64,000 nt of DNA. Origin: Clostridiaceae bacterium (lineage in GTDB: Bacteria; Bacillota; Clostridia; Lachnospirales; Lachnospiraceae). The position numbers and the translations under genes are program-made. The DNA lies in assembly GCA_910574345.1 (NCBI GenBank), contig CAJSZV010000021.1, positions 1 through 64,000 on the forward strand. The letters are read 5' to 3'. The notes below the pieces were generated by a model that was not told where the DNA came from, ran no database searches, and saw nothing but the letters and a program-made list of their open reading frames with translations. Positions 1-64,000 of this stretch are shown here, piece by piece; the first letter of the stretch is position 1, and each line of letters begins with the position of its first letter.

Positions 1-96
1 GACTGATTTTGTTAGTTGATGGCATATGGAGAGCCGTGTGCATCGAGAGGTGCCCGCACGGTTCGGGAGGGAGCGTCCACGAGGCGCTTACCTCAT
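1..96 (+). mobile_element. 3' end of a group II intron (domains V and VI)
   Basis: Positions 31-64 fold as a textbook 34-nt group II domain V: a 14-bp helix starting GAGCCG, a GAGA tetraloop at 45-48 and a two-base CC bulge on the 3' arm, with the AGC catalytic triad at 32-34. Domain VI follows at about 67-94: stem 71-77/83-89, outer stem GAGG/CCTC, and an unpaired A at 90 that fits the branch point. The predicted 3' splice end is AT at 95-96, about 7 nt after that A. The intron-encoded reverse transcriptase would lie left of the window. The intron is antisense to the interrupted transporter gene. The structure was folded by eye. Confidence 0.88.
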
Positions 97-462
97 AATC
101 AGGACAACAATGGCCATATTGGTACATCCGCTCTGCACCGCCCCCTGCAGGATTCCCACTGCGTAAAAAGCCATAATATGGCTGCACAGGGAATATCCAA
201 AAAAGCAGGCTGCTCCCGCCACTCCCCCGATCATTATGATTTTCCGGATGGGAACTTTCATAAACATCCATCCATAAACCGGAGCCGCCAGAAAACTAAC
301 TATGGACATTAAGGTAAAGCAGAAATTAAATGCCACTCTGGTATATCCCAGAGACTGGGTGACAGGCGTGATATAGTAGGCTACGATATTGTTGCTGAGG
401 CCATAGGCAAAGACCATCATCAGCCCTCCCAAAATCACCTTTTTCTGATCCGTCATTTTCAT
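97..462 (-). pseudogene. MFS transporter, 5' part only, interrupted by the group II intron
   Basis: About 122 codons encode the first three to four transmembrane helices of a major facilitator (for example GLMMVFAYGLSNNIVAYYI, then a helix with SIVSFLAAPVYGW and a basic VPIRK loop). Reading continues for two intron-derived codons and stops at 88. A complete MFS carrier has about 400 residues, so the gene is cut and its 3' part must lie beyond the intron, left of the window. Its start overlaps the stop of the dehydrogenase gene (459-462, ATGA), so it is the distal gene of that operon. Because the intron is antisense to this gene's transcript, it cannot be spliced from this mRNA. The substrate is unknown; a carboxylate or acyl compound would suit the operon. 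Confidence 0.85.
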
Positions 463-1412
463 GATTCATTCACGTCCCTGATTGCCGCGATCATCCGCAT
501 AATCTTGGTGTCGCGATCCCGTCTTGCCGCCTTTTCATCCGCATAGTGATAAAAACCATCTCCTGATTTCACCCCAAGCTTTCCCGCGGCGACCATTTTA
601 TGCAAAAGCTGGGGACATTCCGTATCCGAGCACAGCACAGGCGGCAAAAGCGTGGCAAGGCGCTCATAAATATCAATACCCGCGAAATCACTGAGGCCAA
701 ACGGCCCCTCAAAGGCATAGCGGGGGCCAAAGGTAGATACAATCGCTTTGTCGATATCCTCCGGAGTCGCGATTCCCTCTTCCACCAGATGAACCGCCTC
801 GCGAAATACTGATAATGTAATGCGGTTTAGAATAAAACCTGGCACACATTTATTCAGCACTGCCACTTCTTTCCCGCTGTTTTCCAGAAAGGCTTTTGTA
901 TCCCTGACAACCTCATCGGAAGTCTCAGGCCCGCGGACCAGTTCTACCAGAGGCATCACATGTGCCGGGTTAAAAAAGTGGGTAATGACCAGACGCTCCG
1001 GGTGAGATATCTGTAAAAAGCCGAACACGTTCATGGTTGAAGTATCGCTGGAAAGAATCACGTCTTTTGCGCAATACTCATCTAACTGGCTAAAAACTGT
1101 CTTTTTTACTTCCTCCACCTCCGCAAGATTTTCAATTACAATATCCGCCTGTTCCACGGATTTTTTCAAATCACTGCTCCCGGCGATTTTTTTTATGGTT
1201 TCCTGCACTTTTTCAGCCGGAATCTGTCCCAAAGATACCAGAGTTTCCAGATTGCTTTCTATCTGCCCCATTGCCTTTTCCAGATTGGATGGGGTGCGGT
1301 TATATAAAAACACCTCATGGCCGTTCATGGCCATAAACTGGGCAATACACTGTCCCATGCTTCCTGCTCCCAATACCGCGACCTTCCACTGTGATACATC
1401 TTGATTTCTCAT
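459..1412 (-). CDS. 3-hydroxyacyl-CoA dehydrogenase family protein
   Basis: This is a 317-residue NAD-dependent dehydrogenase, the usual length for 3-hydroxybutyryl-CoA dehydrogenases. The N-terminal Rossmann fold shows GAGSMG at residues 15-20. The catalytic His lies in THFFNPAHVMP (His145), and a C-terminal helical 3HCDH domain follows (GFILNRI, then EGPFGLSDFAG). The family oxidises 3-hydroxyacyl-CoA to 3-oxoacyl-CoA, or works in reverse in butyrate-type fermentation. Some relatives act on other hydroxy acids such as carnitine, and the exact substrate cannot be read here. The start is set by AAGGAGGAG seven bases upstream. It is translationally coupled to the MFS gene and lies downstream of a 115-bp gap holding inverted repeats. 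Confidence 0.85.
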   Translation of the reverse strand: MRNQDVSQWKVAVLGAGSMGQCIAQFMAMNGHEVFLYNRTPSNLEKAMGQIESNLETLVSLGQIPAEKVQETIKKIAGSSDLKKSVEQADIVIENLAEVEEVKKTVFSQLDEYCAKDVILSSDTSTMNVFGFLQISHPERLVITHFFNPAHVMPLVELVRGPETSDEVVRDTKAFLENSGKEVAVLNKCVPGFILNRITLSVFREAVHLVEEGIATPEDIDKAIVSTFGPRYAFEGPFGLSDFAGIDIYERLATLLPPVLCSDTECPQLLHKMVAAGKLGVKSGDGFYHYADEKAARRDRDTKIMRMIAAIRDVNES

Positions 1413-1454
1413 ATGCTCCTCCTTTTTGCTAAATTGCTAAACAGGACTTTTACC

Positions 1455-1488
1455 TGTGCCAAATATACAGTGGCACAAAAACTGTGCC
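1455..1488. promoter_or_regulatory. Inverted repeats of GGCACA/TGTGCC upstream of the dehydrogenase gene
   Basis: TGTGCCA (1455-1461) and TGGCACA (1471-1477) form a perfect 7-bp dyad with a 9-bp spacer. A third half-site, TGTGCC (1483-1488), pairs with the second one (GGCACA-N5-TGTGCC). They lie 40-75 bp before the dehydrogenase start, where an operator or activator site is expected. On the minus strand AGGCAC-N5-TTGT resembles a sigma-54 -24/-12 element with one deviation in the -12 box. The neighbouring rpoN makes that worth testing, but it is only a weak match. Confidence 0.45.
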
Positions 1489-1527
1489 TTTTACCGAAAT
1501 TTGCTTTGCAAATTCCGATAAGCTATA

Positions 1528-2361
1528 TTATCGCAAGTTACATGCCAAAATTTCGAGACGACGGTTTTTCAGCGACGGAATCTGGTTTCTTACCTCTGCC
1601 AGATAATCCAGATCAATTTCTCCATAGATGATGCCTTCCATGTCCTCAGCCCGGGACAGAATATTTCCCCACGGATCAACGATCATACTGCTTCCATTGG
1701 ATTCATAATGCGGCTTCTGCCCCGTCTGGCTGGCAGCTATCATATAACATCCATTTTCAATTGCCCTGGCCCGTAATAATGGCTCCCAGTGAGCCTGTCC
1801 GGTATCCCTTGTAAAATCAGACGGCATGAATATTACCTGTGCCCCTCCTACGGCCATTTGCCGGAAAAGTTCCGGAAACCGAAGATCATAACAGATGGCA
1901 AACCCCAGCTTTCCCAATTCTGTGTCCGCAACTGCAATTTCATCTCCCGGACAGATACGTCCCGATTCATTGTATACGGTTTTCCCTGGCAGGTTTACGT
2001 CAAATAAGTGGATTTTCCGGTATTTTGCCAGTATCCTTCCGTCAGGATCAATCAAAATGCTTGTATTATAACAACGGCTATCCTGCTCTATGGATTCCCG
2101 AAAACTTCCGCTATGGATATAGACCCCATATTTTTGTGCCTGCTTTATGAGAATATCGGTTGTATAACCGGGGATTTTCTCCGCGTTTCCCCCTTCCCCC
2201 AAATTTTTTCCAATGAGATTCATATTTTCCGGAAAACAGATTAATTTTGCCCCCTCAGCAGATGCTTTTTCAATAAAACCACATGCCTTCCTTAGATTAT
2301 CCGGCTTATTATTCTTTGTATCCAGCTGTATTGCTGCCACTTTATATTTTCTCAAATACAT
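1528..2361 (-). CDS. Carbon-nitrogen hydrolase (nitrilase superfamily, Nit/omega-amidase type)
   Basis: This 277-residue protein has the complete nitrilase catalytic triad: Glu45 in CFPEN, Lys116 in KYRKIHLF and Cys157 in AICYDLRFPE. The length and the DLRFPELFR block match the Nit2/omega-amidase branch, which hydrolyses small amides or omega-amides in the cytoplasm. The start at 2361 has GGGAGCG just upstream and overlaps the end of rpoN by 10 bp, so the two genes are translationally coupled. The next gene in the same direction is the acyl-CoA dehydrogenase after a 115-bp gap. The substrate is not determinable from sequence. Confidence 0.87.
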   Translation of the reverse strand: MYLRKYKVAAIQLDTKNNKPDNLRKACGFIEKASAEGAKLICFPENMNLIGKNLGEGGNAEKIPGYTTDILIKQAQKYGVYIHSGSFRESIEQDSRCYNTSILIDPDGRILAKYRKIHLFDVNLPGKTVYNESGRICPGDEIAVADTELGKLGFAICYDLRFPELFRQMAVGGAQVIFMPSDFTRDTGQAHWEPLLRARAIENGCYMIAASQTGQKPHYESNGSSMIVDPWGNILSRAEDMEGIIYGEIDLDYLAEVRNQIPSLKNRRLEILACNLR

Positions 2362-3716
2362 TTTCGCTCCCTGTAGTCTCCTATTCCCATTTCCTCTCTA
2401 TACTTTGCCACGGTTCTTCTTGAAATGCGGATACCCTGCGCATTCATTTTCTCTGATAGTTTCTGGTCACTGAACGGCTTCTTCTTATTTTCTTCATCAA
2501 TCAGTTGTTTTAAAATTGTTTTAATCTGACCTGCCGTGAATTTTTCCATGTTCTGGTTGGTAAATTGTACTTTTGAAAAAAAATACTCCATAGGAAATAT
2601 CCCCCAGGGACACTGGAGATATTTCCCTTTCACCGCACGGCTGATGGTAGATTCGTGTACCTCCATATCGTCCGCCATTTCCTGCATTCTCAGCGGATAC
2701 AGGTTTCCGGGACCTTTATCAAAAAATTCTTTTTGATGTTGGATTAAAAGTTTCACCAGCCTTATCAACGTCTCATTTCTCTTCGAAACACAGTACTGGA
2801 TTTGCTCAATTTGTTTGATTTTACCAGCTATATATTTTCCAACATCATCGCTGCACTCTCCGCTTCTCAAAAGGCGCATATAGCTTTCATTAATTCTCAA
2901 TTCGGGTAAGGAGGTTTCCTCTACCATGATCTTCAGGCCTTCTGGGAAGAAGGCCACGGTTACATCTGGTTTCACATAATGGATATTCCCCAGATGCCCA
3001 TAGCCGTTAGCCGGCTTCGGATTCAGATTTTTAATAACAGCAGCTGCTTCATGTACCCTCTGAACAGAAACATTCAATCTTTTCGCTATTTCATGGAGTT
3101 TGTTCTTGCCCATCAGCTCCAGATAATTTTCTATTATTATTTTTTCGACTTCATACTCCCGGCTATTTTCTAAGCGCATCAGCTGGATCAGCAGACACTC
3201 CGAAAGATTTTCAGCGCCTATTCCTGCCGGCTCCAAAGATTTTAAAATATTCAGGCAATGCCGTATCTTTTCCCCAGGTATTCCGAAATGAACAGAAATA
3301 TCTTCAACGGAATCCGTAAAATATCCTCTTCTGTCAAGACATCGGATCAGATACTCTATAATTTCCTTTTCTTCTTCTGAATTGACGCACCCGATTATCT
3401 GCATCTTCAGCAAATCTTCTAATTGATCGGTTTCATATGTGCTGACATTAAAAATATCTCCCTGGTCCGCGTCTCTTTCGCTCTGATAATAAAACCGATT
3501 CTGTTCATCAAATTCTGCCAGCCATTCCAGCCGATCCAGTTTTTCTTTTTCACAATCCATATCATGCTTTTCTTCTATTTCTGCCATGGGATTCTCCAGA
3601 GCTATTTCTTCTATATAGCTGGTAAGCTCAGGGGAACTCATTTGCAAAATAGCGGCTTGCTGAACCAGGCCTTGTGATACCTTCTGGCTCTGTACTGCTC
3701 TTAATCCGATTCCCAT
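2352..3716 (-). CDS. rpoN: RNA polymerase sigma-54 factor
   Basis: The 454 residues follow the sigma-54 plan. A Gln-rich region I has the repeated LQMSSPEL...ENPMAE pattern (about 1-45), an acidic region II follows, then the core-binding domain. The DNA-binding part carries the HTH (MADDMEVHESTISRAVKGKYLQ) and the RpoN box SRRTVAKYRE at residues 432-441, which recognises the -24 element. Sigma-54 directs polymerase to -24/-12 promoters that need an AAA+ enhancer-binding activator. No such activator is encoded in the chromosomal part of this window. AAAGGACGG precedes the ATG. It is the first gene of a coupled pair with the nitrilase. Confidence 0.95.
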   Translation of the reverse strand: MGIGLRAVQSQKVSQGLVQQAAILQMSSPELTSYIEEIALENPMAEIEEKHDMDCEKEKLDRLEWLAEFDEQNRFYYQSERDADQGDIFNVSTYETDQLEDLLKMQIIGCVNSEEEKEIIEYLIRCLDRRGYFTDSVEDISVHFGIPGEKIRHCLNILKSLEPAGIGAENLSECLLIQLMRLENSREYEVEKIIIENYLELMGKNKLHEIAKRLNVSVQRVHEAAAVIKNLNPKPANGYGHLGNIHYVKPDVTVAFFPEGLKIMVEETSLPELRINESYMRLLRSGECSDDVGKYIAGKIKQIEQIQYCVSKRNETLIRLVKLLIQHQKEFFDKGPGNLYPLRMQEMADDMEVHESTISRAVKGKYLQCPWGIFPMEYFFSKVQFTNQNMEKFTAGQIKTILKQLIDEENKKKPFSDQKLSEKMNAQGIRISRRTVAKYREEMGIGDYRERKCI

Positions 3717-3741
3717 AGAAGTTCCGTCCTTTGTGTCTTAT

Positions 3742-4098
3742 TCAGCCAGACTGTGCAAAATTTTTAATCTCATACCTTAAATAATCCAAACGATCCAGCT
3801 TCTTTTCCTGAAAATGAATCTCATCCAGCAGTCTGTGGCGCTTCTGTTCCAGGAGCCGGAGGCGTTCCTCTTTGCTATCTGTGCCCTGAAGAACCAGGCC
3901 CATATACGTTTCAACCTCCTCACCGGCAAAACCGATATCATGAAGCGTCATCATCATACTTAAGTTTTCCAGATCATAGTCATCATACTGCCATGCTCCC
4001 ATTACATTCCTTCCTCCATGGCAGCCTCCCCATCTTTCATATTCCTCCAGAATGTTCCTGGGAATCTGATACTGTCTGCCTACCTCATCCATCGTCAT
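3742..4098 (-). CDS. MerR-like HTH regulator, short
   Basis: The reading frame is open to 4209, but the ribosome-binding site AAAGGAGGG at about 4110-4118 points to the ATG at 4098 (or the ATG two codons later), giving about 118 residues. The N-terminus (MDEVGRQYQIPRNILEEYERWG, followed by a YDDYDLENLSMMMTLHDIGF block) is the winged helix of a MerR-type protein. A helical segment rich in Lys and Glu follows and would serve as the dimerising coiled coil. There is no obvious effector domain or metal-binding Cys set. It lies 25 bp upstream of rpoN in the same direction and may be co-transcribed. Its target is unknown. Confidence 0.7.
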   Translation of the reverse strand: MTMDEVGRQYQIPRNILEEYERWGGCHGGRNVMGAWQYDDYDLENLSMMMTLHDIGFAGEEVETYMGLVLQGTDSKEERLRLLEQKRHRLLDEIHFQEKKLDRLDYLRYEIKNFAQSG

Positions 4099-4186
4099 AT
4101 CGTTTCTTTCCCTCCTTTTGGCACTGCACCAACCGCTCTGTGAAAACCGGCTGTACCTACATTTTAAATCAGCATGTGAAACAAAT

Positions 4187-5083
4187 CTAATACCTGTATG
4201 ATATTTCATTCAATGCTTTTTCGGCATTTCTCAAATACCGGACAAAGTGATTCATAACCGGTGAAAGGAACTGCCCTTTCTTCCACACCAGCACAGCCCC
4301 GGTGGATAGAACCGGCTCCAAAGGCACAAATCTCAGATTCCGGTAAAGATTATCATGTTCTATGCACAGAACCGCCCCGCCGGAACTGTCCGCCATCACA
4401 GCGGCGTTATAGACCAGATTATAAGTCCCCAGGAGGTTCAGCCTGTCATAGCTGTCACCAAACCAGTTTGCCAATTCGTTCTTCACAGAATCCCGTCTGG
4501 GCAGCAAAACAGGAATCTCCCGTAAATCCTCCGCCTTTACGGCAGTCTTTCTTCCAAGTTCAGAATCACTCCCCACCAGCACTCCCCATCTGGCCTTCCC
4601 CGGCAGGCGGATAAACTGGTATCTCCCCACTTCCACCGGCTCCGTCAAGAGGCCGATATCCGTCAGTCCCTTCTCAATACGGTCCTTAATGCGGTCAGCG
4701 TTAGAACTGTAAATATCAAAGGTCACCTGGGGATGTTCTTTATGAAAACCAGTCATCCAGTCTGCCAGCAGGCCCATGCTTTTCGTCTCCCCGCTGCCAA
4801 TGGAGATTGTCCCGCTTAAGTTTTCTTCACTCCGTTTCAGCTCGGATTTTGTCTTATCTGCCAGGTCAATCAGTTCTTTGGCCCGCCGCTTCAAAAAAAG
4901 CCCGTCTTCCGTAAGGATAATACGGTGCTTCCCCCGTTGAAACAGCTGGACTCCCAGCTCCTCCTCCATCTGGGCGAGCTGCCTGGAGAGGGTCGGCTGT
5001 GTAATATGCAGAAGCTCTGCTGCCTTTGTAATATTTTCTTCCCTTGCCACCATCAGGTAGTACTCCAGTACCCGAAGTTCCAT
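4187..5083 (-). CDS. LysR family transcriptional regulator
   Basis: This is a typical LysR regulator of about 298 residues. The N-terminal winged HTH (ENITKAAELLHITQPTLSRQLAQMEEELGVQLFQR) is followed by a periplasmic-binding-protein-like effector domain. Of two candidate ATGs (5092 and 5083), 5083 is chosen because AGGAGG lies 11 bases before it and only two before the other. The gene lies downstream of, and in the same direction as, the beta-glucoside genes. It is separated from them by a GC-rich hairpin, so it may control the neighbouring sugar or redox genes. Its C-terminal codons overlap the open N-terminal extension of the MerR-like frame. The effector is unknown. Confidence 0.9.
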   Translation of the reverse strand: MELRVLEYYLMVAREENITKAAELLHITQPTLSRQLAQMEEELGVQLFQRGKHRIILTEDGLFLKRRAKELIDLADKTKSELKRSEENLSGTISIGSGETKSMGLLADWMTGFHKEHPQVTFDIYSSNADRIKDRIEKGLTDIGLLTEPVEVGRYQFIRLPGKARWGVLVGSDSELGRKTAVKAEDLREIPVLLPRRDSVKNELANWFGDSYDRLNLLGTYNLVYNAAVMADSSGGAVLCIEHDNLYRNLRFVPLEPVLSTGAVLVWKKGQFLSPVMNHFVRYLRNAEKALNEISYRY

Positions 5084-5149
5084 ATAAACCATTGCCTCCT
5101 ATCCCCGCATATTTCCGTTCACCGTTTCATGTGGTTTTCCTATAACATT

Positions 5150-5174
5150 GGCGGCTGCCCCCAAAGCAGCCGCC
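5150..5174 (-). terminator. GC-rich hairpin after the beta-glucoside operon
   Basis: A 9-bp perfect stem, GGCGGCTGC/GCAGCCGCC, with a 7-nt loop lies just after the glucosidase stop. No clean T-run follows on the minus strand, so it may stall or protect the 3' end of the message rather than terminate fully. Confidence 0.5.
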
Positions 5175-5189
5175 ATATTCCAAGCTTCC

Positions 5190-6668
<1,479 letters not shown>

Positions 6669-8669
6669 TTACTGTTTCTCTGTTTTGATCATCACTTCTC
6701 CAACCTGGCTTCTGCCCTGTTTTACCAGTGACACCGACTGATATGTGAAACTGTTGGTAATCAGAAACGCGGTAACCGTAGGGTATTTTTCCCCGATCTT
6801 TTCCAGGTCAAAATTCATGAGAAGCTGTCCCTTTGTCACAGGATCCCCTGTTTTCACCACAGGATCAAAGCCCTCTCCGCCCAATTCCACAGTTTCCAGC
6901 CCCACATGAATCATAATCTCCATTCCGTCCCTGCTCCGGACCCCAATGGCATGCTTGGTGTCCGCCACCAGAATCACTTCCCCGTCAAAAGGGGCATAGA
7001 CCTTCCCCTCCGCCGGACGGATGCCGCAGCCCTGTCCGAGAACACCTGCGGAAAACACACCGTCCCCGATTTCTTCCAATGTGATGATCTCGCCGTTCAT
7101 GGGACTGTAAATCGTGCCGTCCTCACAGCTTCCTCTGCCCGCTTCCGACACTGCCGTCCTTTCCGCTGCAGGGGCAGGAGCTTCCTGCAGGTTTTCCCTT
7201 TTCCCCGCAGGGGCAGGAGCTTCCTGCAGGCTCTCCTCTTTCTCCGCAGGGGCAGGGGCTTCCTGCAGGCTCTCCCCTTTCCTTGTAAAATCCGGGGCTA
7301 CCTCAAATTTTAATGACAGGATATAAGTCAGCACCCCGGAAACCACTGCGGAAATAACCAGCGCGATCAAAATATTGTAGAAGCAGGTCATGGAATTGTC
7401 GCCTATGTAAAGCAGTACGGCCGGAAGCCCGGAAGAGCCTGTGGCAAACCGGTGGGTGTGGGTCAGTCCCGCGTATAAGCCCCCGCATCCGCCGCCGATC
7501 ATGGCCGCTGCCAGCGGGTATTTCTTCGGCAGGTTCACCCCGTAAAGAGCCGGTTCCGTAATTCCCATCAGGCCGGTCACGCTGGCGGAACCGGCAATCT
7601 GTTTCAGCTTCGCATCCTTGGTCCGCAGACACACCACCAGACAGGCAACGCCCTGGGCAATATTGGAGCATACGCATCCCGGCCCGAAAATACTGTCATA
7701 ACCAAGATCCGCCATCTGCATAACGCCAAGAGGCGCCACGCCGTTGTGAAGCCCGAACATGACCATCAGCGGCAAAAAGCCTCCGATTACGACAGCCGGA
7801 GCCCAGCTTGCGTTGGTGCTCAAGAAGGTGAAAAACACACCCAGGCCGTTTCCAAGAACGCTTCCTATGGGCCCCAGAACCGAAAGGGCCAGGGTGCCCA
7901 TAATCAGGAACGTCAGCATGGGGACAAATACCAGCTTTACCGCCTTGGGAATCAGCCGGTCCAGCCATTTCTCCACATATGCCTGCACCAGCACCACCAG
8001 GATAATGGGGATCACACTGCCTGTATAGGTAGTCAGCGTAAACGGGATGATCTCAAAGAAATGAACCGCTTCCCCCGCGGTTACCAGTGCCGCCCAGTTG
8101 GGATGAAGCATGATCGCCGCCACTCCCGCCGCCAGAATCGGGTTGCATTTCAGCTTCTGCGCTTCGGTCACTGCCAGCAGAAGGGGCAGATAGTAGAATA
8201 CCCCGTCCGCGAACAGGTTGAGAAGATAATACGTCTGGGACTGGTTGTCAATTAGTTCAAATACCACCAGCAGCGCCAGCAAGGCTTTCACCATTCCCGC
8301 TCCGGAAAGGGCCGGAATAATGGGCTGGAAGGTTCCGGATACAAAGTCAATCACCACTTCCGCCGGATTCCTCTTTTGTCCGCCCTGGTTTCCTCCCCCG
8401 CTCTCCTCTGCCTTTTTCGGGCCCACCAGCCTGTCAATCTCCTCAAACACATATTTTACATGGGTACCGATCACCACCTGGAACACGCCTCCGCTGATCA
8501 GTACCTTGGCCACTCCGTCCATAGAGTCAAGGTCGGCCTGATCCGCCTTCCCTTCATCTGCCAGCCGGAATCTCAGCCTGGTCTGGCAGTGATATACATC
8601 CAGCACATTTTCTTTCCCGCCCACTTTATTCAGAATTTCCCGGGCAAGTCCTTCATACTCTTTGCTCAT
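6669..8669 (-). CDS. PTS beta-glucoside transporter, fused EIIBCA
   Basis: This 666-residue permease of the BglP/BglF type imports and phosphorylates beta-glucosides using PEP-derived phosphate. EIIB is N-terminal, with the phosphorylated Cys28 in YHCQTRLRF. EIIC spans about residues 105-460 with many membrane helices and the GITEPALYGVNLPKKYP block. EIIA is C-terminal, with active His588 in IMIHVGLETV. The EIIC-EIIA linker contains three copies of a 13-residue Pro/Ala/Glu repeat. No LicT/BglG antiterminator gene and no RAT-terminator hairpin is visible upstream, unlike many bgl operons. The 140-bp leader carries direct repeats instead. Confidence 0.93.
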   Translation of the reverse strand: MSKEYEGLAREILNKVGGKENVLDVYHCQTRLRFRLADEGKADQADLDSMDGVAKVLISGGVFQVVIGTHVKYVFEEIDRLVGPKKAEESGGGNQGGQKRNPAEVVIDFVSGTFQPIIPALSGAGMVKALLALLVVFELIDNQSQTYYLLNLFADGVFYYLPLLLAVTEAQKLKCNPILAAGVAAIMLHPNWAALVTAGEAVHFFEIIPFTLTTYTGSVIPIILVVLVQAYVEKWLDRLIPKAVKLVFVPMLTFLIMGTLALSVLGPIGSVLGNGLGVFFTFLSTNASWAPAVVIGGFLPLMVMFGLHNGVAPLGVMQMADLGYDSIFGPGCVCSNIAQGVACLVVCLRTKDAKLKQIAGSASVTGLMGITEPALYGVNLPKKYPLAAAMIGGGCGGLYAGLTHTHRFATGSSGLPAVLLYIGDNSMTCFYNILIALVISAVVSGVLTYILSLKFEVAPDFTRKGESLQEAPAPAEKEESLQEAPAPAGKRENLQEAPAPAAERTAVSEAGRGSCEDGTIYSPMNGEIITLEEIGDGVFSAGVLGQGCGIRPAEGKVYAPFDGEVILVADTKHAIGVRSRDGMEIMIHVGLETVELGGEGFDPVVKTGDPVTKGQLLMNFDLEKIGEKYPTVTAFLITNSFTYQSVSLVKQGRSQVGEVMIKTEKQ
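7168..7284 (-). repeat. Three 39-bp tandem repeats in the PTS linker
   Basis: The unit begins GCAGGGGCAGGAGCTTCCTG and recurs at 7168, 7207 and 7246, an exact 39-bp period. It encodes 13-residue repeats of the form (S/N)LQEAPAPA plus four variable residues. The repeat extends the flexible hinge between the membrane and EIIA domains, and copy number is likely to vary between strains. Confidence 0.9.
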
Positions 8670-8723
8670 TTTACTCTCATGCCTTTCGTTTTATAGTTCA
8701 TCAGGCGCGCCTCTGATACCTAT

Positions 8724-8792
8724 ATCTTACCGAAATTCAGGCTCCAAGTAAAATGCTTGATTTTTCTTTCATCAAATGCTTTTCAGGCATTT
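8724..8792 (-). promoter_or_regulatory. Putative promoter and direct repeats upstream of the PTS gene
   Basis: On the minus strand a TAAGAT -10 (8724-8729) is preceded at 17 bp by a poor -35 (TTTACT). AAATGCTT occurs at 8751-8758 and 8774-8781, with an inverted AGGCATTT at 8785-8792, so the repeats start at the -35 and run upstream. This is where an activator would bind a weak promoter. The LysR protein encoded at the end of the cluster is one candidate. Confidence 0.45.
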
Positions 8793-8808
8793 TTACATTT
8801 CGGTTCCG

Positions 8809-9813
8809 TTATTTTTTCACGTCCAGCAGGATCACTCCCTGCTCCGGATTTTTATCGATTGCTCCCACAACCGGGTGGGGTACATAACATTCCTCCAGAT
8901 AGTTTACATCCTCCGGCTCCAGCCGAATTGCCAGCGCCCCTGCGGCTTCATCCAGATACTTAAACCTAGTTGCGCCGATAATCGGAGAGGCCACCCCCTT
9001 TGCCCACTGCCATGCAAGGGCAATCTGTGACATTTTGCAGCCATACTTTTGGGCCAGCTCATGAACGCGCTCCACGATCCTCATATCCTGCTGCTCCATG
9101 CGGTCATACTTGCCCCTGGCCACCCGGTCCGTCTGTCCCCGCAGGGAATCCGACTGCCAGACAGCCCTGGCCAGATGTCCCGCAGCCAGAGGGCTGTAAG
9201 GCATTAAAGACACTCCCATCTGCCTGCAAATGGGAATCAGTTCCCTCTCATCCTCCCGGTACAGCAGATTATAGTGATTCTCCATGGCAGAAAACAAGGT
9301 CCAGCCGTGATCCCTTGCCGCAAGCTGCATATTGTGGAACTGATACCCGTACATGGCAGAAGCTCCCAGAGCCCGCACCTTTCCCTGCTTTACCAGTTCA
9401 TGCAAGGCTTCCATAGTTTCCTCAATCGGAGTGTCATAGTCAAAACGGTGGATGATGTACAGATCCAGATAATCCGTGCCAAGCCTCCTAAGACTCCCCT
9501 CAATTTCCCGCATGATCGCCTTCTTAGACAGCCTTCCCTCATTAAAATACACTTTTGAAGCAATGACCACCTGATTCCTTACCCCATAGTTTTTAATTGC
9601 CCGTCCCAGATATTCCTCGCTGGTTCCGGCAGAATAGCCGTTGGCCGTATCAAAGAAATTAATCCCCAGTTCCAGCGCGTGCCGGATGATCTCTCCGCTT
9701 TTCTCCTCATTAAGAGTCCAGTCATGCATGGTTCCCGCCTTGCCGAAGCTCATGCAGCCCACACATAATTTTGATATTTCAATCTCTGTATTTCCTAACT
9801 TTGTATATTCCAT
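8809..9813 (-). CDS. Aldo/keto reductase
   Basis: This 334-residue NADPH-dependent reductase has the full AKR tetrad: Asp55 and Tyr60 in FFDTANGYSAG, Lys87 in VIASKVYF and His122 in DLYIIHRFD. The C-terminal LAWQWAKGVASPIIGAT stretch is the cofactor-binding region of the AKR11/YhdN-like group. These enzymes reduce aldehydes and ketones, and the physiological substrate is unknown. GGGAGAGG precedes the ATG. It is downstream of the TetR/CMD genes in the same direction, after a 180-bp gap in which no gene is seen. It may belong to the same stress regulon, but no TGAC-N5-GTCA operator was noticed before it. Confidence 0.9.
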   Translation of the reverse strand: MEYTKLGNTEIEISKLCVGCMSFGKAGTMHDWTLNEEKSGEIIRHALELGINFFDTANGYSAGTSEEYLGRAIKNYGVRNQVVIASKVYFNEGRLSKKAIMREIEGSLRRLGTDYLDLYIIHRFDYDTPIEETMEALHELVKQGKVRALGASAMYGYQFHNMQLAARDHGWTLFSAMENHYNLLYREDERELIPICRQMGVSLMPYSPLAAGHLARAVWQSDSLRGQTDRVARGKYDRMEQQDMRIVERVHELAQKYGCKMSQIALAWQWAKGVASPIIGATRFKYLDEAAGALAIRLEPEDVNYLEECYVPHPVVGAIDKNPEQGVILLDVKK

Positions 9814-9993
9814 GTTTTCCTCTCCCTATTGTGCTGGTTTAATCTGAATCCTTCTCTTTCGTCCGCTTATAAATTCCTCTCCATTCACTACCTGCCCCAG
9901 TTCAAACAGGCTGTTATTGGAACGTGCCATCTCCTGTCCTTTCTTCCATCATTCTGATAAAATCCATGCCCCTCTGGCCTGCAGATAAAAGCA

Positions 9994-10338
9994 TTAAGTA
10001 GCGCTGTCCTCAGACACGTCATCTGTCCAGACTTCCTTTGCCATACGAAACGCTGCCCAGGCTTTTGGCCATCCTGCGTAAAATGCGGCATGGGTCAAAA
10101 TTTCTCCGATTTCTTCTTTTGTTATCCCATTATTTTTCGCACTGATCAAATGAAACCGGAATGAGGAATCCACCAGCCCCTGAGCCATTAAAGACACTAC
10201 CGTCACTAGAGATCTGTCCCTTAAAGAAAGCTGGTCTTCCCTGTTCCACACCTCACCAAACAGCACATCATCATTTAACTGTGCGAATTTCGGAGCAAAC
10301 GCTCCAAGCTGATCTCTTCCCGCTGTCTGTTTTATCAT
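9994..10338 (-). CDS. Carboxymuconolactone decarboxylase (CMD/AhpD-like) family protein
   Basis: This is a 114-residue all-helical CMD domain (LSLRDRSLVTVVSLMAQG, then ITKEEIGEILTHAAFYAGWPKAWAAF). It lacks the CxxC redox pair of AhpD, so a peroxidase role is unlikely. The His in THAAFYAGWP is the conserved family residue. It is 16 bp from the TetR gene upstream, with an AGGAGG site before its ATG, so it is co-transcribed. Relatives often accompany flavin and quinone reductases. Its exact reaction is unknown. Confidence 0.85.
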   Translation of the reverse strand: MIKQTAGRDQLGAFAPKFAQLNDDVLFGEVWNREDQLSLRDRSLVTVVSLMAQGLVDSSFRFHLISAKNNGITKEEIGEILTHAAFYAGWPKAWAAFRMAKEVWTDDVSEDSAT

Positions 10339-10354
10339 CTTTTTTTCCTCCTAA

Positions 10355-10978
10355 TCATACTCCCAATAATTTTTTAATCTCCGCAAATGTAATCTCATAA
10401 ATCGACAGATACACATAGTTGACATCCGCCTGCTTCATTGCTTCTCTCTGCTTTTCCGTTACCACCGTATATGGATAAATCCCAAACATAAAGGGGAAAA
10501 AGGAGAAAATAAAATCCTGCTTCTCCTGAACCGTCATTTCCGGGAAAAACTTGTCCAGGCAATTCCTAACCTCTTTCAGGGACTGTCCATATACCACTTT
10601 AAACTCAATCAGCCGTTCCATCCGGCTGTTATCCTCCATATCGTAGTGGTTCATGGACATAATCTTCAGCAGGTTTTCCCGTTCCTCCAGGGAATGAGCC
10701 AATGCGTCCGCAAATTCCTCCCCATTCATCCTTTCATGTTCCGCCCGAATCTGTCTCAGCCTATGAACCCATAATTCATACTCCTTTTGCAGCAAAGCCA
10801 GAAAGATCTCTTCCTTTGTCTGGAAATAATTGTAAATGGAAGTCCGGGTAAAGGACGTTGCGTTTCCGATATCTTTTATCGTAATCTCCTTGAAACTCAT
10901 GGTCTTATACAATTTTTCGCAGGCCGTTACGATTTCTTCCTTCCTTGCCTCTGTCAGTTCTTCTGAACCCTTTGGCAT
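10355..10978 (-). CDS. TetR family transcriptional regulator
   Basis: The 207 residues comprise an N-terminal three-helix DNA-binding domain (ITIKDIGNATSFTRTSIYNYFQTKEEIFLAL, about residues 34-64) and a helical ligand-binding domain. It lies between the flavin reductase and CMD genes, 15 bp after the former, in one operon. Three palindromes of the form TGAC-N5-GTCA lie before the flavin reductase gene and before the MBL-hydrolase gene. By position and TetR-like symmetry they are the likely binding sites, which would make this an autoregulated repressor of the whole cluster. The inducer is unknown, perhaps an electrophile or quinone. Confidence 0.9.
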   Translation of the reverse strand: MPKGSEELTEARKEEIVTACEKLYKTMSFKEITIKDIGNATSFTRTSIYNYFQTKEEIFLALLQKEYELWVHRLRQIRAEHERMNGEEFADALAHSLEERENLLKIMSMNHYDMEDNSRMERLIEFKVVYGQSLKEVRNCLDKFFPEMTVQEKQDFIFSFFPFMFGIYPYTVVTEKQREAMKQADVNYVYLSIYEITFAEIKKLLGV

Positions 10979-10993
10979 TGTCCACTTACCTCC

Positions 10994-11548
10994 CTACACA
11001 GGTTCCTCATTCTTAAATGACAGACATTTCCCAATCACTTCCCCGGTTTTTAAGTATTCATAGGTGGGAAATTCAAATAGGATTGGCTTTAAAGTATGGT
11101 AATTAATCGTTCCGGCTTCATCCAGATGTTCTTCCTCCACATAAGTATTGCTGAGCGTACAGATAAAACTTTCAAATCCTGGAGACTGGTATATGTCAAC
11201 AACCTGACATTCCATGACAAGGGGTGATTTTTTAATCAACGGTGTTCCCGCCTTTCCGACCTCATATGCAAACAGAGCGCTTTTATCTGTCTTTGTCCCG
11301 CTGACCGAACCTGAATAATCCGCCTGGGGTAAAATCCCCTCATCCACCATGTTAATGGAAAGCCTCTTGCTTTCTTTCACCGCGCCATTGATAAAATGCG
11401 CCGCAGCAAGGCTTACCAGAACCCGGTCGTGACCGATGATTCCAATATGTGCCGCCAATGTCCATGTAGGCTTCTCTCCGTTCATGGCGCCGATAACCAC
11501 CGCCGGAGTAGGATATAAAGCTAACTGTGATCCAACATTTTTCTTCAT
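10994..11548 (-). CDS. Flavin reductase-like (FMN-binding split barrel) protein
   Basis: This is a 184-residue FMN-binding split-barrel protein (YPTPAVVIGAM, LAAHIGIIGHDRVLVSLAA, HFINGAVKESKRLSINMVDE). The start at 11548 is preferred because CTAGGAGG lies just upstream. The open frame runs ten codons further to a GTG, but those codons overlap an operator palindrome. Relatives transfer electrons from NAD(P)H to free flavin or act as flavin-dependent reductases. It is the first gene of a flavin reductase-TetR-CMD operon. Confidence 0.87.
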   Translation of the reverse strand: MKKNVGSQLALYPTPAVVIGAMNGEKPTWTLAAHIGIIGHDRVLVSLAAAHFINGAVKESKRLSINMVDEGILPQADYSGSVSGTKTDKSALFAYEVGKAGTPLIKKSPLVMECQVVDIYQSPGFESFICTLSNTYVEEEHLDEAGTINYHTLKPILFEFPTYEYLKTGEVIGKCLSFKNEEPV

Positions 11549-11572
11549 TCTGTGTCCTCCTAGATTCTGTTC

Positions 11573-11585
11573 TGACACTATGTCA
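11573..11585. promoter_or_regulatory. Palindromic operator TGACACTATGTCA
   Basis: A perfect 13-bp palindrome lies 25 bp before the flavin reductase ATG. It shares the TGAC-N5-GTCA pattern with two sites at 13134 and 13170, and the neighbouring TetR is the probable ligand. Confidence 0.75.
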
Positions 11586-11628
11586 GTATGCTTTCAAAAA
11601 ATAAAAAAGATCTTTCTGGCCGACTGTC

Positions 11629-12207
11629 TTAACTGGTAACTGGATTAGGTACATAATCAATCAGCTCAAACCTGCCCTCCTCATATTCCAGCACAAAGAT
11701 ACAGCAGTTTGTCAAGCCTTTGGCAAACCTCTCCATATCCGTCCCAATTCCCCGAAGGAAATTAAAACTGGCGCCTCCATGGCTGACTGCCAAAACACAA
11801 TGGTGATCCTCTTTCTCCATAATCTGGCTTAAAGTCGTAATCATGCGTTCCCTTACCGTATTGGAAGATTCCCCTCCAAAGCGGAGATAGTAAGTCTCGC
11901 ATTCCACCGGGTCATTGCTGGCCAGACGTTCGCTCTCAGCCTCAAGCTCTCCATAGAACATTTCCTTTAACCCTTTTGTCCGGGTATAGGGCATATCCGT
12001 GATTCGTTCCAGGGTGTCGCTGCACCGTTCACTTGTGGAACAGTAAGTATGGTCAAACCTTATCCCTTTCTTTTCTAAATAGTCTTTTACCGCATCTGCC
12101 TGGCGTTTTCCCATATCTGTCAAAGGAGAATCACACCAGCCCTGTATCCGTTTCTGACGGTTAAACATGGTCTGTCCATGGCGTACCAGGTACAATGTTT
12201 TTTTCAT
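11629..12207 (-). CDS. Histidine phosphatase family protein (phosphoglycerate mutase-like)
   Basis: This 192-residue branch-1 histidine phosphatase has the phospho-acceptor motif LVRHGQT (His10), a second Arg/Glu site (CSTSERCSDTLE) and a C-terminal catalytic His in LAVSHGGAS. The family removes phosphate from small molecules or acts as a mutase, and the specificity is not readable. AAGGAGG precedes the ATG. It follows the MBL-hydrolase gene by about 70 bp and precedes the flavin reductase, so it is probably part of the TetR-controlled regulon. Confidence 0.88.
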   Translation of the reverse strand: MKKTLYLVRHGQTMFNRQKRIQGWCDSPLTDMGKRQADAVKDYLEKKGIRFDHTYCSTSERCSDTLERITDMPYTRTKGLKEMFYGELEAESERLASNDPVECETYYLRFGGESSNTVRERMITTLSQIMEKEDHHCVLAVSHGGASFNFLRGIGTDMERFAKGLTNCCIFVLEYEEGRFELIDYVPNPVTS

Positions 12208-12278
12208 ATGGCCTCCTTTTTGTCAAAACAGCCTCCCCCAAAAGATTCCGAAAGGCTTAAAACGTGCGTTCTGTCATT

Positions 12279-13073
12279 TCACTTTTTATTCAGGCAATAG
12301 CTTTCTCCAGGCGCCAGTATAACGACCCTTTCCGGATTTACAATCAGGCTCTTCACCACTTTTGGATCTCCATTAAACTCTTTCCATTCCGGTGCGTCCA
12401 CACTTCCCCAATGCCATAAGATTAAGGGCGTATCCGGATATGCAGCTGCCATTTTCTTTACTCCTTCCAAACCGATATGCCATCTGCTGTCGGAGATATC
12501 AAAGAGCATCACGTCCGGTCTGGACATATGGAGCTGCTCCTCCATCAGCCTGCTGTCTCCCACGGCCCAGATACTGCCATCCGGCGTATCCAGCCAGAAT
12601 CCGCAGAAATCCTCCATTTTAAAATCCCTTGTATGGTGTTTCGGGGATTCGTTCTGCCATGCGTGGTCTGCCGGCGTCAGGGTTACAGCCACATTCCCGA
12701 CCTGGAACCGTTCTCCGATATCATGCCCCACGCCGCTTATGCCCTGTTCTTCTTTCAATAATCCGGCAACATAATGAGGCCCGTGAAATTCTTTCGTCTT
12801 TTCCGCCAGCTTTCCGCATGTGGCCCTGCTGTAATGATCGTTGTCGCAGTGGGTGAGAAGAATCCCATCCACATGGGGAACCTCTTCCTCCGTTATGGGC
12901 ACTTGAATGAGCAGCGGCATATCAAAACCGCTGAGTACCGGATCAATCATGAGCGTCGTCCCCCTGCTGTTAATCAGCGCTCCCGCATTGCCCAGCCATC
13001 GGATGACCGTCCTGTTTGTTGGAGCAAATGCCTCATCTCCAAAAGGTTTCGTTTCTGGTGCTTTTGCCTGCAT
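12279..13073 (-). CDS. MBL-fold metal-dependent hydrolase (UlaG-like)
   Basis: This metallo-beta-lactamase-fold protein of about 264 residues has the metal motif THCDNDHYS (HxDxDH), a TPADHAW His site and an Asp/His in the C-terminal LWHWGS region. It most resembles the UlaG/lactonase branch that hydrolyses lactones or phosphodiesters. The start at 13073 is chosen over the ATG six bases upstream because GAGGAGG lies eight bases before it and too close to the other. It is the first gene after a strong promoter flanked by two TetR-type operators. Confidence 0.83.
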   Translation of the reverse strand: MQAKAPETKPFGDEAFAPTNRTVIRWLGNAGALINSRGTTLMIDPVLSGFDMPLLIQVPITEEEVPHVDGILLTHCDNDHYSRATCGKLAEKTKEFHGPHYVAGLLKEEQGISGVGHDIGERFQVGNVAVTLTPADHAWQNESPKHHTRDFKMEDFCGFWLDTPDGSIWAVGDSRLMEEQLHMSRPDVMLFDISDSRWHIGLEGVKKMAAAYPDTPLILWHWGSVDAPEWKEFNGDPKVVKSLIVNPERVVILAPGESYCLNKK

Positions 13074-13133
13074 ATTCATTACCTCCTCGTCCGCCTGGCC
13101 CGTTTCCTTCAGGCTTATCTATCAATATTATTC

Positions 13134-13146
13134 TGACGCCGCGTCA
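13134..13146. promoter_or_regulatory. Palindromic operator TGACGCCGCGTCA
   Basis: A perfect 13-bp palindrome lies just downstream of the -10 of the MBL-hydrolase promoter. It has the same form as the site at 11573. Confidence 0.75.
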
Positions 13147-13154
13147 TTACAATT

Positions 13155-13183
13155 ACTGTACATTTATTCTGACGATGTGTCAA
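13155..13183 (-). promoter_or_regulatory. Promoter of the MBL-hydrolase gene (TTGACA-N17-TACAGT)
   Basis: On the minus strand a consensus -35 (13178-13183) and a TACAGT -10 (13155-13160) are exactly 17 bp apart. One operator overlaps the -35 and the other covers the expected start point, the geometry of steric repression. Confidence 0.75.
13170..13182. promoter_or_regulatory. Near-palindromic operator TGACGATGTGTCA
   Basis: This third copy of the TGAC-N5-GTCA motif has one mismatched pair and overlaps the -35 box. Its start is 36 bp from that of the neighbouring operator. Confidence 0.7.
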
Positions 13184-13275
13184 TACAGATTCCCATACCC
13201 ATTTTGCATTTCAATTCATGCCCAAAAAGCATAAATAAAACTATTTTCTTCAATCAATCATATACACTTAAATTT

Positions 13276-13419
13276 TCATAATTCTTTTCCTCCATAAATC
13301 TGCGCCAGCGTAATCCTTCCCTGCGCACATAACTCATAATCTGTTTTTTCGCAGCTCCATTTCCCCCGGCTTTTCTGCTGTTTTGCAGATATGAGAATTA
13401 AATCAAGATAACTTTTCAT
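13276..13419 (-). pseudogene. Short remnant beginning like an FtsX-type ABC permease
   Basis: This is a 47-codon frame, 17 bp after the stop of the broken permease. Its first residues, MKSYLDLILISAK, resemble the N-terminus of the large FtsX/MacB-type permeases that accompany ABC ATPases in Clostridia. The resemblance then ends and the frame closes after an unrelated tail. It is best read as the first few codons of a second permease copy whose remainder was deleted. It could instead be an unrelated small peptide, since the only evidence is the first 13 residues. Confidence 0.4.
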
Positions 13420-13436
13420 TCTCCGTTCTCTTCTTT

Positions 13437-14993
13437 TTACAATTCATTGATCGTTGCGGTTATAGCCATGTTGCGAATCCGTTTTGCCGGGGCATAAATG
13501 GCCGCCAGTGTTGCCACGGCAACAAATGCCAAAACGATAATCAGGCGGAAAACAGGCAGTGCCCACACAGCATAGGGAAAACGCCCGTCAATCAAAAGAT
13601 TGTACAGCATCCTGCCGACCACCAGCCCAACAATACATCCAAGCACGCACCCGGACAAAGCATAGGTAACAGCTTCCGCAGCAATCATTCTTGTTACCTG
13701 ACGGTCATCCATACCCACAGCCCGCATAGCCCCATACTGCTTGCTCCTGGCGGATACGCTCATGGAGATGCTGTTCATAATATTAAGCAGCGTAACCATA
13801 GCGATGATTCCCAAAAAGCCATAGACGCACAGCACAAAAGCGGTATAAGTTCCGGAAGTGCGCATCTCACGCTCATCCCGGAGAGCAGTGCCCTCGTCCA
13901 GTACCCCGCTTATGGCGGCAACATCCTCGTCTGTCACATCGCCCGTAGTCTGCACCATCACAATAGAATAGTCGGTTATGCCGGTCAGCCGGACAAAGGT
14001 TTCGCTGGAGGCAATGACGGAAACTTTGCCGTGGGAGAGACCGTCTTCGCTGAACAGGTCAGCTTTCAGCATACCCGCCACGCTTAAATCTTCGCCTTCC
14101 GCCCGGATGGTATCTCCCTTCCGGATCGGTGCGTCCGGATCGCAGATTACCAGTACAGAGTCGGTATTCCCATAGACTTCGGAGAGGTCGCTGCCCTTTC
14201 GTAACCTGCCGTCCTTTTTCAAGGCATCCAGGTCAAAATCGTCAAAGGAGAACAGATCCACCGTCTGAGGCAAGCCTTCTTTTCCTAACTCGGCCGGAAC
14301 ATCAAAGAGGCTTCGCCGTCCAAAGATATTTTTCACACCGTCCATCCCGCGGATCGTCTCTACCGTTTCCGGGGAAATACAATTGATACCAGTGACACCG
14401 GCCTCATCGGTAATCGTGATGTCGGCATCGGCAGCAGACTGGGGCAGCAGATAGCCTACAAAGTCCAGCAGGACAGAAAATGTCAGGAACAGGATGATGC
14501 TCAAGGCAAAGGAACCAGTCATCAGAAACAAATTTTTCCTGGCCGATTTTGCATGATGGACGCCCAGAGAAATTTCGATGGGAAACCTGCCGGTACGGAC
14601 TGCATGCCGTGTCCTGCCCGTGTTCTCTGTATTTCCTGAAACTGCCGCCATCAGGGATACTTTTGCAGCCTGTCTTGCAGGCGCCCTGGCGGCGAGCAGC
14701 ACCGTGACCAGCCCCATGACGATGCCGCTGATCATTCCGATAGGGCTGATTCCAAAGAGGGGGATCATAGCAAACTCCTCCCCAACCACGAACCGCAGGA
14801 CGGCGCATAAAGCCCATGTAATGACCGTACCCAGGACAAGGCCGACAGGAATGGCTGTTTTGCACCAGTTAAGGGCCTCCAGCCGCACAAACCGCTTTAG
14901 CTGCTGGCGGCTCATGCCGATGCAGCGCATCATCCGAATGATTTCAATGCGGTTTTTATGAACATCGGCTGTTTTATAATAGAAGATATACAT
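13437..14993 (-). pseudogene. FtsX-like ABC permease, N-terminal part missing
   Basis: The 518 codons correspond to the C-terminal part of a permease that is normally about 800 residues. They begin inside the first FtsX core (RIEIIRMMRCIGMSRQQLKRFVRLEA), keep the extracellular domain and contain the complete second FtsX core (IMNSISMSVSARSKQYGAMRAVGMDDRQVTRMIAAE) plus the last helices. The N-terminal helix and first periplasmic portion are absent. No ribosome-binding site precedes the first ATG, and the ATPase gene ends only 17 bp upstream. This looks like a deletion that removed the first third. Any product would be unlikely to form a working exporter. Confidence 0.75.
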
Positions 14994-15010
14994 GGCGGGA
15001 AAGTCAGCTT

Positions 15011-15652
15011 CTATCTTTTTACAGTCAGCTTTCCCGCCTCCATCCCATAGACCCGGTCACATAATATCTTGATATCCTCCGCATTATGGCTGGCAAGCAG
15101 AATCACTTTTCCGTCTCTCTTAAGTTCAAGAAACAGACCTCTCATTTCCTCCACCCCCTGTTGATCCAGCCCGTTAAAGGGATCGTCCAGAATCAGATAC
15201 GCCGGATCTTCCATGATGGCCTGGGCGATAGCCAGCCTCTGGCGCATCCCCATGGAATAGTTCCCTACATGCTTTTTCGACCTTGGGTCAAGCCCCACTC
15301 GTTCCATGATTCCTTCCAGGTAGGACCGGTCCCGTTTATGGTTTATCATGTACAGGTACTCAAGATTCTGCATTCCCGTGTAATTCTTTAAAAATGCCGG
15401 TTCCTCAATGATGATCCCGGCGGAGGGAAGCACATCCCTTTTCCTCTTTTCGCCGTCAATCAGAATTTCCCCGGAATCCAATGACAAAAGCCCGCAGATT
15501 GCCTTAAACAGAACCGTTTTTCCGGCCCCGTTTCTGCCAACGATTCCTGTGATCTCCCCCTGGCCGCATTCCATACTGACTCCCCAAAGCACCTGAGTTT
15601 TTCCAAAAAACTTATGTGCATTTACGACTTTTATCCCTTTGCGCTGCGCCAT
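15011..15652 (-). CDS. ABC transporter ATP-binding protein
   Basis: This is a complete 213-residue ABC ATPase. It has Walker A GRNGAGKT, the signature YSMGMRQRLAIAQA, Walker B LILDDPFNGLD and the switch His in LLASHNAED. The ATG at 15652 is chosen because GGAGGAG lies nine bases before it, and the frame is open two codons further to a TTG. It directly follows the permease remnant in the same direction, which was probably its partner. Because the permeases on both sides are truncated, it may have no functional transporter. The substrate is unknown; the ATPase class is used for small-molecule or peptide export. Confidence 0.85.
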   Translation of the reverse strand: MAQRKGIKVVNAHKFFGKTQVLWGVSMECGQGEITGIVGRNGAGKTVLFKAICGLLSLDSGEILIDGEKRKRDVLPSAGIIIEEPAFLKNYTGMQNLEYLYMINHKRDRSYLEGIMERVGLDPRSKKHVGNYSMGMRQRLAIAQAIMEDPAYLILDDPFNGLDQQGVEEMRGLFLELKRDGKVILLASHNAEDIKILCDRVYGMEAGKLTVKR

Positions 15653-15658
15653 ATCCAA

Positions 15659-16282
15659 TCACTCCTCCTCCGTCCAGTTTAAATCCTTCCTCTTCACTGC
15701 CTGATACGATACCACATAGAAAAGCAGTCCGAAATCCATGGTTGCCGCGTGTATCCAGGCAAAGGTGGGCGCCGGCCTGCAGGTTTTCCCATACAGCAAA
15801 AGCAGATCCATCCATGAAAAGGGCAAAAAGAAACTGATCCACGGCTGCCATGGGTATGTGCGCAGGTTTTGGGAAATCACTGGGAGAACCACCAAAAAGG
15901 CTCCTGCCAGCACAGCCGCCCTCCTGCCCATGGCGGCGCTCAGCGCAAATAGAAGGGTCCCTGTCAGTCCCGTTGTCATGCACAGGACCCCAAACAAAAC
16001 CAGAATTGTTATCAAAGCATTATTTTCCTTCATCAGTTCATAGGGAAAAAACAGTTTCACACCATAAGCTTCTCCTCCATCGGTCAACGCAAGGGAATGA
16101 TATAATTTCCCCCATTGAAGCGTCCACTCCAAACAGGGAAACAAGGACAGGACACTCAAAAAAACTTCAGCCATTGCAAGCATCACGGCGGAGAGCCAGA
16201 TCCGAAGCAGCTTCGCCGACACCCACCTCAGCCTCCCCTGCCTGATCAACCCATACATTTCGTGCCTCTGCATAAACGGCAC
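15659..16282 (-). pseudogene. ABC-2-like permease, N-terminal half missing
   Basis: About 200 codons show at least four hydrophobic helices, preceded by a cytoplasmic segment (RHEMYGLIRQGRLRWVSAKLLRIWL) that in relatives lies mid-protein. The frame starts only at a GTG created at the junction with the dnaE fragment, with no ribosome-binding site. The 3' end is intact and abuts the ATPase gene. The membrane partner of that ATPase has therefore lost its first half, at the same point where the dnaE remnant is cut. Confidence 0.65.
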
Positions 16283-16285
16283 AAT

Positions 16286-16777
16286 TCCTTCATCTTTTTA
16301 TAAGCCTCCGCAAAACAGTGCACTTCAATCTCTCTGGTAGAATCAGACAGCTTAAAAAACCATCTCAGCGCCATCCAGCTTCCGCCTACACTTCCTAAAA
16401 TCTGACACAATTCCAATCACCATGAAATTTTGATTCCCATAATACTTTTGCAGTCTTTCTGTCTCTACTGCCCCATATTCTCTGACACTTGGGAAAAGTG
16501 TAATCGAATGCCTGCTTGCGAACACTCCCAACACACTCTTTTCGATCATGAGCCTTTCCCATTGGTTTTCGCAAATATCTGTGTCCGGTTTTGTCTCCCT
16601 GATTTTTACCATAATATCCAGGTATTTTTTCTGACATCCTTCTCTTTTGTTCTTTCCTCTATCTACTTTTATCTTTTTCACATGCTCTTTTATTCTTTTC
16701 AACAGGATTAAATACCCAGGATCTAAATCAACCCTATATACTTCATCTTTAGAGATGAAGAAGGACATAAAGATCAT
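16286..16777 (-). pseudogene. Remnant of a second dnaE copy (C-terminal OB-fold region)
   Basis: Residues such as IRETKPDTDICENQWERLMIEK and NFMVIGIVSDFRKCRRKLDG align closely with the C-terminal part of the intact polymerase at 17464-21468. About 150 of its 1,334 codons survive. The frame is broken after RRKLDGAEMVF by loss of two bases at a T-run; beyond it the other frame still reads KLSDSTREIEVHCFAEAYKK. Homology stops at about 16286, where the permease remnant begins. Upstream it starts at about 16735, after non-homologous codons. Together with the small gene at 16970 it repeats the order of the intact gene-X/dnaE pair. Confidence 0.85.
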
Positions 16778-16885
16778 AGTTCTCCCTTAATTTCTATATG
16801 ATAAAGATACCTTAATTATTGTAACCAATTCGTAAAATTTGGTTCTTTTCTAAAATGTTAGCCTCCATATTTCCTAATATCTAAA

Positions 16886-16913
16886 GAAAAAGGCCGCTTA
16901 TAACCACGGCCTC
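16886..16913 (-). terminator. Intrinsic terminator after the 16970-17353 gene
   Basis: The minus strand shows GGCCG, a 10-nt loop, CGGCC, then TTTTTC. The rest of the 190-bp gap around it is AT-rich and shows no gene. Confidence 0.75.
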
Positions 16914-16969
16914 TGAAGAGAATTCCTTTTGTCTTTCCATATCTGGTAAAAAAGAAATTATATAGGCAA

Positions 16970-17353
16970 TTATTCCATATACCCAGACATCTGCCGAATT
17001 ATCTTCACTGCTTCATGCCAAGTCATATAAGGATTGCTGCAAACCATGAGAAGTTTCACCCACCTGTCAATACCAAGAGTGAAATACCATTCTGCATAGA
17101 CCATCTCCCAATTCTCACCGTATTTCTTTTTCACATCCTCTAAGGAATCATACTCAAAAAACCGACAGATATATTTCTCGTCAATATCTGCGACTCGAAC
17201 TAAATCATGGGCTATAACAAAAGATTCCTCATCTTTATCCATGCCTCCATCTGTGGAGAAAGAATGTATCTGATAAAATTCATACAATCCCTCCTGCAGC
17301 TTCCGGCATAACCGAAGTTTATCCTCATTTCTTACTATCCATTTTTCATCCAT
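16970..17353 (-). CDS. Unknown protein, truncated paralogue of the 21659-22438 protein
   Basis: This 127-residue protein of unknown function aligns over its whole length with the first half of the 259-residue protein encoded upstream of the intact dnaE. Both read LCRKL/ICRKL, GLYEFYQIH/GLYELYQIH, VIAHDLV, an AEW block and SNPY(M/L)TW. The start is set at 17353 by GAGGAG nine bases upstream and by alignment with the paralogue; the frame is open 13 codons further. No membrane segment or known catalytic motif is visible. It has its own CATAATT element and terminator, and it precedes the dnaE remnant as its paralogue precedes dnaE. Confidence 0.75.
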   Translation of the reverse strand: MDEKWIVRNEDKLRLCRKLQEGLYEFYQIHSFSTDGGMDKDEESFVIAHDLVRVADIDEKYICRFFEYDSLEDVKKKYGENWEMVYAEWYFTLGIDRWVKLLMVCSNPYMTWHEAVKIIRQMSGYME

Positions 17354-17401
17354 AGGTTTCATCTCCTCATATTCTCTAAAGTGCCTTTGCATTTCATTCG
17401 T

Positions 17402-17408
17402 AATTATG
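17402..17408 (-). promoter_or_regulatory. CATAATT element, 49 nt before the 17353 start
   Basis: This is one of twelve such sites in the element. It reads as a -10 box without a recognisable -35. Confidence 0.55.
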
Positions 17409-17463
17409 CAGGGAGACCTTAATCCGTATCATAATAAAATCTTTATTCCATAACTACCCCTGC

Positions 17464-20400
17464 TCAAAATTCCTGAAGTGAACATCGAATACGTTCATCC
17501 TGCAAAATTACCGGAGATACTAAAAAATCCGTATCCCGGAATTCATCCATCAAGGTATCATACAACCTCAAGGGATTCCCATGCCTGGAAACGTATGGCT
17601 TTAAACAATCCCAAAACCCTCCACGCTCCTCTTCAATCCCAGACAGATATAACTTGGTATAGACAGTTATCACCTTACCTTTTGGCTTAAGCCGCTCTGC
17701 CATACAAACAGAAATCTTCCTTGTACCATTCCCCTTATCATTCATCAGCTTACCGGTAACTTTTATAGCAATATCTTCTTTTAAAAATCCCTTCGCCTTC
17801 TTATACGCATCCACAAAACAGCACACTTCAATCTCTCCGGTAGAATCAGACAGCTTAAAAAAGGCCGTTTCTTCTCCATCCAGTTTCCGCCTGCACTTAC
17901 TGAAATCTGACACAATTCCAATCACCTTGATATTCTGATTTCCCGAATACCTTTGCAGCCTTTTTATTTCTACTGCCCCGCATTCTTTGGAACTGGGAAA
18001 CAGTGTTATCGGATGTCTGGTCGCATACACTCCCAGAAGATTCTTTTCGATCATGAGCCTTTCCCATTGGTTTTCACAGATATCTATGTCCGGTTTTGTC
18101 TCCCTGATTTTTTCTACAATATCCAGATATATCTGCCGGCAGCTTCCTCTTCTGCTCTTGTCGTTGGCTTCTCCCAGCTTCTTCTCATACTCCTTCATCT
18201 TTTTCAACAGCCTTAGATACTCTGGAACCATCTCCATCATAGCCTTCCGGTTTTCACAAAAACCATCCATAGCCCCGGAACAGATAAATCCCTCCAAAAT
18301 ATTCTTTGACGGCTGAACACGCAGAACGAAATCCTGTAAGAACTGAAAAGCCCCGTTTTTTCTTCGTTCCTCTACCACTCCCACAGCCGCTTCTCCTATT
18401 CCCTTAATACTGTCAAGTCCAAACCATAGTTCTCCGTCCAGAATACCAAATCCTTTTTCCGAACAATTGATATCCGGGGCATGAATCTTAATTCCCATCT
18501 CCTTTAAATCCATCACCAGACCCGGTGCCTTTTCAAGTGATGTATGATTCAGTACCGCTTTCATATACTCCAAAGGATAATGGTATTTCAACCATGCTGT
18601 CTGATAGGACACAACCCCATAACAAGCTGCATGAGACTTATTGAAAGCATATCCGGCAAATTCTTTTAACTGACTGAATAATGCGTCAGCATTCTCTTCA
18701 CTGATACCATTTTTCACACATCCTGCAATCGCTCTCTCTTCGTCACCATAAATAAACGACTGCCTCTCTTCCTCCAAATCCACTTCCCTTTTCTTTGACA
18801 TGGCACGGCGTACCAAATCAGCCTGACCGTAGGAATAACCGGCCAGCTGTTTGAAAATCTCCTGCACCTGCTCCTGAAAGGCAATACAGCCATAAGTACT
18901 TCTTAAGATCGGTTCCAGCCGCGGTATTTTATAATGGATCAGCCGTTTTCCCTGCTTTATATCAATCATACCTTCCAGATACTGCATAGGACCTGGCCGG
19001 TACATGGAAACCAAAAGAATCAAATCCGAAAGATTACCCGGCTTAAAACTTCTTAACATCCGTTTCATGCCCTGGGATTCACACTGAAAGACCGCATTGG
19101 TTCGCCCCTGACTGTATATGGAAGAAAACACTGCCGGATCGTCAAGGGGAATCTGGTCTATATCGATAACCTTTCCGTTTCTTTTATAGATTTCCTGAAG
19201 CGCCTCTGTAATGACCGTCAGAGAATGAAGCCCAAGAAAATCGATTTTCTGCAGATGAAATTCTTCCGCCTGGGTCATATCACACTGAGTCATCATCATA
19301 TCGCTGTTCGCATTATATATCAAAGGCACATATTCATCTACAGACTGCCCGTCCGTAATAATAATCCCGGCAGCGTGCTGACCGATTTGAGTCATAGTCC
19401 CTTCAATCAGTTCGGCATAACGGATAATCTCCGTTGCAGGGATATTCCCTTTAAACTCTGCTACCAGCTTTCCATGGATATCTTTTAAGTTCACACGCAG
19501 CTCATCACATGCAAGCTCCTCTGCTTTTTGGCAGACTGCATTCACGATTTTGGCAAATGCCGCAGAATCATTTTTCTTTTGAATTCCATAAACCCGCCCG
19601 GCTGTCTGAATCGCTGCCTTGCCGGTCTGTTTTCCCCGTGTCATAATCCCGCAAACACAGTCTTCTCCATACTTGTTGATGACATAACGTATTACATAGG
19701 GTCTGATATTGGATTCCAGATCACAGTCCACATCCGGCATAGAAATTCGTTCCGGATTAAGGAAGCGCTCAAACAACAGTCCATATTTAATAGGGTCAAT
19801 ATTCGTGATTCCAATCAGATAGCAGACCAGGCTTCCGGCCGCTGAGCCTCTCCCCGGCCCGACTGCCTCCCCAGGCATATGCTGGACAAATTCTTCGATT
19901 CTTTCCGTGTCAAAAGACAAAGCCAGCTTTCTCTGCTCCGGATTCTTTAAATCCAGCTTACCGGCAGCCCTCCCGTAACGGAGAAAATCTTCCACGATAC
20001 AGTGGTAGTCCGCATACCCCATACTACAGATTACATCCAGTTCATACTCCAGCCTTTCATAATCCTGAAAACTTCCATCCGGGAATCTCCATGAAATGCC
20101 TTCATAAGCTCTCTTTCGCAGATACTCCTCCGCTGTGGAACCGTCCGGCGTATGAAATACAGGATAATGATGTTTTACCGGAATCCGCAGATCACACATT
20201 GACACAATCCTTTCCACATTTTCATACCCCTCCATAACCTTCTCTCTTGGAAGAATTTCCGCTAATTTGGCAATCAGTTCTTCATCTGTCTTGAGATACT
20301 TCTCCTTGTCTGCTTTAGAAGGCTCCTTCCACTTGTCATTGACTATTGTACGGATAATTGTTCTCGCCAGAATATCATTTTGGGTCTTCGTTGGCATATG

Positions 20401-21468
20401 GACATTATTGGAGATACAAACCGGGATATTCATCCTATCGGAAAGCTGCGCAAGTTTCACCATCACTTGTTTTTCTTCTCGTGTTCCATGGTATTGAAGT
20501 TCGATATAAAAATTATCGGTTCCAAAATGATCCCGATACCAGCATGCCTCCTGTCTTAGCGCTTCATCCAGTGACTCATCTGCTGCGCAGTCTTTCCTGG
20601 CTTCCTCTATTTGAGATTGAAGCTGTTCCCATTTTGCAACACTGGCTTTCTGCCACTGAATGATAGGTTTCAATACGGACAGTTCCTGATCGACCGTCCT
20701 CTTTTCCTGTCTCTTAGCCTCCAACTCCATATACACCATCTCTTTTTCTTTCCCTGCAGCCCTCAGGGCTTCTCCCTCAGGATTCCCCTCATCAGAGCCA
20801 GCCAATACTTCCTGGCCTCTATGTTCCGGTACCATCTGAGAGCGACTGGCTATCCGGTCTAATTTGGTGATTTCATCCTCTAACTGCCGTTGCCTCACAA
20901 TCAAAGTTTCAAAAGTACCCGAATTTTTTATGAACCCGGCAGACTTTGGGGATTCATATTCCTTTTGTTTTGCTTTCAGGATTTCCACTCTTTTCTCGGT
21001 TTCCATTTTCGTGGTTATCAATTCAGCAAGGACACCCTTAATACAAGAGGAAGTCCCTATGACATGTCCATGGCCCTCACCGTTTGGGCCAAAATGCTTT
21101 GAAAGGATATCCTTGTTCATCCTTGGGCGCCACATGCCATCTACCTTTGCGATCCGGGTATTGCTTTCACTTACCGCTTTGATTAACGCCTTAAAACCAA
21201 TATAGTCCTTAGCCATCAGGACCAGATGTCTGGCTCCCTCGTTTCCCTCCTCAACATAAGCCTCCACGCCAACGATTGGGTTCATGCCCTCCCTGCGGCA
21301 AAGCTTCATAAATTCCATATACCCGGTCATCACCCCATGATCCGTTAAAGCAACAGCCGAAGCCCCCAGGTTCTTTGCCTGAACAACCAGCTTTTCCACC
21401 GTCATTACAGAATCTCTCATAGAGTTATCTGTATGACAGTGAAGGATTCCATATTTTATTCCATTCAT
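17464..21468 (-). CDS. dnaE: Element-encoded DNA polymerase III alpha subunit (DnaE family)
   Basis: This is a replicative polymerase of 1,334 residues. The N-terminal PHP domain has LHCHTDNSMRD and ALTDHG. The polymerase core has GRGSAAGSLVCYLIGITN and the catalytic pair in PDVDCD, then FQEQVQEIF, KKREVDLE and FNKSHAACYGVVSYQTAWLK. A C-terminal OB-fold follows (VIGIVSDFSKCRRKLDG). No exonuclease insertion is present, so it is DnaE-type rather than PolC-type. About 150 mostly charged, coiled-coil residues (about 155-300) are inserted between the PHP part and WYRDHFG, where ordinary DnaE has only a short linker. The ATG at 21468 follows GGAG and a CATAATT element; the frame is open 47 codons further without support. 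It probably replicates the element. Confidence 0.92.
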   Translation of the reverse strand: MNGIKYGILHCHTDNSMRDSVMTVEKLVVQAKNLGASAVALTDHGVMTGYMEFMKLCRREGMNPIVGVEAYVEEGNEGARHLVLMAKDYIGFKALIKAVSESNTRIAKVDGMWRPRMNKDILSKHFGPNGEGHGHVIGTSSCIKGVLAELITTKMETEKRVEILKAKQKEYESPKSAGFIKNSGTFETLIVRQRQLEDEITKLDRIASRSQMVPEHRGQEVLAGSDEGNPEGEALRAAGKEKEMVYMELEAKRQEKRTVDQELSVLKPIIQWQKASVAKWEQLQSQIEEARKDCAADESLDEALRQEACWYRDHFGTDNFYIELQYHGTREEKQVMVKLAQLSDRMNIPVCISNNVHMPTKTQNDILARTIIRTIVNDKWKEPSKADKEKYLKTDEELIAKLAEILPREKVMEGYENVERIVSMCDLRIPVKHHYPVFHTPDGSTAEEYLRKRAYEGISWRFPDGSFQDYERLEYELDVICSMGYADYHCIVEDFLRYGRAAGKLDLKNPEQRKLALSFDTERIEEFVQHMPGEAVGPGRGSAAGSLVCYLIGITNIDPIKYGLLFERFLNPERISMPDVDCDLESNIRPYVIRYVINKYGEDCVCGIMTRGKQTGKAAIQTAGRVYGIQKKNDSAAFAKIVNAVCQKAEELACDELRVNLKDIHGKLVAEFKGNIPATEIIRYAELIEGTMTQIGQHAAGIIITDGQSVDEYVPLIYNANSDMMMTQCDMTQAEEFHLQKIDFLGLHSLTVITEALQEIYKRNGKVIDIDQIPLDDPAVFSSIYSQGRTNAVFQCESQGMKRMLRSFKPGNLSDLILLVSMYRPGPMQYLEGMIDIKQGKRLIHYKIPRLEPILRSTYGCIAFQEQVQEIFKQLAGYSYGQADLVRRAMSKKREVDLEEERQSFIYGDEERAIAGCVKNGISEENADALFSQLKEFAGYAFNKSHAACYGVVSYQTAWLKYHYPLEYMKAVLNHTSLEKAPGLVMDLKEMGIKIHAPDINCSEKGFGILDGELWFGLDSIKGIGEAAVGVVEERRKNGAFQFLQDFVLRVQPSKNILEGFICSGAMDGFCENRKAMMEMVPEYLRLLKKMKEYEKKLGEANDKSRRGSCRQIYLDIVEKIRETKPDIDICENQWERLMIEKNLLGVYATRHPITLFPSSKECGAVEIKRLQRYSGNQNIKVIGIVSDFSKCRRKLDGEETAFFKLSDSTGEIEVCCFVDAYKKAKGFLKEDIAIKVTGKLMNDKGNGTRKISVCMAERLKPKGKVITVYTKLYLSGIEEERGGFWDCLKPYVSRHGNPLRLYDTLMDEFRDTDFLVSPVILQDERIRCSLQEF

Positions 21469-21501
21469 AGGCCATCTCCATTTCTTTTTCCTGTTCCCTA
21501 T

Positions 21502-21508
21502 AATTATG
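21502..21508 (-). promoter_or_regulatory. CATAATT element, 34 nt before dnaE
   Basis: This matches the other element promoters. Just upstream, at 21568-21583, is a GGCCGC-ATTA-GCGGCC hairpin lacking a T-run, of unknown role. Confidence 0.55.
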
Positions 21509-21610
21509 AGATAAGAACCCTGGAAACAAGAACGTGTGCGTCTTGACACACACTTTCGCCGGGGCAGGGCCGCATTAGCGGCCATGTTTCCTTTCCGTCC
21601 CGTGTGCATA

Positions 21611-21640
21611 AAAAAGACCGCTGATCTATGCGGCGGCCTT
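21611..21640 (-). terminator. Intrinsic terminator after the 21659-22438 gene
   Basis: The minus strand has GGCCGC, a loop, GCGGTC, then a run of six T. It separates this gene from dnaE, so the two are transcribed separately. Confidence 0.75.
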
Positions 21641-21658
21641 TCCTAAAGAGACTTTTAT

Positions 21659-22438
21659 TTATATCCATTCTACATAATGGATAAGTTCTTCCTTCCAAGG
21701 ACTTTCTTTCCCTTCCCGGTATTCATAAGAACATTCCTTTTCTCCCCAACACTCCCTTCTCCAGTTTCCTTCACCATAAAGGTCGTCCATATACGGTTCC
21801 AGTTCTTCCTTGCAGCAAAAAAATATTATCTCATACTGATACCCGGCCTCCTTGGGAAGTCCGCAATACTGGCATATTCCAAATGGCAGGGACCGCATAT
21901 AAATCAGATCATCCATCTCTTCACCGGATTTGACCGAATAGATTTCACTTTTGTCTTCCTTTTCAATCCTTACAGATTTTGTCTCCGGGACATAGGAAAA
22001 CCGGTATCGTCCGGAAGAGTATTCCTTCTTCCTCATCATGGTATTCATGAAAAGATCGCAGGTAAAACCTGACAACTGGCAGATTAATTTTCTGGCCTTT
22101 TCCCAAGTTAAATAGGGATTACTGTTAATCATCAGAATATTGTCCCTATTGCTGGAATCAACCTCGAAATTCCATTCAGCAAGTATTCGTTCCCAGTCAT
22201 CGCCAAATTGTTCCTTCACAGCTTCTATAGAGTCAAAACCATAGAGCATGAAGACGGATTTATCAATATTCCCTGCACTCACTAAATCATGAGCGATGAC
22301 ATATACATCCGTCTCTTTGTCCGCATCTCGAAGAGGACTCATAAAATGAATCTGATACAGTTCATATAAGCCTCTCTCCAGCTTTCTGCATATCCGAAAA
22401 CGATCATTATCGGTTAATACCCATTCCTTATCTATCAT
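21659..22438 (-). CDS. Unknown protein (gene X of the X-dnaE module)
   Basis: This is a 259-residue soluble protein, not recognised. The N-terminal half is shared with the 127-residue paralogue next to the dnaE remnant. The C-terminal half is unique and contains a CQYCGLPKEAGYQYEIIFFCC segment, whose paired cysteines could bind zinc, and a very acidic, aromatic-rich tail. A GAGGAG site lies before the ATG, and a CATAATT element is 48 nt upstream. Its duplication together with dnaE suggests a role linked to the polymerase or to element replication, but this is inference. Confidence 0.75.
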   Translation of the reverse strand: MIDKEWVLTDNDRFRICRKLERGLYELYQIHFMSPLRDADKETDVYVIAHDLVSAGNIDKSVFMLYGFDSIEAVKEQFGDDWERILAEWNFEVDSSNRDNILMINSNPYLTWEKARKLICQLSGFTCDLFMNTMMRKKEYSSGRYRFSYVPETKSVRIEKEDKSEIYSVKSGEEMDDLIYMRSLPFGICQYCGLPKEAGYQYEIIFFCCKEELEPYMDDLYGEGNWRRECWGEKECSYEYREGKESPWKEELIHYVEWI

Positions 22439-22485
22439 TGTCTCCTCACTCCTCAGATTCCTAAAATTCCTCTATGTTTCATGGT

Positions 22486-22492
22486 AATTATG
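22486..22492 (-). promoter_or_regulatory. CATAATT element, 48 nt before the 22438 start
   Basis: This is the same heptamer in the same orientation as the other element promoters, with no clear -35. Confidence 0.55.
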
Positions 22493-22583
22493 CAAGGCGA
22501 TACTTCTTTTCTCTCCCCCTTTCAACTTCCCTGCCAGTTACCAATACCATAGGAAGATATCATTTTCCTATCCCTCCTATACG

Positions 22584-22620
22584 CAAAAGGAGACCGCATC
22601 CTATCTATTTGCTGCGGTCT
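22584..22620 (-). terminator. Intrinsic terminator after the 22657-23169 gene
   Basis: An 8-bp stem, AGACCGCA/TGCGGTCT, with a 14-nt loop is followed by CCTTTT on the minus strand. Confidence 0.75.
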
Positions 22621-22656
22621 TCTCTATCCTTCCTATTCCTTCCAGCCTCCAAAATG

Positions 22657-23169
22657 TTACCTGCCTTCCATAAGCTGTCTCGCAATTTCTTTCAGTTCTT
22701 TTTCGGATTTAACGTTTAACACAAAATCCAAATCCCAGCTTTTTGTTCTGGTAAATAAAATCTCCTTTAAATGGACATTTTCACGCTTGGATAATAGAAA
22801 GTCCTTTATCTCAAAATAAGAAGCATGCTCCACGTCAAACTCTGTTTTGGATTCTGTGCTGCCATTGGAGATATTCTCTTTTTGCGGTTGTTCTTCCATC
22901 TTACCTTTGCCGTCACCCAATATCTGCCCTGCGTTTTTCTGTATAAATTTAGGCGCTGTTCCCACAGAAACAGGCAGAATTTCCTTCATATTCTGCCCCT
23001 CTGTTTTCGGAGGTTCCATGGGCGGCGGCGGAGCCATATGCTGTACAGCCGGAATCGTTCCGGATAACATAGCCCTTACCAATGACAGCATAGCGTCATC
23101 CGCATCCTCAATTACAATCACCAGACGCCTCCCGTCCTGAAATGCCCTCATATTTTTGATCTTATCCAT
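22657..23169 (-). CDS. Unknown 170-residue protein
   Basis: This protein is not recognised. It has a folded-looking start (GRRLVIVIEDADDAMLSLVRAML), a low-complexity middle rich in Pro, Gln, Lys and Glu that includes APPPPMEPP, and a C-terminal domain (EVEH-like helix, then WDLDFVLNVKSEKELKEIARQLMEG). The two-domain layout with a flexible linker suggests an adaptor rather than an enzyme. AGAAGGAG precedes the ATG. The 5' leader of about 115 nt after the CATAATT element carries an 8-bp hairpin. Confidence 0.7.
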   Translation of the reverse strand: MDKIKNMRAFQDGRRLVIVIEDADDAMLSLVRAMLSGTIPAVQHMAPPPPMEPPKTEGQNMKEILPVSVGTAPKFIQKNAGQILGDGKGKMEEQPQKENISNGSTESKTEFDVEHASYFEIKDFLLSKRENVHLKEILFTRTKSWDLDFVLNVKSEKELKEIARQLMEGR

Positions 23170-23222
23170 TTTCCTACTCCTTCTAAATGTATTCGTCCTT
23201 CTCCACTGTTATTTCATTTTGA

Positions 23223-23255
23223 AAGGATATTTGCTCCTGCTGTCACCATATCCTT
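23223..23255 (-). other. Leader hairpin before the 23169 gene
   Basis: A perfect 8-bp stem, AAGGATAT/ATATCCTT, encloses a 17-nt loop between the CATAATT element and the start codon. On the minus strand it overlaps a possible 11-codon frame (MVTAGANILSK). It could stabilise the message or regulate translation. Confidence 0.45.
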
Positions 23256-23282
23256 AAGCGATTCCTATATTCTTCATAATAG

Positions 23283-23289
23283 AATTATG
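23283..23289 (-). promoter_or_regulatory. CATAATT element, 114 nt before the 23169 start
   Basis: This has the longest leader of the set. TGCATAATT is shared with several other sites. Confidence 0.5.
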
Positions 23290-23359
23290 CAGTCTTATAC
23301 GTCCTTTCAATGTTCCCACCTATCATTCATTGTTTTAGAGCACGGAGCTCCATAGGATT

Positions 23360-24682
23360 TTACGCTCTTTCTTCTCCATATTCTATTCCAAAGTCACCTT
23401 GCCGCGCCGCATACTGGTCAAAGCCATCACACCTTCCATTTTCCAAACAGACTTCTCCTGGTCCTTGGTCGCCTCCCATAAGCCGTCCATTTTCATCCAA
23501 AGGATGTACCATCGGTTTCATATCTTGTATAAACTCCTTATAGGATTCTTTGCAAAATTCATCATGAGCAAACTGATTATAAAGGCCCAACTCCTTCTCT
23601 TGTTCCTGGTTAAGCCTAAGAGCATGAACCATCTGCTGGACATTTCCATAAAAAATCCCATCATAGCTGACAGAATAATACGCAGAATCCGGATTGATAC
23701 AATCATTCATGAACGTAATCGGCTTATGAAACAGGCTGCTATTTATCGTTACATAATCATGGGGTCTCATCTGATTCAAATTTTTTCTCTCGATCTCCCA
23801 TACGACTCCATCCATTCTAATCTCTTTTTTATCATGAATTCGTATCATTTCTTCGCCGGAGAAAAATGCATTAACCCTTCCCCTATCGTCCCGTCCAATA
23901 TAACCAATGACCTGATCCGGCAAGAGCCTGTTATTCTTAATAACCGGTTCTCCGGACGTCTGGCACAAAACGATTCCTCGGCAGCCTTTATAACTCTCAA
24001 AAACAATATTCTTTAACAGATAGGGAAAACTCCTGGCATTTAATTCCGTGGCTGTATAAGAAAGTTGCGGTTCTCCCCATTCTCCTGCCCCCTGGCTGTT
24101 TACAATCAGTCCATTTGCGGCAATATCGGAAAGCAGCCCTGAATCCTGGGCAATTCCTGTCCTATGAATCCACAAGGTTTTATGGCTTCTTTGGGCCTCC
24201 TGAAAAGCGGCTTCCAACACTCTCCCTATCTTTTCCGGAATTCCAATCCCCGCCTTCCTGCACTGCTGTTCATAGTCCTTTCTCTGCCGGATAGCCCCGT
24301 CTGAGGGGCATAGTTCATTGGGAATATGATACCAGCCATCTCCACGGACTCCGTCACGATATATCCGTTCCATTAATATACGATAGTGAATTTCCTTCCC
24401 ATTGTCCCCCAGAACATATGGCGCATTGGCTCCCCACTTTCTCTTCCATACAGATTCCAGCTCATCCTTTTTCCGTTCCAGAGAAGGTTTTCGGAATCTA
24501 TCAATCACTGCCATAATTCCTGCCTCACGAAAAATACGAAAAGAGCGCCGGCCCTGTAACCGGTCACATCTCTCCCGAATCATTGAAATTTTCCTACCAA
24601 CTGATTCCAAACCATCACACATCTGCTTCGTATTATACCCATATTGCCCAACAGCCTTATTAAAGTTCTCCAACACCACCAT
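23360..24682 (-). CDS. Unknown 440-residue protein
   Basis: This protein is not recognised. The N-terminal 100 residues are basic and helical (RKISMIRERCDRLQGRRSFRIFREAG). The middle has KTLWIHRTGIAQDSGLLSDIAANGL and later LLKNIVFESYKGCRGIVLCQ, which vaguely recalls ADP-ribosyltransferase-like folds; the resemblance is too thin to call. The C-terminal 150 residues are acidic and aromatic. There is no signal peptide or membrane segment. GGAGG lies eight bases before the ATG, overlapping a palindrome next to a CATAATT element. It is the largest of the unknown early genes of the element. Confidence 0.7.
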   Translation of the reverse strand: MVVLENFNKAVGQYGYNTKQMCDGLESVGRKISMIRERCDRLQGRRSFRIFREAGIMAVIDRFRKPSLERKKDELESVWKRKWGANAPYVLGDNGKEIHYRILMERIYRDGVRGDGWYHIPNELCPSDGAIRQRKDYEQQCRKAGIGIPEKIGRVLEAAFQEAQRSHKTLWIHRTGIAQDSGLLSDIAANGLIVNSQGAGEWGEPQLSYTATELNARSFPYLLKNIVFESYKGCRGIVLCQTSGEPVIKNNRLLPDQVIGYIGRDDRGRVNAFFSGEEMIRIHDKKEIRMDGVVWEIERKNLNQMRPHDYVTINSSLFHKPITFMNDCINPDSAYYSVSYDGIFYGNVQQMVHALRLNQEQEKELGLYNQFAHDEFCKESYKEFIQDMKPMVHPLDENGRLMGGDQGPGEVCLENGRCDGFDQYAARQGDFGIEYGEERA

Positions 24683-24690
24683 GGTTTGCT

Positions 24691-24711
24691 CCTCCAGTTG
24701 GAGGAATTATG
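24691..24711 (-). promoter_or_regulatory. CATAATT element plus CCTCCAGTTGGAGG palindrome
   Basis: CATAATT (24705-24711) is followed directly by a 14-bp palindrome (24691-24704) that contains the ribosome-binding site of the 440-residue gene. If CATAAT is a -10, transcription starts inside the palindrome. It would then be more likely an operator than an mRNA hairpin. Confidence 0.5.
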
Positions 24712-24757
24712 GGTGTGGCAGCCCTTTTATCAGGAAAAGTTTTTGCTCCCTTTTCCA

Positions 24758-24786
24758 TAAAAAAGACACCCTAAGGTGCCTTTTTA
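24758..24786 (-). terminator. Intrinsic terminator after the 24803-25087 gene
   Basis: GGCACC-TTAG-GGTGTC followed by TTTTTT on the minus strand, with A-rich sequence on the other side. Confidence 0.75.
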
Positions 24787-24802
24787 AAGAGAACTCCATA
24801 AT

Positions 24803-25087
24803 TCATCGTTCATACTCTACAATTTGATACCGGTCTTCATACCCCTTATACATGATAGAGGCGCCATCCGGGCTGACGTGCAGCTCATATATGGTATTCT
24901 CCACTGTTGCATTCTCAGCAGCAGCATAAAGCTCCTCTGCCATCTTCACGTTTTTGGCTATCTCCAGTTCCACGAGACTTTCCACAACCTGATTTTTCAT
25001 TTCCTGCTTTGCTGCTTCCTCATCCATAGGGCCGCATACAATTCTCATACTCAAATATTCATCATTCCAGTTTAAAACATACTTCAA
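24803..25087 (-). CDS. Unknown 94-residue acidic protein
   Basis: This small protein is not recognised. It has a beta-rich start (MKYVLNWNDEYLSMRIVCG), a central helix (EEAAKQEMKNQVVESLVELEIAKN) and a beta C-terminus. It starts at a TTG with GGAGGAG nine bases upstream. It follows the methyltransferase-like gene by about 60 bp and probably shares its transcript, which ends at the terminator just downstream. Confidence 0.65.
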   Translation of the reverse strand: MKYVLNWNDEYLSMRIVCGPMDEEAAKQEMKNQVVESLVELEIAKNVKMAEELYAAAENATVENTIYELHVSPDGASIMYKGYEDRYQIVEYER

Positions 25088-25150
25088 GATTTTTCTCCTC
25101 CAAAATACGGAACATACCTATATGCGTTTATTTTCAGTGCAACGAATTCC

Positions 25151-26011
25151 TCACATATATCCCAGATACACTCGGTATCCGCAGAAATCATAGATACCAT
25201 CGCCAGTTTCTTTCTCCACATCATCAAGAATCTCTTTCACAAACCGGATAAACCTTTCATACAGCCCATCATTCTCCCATGTCACATAAAGATTGGAATC
25301 CATGACAACATAGGCCGCCGAATTTTGCCCCTCAATGCGGATCAGATCATAATAATATCCCTTTGTCATGTCAAACAAATCCATCACCCGGCTGGCGGTT
25401 ATCCCCTCTTCTCCGGGAAACTGCAAGCCGCAGACATGAAATTTCGGATGTTCGTCCCTGCTTTTCAGTTTTCTTTTGAACTGTTCTGCTTCTTTTTTAT
25501 TCCTGACAAACAGCGAGTATGGCACTGAGTTTTCATGAATTGCCGACAGGTCTGATACATAGGTAAAATACCTGGACAGCCCATAATATGCCTCCCCATT
25601 TTTATCCATAAGGATACAGGAAAAGTCTTTTGCCAGCTTCTCATAATCCTTCATGGTATAACCGACACAGAAACGGCTGACAGCAAGCATATTTCTCGTT
25701 TCCACATTTACATAGCAGGGATATTCTTCTGCCTGAAAGGTAATGTTCTCCCCTCCGCCGTTCCAGAAATGGATACAGCCGTTATCAATCCCATGATACT
25801 TAAGCCTTTTTTCCTGAAATATTTCCGATTGAAAGCCATAGGAACATCCGAGATCAACAACTCCTCTCAGTCCCAGTTTCCTGCATGTATCTGCCACTAA
25901 CTGATAATCCTTTTGCCCGCCGGCCAGCAAATAACTTTCCAGCCGGTCCCTCTCTTCACTGAGATTGTAATTACTGTCAGAAATATAACGGTAATAGTCC
26001 ACCACACGCAT
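25151..26011 (-). CDS. SAM-dependent methyltransferase-like protein
   Basis: The 286 residues include VVDLGCSYGFQSEIF, a typical motif I glycine loop for S-adenosylmethionine, followed by a motif II-like acidic end of strand 2 in YHGIDNG. The rest is not similar to a DNA methyltransferase I know, and no DPPY/NPPY or Cys catalytic motif is seen, so the target is open. Possible roles are modification of a small molecule, protein or RNA, or a degenerate regulatory domain. A GGGAGAGG site precedes the ATG. It lies between small unknown genes, 25 bp after the 26037-26618 gene, in one apparent operon. Confidence 0.6.
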   Translation of the reverse strand: MRVVDYYRYISDSNYNLSEERDRLESYLLAGGQKDYQLVADTCRKLGLRGVVDLGCSYGFQSEIFQEKRLKYHGIDNGCIHFWNGGGENITFQAEEYPCYVNVETRNMLAVSRFCVGYTMKDYEKLAKDFSCILMDKNGEAYYGLSRYFTYVSDLSAIHENSVPYSLFVRNKKEAEQFKRKLKSRDEHPKFHVCGLQFPGEEGITASRVMDLFDMTKGYYYDLIRIEGQNSAAYVVMDSNLYVTWENDGLYERFIRFVKEILDDVEKETGDGIYDFCGYRVYLGYM

Positions 26012-26036
26012 TTTCTTTCCTCTCCCTTAGAAAATT

Positions 26037-26618
26037 TTAGTTGTAATACACATCAAGGATTACATACTTATCCGGGTTTTCTAAAATATCCGAGCACATA
26101 TCCTTAGATAACTTTGCTCCGATACCGCATCCGCCTTTTGGAATCGTAACATGCCAGGTTCCGTCATGAACCAGGTTGTCTAACTCCTCCAGCGCTTTCC
26201 TTAAGTCATAGTAATTGGTTTCGGAATATATGGAATTCTCGAAATCCTCCTTCTCTTTTCTTTCGATGACACGGTAAATGGTCTTTAACCCCAGATTGTT
26301 TCTGGCAGTTTCCAATTTATCCAATTCTGTTTTCACAAGGAACAGAATACTGTTATTCCATTCCAGCGCTTCTTTTTTCAGTGTTTCTGGTGATTCTGCC
26401 CCGATTACATAAAATTCTTTTAATAAAAATTGGCCTTCTGCAAGCAAAAAATATCCAAATGAATCCCCCAGATAAGAGGTCAGAAAATTTGTCGCTCTTT
26501 CATAAACAGCCTCCAGGAATTCTCCTTTCTCCAAATCATGAAAAGCCTCGTTTACATCTTCATATTCTATTGCAAAGGTTTCTTCCACATTGATAAATAC
26601 CCGAAAAGAATCTGACAC
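26037..26618 (-). CDS. Unknown 193-residue protein
   Basis: This soluble acidic protein is not recognised. It is mainly helical (YEDVNEAFHDLEKGEFLEAVYERATNFL, then NNSILFLVKTELDKLETARNNLGL) and ends in a beta segment with a Gly/Cys loop (GGCGIGAKLS). It starts at GTG with AAAGGAG six bases upstream. It heads the run with the methyltransferase-like and 94-residue proteins. No CATAATT was found immediately before it, so it may be read from the promoter of the 26705-26920 gene. Confidence 0.65.
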   Translation of the reverse strand: MSDSFRVFINVEETFAIEYEDVNEAFHDLEKGEFLEAVYERATNFLTSYLGDSFGYFLLAEGQFLLKEFYVIGAESPETLKKEALEWNNSILFLVKTELDKLETARNNLGLKTIYRVIERKEKEDFENSIYSETNYYDLRKALEELDNLVHDGTWHVTIPKGGCGIGAKLSKDMCSDILENPDKYVILDVYYN

Positions 26619-26704
26619 GTTCGTCTCCTTTCATCAAACAGGCTCATAGTTCCTTGCTGACTTCCTCTTCATGCCCGTTGTTTCCAAGGCCTTTGTACCA
26701 TTAA

Positions 26705-26920
26705 TTAATCATCTTCCAAACCCTCCAACTCACCGTCTTCTTCTAATTTCTCATATGCTTCTTTTGCAGAAATTTCCGCATTCTGCAGCTGGTTCAGGAC
26801 ATCAAATAAGTATTGTGAACTAGAACCAATAAGATGGCCTATCTCATCCGCAGCATATTTTGTTTGTGTAGCAAGTTCTTCTACCTCTTTGAGATTCTCC
26901 CACAGTCCCTTTTTTGTCAT
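26705..26920 (-). CDS. Unknown 71-residue acidic protein
   Basis: This is a short helical protein (LWENLKEVEELATQTKYAADEIGHLIG) with a strongly acidic tail (EKLEEDGELEGLEDD). The ATG at 26920 is supported by GGAGG/GGGGAG just upstream and by a CATAATT element 39 nt away; the open frame further upstream has no support. Small acidic helical proteins in mobile elements can be DNA mimics or inhibitors, but nothing here shows that. Confidence 0.65.
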   Translation of the reverse strand: MTKKGLWENLKEVEELATQTKYAADEIGHLIGSSSQYLFDVLNQLQNAEISAKEAYEKLEEDGELEGLEDD

Positions 26921-26958
26921 GTTCTCCCCTTTCCTCCAATACCTTTTCTCTGCATTAC

Positions 26959-26965
26959 AATTATG
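26959..26965 (-). promoter_or_regulatory. CATAATT element, 39 nt before the 26920 start
   Basis: This lies between the terminator at 26983-27013 and the gene, as at the other sites. Confidence 0.55.
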
Positions 26966-26982
26966 AAAAGAGATATCCTCCC

Positions 26983-27013
26983 TCAAAAAAGAGCAGACAT
27001 AACGCCTGCCCTT
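26983..27013 (-). terminator. Intrinsic terminator after the DUF932 gene
   Basis: GGGCAG, a loop, CTGCTC, then TTTTTT on the minus strand, about 20 bp after the DUF932 stop. Confidence 0.75.
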
Positions 27014-27034
27014 TATCGGGATCACAACCAATAC

Positions 27035-27970
27035 CTATACCAGTTCCTCAACCAGTTCATACGCCTTATCAATCATCGGATTCCCATCCACGGTCCGCAT
27101 GAACAGATTCTCCCGGTAATTGGGTGTGAAACGTCCAGGCTCACGGTGCGTGGCAAAATCGCTGACCGCATTGACAAAGCGGTATGCCGACTTTTCAAGA
27201 TACGCCAAATCCAGCGAATCAAAATATCTTATGGAGAGATCTTCCCTCAGTCTTTCTATATTAGTCTTCCTAATCGCTCCATCGCCGGGCTGTATGGGAA
27301 GAAGAAAGTCAATGTATTCCCTGACTTTATCATCACTGATCTTTTTCAGTTTCAGATCACCGAACTTCTCTTCCAGACGATTCATGTAATTGTCAGCCTT
27401 TAACAGAGTCTCCCTTGCCTCCTCCATCTTTTCTTCAATGTCACCGATATGAATACAGCTCCACTGTCTTCTGGCCGTGCGCAGTGCCAGATTGAGTGTA
27501 TTGCTGCAAACCACACGGATTGGGGTAACCGCAACCCGGATAGCTCCCGTGCCGTCATGGGAATTAGTAAAGACCAGATAGGGGTCAATCTTTTCACCTG
27601 CCACCGTTCTTCCCTCCATCTTTGCCAACATCCACACCCGCTTCCCGTTTGATAAAGAGCCGGCAGTCTCATATTCCACGCCGTCTCCCAGTAAAGTATC
27701 GGTAAAGGCAAACGCCTCCTGATTCTGGACCGGCTTATATTTATCCGAGACAACTCCCAGGATTTTTTGATCTGTATCGCGGATATTCACTTTAAATCCA
27801 GGAATCTTTTCCAAAGTTCCCTGGCAGATAATATCGCTCTGTATCACATTCCAGTCCAGACCCGCCAGCTTCAGCGCCTCCGCACTGTTCACAGAATGTT
27901 TAATAATTGTTCCCAGGCCATGCCATGGGGTTTCCCTTACGCTGAACATCGTTTCCACACATGCACTCAT
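27035..27970 (-). CDS. DUF932 family (phage/plasmid-like) protein
   Basis: The 311 residues match the DUF932/TIGR03299-type proteins common on plasmids and phages: ETMFSVRETPWHGLGT at the start, then VSDKYKPVQNQEAFAFTD, TNSHDGTGAIRVAVTPIRVVCSNTLNLAL and a helical C-terminus. The biochemical role of the family is unknown. The start at 27970 is set by ACAAGGAGG five bases upstream; the frame is open eight codons further. It is transcribed with the 85-residue and 273-residue genes just upstream. Confidence 0.88.
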   Translation of the reverse strand: MSACVETMFSVRETPWHGLGTIIKHSVNSAEALKLAGLDWNVIQSDIICQGTLEKIPGFKVNIRDTDQKILGVVSDKYKPVQNQEAFAFTDTLLGDGVEYETAGSLSNGKRVWMLAKMEGRTVAGEKIDPYLVFTNSHDGTGAIRVAVTPIRVVCSNTLNLALRTARRQWSCIHIGDIEEKMEEARETLLKADNYMNRLEEKFGDLKLKKISDDKVREYIDFLLPIQPGDGAIRKTNIERLREDLSIRYFDSLDLAYLEKSAYRFVNAVSDFATHREPGRFTPNYRENLFMRTVDGNPMIDKAYELVEELV

Positions 27971-27997
27971 CTTTGTCCTCCTTGTATCACTCATCTT

Positions 27998-28255
27998 TTA
28001 TTCATGGGGATCTGCAAACAGCTGTCTGGCGTCAAAATCAATGCCAAAAATTTCATTTAAGCTGTCCTGGTATGCCCACCATTCATCGCATTCATAATCT
28101 TCAATGTCTTTCTGATACACGACCCACAGCCGGTCAATGATCTCCTCATCCGCCAGAACCTTCTTTTTTGCCAGTCCCTCTGTCAAAAAAACATCATCCG
28201 GTGTTTCTCTTATCCAGCTTTTCAGATCCTCCTTGTACTCATTTCGCAGCAGCAT
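27998..28255 (-). CDS. Unknown 85-residue acidic protein
   Basis: This protein is not recognised. It is rich in Glu, Asp and Trp (DYECDEWWAYQDSLNEIFGIDF), with no membrane segment. AAAGGGAC precedes the ATG. It lies between the 273-residue protein and DUF932 with short gaps, so the three form one operon starting from the element near 29187. Confidence 0.65.
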   Translation of the reverse strand: MLLRNEYKEDLKSWIRETPDDVFLTEGLAKKKVLADEEIIDRLWVVYQKDIEDYECDEWWAYQDSLNEIFGIDFDARQLFADPHE

Positions 28256-28321
28256 GCTTTTGTCCCTTTCTGCTCCATTTCATAAAACTTCCCAAAATTC
28301 GTCCACAGCACACAAACCCTG

Positions 28322-29143
28322 CTATGCCGCCTCCAGCAGTTCCTCCGTATAGGTTCCTGGCCCCCAGATTTCATCAGCCAGTTCACAAAGGGGATCAAAG
28401 GTGTCCGTATAAAATCCCCAGCAGGAATCACATTCCTCCCACTGTCCATCCTCACTCTGCCTTTCCTCAATATAGCCGTAAGCCTCACCCTGCAGGTACA
28501 TGTTATACATCTTCACCTCCGCCCTCATGTCCTGCTCTGCCATCCGAATCCATTCCTTTTTGGTCTGTTTCCCCAGCCTTGCCGCCTTTACCCGGTCAAT
28601 GGTGGTCCAGATGATTCCCACCTGTCCGCTGTCCCACGGGTCTCCAAAATCTGCGCAGCTCATACTCAGTCCGCTGTGGTCATAAAGATACAGGGGAAGG
28701 ATCACCAGATTATCATTGGATATCTTTTGAAGATCGTTCAGGGTAATGCCGGCAATCAGGTCGTCTTCTAAAAACTCCACATCCGGGTTTGCGCAGAACA
28801 GACCGTATTCCCGTTTTCCCAGAAAACAATACGCTCCCCATATTTCCCACTGTCTTTCCTTACGGTTGTAGGTAAGCTCAATATTGGCTTTCCCCGTCTT
28901 CACATAAGAGCGTATCCGTTTCATGGAAATTCCCAGTTCCTGAATGACTGCCCTTTTTAATCCGTCCATGTCCTGATACTTAGTTCTGTCCCCCAGGCCA
29001 TACCTTGAGTGCATGCAGAACATAGTCCCAATGTTGCCGTCCATATCCGTTCTGGGATTCCAGGGGAACTCATCCGGTTCCACATGCATACGGAAAATCC
29101 TTTGTTTATCATCCTTGTAATACCGGTACTCATGGTGTTCCAT
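28322..29143 (-). CDS. Unknown 273-residue mobile-element protein
   Basis: No catalytic domain is recognised. The motif YDHSGLSMSCADFGDPWDSGQVG is distinctive and, from memory, occurs in proteins of unknown function carried by phages and conjugative elements of gut bacteria. The C-terminal half is acidic and aromatic (GFYTDTFDPLCELADEIWG). The ATG at 29143 follows AGAGGAT, and the frame is open seven codons further. It heads the operon with the 85-residue and DUF932 genes. Confidence 0.7.
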   Translation of the reverse strand: MEHHEYRYYKDDKQRIFRMHVEPDEFPWNPRTDMDGNIGTMFCMHSRYGLGDRTKYQDMDGLKRAVIQELGISMKRIRSYVKTGKANIELTYNRKERQWEIWGAYCFLGKREYGLFCANPDVEFLEDDLIAGITLNDLQKISNDNLVILPLYLYDHSGLSMSCADFGDPWDSGQVGIIWTTIDRVKAARLGKQTKKEWIRMAEQDMRAEVKMYNMYLQGEAYGYIEERQSEDGQWEECDSCWGFYTDTFDPLCELADEIWGPGTYTEELLEAA

Positions 29144-29186
29144 TGTTATCCTCTTCTCTCCCATTTCTTATTGGTTTTTCCAATAT

Positions 29187-29194
29187 AATTATTG
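29187..29194 (-). promoter_or_regulatory. CAATAATT, variant of the CATAATT element
   Basis: This lies 44 nt before the 29143 start, the same position as the other elements. It is the only variant among twelve. Confidence 0.4.
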
Positions 29195-29226
29195 CGGTAC
29201 ATGACAGGCCATAATAAAAGAACGCG

Positions 29227-29275
29227 AAAAAAGGAGCCGCCTGTCGGTTCAATTTCCCGGCAAGGCGGCTCCTCT
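29227..29275 (-). terminator. Strong intrinsic terminator after the adhesin operon
   Basis: AGGAGCCGCCT pairs with AGGCGGCTCCT, with further inner pairing CCGG/CCG, and is followed by TTTTTT on the minus strand, directly after the stop of the membrane protein. Confidence 0.88.
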
Positions 29276-29277
29276 CT

Positions 29278-30669
29278 TTAAACCTGATTCCGTTTACAGT
29301 AATTTACACACCCTTTACATGTTTCAGCTCTATGTTTTCTGTAAGGGCATATTGCCTTCTCGTCATAGACACAGATATTTCGTATCTTCTTGGTCAGAAT
29401 GAATACCAGGAATGCGGCTGTCAGCACCAGAGGCAGGGATGAAATCACCGGATGTTCCTCAAATGCGGCTGCGATTGCCTCGTAAACCGCTGTAATCGTT
29501 CCCACAAAGCCTTCCCACAACCGTTCTAGAAGGCTCTTTACCTTCTTTGCAGAAACGTCCTCCCGTTCATACCGTGCAGTTACCGCCATGGTGTAAAGAA
29601 TCCTTTCCTTTTCCGGAATCTCCTCCTCATATATGCATTCCCATATTTTCCCCACAATGGCGGGCAGGTTCACCTCCCCACCATAGACGGCCCGGATATC
29701 TTTCACCCACTTTCGCCCGCTGGCAGTAGCGTTTCTCATAACCATTCCGTTCTGCGTATAGGGCTCCCCGTTCCAGGTAATCGAATGGATCTCATAGGCG
29801 TCTCCGTCCAGCTTTAAATATTCCAGGAAATCTTCCCCATAGTCTGCCAGATCCGCGTCTTTGGGGATTTGTTTCCCATTCAAGACAAACAGATCCGCGT
29901 CATAACCGGTGACCGTGACCGGAAACGTAAAATCCTCTTCCCAATACTCTTTTGTAGTTTCCTGGGTTCTTAAGTCCAGTAAGGCGCTTACCCTCTGGCC
30001 TGTATCCATATCCTCAAACTCCGATTCCTTCACTTCTGGAATCTGGACACCGGCCTCCACCGCCGTATAAGTTACGGCCACTTCTTTATACTCAGTCCGT
30101 TCCTTTGCCTCCTGCTCCTTTAACTCCTTCTCTGTCAGGAGATAAGTCTTCCCATCTTCTCCCACAATGGTCCTCTCCGGTTCCTGTTCGCTCCCGTCTC
30201 CGGTGAACACCTGGCTTTCATAGGAAAACTGTCTGGGAACCACTGCGGTCTCACGGACCAGGGAAGCCTGTCCCACAGAACGCAATCGATAGGTATCACC
30301 ATGAATGACAACGCTGTCTTTCAGAGACTGAAACGGGTCGCTGTCTTTGTCATAGGTGGTATAGAGTACCTTCTTCTCAAATGCTTCTGTTCCAGCCTCC
30401 ACATCCTCTGTCTCCATATCCGCCATCCCAATCTCCGGTCTCTCATCATCAGGTATCGTATCTTCTTTCGGAAAACCAAGGATTTGGCCGTCAAGGGCGG
30501 ATAAATCCGGAAGTGTTTCCATAAGAATCTCTTTCTCTGGCACATTTCCATAAGCCGATGTGGTCACGGGTCCCCACATAAGAACGCATGCCACAACTGC
30601 TGCGAAACATCCTGCCTCATATGCCAGTGACGTATCTGATCGGCCCATAAGCCACCTGTGTCTACTCAT
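29278..30669 (-). CDS. Membrane-anchored extracellular protein with cytosolic Cys cluster
   Basis: This 463-residue protein is not recognised. A hydrophobic N-terminal segment (about 15-40) would serve as signal or anchor. A large extracellular part is rich in Glu, Thr and Tyr, and a transmembrane helix (SSLPLVLTAAFLVFILT) lies near residue 415. A short cytosolic tail follows with CPYRKHRAETCKGC and one more Cys, a possible zinc site. Its ATG overlaps the adhesin stop by 8 bp, with GAGGAGGGG upstream, so it is translationally coupled to the giant adhesin. It may help display or anchor that protein; this is inference from position. Confidence 0.65.
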   Translation of the reverse strand: MSRHRWLMGRSDTSLAYEAGCFAAVVACVLMWGPVTTSAYGNVPEKEILMETLPDLSALDGQILGFPKEDTIPDDERPEIGMADMETEDVEAGTEAFEKKVLYTTYDKDSDPFQSLKDSVVIHGDTYRLRSVGQASLVRETAVVPRQFSYESQVFTGDGSEQEPERTIVGEDGKTYLLTEKELKEQEAKERTEYKEVAVTYTAVEAGVQIPEVKESEFEDMDTGQRVSALLDLRTQETTKEYWEEDFTFPVTVTGYDADLFVLNGKQIPKDADLADYGEDFLEYLKLDGDAYEIHSITWNGEPYTQNGMVMRNATASGRKWVKDIRAVYGGEVNLPAIVGKIWECIYEEEIPEKERILYTMAVTARYEREDVSAKKVKSLLERLWEGFVGTITAVYEAIAAAFEEHPVISSLPLVLTAAFLVFILTKKIRNICVYDEKAICPYRKHRAETCKGCVNYCKRNQV

Positions 30670-33600
30670 GTCTTTCCCCTCCTCTCTTTTTCCTTAAAAC
30701 CGCCAGCCCAATCATGCCGCAGCACATCATCAGTCCCAGAACCACAAAGGGGAAGGTGTCCCCTGTTTTGGACGGTGTGGCAAAGGGGTGCCAGTTTCCG
30801 TCCCGGTCAAACCACCCTTTCCCATATCCATCAGCGCCATTATCATAAACCGCATGGATTATCCCGGCCCGTTTTCCCGGATCAGGCGGCGGAGTCCGGT
30901 CTTTTTTTCCATTGTAGAAGACAGTTTCTCCTTCAATTCCACTGGCTCTGACCGTAAATGTAAGATAGCCGTCCGATTTTTCGTAAGCCTCCGGTACCTT
31001 AGTCTCCCGCACCGCGAATGCCCCGTACCGTTCCGGGGTAAAGGTAACCTGGCCATAAGAGTCCGTTGTTCCCTTATAAACAATACGGCCTGTCTCATCC
31101 CATATTTCAAACCGCACGCCCTCAATAGGCTCCCCTGTCTCAGAATCCGCCTTTTTGATGGTGACATTGGGCGGTGTGTGGTAATTGGCCACAGGAATGG
31201 ATTTGTGGGAGAATGTGGTAATCTTAAGTTCATACCGTTCCGAATCCGCCTGGTAGCCTGCCGGCGCCTTGGTCTCCTGATAGGTATAGTTTCCTGGAGA
31301 ATCGAAGGAAACATAGGCATACCCGCTGGAGTCTGTCCTTACTGTCTCATACACGGAACCATTTTCACGGTAAATGGTAAACTCTGCCCCCGGCAGCGCG
31401 GCCATGGTAATCCCGTCATATTTTTTGAAAGTGACTGTCGGAGGAGAAGAAGGCTTTCCGCCTCCAGGGGTTGGAATCTTCTCATTCTCTAGGAGAATGG
31501 TAATGACCTCCTCCTTCTTTTCCAGGGGAACCGTAAACTCAAAGTCCTCCATATTTCGATACCCGGCCGGTGCCTTTTTCTCCCTCAGAAGATAGGTCTC
31601 TCCGGCAGACAGCTTTGCCTCCAAGGTGATGGTCCCATTGATTACAAATTCCGGAACGATCACGGTCTGGTCAGATTTTCTCACAATCTCAAAGCGGCCT
31701 CCCTTTAGACGCTCCCTGCTTCCCTTCCTCACTTTTTCCACTGTCACAATAATCGGTGAATCTTTCATGGTAACCGTCATAACCTCACTGTGATCCTCCA
31801 TGGTAAAGACAACATCCGGGGCTTTGTAATACCCAGCCGGTGCCTTTTCCTCCACCAGCCGGTATCGGTGTCCTGCTGTGAGAACCCCTGTTATCCTATG
31901 GGCTGTACCGTCACTTACCCAGCTATCCATAACATCCCCATTGACACTGTCTCTTACAGACAGCTCTGCACCTTTTACGGGAACGCCGTTTTGGTCTGTC
32001 TTCAGGATAGCTGCCTGAGTGGGAACGTCTTTCATCTGAACCTTCAGAGGTCTCTTCTGATTGAGATACGGCATGTGAAACTTCACCCTCTCTCCCAATC
32101 CATACCCCTTTGGCGGTTCCAGCTCTGCCAGAAAATAATCTTCCCCTGCCTTTAACTGTCCGGTAATCGGTGTCCCACCGGCACTGGCAGTAAAGATTAA
32201 ATTCTCGCCTTTGGAAAATAACAGGCTTTCCTCCTCCGGCCAGTGACAATCCATGACCGCTTTCGCCGGCGTCCCATCTGCCTTTAATATCTGGTAGATT
32301 CCTCCAGATAATGCCGTTCCATCCATGCTCACCTTTTGAATCAGGATCTTGGTTGGTGCGTCTTTCATCCTCACTACATTATCCACAACCTCAATCTCAT
32401 ACCCGACTCCCTCACCGTGGATCTCTCCCTTTTCATCAACAGCGTTCCCTTTCTCATCTATGGTGATTACATGTTCTCCGTCCCTGTAAGTCCCGTCCAG
32501 ATGGAGCACAATACTCGTTGGAAACCCGTCTTTATCAAAGAGGATTGGCTCTCCCTTCTCATTGATATAGTGAGCGCCTGTGACCATTCCGTCCGGATTG
32601 AGTGTAAATTCAATCATCTCAGAATATCCATAACCTTCCGGGGCCGACTCTTCCCGATAACGGTAGGTGGTATTGGTATCCATAACCCCTTCCTCCTTAT
32701 GGGGCGTACCTCCTGATACCCAGCGGTCAATCCTGGTTTCTGAACCGTCCGGATTCACCTTTAACAGCTCACAGACCGCCCCAGGAATTTCTTTTCCCGC
32801 AAAATCCTCTTTTGTAAAGAAAACCTTTGTCGCCTGATTGCTCATTACTACCTGCAAAGGCTCTTTCTGATTCACATAGGGCATGTGGAAGCTGACCGCT
32901 TTCCCGGCAAAATGTCCATCCGGCGATTCAAGTTCCTTTAAAAGATAGTCCTGGCCAGCCTTTAATTGCCCGGTGATCTCAATCCCCTCTTTTTGTGCCT
33001 CAAAGATAAGCAGTTCTCCCTTCTTTATAGTTCCGGAATGTAGCAGGGATAACACCTTGGTATCCTGAATTGCCTTTACCGGTTTCTCATCCTTCGTAAA
33101 GATCTGGAATTTACCGCCATGAAGCATTTTCCCATCCAGACCGGTTTTCTGAATGAAAAGTCTGGTGGGGGCGTCTTTCATTTTCACCACATTGCCGGAA
33201 ACCGGTATCTCATAAGCCACGCCTTCCCCATGAATTTCTCCGGATTCATCTACCGCGTTTCCCTTTGTATCAATCCTGACTACGATTTCGCCATCCATAT
33301 AGGTCCCATCTGGCTGCACCACAATCCTGGTGGGGTATCCGTCCTTGTCAAATAAGATGGGCTGCCCCTGCTCATTGATATAATGAGCCCCAGTGACTGT
33401 CCCGTTTTTATCCACGGTAAACTCAATATCTTGGGAATAGCCGTACCCTTCCGGCGCTGCCTCCTCATGGTATCGGTAAGTGGTATCCGTATTCAGAGTG
33501 CCTTCCTCTGTATGGGGAGTTCCGTTGGAAATCCATTTGGAGATTGCAGTCACGGTGCCATCGGGGTTCACTTTTCTCAGCTCACAGACTGCACCGGGGA

Positions 33601-36600
33601 TTTCCTCTCCGGCAAAATCCTCTTTCGTAAAGAATACCTTGGTCTTTCGATTCTTTATTACTACTTTGACCGGCTCCTTCTGGTTTCCATAGGGCATTTT
33701 AAAAGAAACGTCTCTACCTCCTATATAACCGTCTGCCGGTTTCCATTCCCGCATAACATAGTTCATTCCTGCGGCCAGCTGCCCAGTGATCGGAACCCCT
33801 TCCTCTGTTCCGTCTGAGAAGAAGATCATATCCTCCCCCTTCTTAATCATTCCCTCATGAATTGCCGATGGAATTAGGGTATCGCTTACTGCTTTTACTG
33901 CACTTCCATTCTCCTGCAATATCTGAAAGCCTGCGCCGGCAATAGGTGTTCCCTCCAGATCTGTCTTAATGAGGTATAGTTGGGTGGGGGCGTCTCTCAT
34001 CACGATTCGATTGTCCATGACGGGAAGTTCATGCTGTACACCCTCTCCATAAACCTTCCCATTCTCATCGACAGCATTCCCCTCCTCATCTATGACAAGG
34101 ACGTGATCTCCATGGGAGTATGTCCCATCCAAATGGAGGATGATGTTGGTGGGATACCCGTCTTTGTCATACAGGATCGTCTCCCCGTCCTCATTGACAT
34201 AATGAGCACTGTCAACCACTCCGTCATGATTGACGGTAAATTCAATATCCTCGGAATATCCATAGCCCTCCGGGGCCAATTCCTCATGATAGCGGTAAGT
34301 GGTGTCTGCCTTAAGGCCATACTCCAGAATATGCGGCTCTGCTTTTGATACCCATTTGTCTACAGATACAACCGTGCCATCAGGATTCACCTTTTTCAGT
34401 TCACAGGAAGCTCCGGGGATCTCTTTCCCGGCAAAGTCCTCTTTTGTAAAGGTCACCGCAAAAGGCTTATCCTTCATACAAATCCGGTTGTTTTCTATAG
34501 GGATTTCCATTCCTACCCCTTCAGCGACCACCTCTCCCAGTTCCGTGACCATATCCTCATGTTCCAGGAATACTTCCTTTTCCTGATACTTATAAATCAC
34601 TGTCCCGCTTTCCTCTGTATGGACATGGATGTCCGTGGGATAACCGTTTTTGTCATAAAAGACCGGTTCCCCGTCCTCATTTACATAATGAGCAGACTTG
34701 ACCTGACCGTCTTTATCCAGAGAAAACACCATATCTTCACTGTACCCATAGTTATCCGGTGCCTCTTTTTCATGAAAATAGTAGGTTTTTCCAGGGCTTA
34801 AGATTCCTTCTATCTTGTGTGGCACAGTCCCGGAAACCCATTGGCTGATAACTTCTCTCTTTCCATTTTCCTTAAAAGTTTCCAGTTCACAGACCGCACC
34901 GGGAATCTCCGTTCCCCCAAAGTCTTGTTTGGAAAAATAGCAGGTGGTTGGTTTGTCCTCCATGACAACCCGGTCAATAGTCCCATCCTCCGACACGGTA
35001 AATACCACATCCTCCGAATACCCGTAGCCTTCCGGTGCTGCCTCCTCATGGTAGCGATAGGTTTTTCCTGCCTCCAAAATCCCGACAAGCTTTTTCGGTT
35101 CTTTTCCTGAAATCCATCGAACCTCGTTGCCAAAGGAATCGGTTAAAACTTTCCCGTCTTCATCCATAAGCACACAGACTGCCCCTTCCACCTCTTCTGC
35201 TCCCGCCCAGTCAAGTTTGGTAAACCACACCTGTGTGGGCTTATTCAAAAGAGAAATGTCATTGATCTGGCACCTCTCCCCAAAGGAAAAACCATATTTT
35301 CTCAGAACCAGAGAATCTCCTTTTGGAACATGCAGATATTCTGTAAGGTAATACCCTGTATTCTTCAGGAACACACTGCGCTCACTGGTGGCATTCCGCG
35401 TGTTAGTAAATAAAACATTTGACACCTTGGTATTCCCTGTCCTGCCATCCGCCTTTGTGTTTGTCACCACAAAGGGGTGCTGCTCTGCCACGATCTGCAA
35501 AACCTGATAATTAGTATTGTAAGGAAGATCCTGAATGGTAATAAAATCATTCCCATTGACGGAAATTTCAAATTCACTCTTCTCTCCATAAGCGTACAGG
35601 GTGCCATTGGTATAACGGGTACGGTAATCGTAAGCTCCAGAAAGAGGGGAACCATCCGCAGTGGTCAAAATCACTTGAAAGGTAAATGCAGCATTGCGGT
35701 TTTCCGGGTGGGTCCCCGCCACCGCGCTGGAGATCACTAACTTGGAGGAATCTTTAAAGATACCCTCCCCATGATTCACTGCCACCGGATTCACATAACT
35801 GTAAACTTTGCCGTCAATACTTACCTGCTGATGGATATAGCCCCTGGCAGATTCCTCTACATGAGCCACTACGGTTAGCTTTCCTGATTGCTTCGATGTC
35901 ACTGTCCGATACGTTCCATCCTCTTGTTTTTCAAGCCCACCTGTGGCACGTAAGTAGGTAATCCCGTCTGCCGGAAGAACTATGATTTCCTTTTCCTCTC
36001 CCTCATAGGAAATCTCATAGTAGATGGTATCTCCGGCCTGCACGGCCCTGTGGTCTACCCCTGTCTTTCTTAAAATCTGCCCCACTACCGTGAGGCCGTC
36101 CGGGTCTTCCCTCAAAGGGTTGCTCACCGTATAACTTCCCGTATCGTCCGGGGTGAAGGAGAGAATCCCGGCACCTGATTCATCGGTAATCTCATAGGTA
36201 AGGTTCTTGGTATCCCCTCTTAAATCAACCTTCATCCACCCTTCTTTTAGCTTTGCTATAAAAGTGACCGTCCCCAGAACGTCCTCCGAACCATCAGAAT
36301 ATCGGACGTACTCCCTGATTCGGTATCTTCGCCCCTCTTCCACGTCCTCTGAGGAAAGATGGATACTGCCGTCTGCCAGCGTCCCCTTGTTTACGCCGGT
36401 TCCCTTTTCCATATCCTCCAGCATGACATAGGTGCCTAGGACCGTCCGGGTGGCAAAGGTCACCTTCTCCACGGCTCCCGTGCTGTCAGAGGCAAAGGCA
36501 ATGGAAATATTTTCTTTCGGGTCATACCAGATTCGTCCGATGGATGTACCGCTGGGAGATACCTGAAAGAATACATCCTCTGCCTTCGTATACCCGGCAG

Positions 36601-39600
36601 GATAGGACTCCTCTGTCAAAACATAGGTTCCTCCTGCTGTCAGACCGGTTATGGTATGAGACTTCTCTTTCTTTCCGGTGGTCCATCTCCAGTCAGCCCC
36701 TTTGGATATCCCGGTACTCTGCCATATTCCATTCTTTTGCTCTGCCTCATAGACGGCCAGTGTGGTTCCCGGCACTGTCTGTCCGTCATAAAAATCCGCT
36801 TTGGACAGGGTAAGCTGGGACGGCTTATCCGACACATACAATATCCCGTTGACCAAGGCAGCGTCAGATGGATTGGACATCATGGTATAGACATCATGAA
36901 AATCCGGCGCGGCGGAAAACTCATGGATTTCATGGCTCAGGGCGTATCCGGCAGGAGCACTGATTTCATCTATGGTAAAGGTATAAGGCTCTAACATTCC
37001 TTCCGGGGAAAACCTTCCGATATCCATGACCGACAAGGTTCCATAGCCGGTTTCATCTGTATTCAGCGTCCCTACCGGAATGCCGCCAAGGGTCTTATTT
37101 CTCACCCTGAAAACAGCCCCGGCCAGGGGAGTCCCCTCCTCATTCTGTTTGAACACTTTTACCTTTAATGGGATAGGCGTATTCACTGCCTGGATATCTG
37201 CTGACAGATCGGAGGCGGACAAATCCGTCACCGGAATGGACAAGACCTCAAAGGTCTTAAAGTAAAAAGGCGTCTCTGTCTCAACCAGGTAATACCATCC
37301 ACTTTGCAGATTTTTAATAACATGTGGTCTGTAATCCCCCACCTGGTCAAAGCGGATACTCTCAGCCTTATACTCTGCCTCCGTGTACCTGCCATCGCTT
37401 CCCGATATCCAGCGGTCTGCCAAGATTGCCCCATCCGGAACCTTCCCGTCCGCAAAAGCCTTCTTGTAATCCCCAATCTCTGTTTCGCTGAAATATAGGC
37501 TTAAAGCAGCGCCTGGAATCACTGCGGCCTGGCTCTGGTCTCCCGTCATAACCGCGGCTCCCTTGGAGGAGCCTGCGTAATAATCCTCTCCGTTTCCGGC
37601 AATCTTGGCGATGGAAAGCTGCCGTTCCTTATTTTCCATGGTAAAACGCTGGATGTCGCCCGTCTCTTCTACCTGAACCGTCTGCTCCGGCGCTGTCACA
37701 TAGCCCTCCGGGGTGCCGGTCTCTTTCAGAACATAGGTTCCTGCCGGAAGATAATCAAACCGGCGCCTTCCCTCTATGGTGTCGTAGCTTATGGTGTCGG
37801 CATAGATTCCCGTATAATCATCCCGGTAGTGAAACCCAAAGGAAACCTCATAGGCCCTGCGCCCTGCCGCAGTCCCATCATTAGCCGGGTAGATACCGAT
37901 ACGCATTCTGTTTTCATCGCTCACATTCCAGATCTGGTGAGACAGACCTTCGGAGGCTTCTTCATCCTTCCATGCATGCAGGGTCACCGGATAAGTAAAG
38001 CGGTTCTCCTCCAGATTCCTGGTGTTATAAGCGTCTTTGAATTCCTGGGAAGCATTATCCGGTGCTGAACCATTGGGACAGACTATCCTGGTGCCATCGG
38101 AAATAATCCAGGTCTCCTTTTCTTCTGTGGCATAAGGGGCCTTCACAGCTGTTCGCTCCACCTCCCAGGAAATCTTGGAAAAGGACGTATCTCCGTGATT
38201 GACCTGTTCTGTAAACAGTTCCACAAAACTCTGTCTCTTTTTCCCACGGTTCCCGGAAAACACCGGAGCCAGGCGCTGCCAAAAGGAAGGTTCCTCCTCC
38301 CCCTCACCGCTGCTTAAGTAATCGGACAAATCATCGGTTTTCCAAACGGACACAACCTCTCCCGAACGATCCGTAAGAGTCAGTTCCGCCCGGTATGCGT
38401 TGGGAAGATTTTTCTTTCCGTCTCCGTCCTTCTGGTATTTTTCGATCTCTACCTTCGTATGGTCGTCCTTCATGGAATAGATCTGCACGCCATCCTCTTC
38501 TCCGATGGTAATGCCCTGATCTTCCATGGTGATAAATCCATCCGGGGTATGTACTTCGAAAAGCCTGTAGTTTCCTTTTGGCAGCCCTTCCAGAAACAAA
38601 GGCTCATCGGTAGTAAACTCAAGGTAAGAAAAGCCCCGTTCCTCTTTTTTCACAATCCGGGGATTTTCTGTCACCTTCACCCAGTCGCTGAACGCCTTTT
38701 TCGTGGAATCGTCTCTTGCCTTTAAGGAAATGACCGCGCCGGCTACATGCTTGTGAGACCAGGAACCTTTCGGTTCTTTCACGGTAACCGCCGCACCGGC
38801 GTCTGTCTTTTGACGGATTCCATCAATGAAAAGCCCCTTTTCCTGGGAATCTGAGGTATCTGTTTTTATAAACTCTGCCTTGATGGTTCTGTCAATCATC
38901 TCCGCGTACTGAAGGTTCGTATCCTCGTTTACCGTTACTCCTACAGGAAGGCTTTTGACATAACCTGCTGGAGAAGTAAGTTCCTCCATGATGTAGGTTC
39001 CGGCATTTACCCTTTTCAACATGTCGGCCTGGCCCCCGGCGCTGGTCCCGGAGTAGACATCATTGCCGGTTTCTGATACACCTAAAATCGTATGGTTTCC
39101 ATGGGCCGCATTCTCTACCGTGTTCACAAGCTGTGTATCAAAGGGATCGTTGGGCGTGTTTTCGCCGGTGGTCCACACGTTCTCCATCAGATACGCCTCT
39201 CCCAGCCTGCGATATAAGATATTGTCTGCAGAATGGATATCACCGGAGCCACTGCGAAATTCACCACCGTTTGCCTCAAAGGTAACGGTCATAGTTCTTG
39301 CGGTCCCGGCAGCAGGCCGGTTGGAATACCACTGCTCTCTTTCCGCTTCATCCATTCCGGAGGCGCTCCCGTTTCGCCACCTGGCCACTGCCCTGCCGCC
39401 ATCGGTCAGACGGTTTGGCTCAATCAGCCAGCCGGCAAACAGGTATCCGGCACGCACGGGAACTGGTACGGTTCCTGCTCCGTTTACGATATAATTTCCG
39501 TCCATATCCACCGTAAGACGGATGGTCTGCTTATCGGAATACTGATAGTGGGTGCTTTGGTCAAAAGGATCATCCTGATCTCCGTTATAAAGTTCTTCAT

Positions 39601-41287
39601 GGGGATTGACCCGGTAAGCGTTCTCATTTTCCTGATCCAGAGAATCCTTGTAGGCGTATCCCAGATACTCATCTCCATCATAATCATACCGGTCTTCCCC
39701 TTTTTCATAGGTCTCCTCGGATTTCCGGTAATACACCGGATGTCCATAGATATCCAGGACAGGATTCATGACTTTTTGAAAGGAGTTTCTCTCATAGGTT
39801 CCTGTGGTATATTCCTCCGGCGTGTCGGCATGGATAGTGGCAATCCTGGTGGTCATGATTTTCTGAAAGGTCCGGGAGCCATTCCCGTTTCCCTGGGCTG
39901 CGCCGGAACCGTCATAAAAAATGTTTACCGGCCATACATACAGCTTGGTATGTTCCGTTGAGGCGGTGTCATTGACATGATGAAGGTTGTCATGGCCTTC
40001 CTTATGGGCGATGGACTCTTCGATATAGGCAATACCGGTCTGGGGATCCACTCTGGAATCCCGGTTGCCATCCTCATCCAGATGATACATGACGGTGTGA
40101 TCCCCGACTTCAATGGCTTTTTCCGGGAGGCTGTAGCGGATTTTTCCATAATCTCCGCCTACAAACTCATAAACAGGGCGGTCGGTTCCTGCTTCAAAGG
40201 CAAAGACCGAAAAATCCCGTTCGTCCTTTTGGGTGATATTGACCACTTTTCCCTTCTTATCAAATCCGTACAGGTTCCGTTTCTTGTCCGGACGTTCCGC
40301 GCCGAAGATCTGATCGATAAGCTTATCATTCTGAAATCCTATGCCTGTATAGATGTCATTGGAGGTAATCTGAAGATTGTCCAGGCTGTAGAACAGGATA
40401 GGGGTGTCTTCCCTTTGGATGGTCTTCGCAATCCACACTCCGCTTCCTGTATCATCAATGGCGTCCTGATACCGGTAATTTCGGTCGATCACGGTTCCGT
40501 TTCCATCGATCAGGATCTTTGTCCCGTCTTTCTTTTGAAGGACATATTCCACCTTTGTGCCTGCGTATCCCTTGTTTACATACACACTTGTGACGTTGTT
40601 GGACCCCTGGTCACGGATAACCGTCACGCCGGTAAACCGTTCATCCTCCCCATAATGGCCGCTGTCTCTGGTCACAGCCGGATTGCGGAAGATCTCAACC
40701 GCTTCATACAATGCCATCCGGGCGCCGGCAACATAGCGATTGATGTCATCGGCGGTTTCCAGCTTTCTGGTGACATAGGCATATCCGTCAAACACACCAT
40801 GCTCGTTATAGATCAGTTCCAGGTCCTCATCCAGATTTTGTGCTTTCCGGCCTGAAAGGTATTCTAAGGTCCCCGTGAAATACCCATAGCCCAGATAAGC
40901 ACCGGATGATGAATAGGCAAACTCCACCTTGTCATATCCGTACTTCCCAATGAGTTCCGCTTCTGAACCCTCCACTCTGCCTGACATCTGGTAAGTAATG
41001 GTATCCTCCTGAACATCTGTTGTATTTTGGGGAGAAATTCCCTCGTGTGCACCTTTGGCCGTTTTAATCTTGGATACCTGCAGCCTTAAGGGCGTGTCAT
41101 TGATATAGGAACTTTCGGTAGACAGGGTATTTGGGGGACTGTCTTCATTTGATACTGACTTGTCTTCCTTCTCAGGTATCTTTGTGTCTGCAGCATAGGC
41201 CGCCATACTGCCTGCCAGGTTACTGACAATCACAGCAACAGACAAAATCGCCCAGAACCGCATTTTTCGTTTCTTATTGAAAAACAT
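30662..41287 (-). CDS. Giant SpaA/Cna-B repeat surface adhesin
   Basis: This surface protein has 3,541 residues. A signal peptide (about 1-33, ending AAYAA) is followed by a unique N-terminal region of about 700 residues with an InlB-type repeat (RAGYLFAGW, MTVTFEANGGEF). A long chain of SpaA/Cna-B prealbumin-like domains comes next, each with a KxD...G...F start and a P(A/E)GY...F end; these domains often form Lys-Asn isopeptide bonds. Three near-identical units of about 268 residues begin near residues 2276, 2550 and 2819. The C-terminus (PSKTGDTFPFVV, a hydrophobic helix, then RKKRGGERHE) resembles a sortase signal but departs from LPXTG. It is first in an operon with the 463-residue membrane protein and probably mediates contact during conjugation or host binding. 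Confidence 0.92.
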   Translation of the reverse strand: MFFNKKRKMRFWAILSVAVIVSNLAGSMAAYAADTKIPEKEDKSVSNEDSPPNTLSTESSYINDTPLRLQVSKIKTAKGAHEGISPQNTTDVQEDTITYQMSGRVEGSEAELIGKYGYDKVEFAYSSSGAYLGYGYFTGTLEYLSGRKAQNLDEDLELIYNEHGVFDGYAYVTRKLETADDINRYVAGARMALYEAVEIFRNPAVTRDSGHYGEDERFTGVTVIRDQGSNNVTSVYVNKGYAGTKVEYVLQKKDGTKILIDGNGTVIDRNYRYQDAIDDTGSGVWIAKTIQREDTPILFYSLDNLQITSNDIYTGIGFQNDKLIDQIFGAERPDKKRNLYGFDKKGKVVNITQKDERDFSVFAFEAGTDRPVYEFVGGDYGKIRYSLPEKAIEVGDHTVMYHLDEDGNRDSRVDPQTGIAYIEESIAHKEGHDNLHHVNDTASTEHTKLYVWPVNIFYDGSGAAQGNGNGSRTFQKIMTTRIATIHADTPEEYTTGTYERNSFQKVMNPVLDIYGHPVYYRKSEETYEKGEDRYDYDGDEYLGYAYKDSLDQENENAYRVNPHEELYNGDQDDPFDQSTHYQYSDKQTIRLTVDMDGNYIVNGAGTVPVPVRAGYLFAGWLIEPNRLTDGGRAVARWRNGSASGMDEAEREQWYSNRPAAGTARTMTVTFEANGGEFRSGSGDIHSADNILYRRLGEAYLMENVWTTGENTPNDPFDTQLVNTVENAAHGNHTILGVSETGNDVYSGTSAGGQADMLKRVNAGTYIMEELTSPAGYVKSLPVGVTVNEDTNLQYAEMIDRTIKAEFIKTDTSDSQEKGLFIDGIRQKTDAGAAVTVKEPKGSWSHKHVAGAVISLKARDDSTKKAFSDWVKVTENPRIVKKEERGFSYLEFTTDEPLFLEGLPKGNYRLFEVHTPDGFITMEDQGITIGEEDGVQIYSMKDDHTKVEIEKYQKDGDGKKNLPNAYRAELTLTDRSGEVVSVWKTDDLSDYLSSGEGEEEPSFWQRLAPVFSGNRGKKRQSFVELFTEQVNHGDTSFSKISWEVERTAVKAPYATEEKETWIISDGTRIVCPNGSAPDNASQEFKDAYNTRNLEENRFTYPVTLHAWKDEEASEGLSHQIWNVSDENRMRIGIYPANDGTAAGRRAYEVSFGFHYRDDYTGIYADTISYDTIEGRRRFDYLPAGTYVLKETGTPEGYVTAPEQTVQVEETGDIQRFTMENKERQLSIAKIAGNGEDYYAGSSKGAAVMTGDQSQAAVIPGAALSLYFSETEIGDYKKAFADGKVPDGAILADRWISGSDGRYTEAEYKAESIRFDQVGDYRPHVIKNLQSGWYYLVETETPFYFKTFEVLSIPVTDLSASDLSADIQAVNTPIPLKVKVFKQNEEGTPLAGAVFRVRNKTLGGIPVGTLNTDETGYGTLSVMDIGRFSPEGMLEPYTFTIDEISAPAGYALSHEIHEFSAAPDFHDVYTMMSNPSDAALVNGILYVSDKPSQLTLSKADFYDGQTVPGTTLAVYEAEQKNGIWQSTGISKGADWRWTTGKKEKSHTITGLTAGGTYVLTEESYPAGYTKAEDVFFQVSPSGTSIGRIWYDPKENISIAFASDSTGAVEKVTFATRTVLGTYVMLEDMEKGTGVNKGTLADGSIHLSSEDVEEGRRYRIREYVRYSDGSEDVLGTVTFIAKLKEGWMKVDLRGDTKNLTYEITDESGAGILSFTPDDTGSYTVSNPLREDPDGLTVVGQILRKTGVDHRAVQAGDTIYYEISYEGEEKEIIVLPADGITYLRATGGLEKQEDGTYRTVTSKQSGKLTVVAHVEESARGYIHQQVSIDGKVYSYVNPVAVNHGEGIFKDSSKLVISSAVAGTHPENRNAAFTFQVILTTADGSPLSGAYDYRTRYTNGTLYAYGEKSEFEISVNGNDFITIQDLPYNTNYQVLQIVAEQHPFVVTNTKADGRTGNTKVSNVLFTNTRNATSERSVFLKNTGYYLTEYLHVPKGDSLVLRKYGFSFGERCQINDISLLNKPTQVWFTKLDWAGAEEVEGAVCVLMDEDGKVLTDSFGNEVRWISGKEPKKLVGILEAGKTYRYHEEAAPEGYGYSEDVVFTVSEDGTIDRVVMEDKPTTCYFSKQDFGGTEIPGAVCELETFKENGKREVISQWVSGTVPHKIEGILSPGKTYYFHEKEAPDNYGYSEDMVFSLDKDGQVKSAHYVNEDGEPVFYDKNGYPTDIHVHTEESGTVIYKYQEKEVFLEHEDMVTELGEVVAEGVGMEIPIENNRICMKDKPFAVTFTKEDFAGKEIPGASCELKKVNPDGTVVSVDKWVSKAEPHILEYGLKADTTYRYHEELAPEGYGYSEDIEFTVNHDGVVDSAHYVNEDGETILYDKDGYPTNIILHLDGTYSHGDHVLVIDEEGNAVDENGKVYGEGVQHELPVMDNRIVMRDAPTQLYLIKTDLEGTPIAGAGFQILQENGSAVKAVSDTLIPSAIHEGMIKKGEDMIFFSDGTEEGVPITGQLAAGMNYVMREWKPADGYIGGRDVSFKMPYGNQKEPVKVVIKNRKTKVFFTKEDFAGEEIPGAVCELRKVNPDGTVTAISKWISNGTPHTEEGTLNTDTTYRYHEEAAPEGYGYSQDIEFTVDKNGTVTGAHYINEQGQPILFDKDGYPTRIVVQPDGTYMDGEIVVRIDTKGNAVDESGEIHGEGVAYEIPVSGNVVKMKDAPTRLFIQKTGLDGKMLHGGKFQIFTKDEKPVKAIQDTKVLSLLHSGTIKKGELLIFEAQKEGIEITGQLKAGQDYLLKELESPDGHFAGKAVSFHMPYVNQKEPLQVVMSNQATKVFFTKEDFAGKEIPGAVCELLKVNPDGSETRIDRWVSGGTPHKEEGVMDTNTTYRYREESAPEGYGYSEMIEFTLNPDGMVTGAHYINEKGEPILFDKDGFPTSIVLHLDGTYRDGEHVITIDEKGNAVDEKGEIHGEGVGYEIEVVDNVVRMKDAPTKILIQKVSMDGTALSGGIYQILKADGTPAKAVMDCHWPEEESLLFSKGENLIFTASAGGTPITGQLKAGEDYFLAELEPPKGYGLGERVKFHMPYLNQKRPLKVQMKDVPTQAAILKTDQNGVPVKGAELSVRDSVNGDVMDSWVSDGTAHRITGVLTAGHRYRLVEEKAPAGYYKAPDVVFTMEDHSEVMTVTMKDSPIIVTVEKVRKGSRERLKGGRFEIVRKSDQTVIVPEFVINGTITLEAKLSAGETYLLREKKAPAGYRNMEDFEFTVPLEKKEEVITILLENEKIPTPGGGKPSSPPTVTFKKYDGITMAALPGAEFTIYRENGSVYETVRTDSSGYAYVSFDSPGNYTYQETKAPAGYQADSERYELKITTFSHKSIPVANYHTPPNVTIKKADSETGEPIEGVRFEIWDETGRIVYKGTTDSYGQVTFTPERYGAFAVRETKVPEAYEKSDGYLTFTVRASGIEGETVFYNGKKDRTPPPDPGKRAGIIHAVYDNGADGYGKGWFDRDGNWHPFATPSKTGDTFPFVVLGLMMCCGMIGLAVLRKKRGGERHE
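32030..34460 (-). repeat. Three tandem units of about 810 bp inside the adhesin
   Basis: The block encoding FTKEDFAG(K/E)EIPGA recurs with anchors near 32808, 33612 and 34432, a spacing of 804-820 bp. Each unit also carries AHY(I/V)NE, DGYPT and MKDAPT blocks. More diverged partial copies lie upstream at about 34918 and 35210. Such repeats favour expansion, contraction and assembly errors. Confidence 0.88.
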
Positions 41288-41306
41288 CTCTGCTCCTCCT
41301 TACTTT

Positions 41307-41320
41307 TCCCACATGTGGGA
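41307..41320 (-). other. Palindrome TCCCACATGTGGGA in the adhesin leader
   Basis: A perfect 14-bp palindrome lies between the CATAATT element and the ribosome-binding site of the adhesin gene. It could act as an operator, or as a 5-bp stem with a CATG loop that protects the 5' end of a very long message. Confidence 0.5.
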
Positions 41321-41330
41321 TATCTGGAGG

Positions 41331-41337
41331 AATTATG
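41331..41337 (-). promoter_or_regulatory. CATAATT element, 44 nt before the adhesin gene
   Basis: It shares the longer string CATAATTCCTCCA with the site before the 24682 gene. Confidence 0.55.
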
Positions 41338-41423
41338 CGACTGGTTCTTTTGAAATTGGTTTTAGCGGGAAATGTAAGTCCAGGTTCCATGGCTATATCG
41401 AACAATATTGATTGAAAATCCAA

Positions 41424-41452
41424 TTGAACTAATATGGAAAGCATGATAGAAT
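41424..41452 (+). promoter_or_regulatory. Promoter of the Rpn-type nuclease gene
   Basis: TTGAAC (41424-41429) and TAGAAT (41447-41452) are 17 bp apart, followed by AAGGAGA and the ATG at 41476. It is an ordinary sigma-A promoter, unlike the CATAATT elements. Confidence 0.7.
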
Positions 41453-41475
41453 AAAGAAAAGGAGACGATAAACAG

Positions 41476-42267
41476 ATGGGATCAAATCAAACTAATTGGG
41501 AAGATTTGGGAATATCAAATGACTTTCTATTCGGAAAAGTTATGCAGAATCCTAAATTGTGCAAAGAATTACTTCAAAGAATCCTTCCGGATTTAGACAT
41601 AGATCATATCGAATATCCGGAATTACAGAAGGCAATCAAACCGGACGCTGACGCCAAAAGCATCCGGCTGGATGTCTATATAAAAGATAGTAAAAATGTT
41701 GTGTACAACATTGAAATGCAGGCCAGTGATACCAAAGAACTTCCTAAGAGAAGTCGATATTATCAAAGCTTAATCGACCTGCAGTTGATTGATAAAGGAC
41801 AGACCTACCGGAAGCTGAACCGCAGTTTTGTTATCTTCATCTGTTTGGAAGACATCTTTGGATACGGACGGCATATCTATACCTTTGAAAATCTCTGTAA
41901 AGAAGATCCGAGTATTTCCATGGGAGACGAAACCACAAAAATCTTTCTAAATGCGGACAGTACCATGGATGACGTAAGTGAAGAACTGAAAGCATTTTTA
42001 GATTATGTCGCCGGGAAAGTAACCAATGATTCTTTTGTGCAGGAACTTGACGCAGCAGTAGAAAAGGCAAAGCAAAACCGGGAATGGAGGCATGAGTATA
42101 TGACGCTGTTGATGAGAGACCAGATCAATGTTGAAAAGGGAATTGAGCAAGGAATTAAAGGTACAGTTTCCATACTAAAGAATTTAGGCGTTCCGCAAGA
42201 GACAATCCTTGCTAATATTCAGGAACAATATCATCTAAGCCCCGAAGAAGCTAAGAAATATTTATAA
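41476..42267 (+). CDS. Rpn family (PD-(D/E)XK) nuclease / putative transposase-like protein
   Basis: This 263-residue member of the Rpn/TIGR01784 family (recombination-promoting nucleases related to YhgA-like proteins) shows NDFLFGKVM at the start. The nuclease core is RLDVYIKDSKNVVYNIEMQ, giving the D...E-x-Q signature, followed by RSRYYQSLID. It ends in the usual helical tail, here with IEQGIKGTVSILKNLGV. Family members cut DNA and promote RecA-independent recombination. It is the only long plus-strand gene in the element and has its own promoter and terminator. It looks like a separate insertion between the adhesin and conjugation genes, though no terminal repeats were seen. Confidence 0.88.
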   Translation: MGSNQTNWEDLGISNDFLFGKVMQNPKLCKELLQRILPDLDIDHIEYPELQKAIKPDADAKSIRLDVYIKDSKNVVYNIEMQASDTKELPKRSRYYQSLIDLQLIDKGQTYRKLNRSFVIFICLEDIFGYGRHIYTFENLCKEDPSISMGDETTKIFLNADSTMDDVSEELKAFLDYVAGKVTNDSFVQELDAAVEKAKQNREWRHEYMTLLMRDQINVEKGIEQGIKGTVSILKNLGVPQETILANIQEQYHLSPEEAKKYL

Positions 42268-42274
42268 AATGGAT

Positions 42275-42308
42275 TTGCCAGTTCCATGTTTTTCTATGGG
42301 ACTGGCAA
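42275..42308 (+). terminator. Strong hairpin after the Rpn gene
   Basis: A 13-bp stem, TTGCCAGTTCCAT/ATGGGACTGGCAA, encloses an 8-nt loop just after the stop codon. The following sequence is AT-rich but not a pure T-run. Confidence 0.7.
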
Positions 42309-42408
42309 TTGTATATAGAGTCCTTAACTCTGATTTTGAAGAAATATAGTCTATTATATAAGTATTTCAGACTCACATAAATAGGCTACACTTATCATAA
42401 AAGACATC

Positions 42409-42447
42409 AAAAAAGCAACCGCACCGACCAAAGTTAGGTTGCTTTTT
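42409..42447. terminator. Bidirectional intrinsic terminator
   Basis: AAAAAGCAACC and GGTTGCTTTTT form an 11-bp stem with A- and T-runs on both sides, between convergent genes. The remainder of the 42268-42608 gap shows no gene. Confidence 0.82.
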
Positions 42448-42608
42448 GAGCATCAATTAACCGAGGCGAACCATTGCTTCACGGTAACACCTTTTCTACA
42501 AAATATGTTAGCACTTATCAGCGCTTCCGTCAACAACTTTTTCATGCTGAAAACAACATGCTACCTACATATTGAGACATGATTTCACACTCCAATCAGC
42601 CGAAACCT

Positions 42609-42920
42609 TTATAGACATAGTTTTGCTGTATCCATATCGTGCGGCTCTGTCCTCCATGCCGGAAGCTGCACGATACGTTTTCTGGGCTTTCTAAATGGTA
42701 TTGATTTGGAGTTAAGCAGGGAAATGCTGTAAAACCCTTCCTTCTCATCGGCCTTATAGGCTCTCTCCCGTATCTTAAGAGCCATAAAAACAGTAATCTC
42801 AATATCGGTATCATAGTAATACAAGCAGGCGCTGGTATGGCTTACAACGTCTAAGATCAGCAGCCTTGCGTCTTCATTTTCAAATGTGACCTGGTTTATG
42901 GTTTCTTTTGTGATCGTCAT
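42609..42920 (-). CDS. Small SOS-controlled protein of unknown function
   Basis: This 103-residue protein is not recognised. It has a mixed alpha/beta start (INQVTFENEDARLLILDVVSHTSACLYYYDTDIEITVFMALKIRERAY) and a basic C-terminal half (PFRKPRKRIVQL). There is no signal peptide. The ATG at 42920 has AAAAGGAGG nine bases upstream. The promoter is a perfect TTGACA-N17-TATAAT, with one LexA-type box between its elements and a second just downstream, so expression should rise on DNA damage. It lies at the 3' end of the conjugation block but is transcribed independently. Confidence 0.7.
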   Translation of the reverse strand: MTITKETINQVTFENEDARLLILDVVSHTSACLYYYDTDIEITVFMALKIRERAYKADEKEGFYSISLLNSKSIPFRKPRKRIVQLPAWRTEPHDMDTAKLCL

Positions 42921-42946
42921 AAGACATTACCTCCTTTTCAAAAAAC

Positions 42947-42958
42947 GAATATATGTTC
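42947..42958. promoter_or_regulatory. Second, imperfect LexA-type box
   Basis: GAATATATGTTC differs from the palindrome by one base. It lies 36 bp from the first box, in the leader just before the ribosome-binding site. Confidence 0.6.
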
Positions 42959-42975
42959 TGTTTTTCTATAAATTC

Positions 42976-43004
42976 ATTATACGAACATTTGTTCTGTGTG
43001 TCAA
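42976..43004 (-). promoter_or_regulatory. Consensus sigma-A promoter TTGACA-N17-TATAAT
   Basis: The -35 (42999-43004) and -10 (42976-42981) are both perfect and 17 bp apart on the minus strand. So strong a promoter would need repression, which the overlapping LexA box supplies. Confidence 0.88.
42983..42994. promoter_or_regulatory. lexA box: LexA (SOS) box in the promoter spacer
   Basis: GAACATTTGTTC is a perfect 12-bp dyad matching the Gram-positive LexA consensus GAAC-N4-GTTC. It sits between the -35 and -10. Confidence 0.85.
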
Positions 43005-43014
43005 GAGCCATTTT

Positions 43015-45627
43015 TTACAAAACAGAACCACCGCCCGGCTGATCATTCGGGTTCGTACTAATCACCCTGTACAGCAAATTTCCATGGGGAAATTTATTGA
43101 TAAAAGGCACGATGGCCTTCCCACTGTAAATCAGTCCCTGGCCGGAATCCGCGTTTTTAATATAATTCAGCTGGGCCTCCGAGATATGCAGCATGGCCCC
43201 GATCTCATTCCGATCCTCATTGGACTGATTTAACATCAGGATAAACGGACTGTTATTGATAATCCCCCTGGATTCCCGGTTCATCAAAAGATCTTCGATA
43301 TTCTGGGTAATCCCGGTGGGAACCCCTCCATACTTACGAAACTGCTTCCACATATACATAAGGAACCTTGCGCAGCTCTCCGACTGGGTAAGGACATACA
43401 GCTCATCAATGTAAATCCAGGTGCGGATTCCCCTTGCTTTATTGGCGATGGTCCGGTTCCAGATATCGTTCAGACACACCTGCATTCCCATCTCATTCAT
43501 GCCTGTGCCGATATCCCGGATATCATACACCACAAACCGGTTGTTGGTATCCACGTTTGTCTGGAAGGCAAAGGTATTGTAGGAACCCACACAATATTTC
43601 TCTATGGCCAGCCGGATATATTCCGCCTCCGGCTCCGGCTGCTTTTTTAACAGCAGGTAAAAATCCTGAAACGTAGGCGACCTCTCACGGTCACAGGTCC
43701 TATCGATTCCCTTCTGCCTCAGCCTGTCCATATGAGTCAGGTAAGGCTCATACAGAATCCTGACACACCGGTCAATAACGGAAATCTGAACCGGGTTCAG
43801 CCCCATATGGCCTCCAATGGCATTTTCACAGATGGAACAGATATAATCGGATTTCACGGTCACCGGATCATCGCTTGTTTTATCCTTGCTGATATCCATA
43901 TCAAAGGGATTGATGTGGGTGTCTGAGCCCGGAGCGATCCGGATCACCTGCCCTCCTAAAGATTCACATAAGGGGCGGTACTCAGCCTGGGGATCAATGA
44001 CAAAGATCTCATTCTTGTCACTGGAGAGAAAAACCTGGGTCATCTCCAGCTTGGCGCTGAAGGATTTCCCCGATCCCGGCATGCCGAGTATCAACCCGTT
44101 TGAGTTCTGCCCCCTGAGCCTGTTGATCATAATCAGGTTCCGGCTTGTGGCGTTTACACCGTAATAGTTCCCTCCGGCCTGCACAAGCTCCTGTGACTCA
44201 AACGGGATAAAAAGGGCGGCTGCCTCCGTGTTCATCAGCCGGTTCGCCCAGATTTTGTTGCTTCCCAGGGGAAGACAGGACTGAAAGCCCCTCTCCTGCT
44301 GGGAATTCAGCTTCATGAGAGTACATAAATGCTTTTCCGCATTATTCTGGGCCATCTTTGTGTATTTGTCCAGATCCTCCATATCATCCGCAAAGACAGT
44401 CACCACAACCGACATGAGGATGGTCTTCTGGTCCCGCACCGTAATATCATCATAGGCCTTATCCGCGTCCTTTTTCGACTGCATAAGATCCGGCGACACC
44501 AGGTCCGCCCCCAGCCCTGCCTTTGCCGCCCGCTTGGCAGCCTCCGCCATGTTGCGGTTGATCTCCAACATCTGATTTCTCACCAGCTTGATGGCCTCAT
44601 CCTGACGCATAGGAGAAAAATGGACGCTGGTAATGGCATTACAGGGAATATTGGCAATATCCGTCAGCACCTCCGCCGAAAGCTGGGTGGGAAGGTTTTT
44701 CAGGAACAAGGAGCGCCCAAACGTATCTCCCAGACGGAAATGGTCATTTTCAAAAGTCATAGAGCTGGGGCCGATCATATCCTTGGTGGTAAGCCCCAGT
44801 TGGTGCATCCACTCAATATCAAAGGACCGGGCCTCATTGCCGTCAATATTCATCTTCTTAAAAAAAGGAACCTCCGTATCCTGATTGTAAATATTATAAA
44901 GCACCTCCAGCCTCTCCTGCAGTTCCATAGGGTCTGTGGAAGCCTCATTGATGGCCTTAATCCTGGCTGACACCTCCCCGTCAATCCGGGAAAAGGTTCC
45001 GAAAGCCGTCTCAATATTCTCCGCCTTTACAGATACCACCAGATACTTTTCCTGGACAATGTTGCTCTGCCCCTCACTGATCTTGGAAAGCAGCACCTGG
45101 TTTAAATCTTTCCGCAGGCCGTTATACACATCATCTTGTTCCGCAAACAGGGTCTCCTCCTTAAACCTTTCCTTATCAATGCTCCGGTTAAAGATCACTA
45201 GCTGGGGCCGCATGTCTGGGGAAAAGTAGTTCAGCAGATCCCCGTAGGCGAAGTACATCTCATCCTGGGCTTCCTGGGTGGTGGTGCGGAAATTGGCGTC
45301 CGTAAGGCGGTAGCTCTTGGTAAAGATCCCCTCCTCCGGTTCCATCATACCGTTCATATATACCCGTTTATAGGGAATCGACTGCTGGACGGTCTTCGGC
45401 ACCTGAATCGACCGAATACGGTTCTGCTTTGTCTTCTTCGTTCGTTTTGCTTTGTCTCTGTCCAGACTTTTTTCTTTTGGCTCCTTCTTTTTATCAAACT
45501 CCATCTTTCCCACATCACCGGAAAAATCCTGAATCTGTTTGTCAATATCCGTACCGGCCTTTGGTGAGCTGGCCTTGCTGATTTCTGTCACATCTCTTCC
45601 TGGCTGACGTCTTTTTGGTCCAAACAT
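43015..45627 (-). CDS. VirB4-type conjugation ATPase
   Basis: This 870-residue VirB4/TraE/TcpF-like motor ATPase of a type IV secretion system has Walker A GLILGMPGSGKSFSAK, an IYIDELYVL Walker B and the later QNIEDLL motif. It works at the inner face of the membrane to drive assembly of the conjugation channel and DNA transfer. The charged N-terminal 85 residues are Lys-rich. The ATG at 45627 is chosen because GGAGAGGAGG lies just upstream; the frame is open eight codons further to a TTG. It follows the PrgI gene by 16 bp. A coupling protein (VirD4) is not in the window. Confidence 0.93.
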   Translation of the reverse strand: MFGPKRRQPGRDVTEISKASSPKAGTDIDKQIQDFSGDVGKMEFDKKKEPKEKSLDRDKAKRTKKTKQNRIRSIQVPKTVQQSIPYKRVYMNGMMEPEEGIFTKSYRLTDANFRTTTQEAQDEMYFAYGDLLNYFSPDMRPQLVIFNRSIDKERFKEETLFAEQDDVYNGLRKDLNQVLLSKISEGQSNIVQEKYLVVSVKAENIETAFGTFSRIDGEVSARIKAINEASTDPMELQERLEVLYNIYNQDTEVPFFKKMNIDGNEARSFDIEWMHQLGLTTKDMIGPSSMTFENDHFRLGDTFGRSLFLKNLPTQLSAEVLTDIANIPCNAITSVHFSPMRQDEAIKLVRNQMLEINRNMAEAAKRAAKAGLGADLVSPDLMQSKKDADKAYDDITVRDQKTILMSVVVTVFADDMEDLDKYTKMAQNNAEKHLCTLMKLNSQQERGFQSCLPLGSNKIWANRLMNTEAAALFIPFESQELVQAGGNYYGVNATSRNLIMINRLRGQNSNGLILGMPGSGKSFSAKLEMTQVFLSSDKNEIFVIDPQAEYRPLCESLGGQVIRIAPGSDTHINPFDMDISKDKTSDDPVTVKSDYICSICENAIGGHMGLNPVQISVIDRCVRILYEPYLTHMDRLRQKGIDRTCDRERSPTFQDFYLLLKKQPEPEAEYIRLAIEKYCVGSYNTFAFQTNVDTNNRFVVYDIRDIGTGMNEMGMQVCLNDIWNRTIANKARGIRTWIYIDELYVLTQSESCARFLMYMWKQFRKYGGVPTGITQNIEDLLMNRESRGIINNSPFILMLNQSNEDRNEIGAMLHISEAQLNYIKNADSGQGLIYSGKAIVPFINKFPHGNLLYRVISTNPNDQPGGGSVL

Positions 45628-45643
45628 GGCACGCCTCCTCTCC

Positions 45644-46105
45644 TCATTCAATAGGTTTTAATTCCGGGTTATCCCTTAAAAATCGTTCCAGCCGCTTTTT
45701 ATTCAGTTTCCTCTTTCGCTTCCGTTTCTTTCCGGAATACACTTCCATATCCCCGTCAAAGTACTCATAAGTAATGCAGCTTTGCCTGGCATATGCGGCG
45801 TAGGTATTTTCCGTGGCATAGAGTCTGTGCTTGGGCGCTAGGCATTTCGTAACTGCCACGTCCTTGGCAAATACCCACAAAGGCATGCCGTAGACATCAA
45901 TAAACCCGCAGGCGATTATAGGCGTATCAATGGCCGCAATCAGACCGATCAGGGATTCTGCGGAAACATACTTATTAAAAAGTGTGTAAATCCCCACGGC
46001 AATCAGTCCGGATGGCACAATGGCGTAGGTCTGACGGCGGGTAAAAGGGCCGATAAATTTTGCTTTCACATTCCGGATATCCTTGGGCACCGGCATAATA
46101 ATCAT
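45644..46105 (-). CDS. PrgI family conjugation membrane protein
   Basis: The 153 residues begin MPVPKDIRNVKAKFIGPFTRRQ, the typical start of PrgI/TcpE-like proteins. Two transmembrane helices follow (YAIVPSGLIAVGIYTLF and IGLIAAIDTPIIACGFIDVYGMPL) and then a long basic C-terminal tail (KKRKRKRKLNKKRL). The family is an integral membrane partner of VirB4 in Gram-positive type IV secretion. It is sited between the TrbL-like and VirB4 genes, as is usual. GAGGAGG precedes the ATG. Confidence 0.9.
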   Translation of the reverse strand: MIIMPVPKDIRNVKAKFIGPFTRRQTYAIVPSGLIAVGIYTLFNKYVSAESLIGLIAAIDTPIIACGFIDVYGMPLWVFAKDVAVTKCLAPKHRLYATENTYAAYARQSCITYEYFDGDMEVYSGKKRKRKRKLNKKRLERFLRDNPELKPIE

Positions 46106-46120
46106 CTGATCTCACCTCCT

Positions 46121-47425
46121 CTAATGAACTCCGATAATGTCGTTTGCAATCTGGCGGGATTTGGCAAACATTCCGATCATGGTAAGGTTGATGGCTGTGT
46201 TGGTGATAACGGAAAAGCTGGCATGAAGGCTGTTCTTAAAAATATCCGTTGCGAAAATGATGATATAGATCACCGCCCCCTGCAATGCGCAGGCAAATAA
46301 TTTCTTCAGCCACATCCAGCCATTGCTGCGGAACCGTTCCGAATACAGATCCGCGATGGCAAGTGGGGTAAACACATACCGGACCGCAATCTCTATGGCT
46401 ACCGCATACACCACCAGGGAGGAAGCAAGCTGCACAATCCCGTTCCCGAACAAAGAGGTCAGGGAACCGAAAGCACCGGATAGACTGGAACCGATATTCA
46501 TAATCGAAGCCCCAGTATTGGTAAACCAGTTATATTCAATCTGGGTAAGGGTACTGTTGGTCAGCATGGTGTTCAGTGCCTTCACGATGGTGTACTGAAC
46601 AGAGGAAGCCCCATGATTTCCGATTGCCAGCTGCACGCTTGACACCACTAAAGTTCCCATGCGGATAATCATCAGTGTGAAAAATCGGTAATGATAGATA
46701 AACCAGACCCCGAACAGCAATTTGATAAATTCCCTCTGGAGAGCCTCGCTGCTTAAATTCCTGTCCGTAACCATCACAAGCAGCTGGGAACAGCCAAAGG
46801 TAATGGCCAGGGCAATGGCCAATGCCTGAATCGGCCTGGTAAAGCTGGTCATCAGGCTCCCCTGCACGTCAAAGGCATTCAATATCTCAGAGATCATGCC
46901 CCGGTTGATCTTGCTGATAGAATTTCCCTGAGAATCGGTTTTGGTATTCCAGGTCAGAATATTCACCTTCTCCGCCGCTTTCTCCACATCACTTTTCTGT
47001 ACCCCTGTAGTTCCGGTCGTGGTAAGCCCGGTATCCGGGTCTACCGTTGTATATTTGACGGATTCAAAATCAATGCCAAGAGCCATGGCCTCCTCTTTAA
47101 AATAATTTTTCCACACCGTGGCAACCGTTGTATTTAACTCTACCTCCCGGATAGCCGCGTCAATGATTGCGTATCCTCCCTGGACCGTTGGGTCTTCCTC
47201 CGCCTCCTCCAGATGATCTCTCAAATACGCGATAATCTTGTCTCTCTTTTCTGCAGCGTCCGTATCCTCCCCACCGGTATCATCCGGCTGCGGAATGGTA
47301 CTGCTAACAGAAAGCAGCTCCTGTGCCTCTTCGGATACCGCCCCATAGGCCATCACAGGAGTACCCATCTGCAGCACCAAACACAACGCCACAGTTGCCA
47401 CTGTCCATTTCTTTTTTGCGTCCAC
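46121..47425 (-). CDS. TrbL/VirB6-like polytopic conjugation protein
   Basis: This 434-residue protein has a signal peptide (about 1-27, VALCLVLQMGTPVMAYGA), an extracellular acidic segment, and then six or so transmembrane helices (including ALAIALAITFGCSQLLVMV and ALQGAVIYIIIFATDIF). It matches the TrbL/VirB6-like channel proteins of Gram-positive conjugative elements. It starts at GTG, with GGGGGAT six bases upstream, 15 bp before PrgI. It probably forms part of the inner channel. Confidence 0.85.
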   Translation of the reverse strand: MDAKKKWTVATVALCLVLQMGTPVMAYGAVSEEAQELLSVSSTIPQPDDTGGEDTDAAEKRDKIIAYLRDHLEEAEEDPTVQGGYAIIDAAIREVELNTTVATVWKNYFKEEAMALGIDFESVKYTTVDPDTGLTTTGTTGVQKSDVEKAAEKVNILTWNTKTDSQGNSISKINRGMISEILNAFDVQGSLMTSFTRPIQALAIALAITFGCSQLLVMVTDRNLSSEALQREFIKLLFGVWFIYHYRFFTLMIIRMGTLVVSSVQLAIGNHGASSVQYTIVKALNTMLTNSTLTQIEYNWFTNTGASIMNIGSSLSGAFGSLTSLFGNGIVQLASSLVVYAVAIEIAVRYVFTPLAIADLYSERFRSNGWMWLKKLFACALQGAVIYIIIFATDIFKNSLHASFSVITNTAINLTMIGMFAKSRQIANDIIGVH

Positions 47426-47439
47426 TGGCTATCCCCCTT

Positions 47440-47790
47440 TCATACAATGATTTTTAAGGCATTTAAGATTCCCGGCATGCACAGAAAAACCGTGCCAAAA
47501 ATTAACTTTAACATGGCCTGATTGATGGAATCTGCGTCCCCGTCCTTTTTGGCCGTGACCATGCCATAAATCCCCCACATCAGCACCACCACACCGGTCA
47601 CTCTCAAAAACCAGAATATAATATTCAGTACCATGCTCTGAAACTGCAAAATGGTATAAGCGTCAAAATCACTGGCTTTTACGTTAGGACTTATGGTCAT
47701 GGCATAAACATGCAGCCCTGTTCCGATACACCCCCTATAAAAGACATACCCATAAACTACAGGTAGAATATTTTTTCTAAATCTGTCCAT
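47440..47790 (-). CDS. Maff2-like small conjugation membrane protein (second copy)
   Basis: The 116 residues have two transmembrane helices and resemble the Maff2-like protein at 48153 in the second half (FQSMVLNIIFWFLRVTGVVVLMWGIYGMVTAKKDGDADSINQAMLKLI against NLAFWISRLVGIGMLVWGIYGYVTARKDGEAESMNGALGKLI). The ATG at 47790 is supported by GAGGAGAG; the frame extends 62 unsupported codons upstream. Such proteins are VirB2-like or accessory channel components. It lies just before the TrbL-like gene. Confidence 0.8.
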   Translation of the reverse strand: MDRFRKNILPVVYGYVFYRGCIGTGLHVYAMTISPNVKASDFDAYTILQFQSMVLNIIFWFLRVTGVVVLMWGIYGMVTAKKDGDADSINQAMLKLIFGTVFLCMPGILNALKIIV

Positions 47791-48005
47791 ACCGTTCTCT
47801 CCTCTTCCTATGTCCAATAAACCCAAACCAACGTTTTGCCGCGATAGGCAAAAAATCATTCTTAACCTCTCAATCCAAGCAAGCCGGAAGAAAGATTTTG
47901 TCATTCTGAGTAAAAATACTTGATGTGTTCCTGAGCTATCTGAAAAATCCGACACCGCCTGGGCGCCGGATTTCACAGGACAAACAGCCTTTCAAATAAA
48001 CCTCC

Positions 48006-48092
48006 ATGCGCCCGGCTGCGGACGCACCACCACACATGAAAGTCTGGCGGGCGCATTTGGCATACCTGAACTCATGCCGCCTAATCGGCGGC
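48006..48092 (-). ncRNA. Candidate structured RNA between the two Maff2-like genes
   Basis: The gap 47791-48152 (362 bp) has no convincing gene but two strong hairpins on the minus strand. One is GCCGCC-N5-GGCGGC (48076-48092). The other is a 9-bp stem, ATGCGCCCG/CGGGCGCAT, with a 33-nt loop (48006-48014 with 48048-48056). A GGAGG lies right after the long stem. A possible 23-codon frame starts in the last stem arm (ATGGAGG). It could be a leader, processing site or regulatory RNA that sets the ratio of the two Maff2-like proteins. Folding was judged by eye. Confidence 0.45.
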
Positions 48093-48152
48093 GGACTTTT
48101 AAAGTAATCTTAGACAGCCTTCAAATCACCTTGGACAGTCTCCTAAAGCTGC

Positions 48153-48563
48153 TTAAGAGAGGATTCCCAATCCCTTCATCACGCTTGGCATGGCAATCAA
48201 TACGCAGCCGGAGATCAGCTTTCCCAAGGCTCCGTTCATAGACTCGGCCTCCCCGTCTTTTCTGGCCGTTACATAACCATAGATTCCCCATACCAGCATT
48301 CCGATTCCCACCAGCCTTGAGATCCAGAACGCAAGGTTTAAGATCATGGATTCCGGATTAAAATTGGTGGTATCCGCAATGGTATAGGTTTTGTTTAACC
48401 CTGACATGGCAAATGCATTGATCCGGCACATTCCATAAGTCATACAGGCCGTAGCCATCATCACTGCCTTCTTTGCCATATCCCTTCCCTTTGTAAAGGA
48501 GTTCAAAAGTTTTTCCTTTCCTGAACATACTTTCTCTTTTTTTGATACTGCAACAATTCGCAT
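48153..48563 (-). CDS. Maff2 family conjugation membrane protein
   Basis: This 136-residue protein starts at 48563 (AAGGAGG seven bases upstream). It has a basic N-terminal segment, a hydrophobic signal-like helix (KKAVMMATACMTYGMC), an extracellular loop, then two transmembrane helices around the conserved GIYGYVTARKDGEAESMNGALGKLI block. Maff2 proteins occur in the conjugation modules of Clostridia, between VirD4 and TrbL-like genes. It begins the main transfer transcript, 73 nt after a CATAATT element. Confidence 0.87.
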   Translation of the reverse strand: MRIVAVSKKEKVCSGKEKLLNSFTKGRDMAKKAVMMATACMTYGMCRINAFAMSGLNKTYTIADTTNFNPESMILNLAFWISRLVGIGMLVWGIYGYVTARKDGEAESMNGALGKLISGCVLIAMPSVMKGLGILS

Positions 48564-48635
48564 AGCATTTCCTCCTTCTTCTCATTCCAATCCCAGGCGG
48601 CCGCAAATCTGGTAAGGCCGGCCATGGCTTAACTG

Positions 48636-48642
48636 AATTATG
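48636..48642 (-). promoter_or_regulatory. CATAATT element, 73 nt before the Maff2 gene
   Basis: The heptamer precedes the first gene of the conjugation block, so the transfer genes fall in the same promoter class as dnaE and the adhesins. Confidence 0.55.
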
Positions 48643-48720
48643 GAATCTCTTTCTTCATTTTCCGCATTTTTATAATGAAACGAAGCTTGATTCCAAGCTA
48701 AAAGCAAAATGAACCATATC

Positions 48721-48975
48721 TCAGCAAAACTGCGTGCATTGTCTGAGCGTATCCTGAAGCAGCGTTTCCACCTCTTCCTGTTCTTCTGTAAGCACTCTGT
48801 CTGGATTGGATTCCAGTATCCAGATGATAAACTCATAATTTTCAACCGGGTCCTTCACCAGCTCCATGGCCTCATCCCAGTCCGGATACCATTCCGTAAG
48901 GGGATGTCCATTATCCACGATCCGTTCCAGCATGGCATGAAACTTCTCATGGGAGATCTTCTTGATTTCTTCCAT
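48721..48975 (-). CDS. Unknown 84-residue acidic protein
   Basis: This small helical acidic protein is not recognised (FHAMLERIVDNGHPLTEWYPDWDEAMELV, then LTEEQEEVETLLQDTLRQC). It starts at 48975 after AGGAAAG. Its leader holds an AAGGAG-GGA-CTCCTT hairpin (49002-49016) whose ribosome-binding site faces a tiny MGT frame, so translation may be modulated. It has its own CATAATT element 74 nt upstream. Confidence 0.65.
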   Translation of the reverse strand: MEEIKKISHEKFHAMLERIVDNGHPLTEWYPDWDEAMELVKDPVENYEFIIWILESNPDRVLTEEQEEVETLLQDTLRQCTQFC

Positions 48976-49001
48976 CCGTTCTTTCCTATCATGTGCCCAT
49001 C

Positions 49002-49016
49002 AAGGAGTCCCTCCTT
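49002..49016 (-). other. Leader hairpin with embedded ribosome-binding site
   Basis: AAGGAG-GGA-CTCCTT is a 6-bp stem that hides an AAGGAGG placed correctly for ATGGGCACATGA, a three-codon frame, before the 84-residue gene. Confidence 0.45.
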
Positions 49017-49048
49017 TCTATTTTTTGTGGGATAGGAATTCCTGTTCT

Positions 49049-49055
49049 AATTATG
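49049..49055 (-). promoter_or_regulatory. CATAATT element, 74 nt before the 48975 start
   Basis: It lies about 30 bp after the primase terminator. Confidence 0.55.
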
Positions 49056-49084
49056 GTAAAAGAGAACTTGTTTTCGGTCTCTAC

Positions 49085-49114
49085 AAAAAAGTAGCAGGTC
49101 AAAGGACCTGCTGC
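49085..49114 (-). terminator. Terminator overlapping the end of the primase gene
   Basis: GCAGCAGGTC-loop-GACCTGCTAC is followed by six T on the minus strand. The primase stop codon (49099-49101) lies in the loop, so the last codons form the 5' arm of the stem. Confidence 0.8.
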
Positions 49115-50154
49115 ATAAGGATATCAATAAGCTCTCCTGTGTCTTTTGTATGTCTGGCCAGAAACATATGGGCCGGCAGGGCCTGTTCGATCCGCTTTCT
49201 AAACTCATCCATTCCCATAGGATCTTCTCTGATCAGTTCATCCGGGTCTTTGTATGGGCTGAAATCCAAAACCTTAACCGAAAGCCCCGCTTTTCTTAAA
49301 AGATCAATGGACTTTTTCGCCCCATGGATTCCGGCCTCATCACTGTCCATGGACAAAAATACTTCCTTGTATCTGGCCGCAATCAGCCTTGCATGCTCTT
49401 CGGTAAGGGCCGTGCCCAGCACCGCGGCTGAATCACGGAAGCCTGCACGGTGTAGCGCTATGTAGTCCAGATACCCCTCACAGAGAATCAGCGCCTGTCC
49501 CCTGATATCTCCCATGTAGGGAAACCCGTAGAGATTTCTCCGCTTGCTGAAAAGCTCCGTCTCCGGTGAATTCAGATATTTCGGCCTGGAATCATCAAGC
49601 ACTCTTCCGCCAAAGGCAATCACATCACCGTTCTCATCCATAATCGGAAACATGACCCGGTTGCGGAAGAAATCATAAGGGTATCCTCTGGCACTTAATT
49701 TAAACAAGCCGGAAGCCATCAGCTCCCCATGGCGATACCGCCTTTTCAGCCGGCTGTACAGAACAGAAAAGCCGTCCGGCGCAAACCCAAGCCCGTACTC
49801 CCGAATGCCATCCAGAGTAATTCCCCGACTGGCAAGATACTGTCGGCCTGGGTGCTCCGCCTTTATTAGTTCCGTGTAATAAAAATAGGCGGTATCCTCA
49901 TAAATCTGCAGAAGAACCGGATTTTTCTGACAGGTAACCATGGCATACTTGTTCGGTTCCAGCCTTGCCAGGAAATCTTTCTTATCACCAGAGGCACCGC
50001 AGGCATAACAGAAAAAAATTCCTTTCCGGTCATCCGCCATAAAAGTATCCGTCCTCCCGTGACAAAAAGGGCAGCTTCCAAAATACTTTCCGGATACCGG
50101 ATCGCGGGTTACTTTTGTATAACGGGAAACAAGTTCACTGATTGTTTCGTACAT
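49099..50154 (-). CDS. DnaG-like DNA primase, short form
   Basis: This 351-residue primase has a CHC2-type zinc ribbon (Cys28, Cys31/His32, Cys49, Cys52 in SCPFCHGRTDTF...FFCYACGASGD), the RNA polymerase-like catalytic domain (GYPYDFFRNRVMFPI, AFGGR) and a Toprim domain (ALILCEGYLDYIALHRAG, LSMDSDEAG). The C-terminal helicase-binding domain of chromosomal DnaG (about 600 residues) is missing, as in many phage and plasmid primases. The ATG at 50154 follows AAGGAAGG and a CATAATT element; the upstream TTG at 50193 lacks support. With the element's DnaE it would form a partly self-sufficient replication set. Confidence 0.9.
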   Translation of the reverse strand: MYETISELVSRYTKVTRDPVSGKYFGSCPFCHGRTDTFMADDRKGIFFCYACGASGDKKDFLARLEPNKYAMVTCQKNPVLLQIYEDTAYFYYTELIKAEHPGRQYLASRGITLDGIREYGLGFAPDGFSVLYSRLKRRYRHGELMASGLFKLSARGYPYDFFRNRVMFPIMDENGDVIAFGGRVLDDSRPKYLNSPETELFSKRRNLYGFPYMGDIRGQALILCEGYLDYIALHRAGFRDSAAVLGTALTEEHARLIAARYKEVFLSMDSDEAGIHGAKKSIDLLRKAGLSVKVLDFSPYKDPDELIREDPMGMDEFRKRIEQALPAHMFLARHTKDTGELIDILMQQVL

Positions 50155-50194
50155 CTCTTTATCCTTCCTTCTCCAATGCCTTTTCTTTCCCAAG

Positions 50195-50201
50195 AATTAT
50201 G
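50195..50201 (-). promoter_or_regulatory. CATAATT element, 41 nt before the primase gene
   Basis: The string GCATAATTC is shared with the adhesin site. Confidence 0.55.
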
Positions 50202-50256
50202 CTGGTCAAAGTCGGCTTTGGGTGGTAACCGTTTTCATCCTGCTCGCAGAAAACTA

Positions 50257-50275
50257 CCCTCCCTGGCGGGGAGGG
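50257..50275 (-). terminator. Intrinsic terminator after the 2,184-residue gene
   Basis: CCCTCCC-CGCCA-GGGAGGG is followed by TAGTTTTC on the minus strand. Confidence 0.75.
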
Positions 50276-50301
50276 CAATTCTATGGGTTCTCATTTCCTG
50301 T

Positions 50302-53300
50302 TTAATTTATCTTTTTAGTTGCAACCTTTCCATTTTCTATCCACTGCCCCTTTTCATTGACCGTATACCCGTCTGGTGTTTTTGTGGATTTATAGAGGCG
50401 GCCTCTGTAGCCGTTGGACTCTGTTTCAAAATAGTAGCATTCTGCAATTCCATCACCATTATCATCAATCCAGTTCCATCCAGTATACATATGCCCCAGG
50501 GTGTTGTCCGAAATGGGGTGCAGATAATAGGTATCCCCTGCCTTGTCCGTATACCAGCCAACGGTCATAACCGAATCTTTTCCGAAGTGAAACCAGTCGA
50601 ACAAAGGCTGTCCTTTGCTTTTATCTGCGTATGGATTCTGGACAGCTGCCCACTCATCGGTGTAGGTGCGCTCATTGGAATAAAACCAGTTCCCGGCAGA
50701 ATCCTGTACCCAGGTTCCTCCCTTCACCACATAGGAGGGAAGTCCCAAAGCGGTCGCGGTTTTATTCCCACTTGGTGTCGTGGACCGGGAGGAAGAACCG
50801 CCGCCTCCGCCGCTGCTGCTTCCCCGTCCGCCGCCTCCGCCAGAACTGGGGGTATAGGTATTGTCAACATACTTCACGTTTAACTTCACATTACACTGGT
50901 CAGCCATGCGCCCGTCCTCGGAAGTCCCGGTGATCACGATGGTTCTCCCGGTCACCTGTGGATTTGCCTTGGTCCAAGGGTGTTTGACTGCCTCTTTGAG
51001 CAGGCTGGAAGCGCTGCCTGTAAAACCGCTACCGTTCATGGACGCAGGCAGCACCAGGCGGATATTTCCATCCTTGTCAACTGTCAGAACCGAATTGTCC
51101 CCAGATGAGAACACAACCTTGTTCTCCTCTTTTCTGGAAGAGTGGATTGTTCCGTGAACCTTTGTATTCACCGTACCCGTCACCGTATAAACCGGGGCAG
51201 ACCGGCTCCCGGTGGCTGTGACAGTCACATCCATGGTCTTGGCATTTTCAGACAGCTCCACATTTTCATACTGGAAATTCAAAACCACGTTACAGCTGTC
51301 CTTCAGGGTCTTCTCCTCATTTTGGACATGGACTGCCACCTTTTTCTGTCCGGAATATTTCCCTTCAGCCACAATCCCTTTCTGCCACTCGGCATTGACT
51401 ACCGGAAGAATATTTCCGGCCTCATCCACGGTCAGAAGCTTCCCGTCTTCTGATGACCAGTATGGCCTGTTATTCTTCCCTGCCTCTACAAAGACCTTGG
51501 CATTCAGCTTCCTGCTGCCGTTTCCGCTCCACTTAACAGAAGGCTGATTGGTTCGGGAGGTCTGAGTGAGAACCAGATTGTAGATCTCTTCGTTCCGGTC
51601 AAGGATTGCCTGATCATAGCGGAAATTCACCGTCACCTGGCAGCTGTCAGCCGTTGCTCCCGTGTGGGGGTGTCTGGCCGTAATGATAACCGTCCTGGTT
51701 CCGCTGTGGACATCGGTTTTGTAGTCCTTCGCGTTGTCCATGATTTCTTTCATCCAGGAATCTTTCTTTACATACACCCTTCCGTCTGCGTCAACCGTTG
51801 CCACAGACTCATCGGAGCTTTCCCAGACCGGTGTAACATCTTTCCCGTTCTCATCAGAGATACGCGCCTTTAGCTGGATATAGTGGTCTCCTGTCCAGTG
51901 GGATTTTACGGAGTTGGTTCTGGAATCCTGGGTACAGACCACATCAAAGGTCTCCTCATGGGATTCCAGGACTGCCTTATCGTAGCGGAAATGGATGGAT
52001 ACCTTATAACTGTCAGACATGGATTTTCCGTCAATCTCCTTTTTGGCCGTCAGGATTCCGCTTACGGTGCCGTTTACTTTCCCGGAAGAAATCAGCTCCT
52101 CCCAATGTCCTTTCACGGGCACCAGACAGCCGTTTTCCACTTTGCAGTAGTCTTTGATGGTGCCGCTCAGTTCATAAACCCCGTCATTTTCCTTTACTCC
52201 GTTTTTGGTGTATGTGGTATTTTCCAGCTTCACAATGCCGTAAGACCATTTCCTGGTTCCCGGATTATTCATGCTGTAATTTCCCTGGGTCACTACCACA
52301 TTCATATCGATCTGCCGGTCTTTCACGGAGGTCTTCTTTATATCATAAGTATTTTCCGGTGTCTCAGATGTAATTACGGAAGGAGAAGGAACATAGCCTT
52401 CCGGCAAATCGGAGACAGGGGAGGCTGTCAGATCTACCCCGTCATAGCGGAAATGGATGGTGACAGGAATCTCTGCAACAGAAGCGCCTTTGGTGGTTTT
52501 CGCCTTGATAACGGCCTCATGCTTTCCGCTGTTTGAGGATGCCCGGTTCTTTATGATCTCTTTAATCCAGGCAGCGTCCGCCTTCACGGAAACCATTCCC
52601 CTTGCAACCCCATTATCCGTTTCTATGTCCGTCAGGGAGATAACCGGATGGTCCGCTGCTGCTCCTGTCTTGTCATAAATAGAAAAATTCGGGGATTCAC
52701 TGGTGCCGGTGGCCTTCGCGCTTATCTTCCTGGCCTCTGTTCCGCTCCAGCTTTCCTTCTCTGCCACGTCTGTCCCGGAAAGTCCGGCTGCCGCCTCTTT
52801 TGTCAGGACGATATCAAAATCTATTCCTTTTTCCATATTGCTGCTCATGGAGGCGGCTGTGAAGGTCACCTCAATGGGCTTTGTCTGAACCAGGCTGTTG
52901 TCTCTGGCTGATGTTGTCACAACCAAAATCTTAGCCGTAACTCCGTCTAAATTCCCCTTGGAAATCTGATCCTGAACCCAGGGAGAATATCCGGGGTCGG
53001 CTGAGTCTTTGCTGTCCCCATATCCTCTGACCGTAATCGTTCCGGTGGCGGAATCAATATCCAGCACGTCATAGGGATTTAAGTTAGGCTGTCCGGTGAC
53101 ATCCCCGTTTGCCAGGGACCATACCACGTTCTTGTCATATGGCTGGTAGGCTGACTGGCTGTTATCCTTTTCCGGCAGGACTTTGGCCGTAAAGGTCTCC
53201 CCTTGACCTTCAATCACCTGAGTATTGGCACCATCCTTTACATAGATGTCATGGGATTTTACCTGAGATCCGGAGTTGCCCTCAAAAGTGTAAATGATAT

Positions 53301-56300
53301 GGTATCCATGCATATTGTTGACATGGTTGATTGGTGTTCCGTTTACGGAAAACCCGCCAGTGAGTTTAAGTTCTTCCGGCATAATCTCCGTCCTATCTAC
53401 GGTCTTAAAATTCACCTGGACCCGACAGGTATCTGTGGCAGAGTGGTTGTTGGTATCCTCGCCGGTCACCTTCACATAGGTTTCATAGGTACTCAGGGTA
53501 TCCGGCACTGCCTTTAGCTGGCTGGTATACTGTTCATCCTGGGCCTTCACAATCCCTGCAATCATGGCATTAGAACAGGCTGTGGCGGTCATGCCTTTTA
53601 ATGTGACATTTCCATGATAATACGCCTTGTCCCCGGTTCCCGACACCGCTACCTGGATGGTGCCGTCATCAAAGGTATTCTTATCCGCTGCCACTGCCGT
53701 ATGTTTGTCTTCCTCAAAGTCAGCTTCCTCCCCTGGCCTGGACAGATACCAGGACACCTGGCTGCCTGAGAAATAGTCCGGGTGAAACGCAGCGCTTAAA
53801 TCAGATACGGTGGTACTTCCCTCATCCGGCACTTTTCCGTTTACCGTATAGGACACGGTTGGGTTTGCCCTGCTGCCCCTTAAGGTTCGTACTACCTCAT
53901 AGGTAATGCTGTTTCTGGAAAGAGACACACCATTCAGAGAGACATTAGTATTGTCTTTTACATGGAATTTGATGTCAATGTCCGCATAGCCTTTGGGCGG
54001 GTTCTGCTGGTCTTCTGAATCTGTAGTCTGGGCGATGGCAGTGATTACGGAATGGTACCAGTAGGGCTGGCTGGTGGTCATACTGTCCTTGTAGCCGCCA
54101 TCTCTTTGGGACTTGGCTAATTCCTCCGCTTTTGCTGCCAGGGCAGAATCCTCAAGGTTTAAGGTAAAATAAGCCTTTTTCGCGTTGGTAAGCCCTTCTC
54201 CCGGTGTGGTGTTGCTGATGATTCCATGGTTTTTATCATTCCCGGTCTTCCAGCTTAGGTTAAACTTGTCATTATTGGAGCCGTTTACCAGAGAACCCAG
54301 CCAGAACAGCGCGTCCTCGTTCCGGGTAATCCGGCCGCTTCCATCCACAGTCATTACGGTTTTATTTTCCCATCGGTTTCCGTTAGCGTCCGTTATGATC
54401 TCCGCCCGGTCGCTGGCGTCTTTATTGCCATTGTAGGCAGTTACCTGCCACTCGATATTGGCGTTTTCCCGGCTTCCGGTCCGGATCTGGGTAACCCCAA
54501 ACACAATTTTAGCCGGATTTACGGCCACAGACTGAGATACTTTTTTATAGACCGCTCCCAGGGTCACATCCGCTTCCGGCATGGTAATGGAATAGCCGGC
54601 CCCTTTTGTCACTCCCCTGGTAGTCTCACGATCCTGATACACACGGAAGGGATCTTTTTCCCGGTAGCTGTACCAGGGATTGCTGCCCCTGGTATCATCC
54701 ATCTGGAAATACCCGGTGCCGTCCGCCATGTCCTGAAAGGAGATGTATACCACATCTCCCGGAGCAAACGCGCCAAGCTCCTGGCTGGTCACCACCGGTT
54801 TATAGGATCCGCTGATATAAGCGCTGACAGAGGCTGCCTTTGTGCCGTCTACCGTAGGGTCAACCACTGCCAAAAGATATCCTCTGGTGGGTTTCCCCTG
54901 CTTATCCGCCGTAAAATGATTGATGGTCTCTGCATGTTCTCCGGTCTTTTTGATATTGAGGATTCCTTCCTCCAGCTCTTTATAAAAATACTCCTCCATG
55001 TGGTTGATGTTCTGTCCGGATACAATGCTGTAGTAGTTATCATCCTTATGCCAGTAACCAATATGAGCCGCCCCGTCAAAAGTGCCATCATCCTCCACCC
55101 TGGAGCCGCAGATCCCCTGGTTGGCTTTTGTCGCCGTGTCGGCAAACAGGTAGGCGATATCTCCAGAAGCGCCGTAGGTAAAGCCCGCCCCGTTGACACG
55201 GGTTCCGATAAAGCACGCCTCATAATTGTTGGTGGAAGTGGGCCTCACGGTTGTCGCGGAAAACCGGCCAACTTTTATCTGTCCGCCATCGTAACCGCCC
55301 ACCAGTCCGCCTACTGCGTAAGCGTTGGAAGAGCCGATTTCCCCGTCATACACATATCCCTGATACACATCGGAATTTTCCATGATGCCCACTATACCGC
55401 CTACATAGGAGCCGTTTCCGTAGATATGATTCCCGGCTCCGGTGTTGGTGCTTACATAGGTATCCATAATGGTGGTATTGGCGGCAAAGCCTGCGATTCC
55501 TCCCACACAGGAGTGGCCGCCGCAGAACTCACTGGCTGTTTTTACCGCCTCCACCGTGTAGACAGCCGCTTTATCGGCCCGGCAGTCCTCGATAACCATG
55601 TTCCGGTCGTTTTTCTGGGTAGTGGAGGACTCGGCAAAGCCTACAATGCCGCCCACATACCCCCGGCCTTTGACAATCCCGTTTACCGTACATTCCTTAA
55701 TGGCTGCGTCAACGGCATGTCCGGCTAAAATGCCGGCATAGTCTGCCCCCTCCAGGGTGTTTCCAGAGGTACTCAGATACAGGTTGGTAATGGTGGCGCC
55801 GGAGCCCACCTCACCGAAGAATCCTACGGATCTCTGGGAACGGATATTCTGTGCCATCTCCGCCGTGATTCCCAGATTGGAATTTGCCTTAAAGCCGATA
55901 TTCTTGATGTTGGCCCCTTCTTCCGCCGCAATATGTCCTTTGAAAGCTACATACCCCTGTCCGCTGTTTCTCTGGAAGCCGATGGGAATCCAGGACCCGT
56001 TTAAGTCATAGGTGCCTCTCCGGATCAGGTAGTAGGTGTCCTCATTATAGTTGTCGCCTGCGATGGTAACCGCCAGTGTCCGCAGATCTTCCACAGAATC
56101 AATGATATAGGGAGATTCCTCTGTCCCGTTTCCGTCCTGGTAAAGATTCCCATTCATGCCGTATCCGTCCGACCACAGATTCCCCACTGCGGAAAGGGAC
56201 TGTGCCTGACGCATGGTGTGGAAAGCCATCAGGAATGAAAAAGCGTCAGAAAATTCTGCATGGGTAATCCAGTCAAAAATTACATCATTTCTGTAGGCCC

Positions 56301-56856
56301 TGATACTGCCATCCGTATCCAATGTGACTGCGTGCTCATAGAACCAGTCCCAGAATTCAGAATCTCTTGGTTCTGAATCATCAAAGGCCGGATAATGGGT
56401 TTCTGAATCGGTCATATCCTCATTTGTGATGGCTTCGTGCCAGGTTTTAAGCGTTTCCTTAAGAGTTTCCAAGGCTGCCTCGTAATCATCCTCGCTGCAG
56501 TCCCCAAGGATTTCCTCTATCAGATCATCCAGCCATTTCCAAAAGGCCTCACTTCCGAAGGACGGATAGGTGCTTTGATTCTTCTTTGGCGCTACATTGC
56601 TTGGTGTCGCTATGGTTTTTGGTGTTTCTGCTTCTCTGATTTCACTGTCCTGGATTTGTATCCCTTCATCCCCCTTTTTGGCGGCCTCTGAGGGTGTGGC
56701 TATTGGCAGGGAGCCATAGTGGACACTGCGAACCTGCTCACGCAGAGCTTCCTTTGCAAAGGCAGGGGCTGCCGGAACCATGGAGGGCATGGCCATGGAC
56801 ATGCTTAAGACTGCCACTGCAAAACGGTTCAGAGCCTTCTTATTGTTACTCTTCAT
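50302..56856 (-). CDS. Giant secreted surface protein with GLUG, Ig-like and wall-binding repeats
   Basis: This protein has 2,184 residues. The signal peptide (about 1-35, ending APAFAKEA) is followed by a helical acidic region. A GLUG-type beta-helix spans roughly residues 230-600 (GFFGEVGSGATITNLYLS, YVGGIVGFAE, YVGGIVGIME, AVGGLVGGY). A chain of bacterial Ig-like modules repeats about every 130 residues (HFRYD, a TQxSRTN block, TVDxxG, DSCxVxxNF). A Gly/Ser linker and C-terminal aromatic cell-wall-binding repeats complete it (WVQDSAGNWFY, GWYTDKAGDTYYL, GWNWID). It should attach non-covalently to the wall, in contrast to the other giant adhesin. It starts after AAAGGAG, with its own CATAATT element and terminator. 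Confidence 0.9.
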   Translation of the reverse strand: MKSNNKKALNRFAVAVLSMSMAMPSMVPAAPAFAKEALREQVRSVHYGSLPIATPSEAAKKGDEGIQIQDSEIREAETPKTIATPSNVAPKKNQSTYPSFGSEAFWKWLDDLIEEILGDCSEDDYEAALETLKETLKTWHEAITNEDMTDSETHYPAFDDSEPRDSEFWDWFYEHAVTLDTDGSIRAYRNDVIFDWITHAEFSDAFSFLMAFHTMRQAQSLSAVGNLWSDGYGMNGNLYQDGNGTEESPYIIDSVEDLRTLAVTIAGDNYNEDTYYLIRRGTYDLNGSWIPIGFQRNSGQGYVAFKGHIAAEEGANIKNIGFKANSNLGITAEMAQNIRSQRSVGFFGEVGSGATITNLYLSTSGNTLEGADYAGILAGHAVDAAIKECTVNGIVKGRGYVGGIVGFAESSTTQKNDRNMVIEDCRADKAAVYTVEAVKTASEFCGGHSCVGGIAGFAANTTIMDTYVSTNTGAGNHIYGNGSYVGGIVGIMENSDVYQGYVYDGEIGSSNAYAVGGLVGGYDGGQIKVGRFSATTVRPTSTNNYEACFIGTRVNGAGFTYGASGDIAYLFADTATKANQGICGSRVEDDGTFDGAAHIGYWHKDDNYYSIVSGQNINHMEEYFYKELEEGILNIKKTGEHAETINHFTADKQGKPTRGYLLAVVDPTVDGTKAASVSAYISGSYKPVVTSQELGAFAPGDVVYISFQDMADGTGYFQMDDTRGSNPWYSYREKDPFRVYQDRETTRGVTKGAGYSITMPEADVTLGAVYKKVSQSVAVNPAKIVFGVTQIRTGSRENANIEWQVTAYNGNKDASDRAEIITDANGNRWENKTVMTVDGSGRITRNEDALFWLGSLVNGSNNDKFNLSWKTGNDKNHGIISNTTPGEGLTNAKKAYFTLNLEDSALAAKAEELAKSQRDGGYKDSMTTSQPYWYHSVITAIAQTTDSEDQQNPPKGYADIDIKFHVKDNTNVSLNGVSLSRNSITYEVVRTLRGSRANPTVSYTVNGKVPDEGSTTVSDLSAAFHPDYFSGSQVSWYLSRPGEEADFEEDKHTAVAADKNTFDDGTIQVAVSGTGDKAYYHGNVTLKGMTATACSNAMIAGIVKAQDEQYTSQLKAVPDTLSTYETYVKVTGEDTNNHSATDTCRVQVNFKTVDRTEIMPEELKLTGGFSVNGTPINHVNNMHGYHIIYTFEGNSGSQVKSHDIYVKDGANTQVIEGQGETFTAKVLPEKDNSQSAYQPYDKNVVWSLANGDVTGQPNLNPYDVLDIDSATGTITVRGYGDSKDSADPGYSPWVQDQISKGNLDGVTAKILVVTTSARDNSLVQTKPIEVTFTAASMSSNMEKGIDFDIVLTKEAAAGLSGTDVAEKESWSGTEARKISAKATGTSESPNFSIYDKTGAAADHPVISLTDIETDNGVARGMVSVKADAAWIKEIIKNRASSNSGKHEAVIKAKTTKGASVAEIPVTIHFRYDGVDLTASPVSDLPEGYVPSPSVITSETPENTYDIKKTSVKDRQIDMNVVVTQGNYSMNNPGTRKWSYGIVKLENTTYTKNGVKENDGVYELSGTIKDYCKVENGCLVPVKGHWEELISSGKVNGTVSGILTAKKEIDGKSMSDSYKVSIHFRYDKAVLESHEETFDVVCTQDSRTNSVKSHWTGDHYIQLKARISDENGKDVTPVWESSDESVATVDADGRVYVKKDSWMKEIMDNAKDYKTDVHSGTRTVIITARHPHTGATADSCQVTVNFRYDQAILDRNEEIYNLVLTQTSRTNQPSVKWSGNGSRKLNAKVFVEAGKNNRPYWSSEDGKLLTVDEAGNILPVVNAEWQKGIVAEGKYSGQKKVAVHVQNEEKTLKDSCNVVLNFQYENVELSENAKTMDVTVTATGSRSAPVYTVTGTVNTKVHGTIHSSRKEENKVVFSSGDNSVLTVDKDGNIRLVLPASMNGSGFTGSASSLLKEAVKHPWTKANPQVTGRTIVITGTSEDGRMADQCNVKLNVKYVDNTYTPSSGGGGGRGSSSGGGGGSSSRSTTPSGNKTATALGLPSYVVKGGTWVQDSAGNWFYSNERTYTDEWAAVQNPYADKSKGQPLFDWFHFGKDSVMTVGWYTDKAGDTYYLHPISDNTLGHMYTGWNWIDDNGDGIAECYYFETESNGYRGRLYKSTKTPDGYTVNEKGQWIENGKVATKKIN

Positions 56857-56891
56857 CTTGTTTTTAATCTCCTTTCCTACTGCTTCCCACT

Positions 56892-56898
56892 AATTATG
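56892..56898 (-). promoter_or_regulatory. CATAATT element, 36 nt before the 2,184-residue gene
   Basis: This is the rightmost member of the CATAATT set seen in the window. Confidence 0.55.
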
Positions 56899-56925
56899 CA
56901 GTGAAAGGAAATAAGATTGGTAAAA

Positions 56926-56972
56926 ACAAAAATAAGGTGCCAGAAACCTATCAGATCTCCAACACCTTATGC
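56926..56972 (-). terminator. Intrinsic terminator after the STAND gene
   Basis: ATAAGGTG and CACCTTAT form an 8-bp stem, with further pairing inside a long loop, followed by TTTTTG on the minus strand. Confidence 0.75.
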
Positions 56973-56980
56973 AAAAAATA

Positions 56981-59968
56981 TTATGTGTTTTTTGATTCGT
57001 TTTGTGCCATTCTGCGAACTTCCAGCACTGTCTCACTAAATTCTCTTACTGCCTGTGAATCTTCCTCGTATCCGTTTTCAAGCATTAACCATATAACATG
57101 GGAATACTGTTCCTCAGCAGTTTTATAATCCCCTGCCGCCACCAGCAGATTAGCAAGTGTACTGCACACTGAAAGGTACTGATGTGCATTTTCCGGAAGC
57201 AGCTGATCATAAATGGCAAATGACTCATTCAAATGATACATGGCTTTATCCAAATCACCAATCCTTAAATATGCGTCTGCAAGATCGGCATGGGTCTGTG
57301 CAAGATCCAGGTTTTTGTGGTCAGGATAATATGTTTCGTATATCCTTAATGCATGTTCATGCTCAGGTAACGCTTTCTTTGGCTGGTCGTTCTCTGAGTA
57401 CACTGCTCCAATATTGTTATAAATATATGCCGTATGCTCATGCTCCGGCCCATAGGATAAGGAATCAATCCGAATTGCCTCCCTATAATTTTCAATCGCT
57501 TTCTGCGGCTGATTCATATAGTAGCAGCAAAGCCCTATATTATTAAAGATCGTAGCAGTATTAGGATCATCCATCCCGTAAACCTTCTGAAACAGTTCCA
57601 ACAACCGGTAAAAGTCTTCTAAAATATCCGGGTAATTATCTTCTAATGTAAGCCTCAAAGAACAGATCGTATTCCATACATCCAGGGTATCCGGATGTGT
57701 CGGTGATAGTAATTTCCAGAAAATATCCTTTGCCTCCTGCAGATATAACATTGCTTCGGCTGGCCTGTAATCTGTCAGCAGATTTCCAAGATTATGCGCA
57801 ATGCCGGCTCTTAAAAAAAGCATTTCCCTGTCATTACTTTTAGCGTCTGTTTTACCATAAAGATCCAGATATAACTCCTCTGCTTCCTTATGCTCTCCCG
57901 AATGAGCTAATAAGACAGCCTTATGGCTTAGGGCATTTAGAGTAAGCTCATCTGAATCCCCTTTTTCCGCCAAAAAGGTCTCGTAAGCACGTTTAAAAAA
58001 TGGTTCCGCCTTGCGGTAATCTGATTTCAGATAGATTTTCCCAATATTCAGATCCAGTTTGGCAAGTTCTACTTTTGCGGTTGCGCTGAATTCACCCTCT
58101 CCCTTGCTGTCTTCCATAATAGATCGGCTCTTTAAGTAGGCCTCCAACGCTGTGTCAAAATGAGAAAGTTCATAGTCGATCATGCCTCTGCTATTCCAAA
58201 CAGACGCAAGCTGGATACAGTTTTCTCCATACAGCTTTGTATAAAGCTGAAATAAAGAATCCAGCAGAGGAACTGCCCTCTCATAATAGCCGATATCCCG
58301 ATAGATTTCAGCCAAAGCCCATAAAAACCTGCAGTCTTCCTCTCCTTTAAAGCTGTCAGTAAATATATCATTTAGGGACCAGCTAAACTGTATCAGTTCC
58401 TTTTTGAACGAATCATTCTGATCCCTGCTTTCTTCCATTTCAATCGTAATCTCTCTGATAAACCCCTGACATGCCTCATACAGAGACGCTAAAAACTGTG
58501 CCCGGACCGCAGCGGCAATGACCGAATGCATAATATAGCGATAGCGATTCCTCCCGTTATTATAAATCGCTTCTTTTTTCAGCCATCCCTTCCTGGCCAA
58601 ACGGTTTAGGAGTGTGCGGTTTTCCTGAGCAAACCACTTTTTTGCCTGCCCAAAATGAAAGGGGATTCCAGGAATGGCGGAAGTCTGCATAAGCAGCTGA
58701 GTCTCAGGCATACTACGCCCATAGACACGGAAGAGTTTTTGCAGTTGTTCTATAATCCGTCCTTCCGTTCGCAGCTTGCTGTGAACGGTTGAAGCTTCCT
58801 CTGAACTGATATGAAATCCGCATTTCTTAAGTTCAGTAAGAAATTCATATAGCAATGCCTCCTCCGTATCCGCGATTCTGGAAAGGAGTTCCACAGTTAC
58901 TGTGTGCCTGTCAGCTAATTCTATAATTTGACGCAGAGAACTATCGTCATGCTTTCCGTGATAATAGTAATAAAACAAATCCATGCATTCGTTCATCTTA
59001 AGCGGCATTACAGGAATTTTTTCAAATCCTGAAAAACCGTCACAACGGCTTGTGATCAGCAGCCGGCATGGAAGAAGTTCCCCAATCCCCATAAGGTGCC
59101 TGTCATCAAGGTTTTCCACATTGTCCAGAATAAGTAACAAGCGATCCCGATATTGATTGATAAGAGATAAGGCCTTTTGAAATTCCTGTTCCATATTCTG
59201 TAATTCAGAAGACGGAAAAAAAGCACGCACCAGGGACAATGCAAAATCACCATCTGTATATTCTACCCACGCAATACGGGTAATTCCTGACTGTGAGGAC
59301 GGCATTTTAAGAATATCCACCATCAAAGCCTTTGCGATTTCTGTCTTTCCGATACCTCCTATGCCATGAAGAAAGCATGGTGTACCATTCCGTATCAATT
59401 TTTGCAGACTTTCAGGCATACCTTTGCGCCCGGTATAGTACTCTGTCTGCCTATATGGAGGGCTTGTCAGAAATTCCGGGAATTTTTCTGGAAGCGGTGT
59501 CGTTTTCTCTATGACATTTTCCCGGTGTCTTAAAAGGATTTCCTGTATCCTTTCCACTGGAACCATTTCCTTGTCTATGCATAAGGACAGAACATCATCA
59601 AGACAGTCCAGCAGACAGGAACGGCTGTCCTGATTATCTGCAGCATAGTCATTATACCATAGGGTGAGATCTGTGTGAAAGCAGTCTGAAAACAGCTTTA
59701 TAAGCTGGTTAGCCGCTTCCACAGCCTGCGGTTCCTGAAATTTCCCCTTATGGCCTTCTGGATGAAACAAATAGCTGAATATGTAAAAAAGCCTGTTTTT
59801 AGTCAGTTTATTAATCGATTTTTCTTTTTTTAACCGATCATTAAAGTACCCACGGTCAAATCCTCCATTTGGTAATTCCCATTTAAGCGGATCAATCATG
59901 ACAGAACCGGTACAGTCCTTTAATAGACGGTGTAGAAATGAGCTCGTAGTCATTGGTTCCATCTGCAT
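56981..59968 (-). CDS. STAND NTPase: NB-ARC domain with C-terminal tetratricopeptide repeats
   Basis: This 995-residue NLR-like protein has an N-terminal helical domain of about 180 residues that is not recognised. The NB-ARC core has the P-loop GIGGIGKT at 202-209, Walker B RLLLILDNVEN (about 276-286) and RLLITSRCDG at 302-310. A winged-helix part (WFAQENRTLLNRLARKGWLKKEA) follows, then about ten TPRs to the end (for example GPEHEHTAYIYNNIGAVYSEND). Such proteins are switches that oligomerise when the repeats sense a ligand; many bacterial ones act in phage defence, others regulate transcription. It starts after AGGAGG and uses a TTGATA-N17-TATAAT promoter, unlike the element core. It looks like cargo. 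Confidence 0.88.
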   Translation of the reverse strand: MQMEPMTTSSFLHRLLKDCTGSVMIDPLKWELPNGGFDRGYFNDRLKKEKSINKLTKNRLFYIFSYLFHPEGHKGKFQEPQAVEAANQLIKLFSDCFHTDLTLWYNDYAADNQDSRSCLLDCLDDVLSLCIDKEMVPVERIQEILLRHRENVIEKTTPLPEKFPEFLTSPPYRQTEYYTGRKGMPESLQKLIRNGTPCFLHGIGGIGKTEIAKALMVDILKMPSSQSGITRIAWVEYTDGDFALSLVRAFFPSSELQNMEQEFQKALSLINQYRDRLLLILDNVENLDDRHLMGIGELLPCRLLITSRCDGFSGFEKIPVMPLKMNECMDLFYYYYHGKHDDSSLRQIIELADRHTVTVELLSRIADTEEALLYEFLTELKKCGFHISSEEASTVHSKLRTEGRIIEQLQKLFRVYGRSMPETQLLMQTSAIPGIPFHFGQAKKWFAQENRTLLNRLARKGWLKKEAIYNNGRNRYRYIMHSVIAAAVRAQFLASLYEACQGFIREITIEMEESRDQNDSFKKELIQFSWSLNDIFTDSFKGEEDCRFLWALAEIYRDIGYYERAVPLLDSLFQLYTKLYGENCIQLASVWNSRGMIDYELSHFDTALEAYLKSRSIMEDSKGEGEFSATAKVELAKLDLNIGKIYLKSDYRKAEPFFKRAYETFLAEKGDSDELTLNALSHKAVLLAHSGEHKEAEELYLDLYGKTDAKSNDREMLFLRAGIAHNLGNLLTDYRPAEAMLYLQEAKDIFWKLLSPTHPDTLDVWNTICSLRLTLEDNYPDILEDFYRLLELFQKVYGMDDPNTATIFNNIGLCCYYMNQPQKAIENYREAIRIDSLSYGPEHEHTAYIYNNIGAVYSENDQPKKALPEHEHALRIYETYYPDHKNLDLAQTHADLADAYLRIGDLDKAMYHLNESFAIYDQLLPENAHQYLSVCSTLANLLVAAGDYKTAEEQYSHVIWLMLENGYEEDSQAVREFSETVLEVRRMAQNESKNT

Positions 59969-60061
59969 AAATACCTCCTGTGCATAAAAATTTAAAACCC
60001 AACTTAAATCCGACTGGAATCCAACCGAAAATCAATGCTATAGTGGGCATGTAACAAAGAA

Positions 60062-60090
60062 ATTATAGCATGCAGAAAAAGTTATATCAA
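60062..60090 (-). promoter_or_regulatory. Promoter of the STAND gene, with flanking dyad
   Basis: TTGATA (60085-60090) and TATAAT (60062-60067) are 17 bp apart on the minus strand. TGCTATA and TATAGCA form a 7-bp inverted repeat running from about 60039 across the -10. Downstream in the leader two 11-bp direct repeats (ATCCGACTGGA, ATCCAACCGAA) lie side by side at about 60007-60028. Confidence 0.75.
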
Positions 60091-60136
60091 TGTCGCAGCC
60101 ATCTGGGAAACAGGAAATCTATTGGAGGTGAACATT

Positions 60137-60223
60137 ATGGTGGAAATGATCACGGCATACATTATCAGTATTTTTGCGGGTATCACATCTCATTACATAT
60201 GTAAATACCTGGATAACTTGTGA
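60137..60223 (+). CDS. 28-residue hydrophobic peptide, type I toxin-like
   Basis: A short plus-strand gene encodes one transmembrane helix flanked by charges: MVEMITAYIISIFAG, then ITSHYICKYLDNL. TTGGAGGTG lies seven bases before the ATG, and a strong terminator follows 19 bp after the stop, so it is a complete small transcription unit. Single-helix peptides with a C-terminal KxLD-like charged end resemble the Fst/TxpA-type toxins of type I toxin-antitoxin pairs; a matching antisense RNA is not evident. It is divergent from the STAND gene. It could instead be a small regulatory membrane peptide. Confidence 0.65.
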   Translation: MVEMITAYIISIFAGITSHYICKYLDNL

Positions 60224-60241
60224 TTGGCTCACTGCGTAGCA

Positions 60242-60280
60242 AATCCGCCTGCCGATACACACATGCAGGCGGATTCCTTT
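60242..60280 (+). terminator. Strong terminator after the 28-residue peptide
   Basis: AATCCGCCTGC and GCAGGCGGATT form an 11-bp perfect stem with a 12-nt loop, followed by CCTTTAT. Confidence 0.85.
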
Positions 60281-60339
60281 ATGATTCTTCCATATTCTCA
60301 CATTCAGCGATTGCCAAACAATACTATACACGTTCTACC

Positions 60340-60567
60340 CTATGCAGCACTGCTATAATTTACAATGGAAATTTCCTGTGTAAATTGTTTCGCCTGTTCT
60401 GTGATCTGCTCCAGTCTTTTAATCACATCACCTGTATAGATAATTTCATTACATTCCGTACATTTATAACAGGGAACATTCCGCACAATCAATAAACAGC
60501 TTCCTAAATCTGTAACACTTGTTGTATATCCCTTTTCTGCTTTAGCCCCGCATTCCATGCATACCAT
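60340..60567 (-). CDS. YgiT-type zinc-finger protein (antitoxin-like)
   Basis: The 75 residues include the two CxxC knuckles of a YgiT/MqsA-type zinc finger (CMECG and CYKCTEC), followed by a helical end. The DNA-binding HTH of full-length MqsA is missing, so it should bind its partner rather than DNA. It starts 2 bp after the DUF4258 gene, the toxin-first order of MqsR/MqsA systems, and is presumably the antitoxin. Confidence 0.82.
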   Translation of the reverse strand: MVCMECGAKAEKGYTTSVTDLGSCLLIVRNVPCYKCTECNEIIYTGDVIKRLEQITEQAKQFTQEISIVNYSSAA

Positions 60568-60569
60568 GA

Positions 60570-60884
60570 TTATCGCCCCCTTCTCACCTTAAAATTACTT
60601 TCCCACAGATCGGGATCTGGAAAATATGCTGTTATTAAATATATGAAATCTGTATCGCAGCTTACTACTATATGGATATACTGTGATTTCATAGAAAAGC
60701 CCAGAATCAAACAGCTTGGTAATGGCTTATCATCCTCATACTGTTTGATAATCTCACCTGTACAAATACCGTTTACAATATCGTCAATGCCTATCTTCCG
60801 CTCATATAAACGGATTCTGGCATGCTCTGTTATCGCTATATTTTCTGGCTTATTTAACGCTTTTAGCTGCTCAATCGTTATCAT
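60570..60884 (-). CDS. DUF4258 protein (toxin-like)
   Basis: The 104 residues have the DUF4258 hallmarks: ITEHARIRLYERKIGIDDIVNGI, GEIIKQYEDDKPLPSCLILG, and a strand-rich end with ITAYFPDPDLWESNFKVRR. The fold is related to RelE/MqsR-type ribonucleases, and such genes often pair with YgiT zinc fingers, as here. A TTGAAT/TATAAT promoter lies just upstream (60914-60941). Toxicity is inferred from family and order only. Confidence 0.82.
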   Translation of the reverse strand: MITIEQLKALNKPENIAITEHARIRLYERKIGIDDIVNGICTGEIIKQYEDDKPLPSCLILGFSMKSQYIHIVVSCDTDFIYLITAYFPDPDLWESNFKVRRGR

Positions 60885-60913
60885 TTTACACCAACTTTTC
60901 TATTGATATTCTT

Positions 60914-60941
60914 ATTATAGCAAATTTTTCCGTAAATTCAA
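60914..60941 (-). promoter_or_regulatory. Promoter of the DUF4258/YgiT pair
   Basis: TTGAAT (60936-60941) and TATAAT (60914-60919) have a 16-bp spacer on the minus strand, in an AT-rich stretch. Confidence 0.7.
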
Positions 60942-60975
60942 GCCAAATGTGCCTATTGTCCATACTATGAAAATT

Positions 60976-61287
60976 CTACGGTCTCTTTTTCTCCAACACA
61001 TCCATATATTTCCCCGTCAACGTTTCAATCTCTTTTAATTCCTCTTCCGTTGCGTCCTCAAGGTCATGCTCCGTATCCTGCAGCACATCCATGACAATTT
61101 CTTCTTTCAGGCATTGGAGCAATTCCTCCGGTGACTCAATAATCTCCGGCGTGTACGCAAAATCACCTGTCCCTGGATTATAATGAAGGATCACATAGCC
61201 AAACTTTGAATGACAGACATCAATATATTCACTCTCCTCAATATACCCTTTAAACGCTTCCAGAATATCCGCAAATGTCCAATCCAT
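60976..61287 (-). CDS. Unknown 103-residue acidic protein with SOS-like promoter
   Basis: This protein is not recognised. It is strongly acidic (EEIVMDVLQDTEHDLEDATEEELKEIETL) with a beta-rich middle (IDVCHSKFGYVILHYNPGTGDFAYTPEIIES). The ATG at 61287 follows GGGAGAAG; the frame is open 38 codons further without support. A TTGACA-N18-TACAAT promoter with a LexA-like box just downstream suggests damage-inducible expression, like the 103-residue gene at 42609. Confidence 0.65.
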   Translation of the reverse strand: MDWTFADILEAFKGYIEESEYIDVCHSKFGYVILHYNPGTGDFAYTPEIIESPEELLQCLKEEIVMDVLQDTEHDLEDATEEELKEIETLTGKYMDVLEKKRP

Positions 61288-61313
61288 ATCTTCTTCTCCC
61301 TTCCCTCTGTATC

Positions 61314-61325
61314 GAACATATGTTT
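61314..61325. promoter_or_regulatory. LexA-like (SOS) box
   Basis: CGAACATATGTTT (from 61313) matches the Bacillus-type LexA operator CGAACATATGTTCG except in the last positions. It lies between the -10 (61329-61334) and the start codon. Confidence 0.6.
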
Positions 61326-61328
61326 TGT

Positions 61329-61358
61329 ATTGTACCACAGAGAGAATATAAGTGTCAA
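61329..61358 (-). promoter_or_regulatory. Promoter TTGACA-N18-TACAAT of the 61287 gene
   Basis: The -35 (61353-61358) overlaps the last codons of the upstream surface-protein gene; the -10 is at 61329-61334. Confidence 0.75.
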
Positions 61359-64000
61359 TAGGCCTGTTCCACCACATACATAGGCCGGATTCCCGCATCA
61401 CATACCTGATTCCCCTCCGCCGCCTTCACACATCTTGGCTCTATGGCCCCTGTACGCAGATTCACCGTATACACCATATCTGTTGTCTGGTATTTGGGCG
61501 TCCGAAGCCAGTAGGAACCACAGTATCCATTAATCACTTCCTCTCCATTGTCCATATCAGAGCCATGAAACTTCCACAAATACTCTTTCATAGCCAAAGC
61601 CTCCTCAACAGAAGGAATGAACAAATCCGTATACAGCACCTGCGGATTTTTCCTTGCAAACCGCGCAAGTAAACTGCTGTCCAGATTCTCATATCCGCCA
61701 CGCTCCGTGGAACCGGCGTACTCATTCCCGATTCCCACATTTACCCTCACCAAATCCCCTGAGCCGGTCTTATGATCTAAAAGCCACTTATGAATAAGAG
61801 AAAATTTATAATTATTGCTGTCACCAAAGAACCGTGTAGACTGGGTATTTCCCTCCTCCTCAAAGCCAAGGCCCTCATTGGAAGGAATCACGGTATCGCA
61901 AAGGAACAGCGCCAGGCTCTTGTCCGTGTTGGATTGATCTTTATAATTGGCATTCACACACCGGAACAAATACAGCTTTCCTCCTATCTCCCTTGCCTGC
62001 AGATCCCCTTCCTTCCAGATTCCGGTTCTCACCAATTGATTCTCCTCAGACCGTTCCAGCAAAAGAACCGGATGAACCTCATACAAGCCAGCCTCTTCCT
62101 TGGAAACCATCTTTCCGTCCGTCAAGATAACCTCTTCCATGTCCTCCCCCTTGGTCAGATAAGTTCCCTCTGGAAATACATACCGGTTCTCACCCGCAGC
62201 ACAATAGAAATCATACTCATCTTTTGTCAGAATAGAAACCGCGTCTCCGTTGATCGCTTGAAGGTTTCCGGCAATGCTGAGACCGCCTGCAAATCGGTCA
62301 TCCAGAAAAAATCTTAAGGCAGAAGAAGCATAATCTGCCGTATCACCTGTTGCATAGCCTCCATAGATATCAGAGCCAATCCCCTCTTCACAAATATAGA
62401 GCATGTTTCCCGTCCCCTCATAGTCCGTATCAATGCAGACAAAATGATACTTCAATTTTCCATGCCCCATCTCCCCAGAATCCCAGGTAACCGTGATCTC
62501 ATCCCCCAGATTCTGAGTAAGCCAGACTCCGCAGACATCACACTGGGAATCCTGGTCCTCATCTCTATGTCCCGCTGCCGGATAAATAGTCTCCATCTCT
62601 TTCCCACATTTGCCGCACGCAAGAATCCGGTGTGCTGCCGTCAGGCAACTCCCCTTCAGTTCTTCCCCACACTCCCATTCATGGGTGCAGGTTTTCTGGT
62701 TCCATATGCGCTGATAACCCACACGGGAAATCGTATATGGTATTCCTCCTAACTCAAAGGTATCAACCACTTCATTGGTATATCCGGAAAGATTGTAGTC
62801 ATATAATGTGCTGCTCACCTCCGCCGTCCCTGGATGATAACCACGGCCAATCAGATAAAACTCGTGATACGCACAGTCTCCCGTACTTGCAGCGAACTCA
62901 TTCAGGATACGGTTTACATCATGGTTGCTTTCCACCACAAACTGTTCTTTTTCATTTTCATATGCCAGATAATACTTAATATACACTTCATTGGTATCCA
63001 GAGCGCTCATCAGAAAAGTCTTTGGTCCTGGCTCCTCTGCCTCCCACCGATTCCCCTCATGATCATAAAAAAAGCCCGAATAATAAATCTGAAAATCACA
63101 CACAGAATTTCCCTTTTTAAATGCCAGCTGTCCTGTGTAGGGTTCTGCCAGATCGGTTCCTTCCGAATCTGCGATATGAACTGTATAGCTTCGTTTTCTA
63201 TCCCCCAGGGAAGTACCGTTATCTGCCCTCTCATACCAGGCAGTTTCCACCTGTCCATTTTTACTCAGTGAAAAAGTCCCCAGTTTTTCCAAAGGAATAA
63301 CCCATCCGTCAAATTCTTCCGCCTCAATTGCTATGGTACTCCCCTTATTGGCAACACCAAACTTCAGCCCGATGTCATTCCAGGAATTCTTTTCCCGATA
63401 TGCAAGGAAATAATTGCACGGAGATGTGCCATAAAACCCATCTTTCTTCTCCTGCGCCCTCTTCTTCCACTGTTCCAGCTTACTTTCAGAGGAATCTCCG
63501 GTTATATATTGGATGATGATCTGGCGGTAGGCGGTTCCATGGGCTGTTTGACGGTAAGGCGGTGCCTCCATGGCCCGATAGGTAATGCCTTCCTTTTCAA
63601 TGGCCTTCGGATAATCTATATAGAAATCATCCCCTTCCACAGTATAGCCTCTTACATTCGGGAGAAGCTGCTCTCCGCTGCTGTCAACAAACAGCGCCAT
63701 CCATGAAAAGCCATCATACTTTCCGGTAGTTTTATTAGGTTCATGGCCTGGGAAATGAATCCGTTTCATGGCTACGTCTACCGATTGATTTTCCTCTTCT
63801 GTGATAACATAGGCATTCCCATCCTCCGCAAAACCGTAGTCATGAAAGGTATTCCGGTATGGGATCATGTCCCCGATCTCTCCCATTCCGGTGGCCACTC
63901 CCAAGACAGACCCCGTATCCTGGGCCACATAACGGATGGAATACGTTCTCTGTCTGTCCGCAGACACCTGGCTTCCCACCTGTTTATATTCAATTTGAAA
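61355..64000 (-). CDS. Large secreted or surface protein with DUF6273-like C-terminus, partial
   Basis: The frame is open to the right edge, so the N-terminus and signal peptide lie outside the window; about 881 residues are visible. They contain repeated beta-rich modules (SIRYVAQDTGSVLGVATG, YTVHIADSEGTDL) and a zinc-ribbon-like segment (CTHEWECG, LACGKCG, DSQCDVCGVW). The C-terminal DUF6273-type domain (WDSGEMGHGKLKYHFVCID, SALRFFLDD, YWLRTPKYQ) ends GIRPMYVVEQAY. Such domains are common in surface or secreted proteins of Clostridia and their function is unknown. Its stop lies within the promoter of the next small gene. Confidence 0.8.
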   Translation of the reverse strand, partial: FQIEYKQVGSQVSADRQRTYSIRYVAQDTGSVLGVATGMGEIGDMIPYRNTFHDYGFAEDGNAYVITEEENQSVDVAMKRIHFPGHEPNKTTGKYDGFSWMALFVDSSGEQLLPNVRGYTVEGDDFYIDYPKAIEKEGITYRAMEAPPYRQTAHGTAYRQIIIQYITGDSSESKLEQWKKRAQEKKDGFYGTSPCNYFLAYREKNSWNDIGLKFGVANKGSTIAIEAEEFDGWVIPLEKLGTFSLSKNGQVETAWYERADNGTSLGDRKRSYTVHIADSEGTDLAEPYTGQLAFKKGNSVCDFQIYYSGFFYDHEGNRWEAEEPGPKTFLMSALDTNEVYIKYYLAYENEKEQFVVESNHDVNRILNEFAASTGDCAYHEFYLIGRGYHPGTAEVSSTLYDYNLSGYTNEVVDTFELGGIPYTISRVGYQRIWNQKTCTHEWECGEELKGSCLTAAHRILACGKCGKEMETIYPAAGHRDEDQDSQCDVCGVWLTQNLGDEITVTWDSGEMGHGKLKYHFVCIDTDYEGTGNMLYICEEGIGSDIYGGYATGDTADYASSALRFFLDDRFAGGLSIAGNLQAINGDAVSILTKDEYDFYCAAGENRYVFPEGTYLTKGEDMEEVILTDGKMVSKEEAGLYEVHPVLLLERSEENQLVRTGIWKEGDLQAREIGGKLYLFRCVNANYKDQSNTDKSLALFLCDTVIPSNEGLGFEEEGNTQSTRFFGDSNNYKFSLIHKWLLDHKTGSGDLVRVNVGIGNEYAGSTERGGYENLDSSLLARFARKNPQVLYTDLFIPSVEEALAMKEYLWKFHGSDMDNGEEVINGYCGSYWLRTPKYQTTDMVYTVNLRTGAIEPRCVKAAEGNQVCDAGIRPMYVVEQAY

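Follow-up and report, generated by a model that had tools for sequence, protein, structure and literature searches.

Phages with sigma factors of their own are known. The late promoters of phage T4, served by gp55 together with gp33 and gp45, are in the available part of their description (PMC2988020) a case in which a mobile genome has, as may hold for the element analyzed here, a dedicated sigma-family factor and a -10 word without a conserved -35. T4 is a lytic phage, whereas the present element is conjugative, and gp55 is similar to domain 2 of sigma, with the sliding clamp as the route of its activation, whereas the sigma factor of the sister elements described below has regions 2, 3 and 4; since region 4 is present, this factor is not of the gp55-like, domain-2 type.

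The conjugative transposons of Clostridioides difficile are likewise conjugative elements of Clostridia which encode sigma-like proteins (PMC3158075, PLoS One 2011). As far as the accessible text of that paper goes, it was posed as a question in 2011 whether these proteins bind promoters within their own element; their resemblance to sigma factors lies in the -35-binding helix-turn-helix, as in TcdR, and the same text ties no promoter set to them. In E. coli the sigma-70 changes Q437H and T440I suppress a T to C change at -12 (accessible portions of PMC2613000 and PMC8321222). They share with the element sigma a change at 440 (or, in the one mutant, at 437); they differ in being laboratory mutants with H or I, whereas in the element sigma residue 440 is R, positions 433, 438 and 441 are changed too, and the -35 helix is altered. 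A literature search for the two -10 words, for elements or plasmids that encode a sigma factor and for large Lachnospiraceae elements gave no matching description among titles and beginnings of abstracts, most subscription papers lying outside this scope.

Placement of CATAATT in the window

The window is the stretch of DNA from position 1 to 64,000 of CAJSZV010000021.1 (contig C21 of genome G000). It contains 18 copies of CATAATT, 11 on the minus strand and seven on the plus strand, the latter being stray copies only. The minus-strand copies all lie between 17402 and 56898 and all precede open frames of the element by 22-113 nt. They are listed here with the position at which the heptamer is found, exact, in G536C22, an orthologous element of another genome:

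17402..17408, minus strand, before the gene of a 127-aa protein (16970-17353), the second X copy
21502..21508, minus strand, 33 nt before dnaE (start 21468); exact at G536C22:38370, flanks almost identical
22486..22492, minus strand, before X (21659-22438, 259 aa); exact at G536C22:37385, flanks diverged
23283..23289, minus strand, before 22657-23169 (170 aa); exact at G536C22:36529
24705..24711, minus strand, before 23360-24682 (440 aa), T-run upstream; exact at G536C22:35107
26959..26965, minus strand, before 26705-26920 (71 aa), near the DUF932 gene, T-run upstream; exact at G536C22:33381
41331..41337, minus strand, before the giant protein of 3541 aa (30662-41287); exact at G536C22:19010, flanks strongly diverged
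48636..48642, minus strand, before the gene 48153-48563, ahead of transfer genes; exact at G536C22:10740
49049..49055, minus strand, 73 nt before a small open frame (48721-48975, 84 aa), T-run upstream; exact at G536C22:10325
50195..50201, minus strand, before a DnaG-type primase (49099-50154); exact at G536C22:9107
56892..56898, minus strand, before the giant protein of 2184 aa (50302-56856), T-run upstream; exact at G536C22:2422, flanks almost identical

The product of 48153-48563 gives a weak match to a T4SS pilin, under the Pfam cut-off. The heptamer also precedes a primase remnant, 77% identical, at G015C17:20441. The G536 site at 42586, which is paired with the 17402 site, precedes another gene.

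The unusual feature of CATAATT in the window is its placement, not its number. The total is ordinary (shuffled windows have a mean of 14.56, and 21 of 100 reach 18), and the raw count was dropped as evidence because it is not enriched over the shuffled window. Nine of the 11 minus-strand sites stand at most 125 nt upstream of script-called starts on the transcribed strand, for which the chance of at least nine is about 1e-9; the other two are the site before the 84-aa frame and that before dnaE, which fell outside the count because the script had set the dnaE start upstream of the motif. The original prediction had put eleven exact sites and one variant before element genes on the transcribed strand. 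The eleven were recovered and the single variant was not identified, and the chance rate, given at the time as two to three per strand in 40 kb, has to be raised to about 4-5 from the shuffle mean. That one promoter class would span genes for replication (dnaE, primase), for the two giant proteins and for transfer (by the weak pilin match) agrees with the list.

The heptamer is exact at all 10 orthologous upstream regions of G536C22; the flanks of several of these have diverged and two are almost identical. Contig C46 has nine minus-strand sites, five of them before called genes (chance of at least five: 3e-4); two more precede frames of 72 and 129 aa, one lies within a gene, and the last precedes a frame which ends after 11 codons, close to the contig end. 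Homologs of C21, C36 and C46 genes are found together on G537:C4, and these contigs therefore represent one element family. When k-mers were counted in 28 upstream regions of C21 (element part) and C46, CATAATT ranked first (11 regions; 0.42 expected); the same counting in 256 host upstream regions gave TATAAT in 70 (18 expected). In 18 slices of C1-C4, 360 kb of host sequence in all, there are 53 CATAATT sites; nine are mostly intergenic, and four of these lie at most 150 nt upstream of a gene on the same strand.

The element belongs to the CD1110-type VirB4 group by its genes for a VirB4-like ATPase, PrgI and a T4SS pilin-like protein (pilin under cut-off), and no relaxase, coupling protein or element ends were recognised among the scanned C21 and C46 proteins. 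A 727-aa membrane protein of G537C4, by eye a coupling protein, matches C42 only among the compared G000 and G536 contigs. On C37 and C42, two further contigs of G000 with a VirB4, all eight CATAATT lie inside called genes. Among contigs with a more distant VirB4, G202C14 (26% G+C) has 3 of 21 CATAATT intergenic, 70-123 nt before genes, and G193C8 (31% G+C) has 30, few of them before genes, counts whose reading is weakened by the AT-rich composition; a slice of G071 has two, both within genes. G538 was grouped with the CATAATT-type elements solely on a broken VirB4, 89% identical, and the two CATAATT of its 5.5-kb locus, neither tied to a gene, are not on the strand of the VirB4 match but on the other. 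The search for relatives with the 440-aa protein returned its own genome only (1 of 397 genomes), that with a 286-aa protein returned none, and that with the primase returned mainly long frames resembling chromosomal dnaG. IMG/VR gave no relatives by VirB4, the 634-aa C46 protein, the actin-like protein or the sigma factor; through DUF932 it gave four records, with neither heptamer among the top words of any, and one of them, L190, looks from a gene-by-gene listing like a different, phage-like genome.

Anatomy of the promoter class

We compared 24 CATAATT, 71 CATACT and 73 host TATAAT sites, taking as TTGACA-like any match of at least 4/6 with a spacer of 16-18. Such a -35 is found at 17% of the CATAATT sites (shuffled 13%), 10% of the CATACT sites (shuffled 11%) and 48% of the host sites (shuffled 14%); the absence of a shared -35 that had been read from the window thus holds, the match being no commoner than in shuffled sequence. 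An extended -10 TG is found at 0/24, 2/71 and 15/73 sites, respectively. At the expected +1 the sequence signature of a purine is seen at 92% of CATAATT, 92% of CATACT and 71% of host sites, and a pyrimidine-purine step at the predicted start, about 7 nt past the hexamer, at 67% of the 24, 76% of the 71 and 48% of the 73. The hexamer has A at -11 and T at -7, which is true by site choice, but the word topped an unselected k-mer ranking; C at -12 is likewise present at all 24 and 71 sites by selection, and it is found in the top-ranked words of that ranking.

The -10 geometry and the start distance are the same as in host SigA promoters of the form TTGACA-N17-TATAAT, which differ in having T at -12 and the -35 match given above. 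The class has neither of the features expected for host SigA (group 1), i.e., T at -12 and a -35 or TGn. Judged by its sequence, CATAATT would behave as a sigma-70-type -10 element with C at -12, without a TTGACA-like -35 and without TGn. Biased columns before the heptamer are found at -22 (C), -8/-7 (T, C) and -3/-2 (pyrimidine). Neither column statistics nor inspection by eye revealed a convincing shared upstream motif; C stands 34 nt before the predicted start at 58% of 19 CATAATT sites, and there may be a weak upstream contact at this column.

Sister elements and their sigma factor

Sister elements, with a VirB4 about 59% identical, use CCATACTT and not CATAATT element-wide. By k-mer counting it is found in 14 of 46 upstream regions of G537C32 (0.04 expected), and CCATACT in 8 of 27 of G015C27 (0.11 expected). 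The motif discovery originally proposed for the element and its relatives thus put CATAATT first in C21 and C46 and brought out CCATACTT in G537C32. On G537C4 there are 23 CATACTT upstream of genes on the plus strand, home of most element genes, and none upstream of genes on the opposite strand or in 66 kb of flanks; CATACTT is absent from the top k-mer list of the G537C4 record 185,001-226,841, which is partly flank. The word tracks the element and not the host, because one genome, G015, holds both words; CATAATT is absent from the top k-mer list of G015C17.

A subset of the sister promoters has an upstream site, TATCYGCRGAA, which is phased and centred near -40. Thirty copies have CATACT within the next 60 nt; the spacing is 31-33 nt for 21 of them and 38 nt for five. 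In sequence and position it looks like an activator site, and a site of this type is found at only one of 23 CATAATT promoters.

The sister lineage encodes a sigma-70 family protein, with Pfam Sigma70 r2, r3 and r4 in three orthologs (r3 under cut-off in two). Orthologs were found in two of five genomes searched, which are the only two with CCATACTT elements. Each of these sigma genes is preceded by CATACTC at 45-51 nt and sits among genes of the same promoter class. In region 2.4 (E. coli numbering, derived from the motif) all three proteins retain Q437 and have R in place of T440, with further changes at positions 433, 438 and 441, and the -35-reading helix TRERIRQ has become SAESCRR, SPESCRR and SIEGCRQ; both host SigA proteins retain Q437 and T440. 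R at 440 would fit the reading of C at -12, the known suppressor there being I and not R, and the sister sigma probably reads CCATACTT.

The original suggestion of an element-encoded activator or sigma factor has support from the sister elements only, where the sigma gene has its own promoter in the class; in the fragmentary assemblies of G000, G536 and G538 no ortholog was found. G000 and G536 carry CATAATT elements. The interval from the 463-aa gene to dnaE, where the sigma gene sits in G537C4, contains no sigma gene in the C21 or G536C22 assemblies. PF04542 matched 20 places over the whole of G000, none of them on C21, C46, C36 or C60, and a search of the retrieved G000 and G536 contigs with HMMs of the element sigmas yielded no match above threshold (best E 0.4). 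Among the element proteins of the window, the two giant proteins lying outside the scan, no sigma was matched by Pfam, NCBIfam (10 proteins) or PHROGs (10 proteins). The sigma query returned 365 records from plasmid and 233 from phage collections, all below 60% identity and the best 30 of each at about 35% or less.

How the class may be read

The reading we hold to be probable is that of a dedicated pair of sigma factor and -10 word which belongs to a large conjugative element and diverges with it. CATAATT would be the -10 element of the element's own promoter class, and host core RNA polymerase would work with a sigma-70 family factor encoded by the element instead of with host SigA. This holoenzyme would read C at -12 and the remaining heptamer without a canonical -35 contact and would begin transcripts at a pyrimidine-purine step about 7 nt downstream. 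The factor and its word would diverge jointly, giving CATAATT in the lineage of the window, presumably read by a related factor, and CCATACTT in the sister elements. The sister sigma gene is preceded by a promoter of its own class, and positive feedback on it is therefore to be expected. At the level of sequence this reading draws on a promoter class that is conserved, has no TTGACA-like -35 and bears a start signature, on the replacement of one word by another between element lineages, and on the sister sigma gene; we argue for a promoter class because of the conservation and the change of word.

SigA-type promoters which lack a -35 and depend on an activator are well known, and host SigA might read CATAATT only with an element-encoded upstream activator that replaces the -35 contact (class II type). 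The phased TATCYGCRGAA of the sister elements, 31-33 nt before CATACT in 21 of 30 cases, the bias towards C 34 nt before the start at CATAATT sites and the failure to find a sigma factor in the CATAATT lineage all fit such an activator. We consider it unlikely, however: a TATCYGCRGAA-type site is present at 1 of 23 CATAATT promoters, neither column statistics nor the eye picked out another motif that they share upstream, SigA disfavours C at -12, both host SigA proteins have kept Q437 and T440, and an activator alone leaves the change of -10 word between element lineages unexplained.

An operator or a 5'-leader RNA element, instead of a promoter, might also be kept exact in 10 of 10 orthologous leaders, and 4 of the 11 sites follow a T-run. 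The purine and the pyrimidine-purine start signature at -10 spacing, and the lack of any other shared promoter sequence upstream, make this improbable. Slightly less credible still is that a host alternative sigma such as the sporulation factors SigE, SigK or SigG reads the class and couples the element to sporulation. The -10 words of these three begin with CAT, those of mother-cell sigmas being of CATA type, and SigE/SigF/SigG-like homologs, assigned by eye, are present in G000; yet 19 sites show no strongly conserved -35, two words are used by elements of one host genus, both of them in genome G015, and few host genes have the heptamer upstream. That the sites are a coincidence or descend from duplicated leaders can practically be dismissed, for although the window holds an unremarkable number of copies in total and the two X genes are paralogs, the placement upstream of starts (~1e-9) and the conservation speak strongly against it, the heptamer being common to leaders otherwise unlike each other, kept through divergence in G536 and substituted by a different word in the sister elements.

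For the dedicated pair of sigma factor and word there is an even chance, in our judgment, that it extends to a family of conjugative elements in gut Clostridia, the largest of about 150 kb, in which each lineage has its own sigma with a -10 word to match, the two changing in step and so insulating two such elements in one cell from the host and from each other. If true, this would be a natural pair of sigma/promoter specificities. With a promoter set, a lineage-specific word and a candidate sigma now defined, the question of 2011 is open to a simple reporter test. The motif can also serve as a sequence mark for such elements in fragmented assemblies; C46, C36 and C60 were spotted by it.

Placement and conservation of CATAATT

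Judged from the sequence, CATAATT almost certainly marks a real and conserved class of -10-only promoters that spans the element. The window lies within contig C21 (75,188 bases) of a 5.6 Mb genome, G000, and contains the following features.

1-16 kb: metabolic genes and a sigma-54 gene
2352-3716, minus strand: the sigma-54 (RpoN-type) gene, in the metabolic region adjoining the element
16352-16777, minus strand: short ORF matching the element dnaE in its C-terminal part (68% to related genome G536), with an upstream region resembling that of a gene on C36, a further G000 contig; apparently a rearranged fragment at the element edge
~16.9 kb-57 kb: element portion with dnaE, DnaG-type primase, DUF932, VirB4-like ATPase, PrgI, a weak T4SS pilin match and two giant proteins
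56981-59968, minus strand: 995-aa NB-ARC/TPR protein preceded by TATAAT, not CATAATT; a distant relative is present on contig C46 of G000

A pattern search finds 18 CATAATT in the window, 11 of them on the minus strand and all of these within 17402-56898. The total is ordinary (shuffles have a mean of 14.56, and 21 of 100 give 18 or more), and the case rests on placement, not on frequency. Nine of the 11 lie inside the 125-nt windows before called minus-strand starts, which cover 2628 of 40101 positions (chance ~1e-9). The remaining two lie 73 nt before an 84-aa frame and 33 nt before dnaE, whose start was called by script upstream of the motif in the window and downstream of it in the orthologous element. 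All 11 are 22-113 nt from the frame downstream, in agreement with the original observation of eleven exact sites before starts on the transcribed strand. The plus strand has seven, four of them in the element, with the nearest plus-strand gene start at least 5 kb off. Four of the 11 sites have a T-run no more than 75 nt upstream. By eye these resemble intrinsic terminators, and as such they would leave hardly any space for another promoter.

C46, which encodes an actin-like and a RecJ-like gene, has nine minus-strand CATAATT. Five precede called genes (chance of at least five, 3e-4), two precede frames of 72 and 129 aa, one is inside a gene and one precedes a frame only 11 codons long, close to the end of the contig. 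Homologs of C21, C36 and C46 genes are all present on a single contig, C4 of related genome G537, so these contigs represent one element family; we infer further that C21 and C46 come from a single physical copy. Parts of related element copies are found on C36 and C60 (L128, L147) of G000 with matching CATAATT leaders, and G000 therefore probably carries more than one such element.

The named relatives of the VirB4 are from an uncultured Lachnospiraceae MAG (97%), two Clostridiaceae MAGs (58-59%, three contigs) and a Hungatella MAG (a fragment, 89%). The element is carried by G536:C22 (VirB4 97%), with most proteins 65-98% identical, and CATAATT is exact in 10 of 10 upstream regions paired by ortholog; the eleventh window site (17402) matched a G536 site preceding a different gene and is outside these pairs. 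Two pairs, the 2184-aa gene and dnaE, are uninformative because their flanks are nearly identical. The word is kept between clearly diverged flanks at the 3541-aa gene, the primase, the 440-aa gene 23360-24682, the 170-aa gene 22657-23169, the 259-aa gene 21659-22438 and the pilin-like gene. A primase remnant, 77% identical, on C17 of related genome G015 has it too.

A -10 element without a TTGACA-like -35

When 19 sites are aligned on CATAATT there is a purine at +12 from the C, mostly with a pyrimidine just before, as expected of a start point 7 nt after the -10 hexamer. No hexamer stands out upstream of these sites; one column, 34 nt before the predicted start, is biased, with C in 58% of them. 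A TTGACA-like match 16-18 nt away occurs at 17% of 24 CATAATT sites (11 from C21, 8 from C46, 2 each from C36 and C60, 1 from G536) versus 13% after shuffling, whereas the positive control of 73 host TATAAT sites gives 48% versus 14%. For a TTGACA-like box, these numbers support the lack of a shared -35 that was noted originally. The extended -10 TG is found at 0 of the 24 sites and at 15 of the 73 host sites.

A changed word and a sigma factor in sister elements

In elements with a VirB4 about 59% identical, k-mer counts made without prior choice bring out CATACTT/CCATACTT. The octamer CCATACTT is present in 14 of 46 regions of G537C32 (0.04 expected), CCATACT in 8 of 27 of G015C27 and 4 of 20 of G537C49, and CATACTT in 4 of 32 of G015C3 and 3 of 15 of G537C41. 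No such word was top-ranked in G015C17 or in the G537C4 record 185,001-226,841, which is partly flank. The whole of G537C4 has 23 CATACTT upstream of plus-strand genes, against zero on the minus strand and zero in the ~66 kb of flanks; a looser rule gives 31 for the contig, of which two are on the minus strand and one is in the flank. Neither count includes the promoter before the sigma gene itself, which has C as its last base or overlaps a called frame. The start signature of 71 CATACT sites (73 minus near-duplicates, some surely chance) is that of the CATAATT class, without a TTGACA-like -35. G015, which belongs to the genus of the window's host, combines a CATAATT remnant on C17, where two sites precede genes, with a CCATACT element on C27, so the promoter dialect tracks the element and not the host. 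In the window, 16901-57000 has no CATACTT on the element's transcribed strand and eight on the opposite strand.

A PF04542 search located a sigma gene mid-element in G537C4, on the opposite strand, with orthologs in G537:C30 (75%) and G015:C59 (56%) among five genomes searched; the other long matches there were ordinary sigmas of at most 33% identity. All three element sigmas have Pfam regions 2, 3 and 4 (region 3 below cut-off in two), and CATACTC 45-51 nt upstream of each gene suggests autoregulation. Region 2.4 reads WWIRQAITR in the host versus QWIQQEIRD, QWILQEIRD and YWILQEIRD in the element sigmas, and region 4.2 TRERIRQ versus SAESCRR, SPESCRR and SIEGCRQ. T440, in E. coli numbering as read off the motif, is replaced by R. 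Q437H and T440I suppress a T to C change at -12, and both residues face this position (PMC2613000; PMC8321222). An altered residue 440 together with C at -12, and an altered -35 helix together with an absent -35, are mutually consistent, as a correlation and not a test.

Possible readers of CATAATT in the window's lineage

An element-encoded specificity factor likely reads the CATAATT class; that in the window's lineage this factor is a sigma-70 relative is probable but unproven. The prediction of an element-encoded sigma factor or activator finds its sigma in the sister elements of G537 and G015, but no ortholog was found in G000, G536 or G538, the last assigned to the CATAATT lineage solely by a broken VirB4 (89%). 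This missing sigma is the weakest point of the case. HMMs of the sister sigmas gave nothing above threshold in those G000 and G536 contigs that were examined, and the interval from the 463-aa gene to dnaE, where G537C4 has its sigma, is assembled without one in C21 and G536C22. The scanned C21 and C46 proteins included no recognisable coupling protein or relaxase. As the CATAATT-type assemblies are incomplete, absence of the sigma there is not proven; it could be divergent or relocated.

Alternatively, an activator may act with host SigA in the window's lineage. A site that looks activator-like in sequence, TATCYGCRGAA with its centre near -40, occurs 139 times in six CCATACTT-type contigs (one mismatch allowed). 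CATACT follows within 60 nt in 30 cases, at a spacing of 33 nt in 17, 32 in 3, 31 in 1, 38 in 5 and other values in 4. With two mismatches it is found at 20 of 71 CATACT sites (shuffled mean 1.8, largest 7), but at only 1 of 23 CATAATT sites (shuffled mean 0.6). Of its 38 occurrences in five CATAATT-type contigs, two stand before CATAATT, at a spacing of 34 nt in each case. It does not account for the window's class as a whole.

The 273-aa gene 28322-29143 (minus strand) is preceded, in 29144-29270, by a hairpin-like stretch with a T-run and then a conserved dyad-like CAATAATTATATTGG, with no CATAATT. The gene 42609-42920 (minus strand), whose 103-aa product fits no Pfam or PHROGs family, is preceded in 42921-43020 by a canonical TTGACA-N17-TATAAT promoter, and a LexA-like box, GAACAAATGTTCG, overlaps this promoter. 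A second, similar box lies downstream; G536C22 has an identical copy of the first box and a similar one of the second, and the boxes may let the SOS response reach the element.
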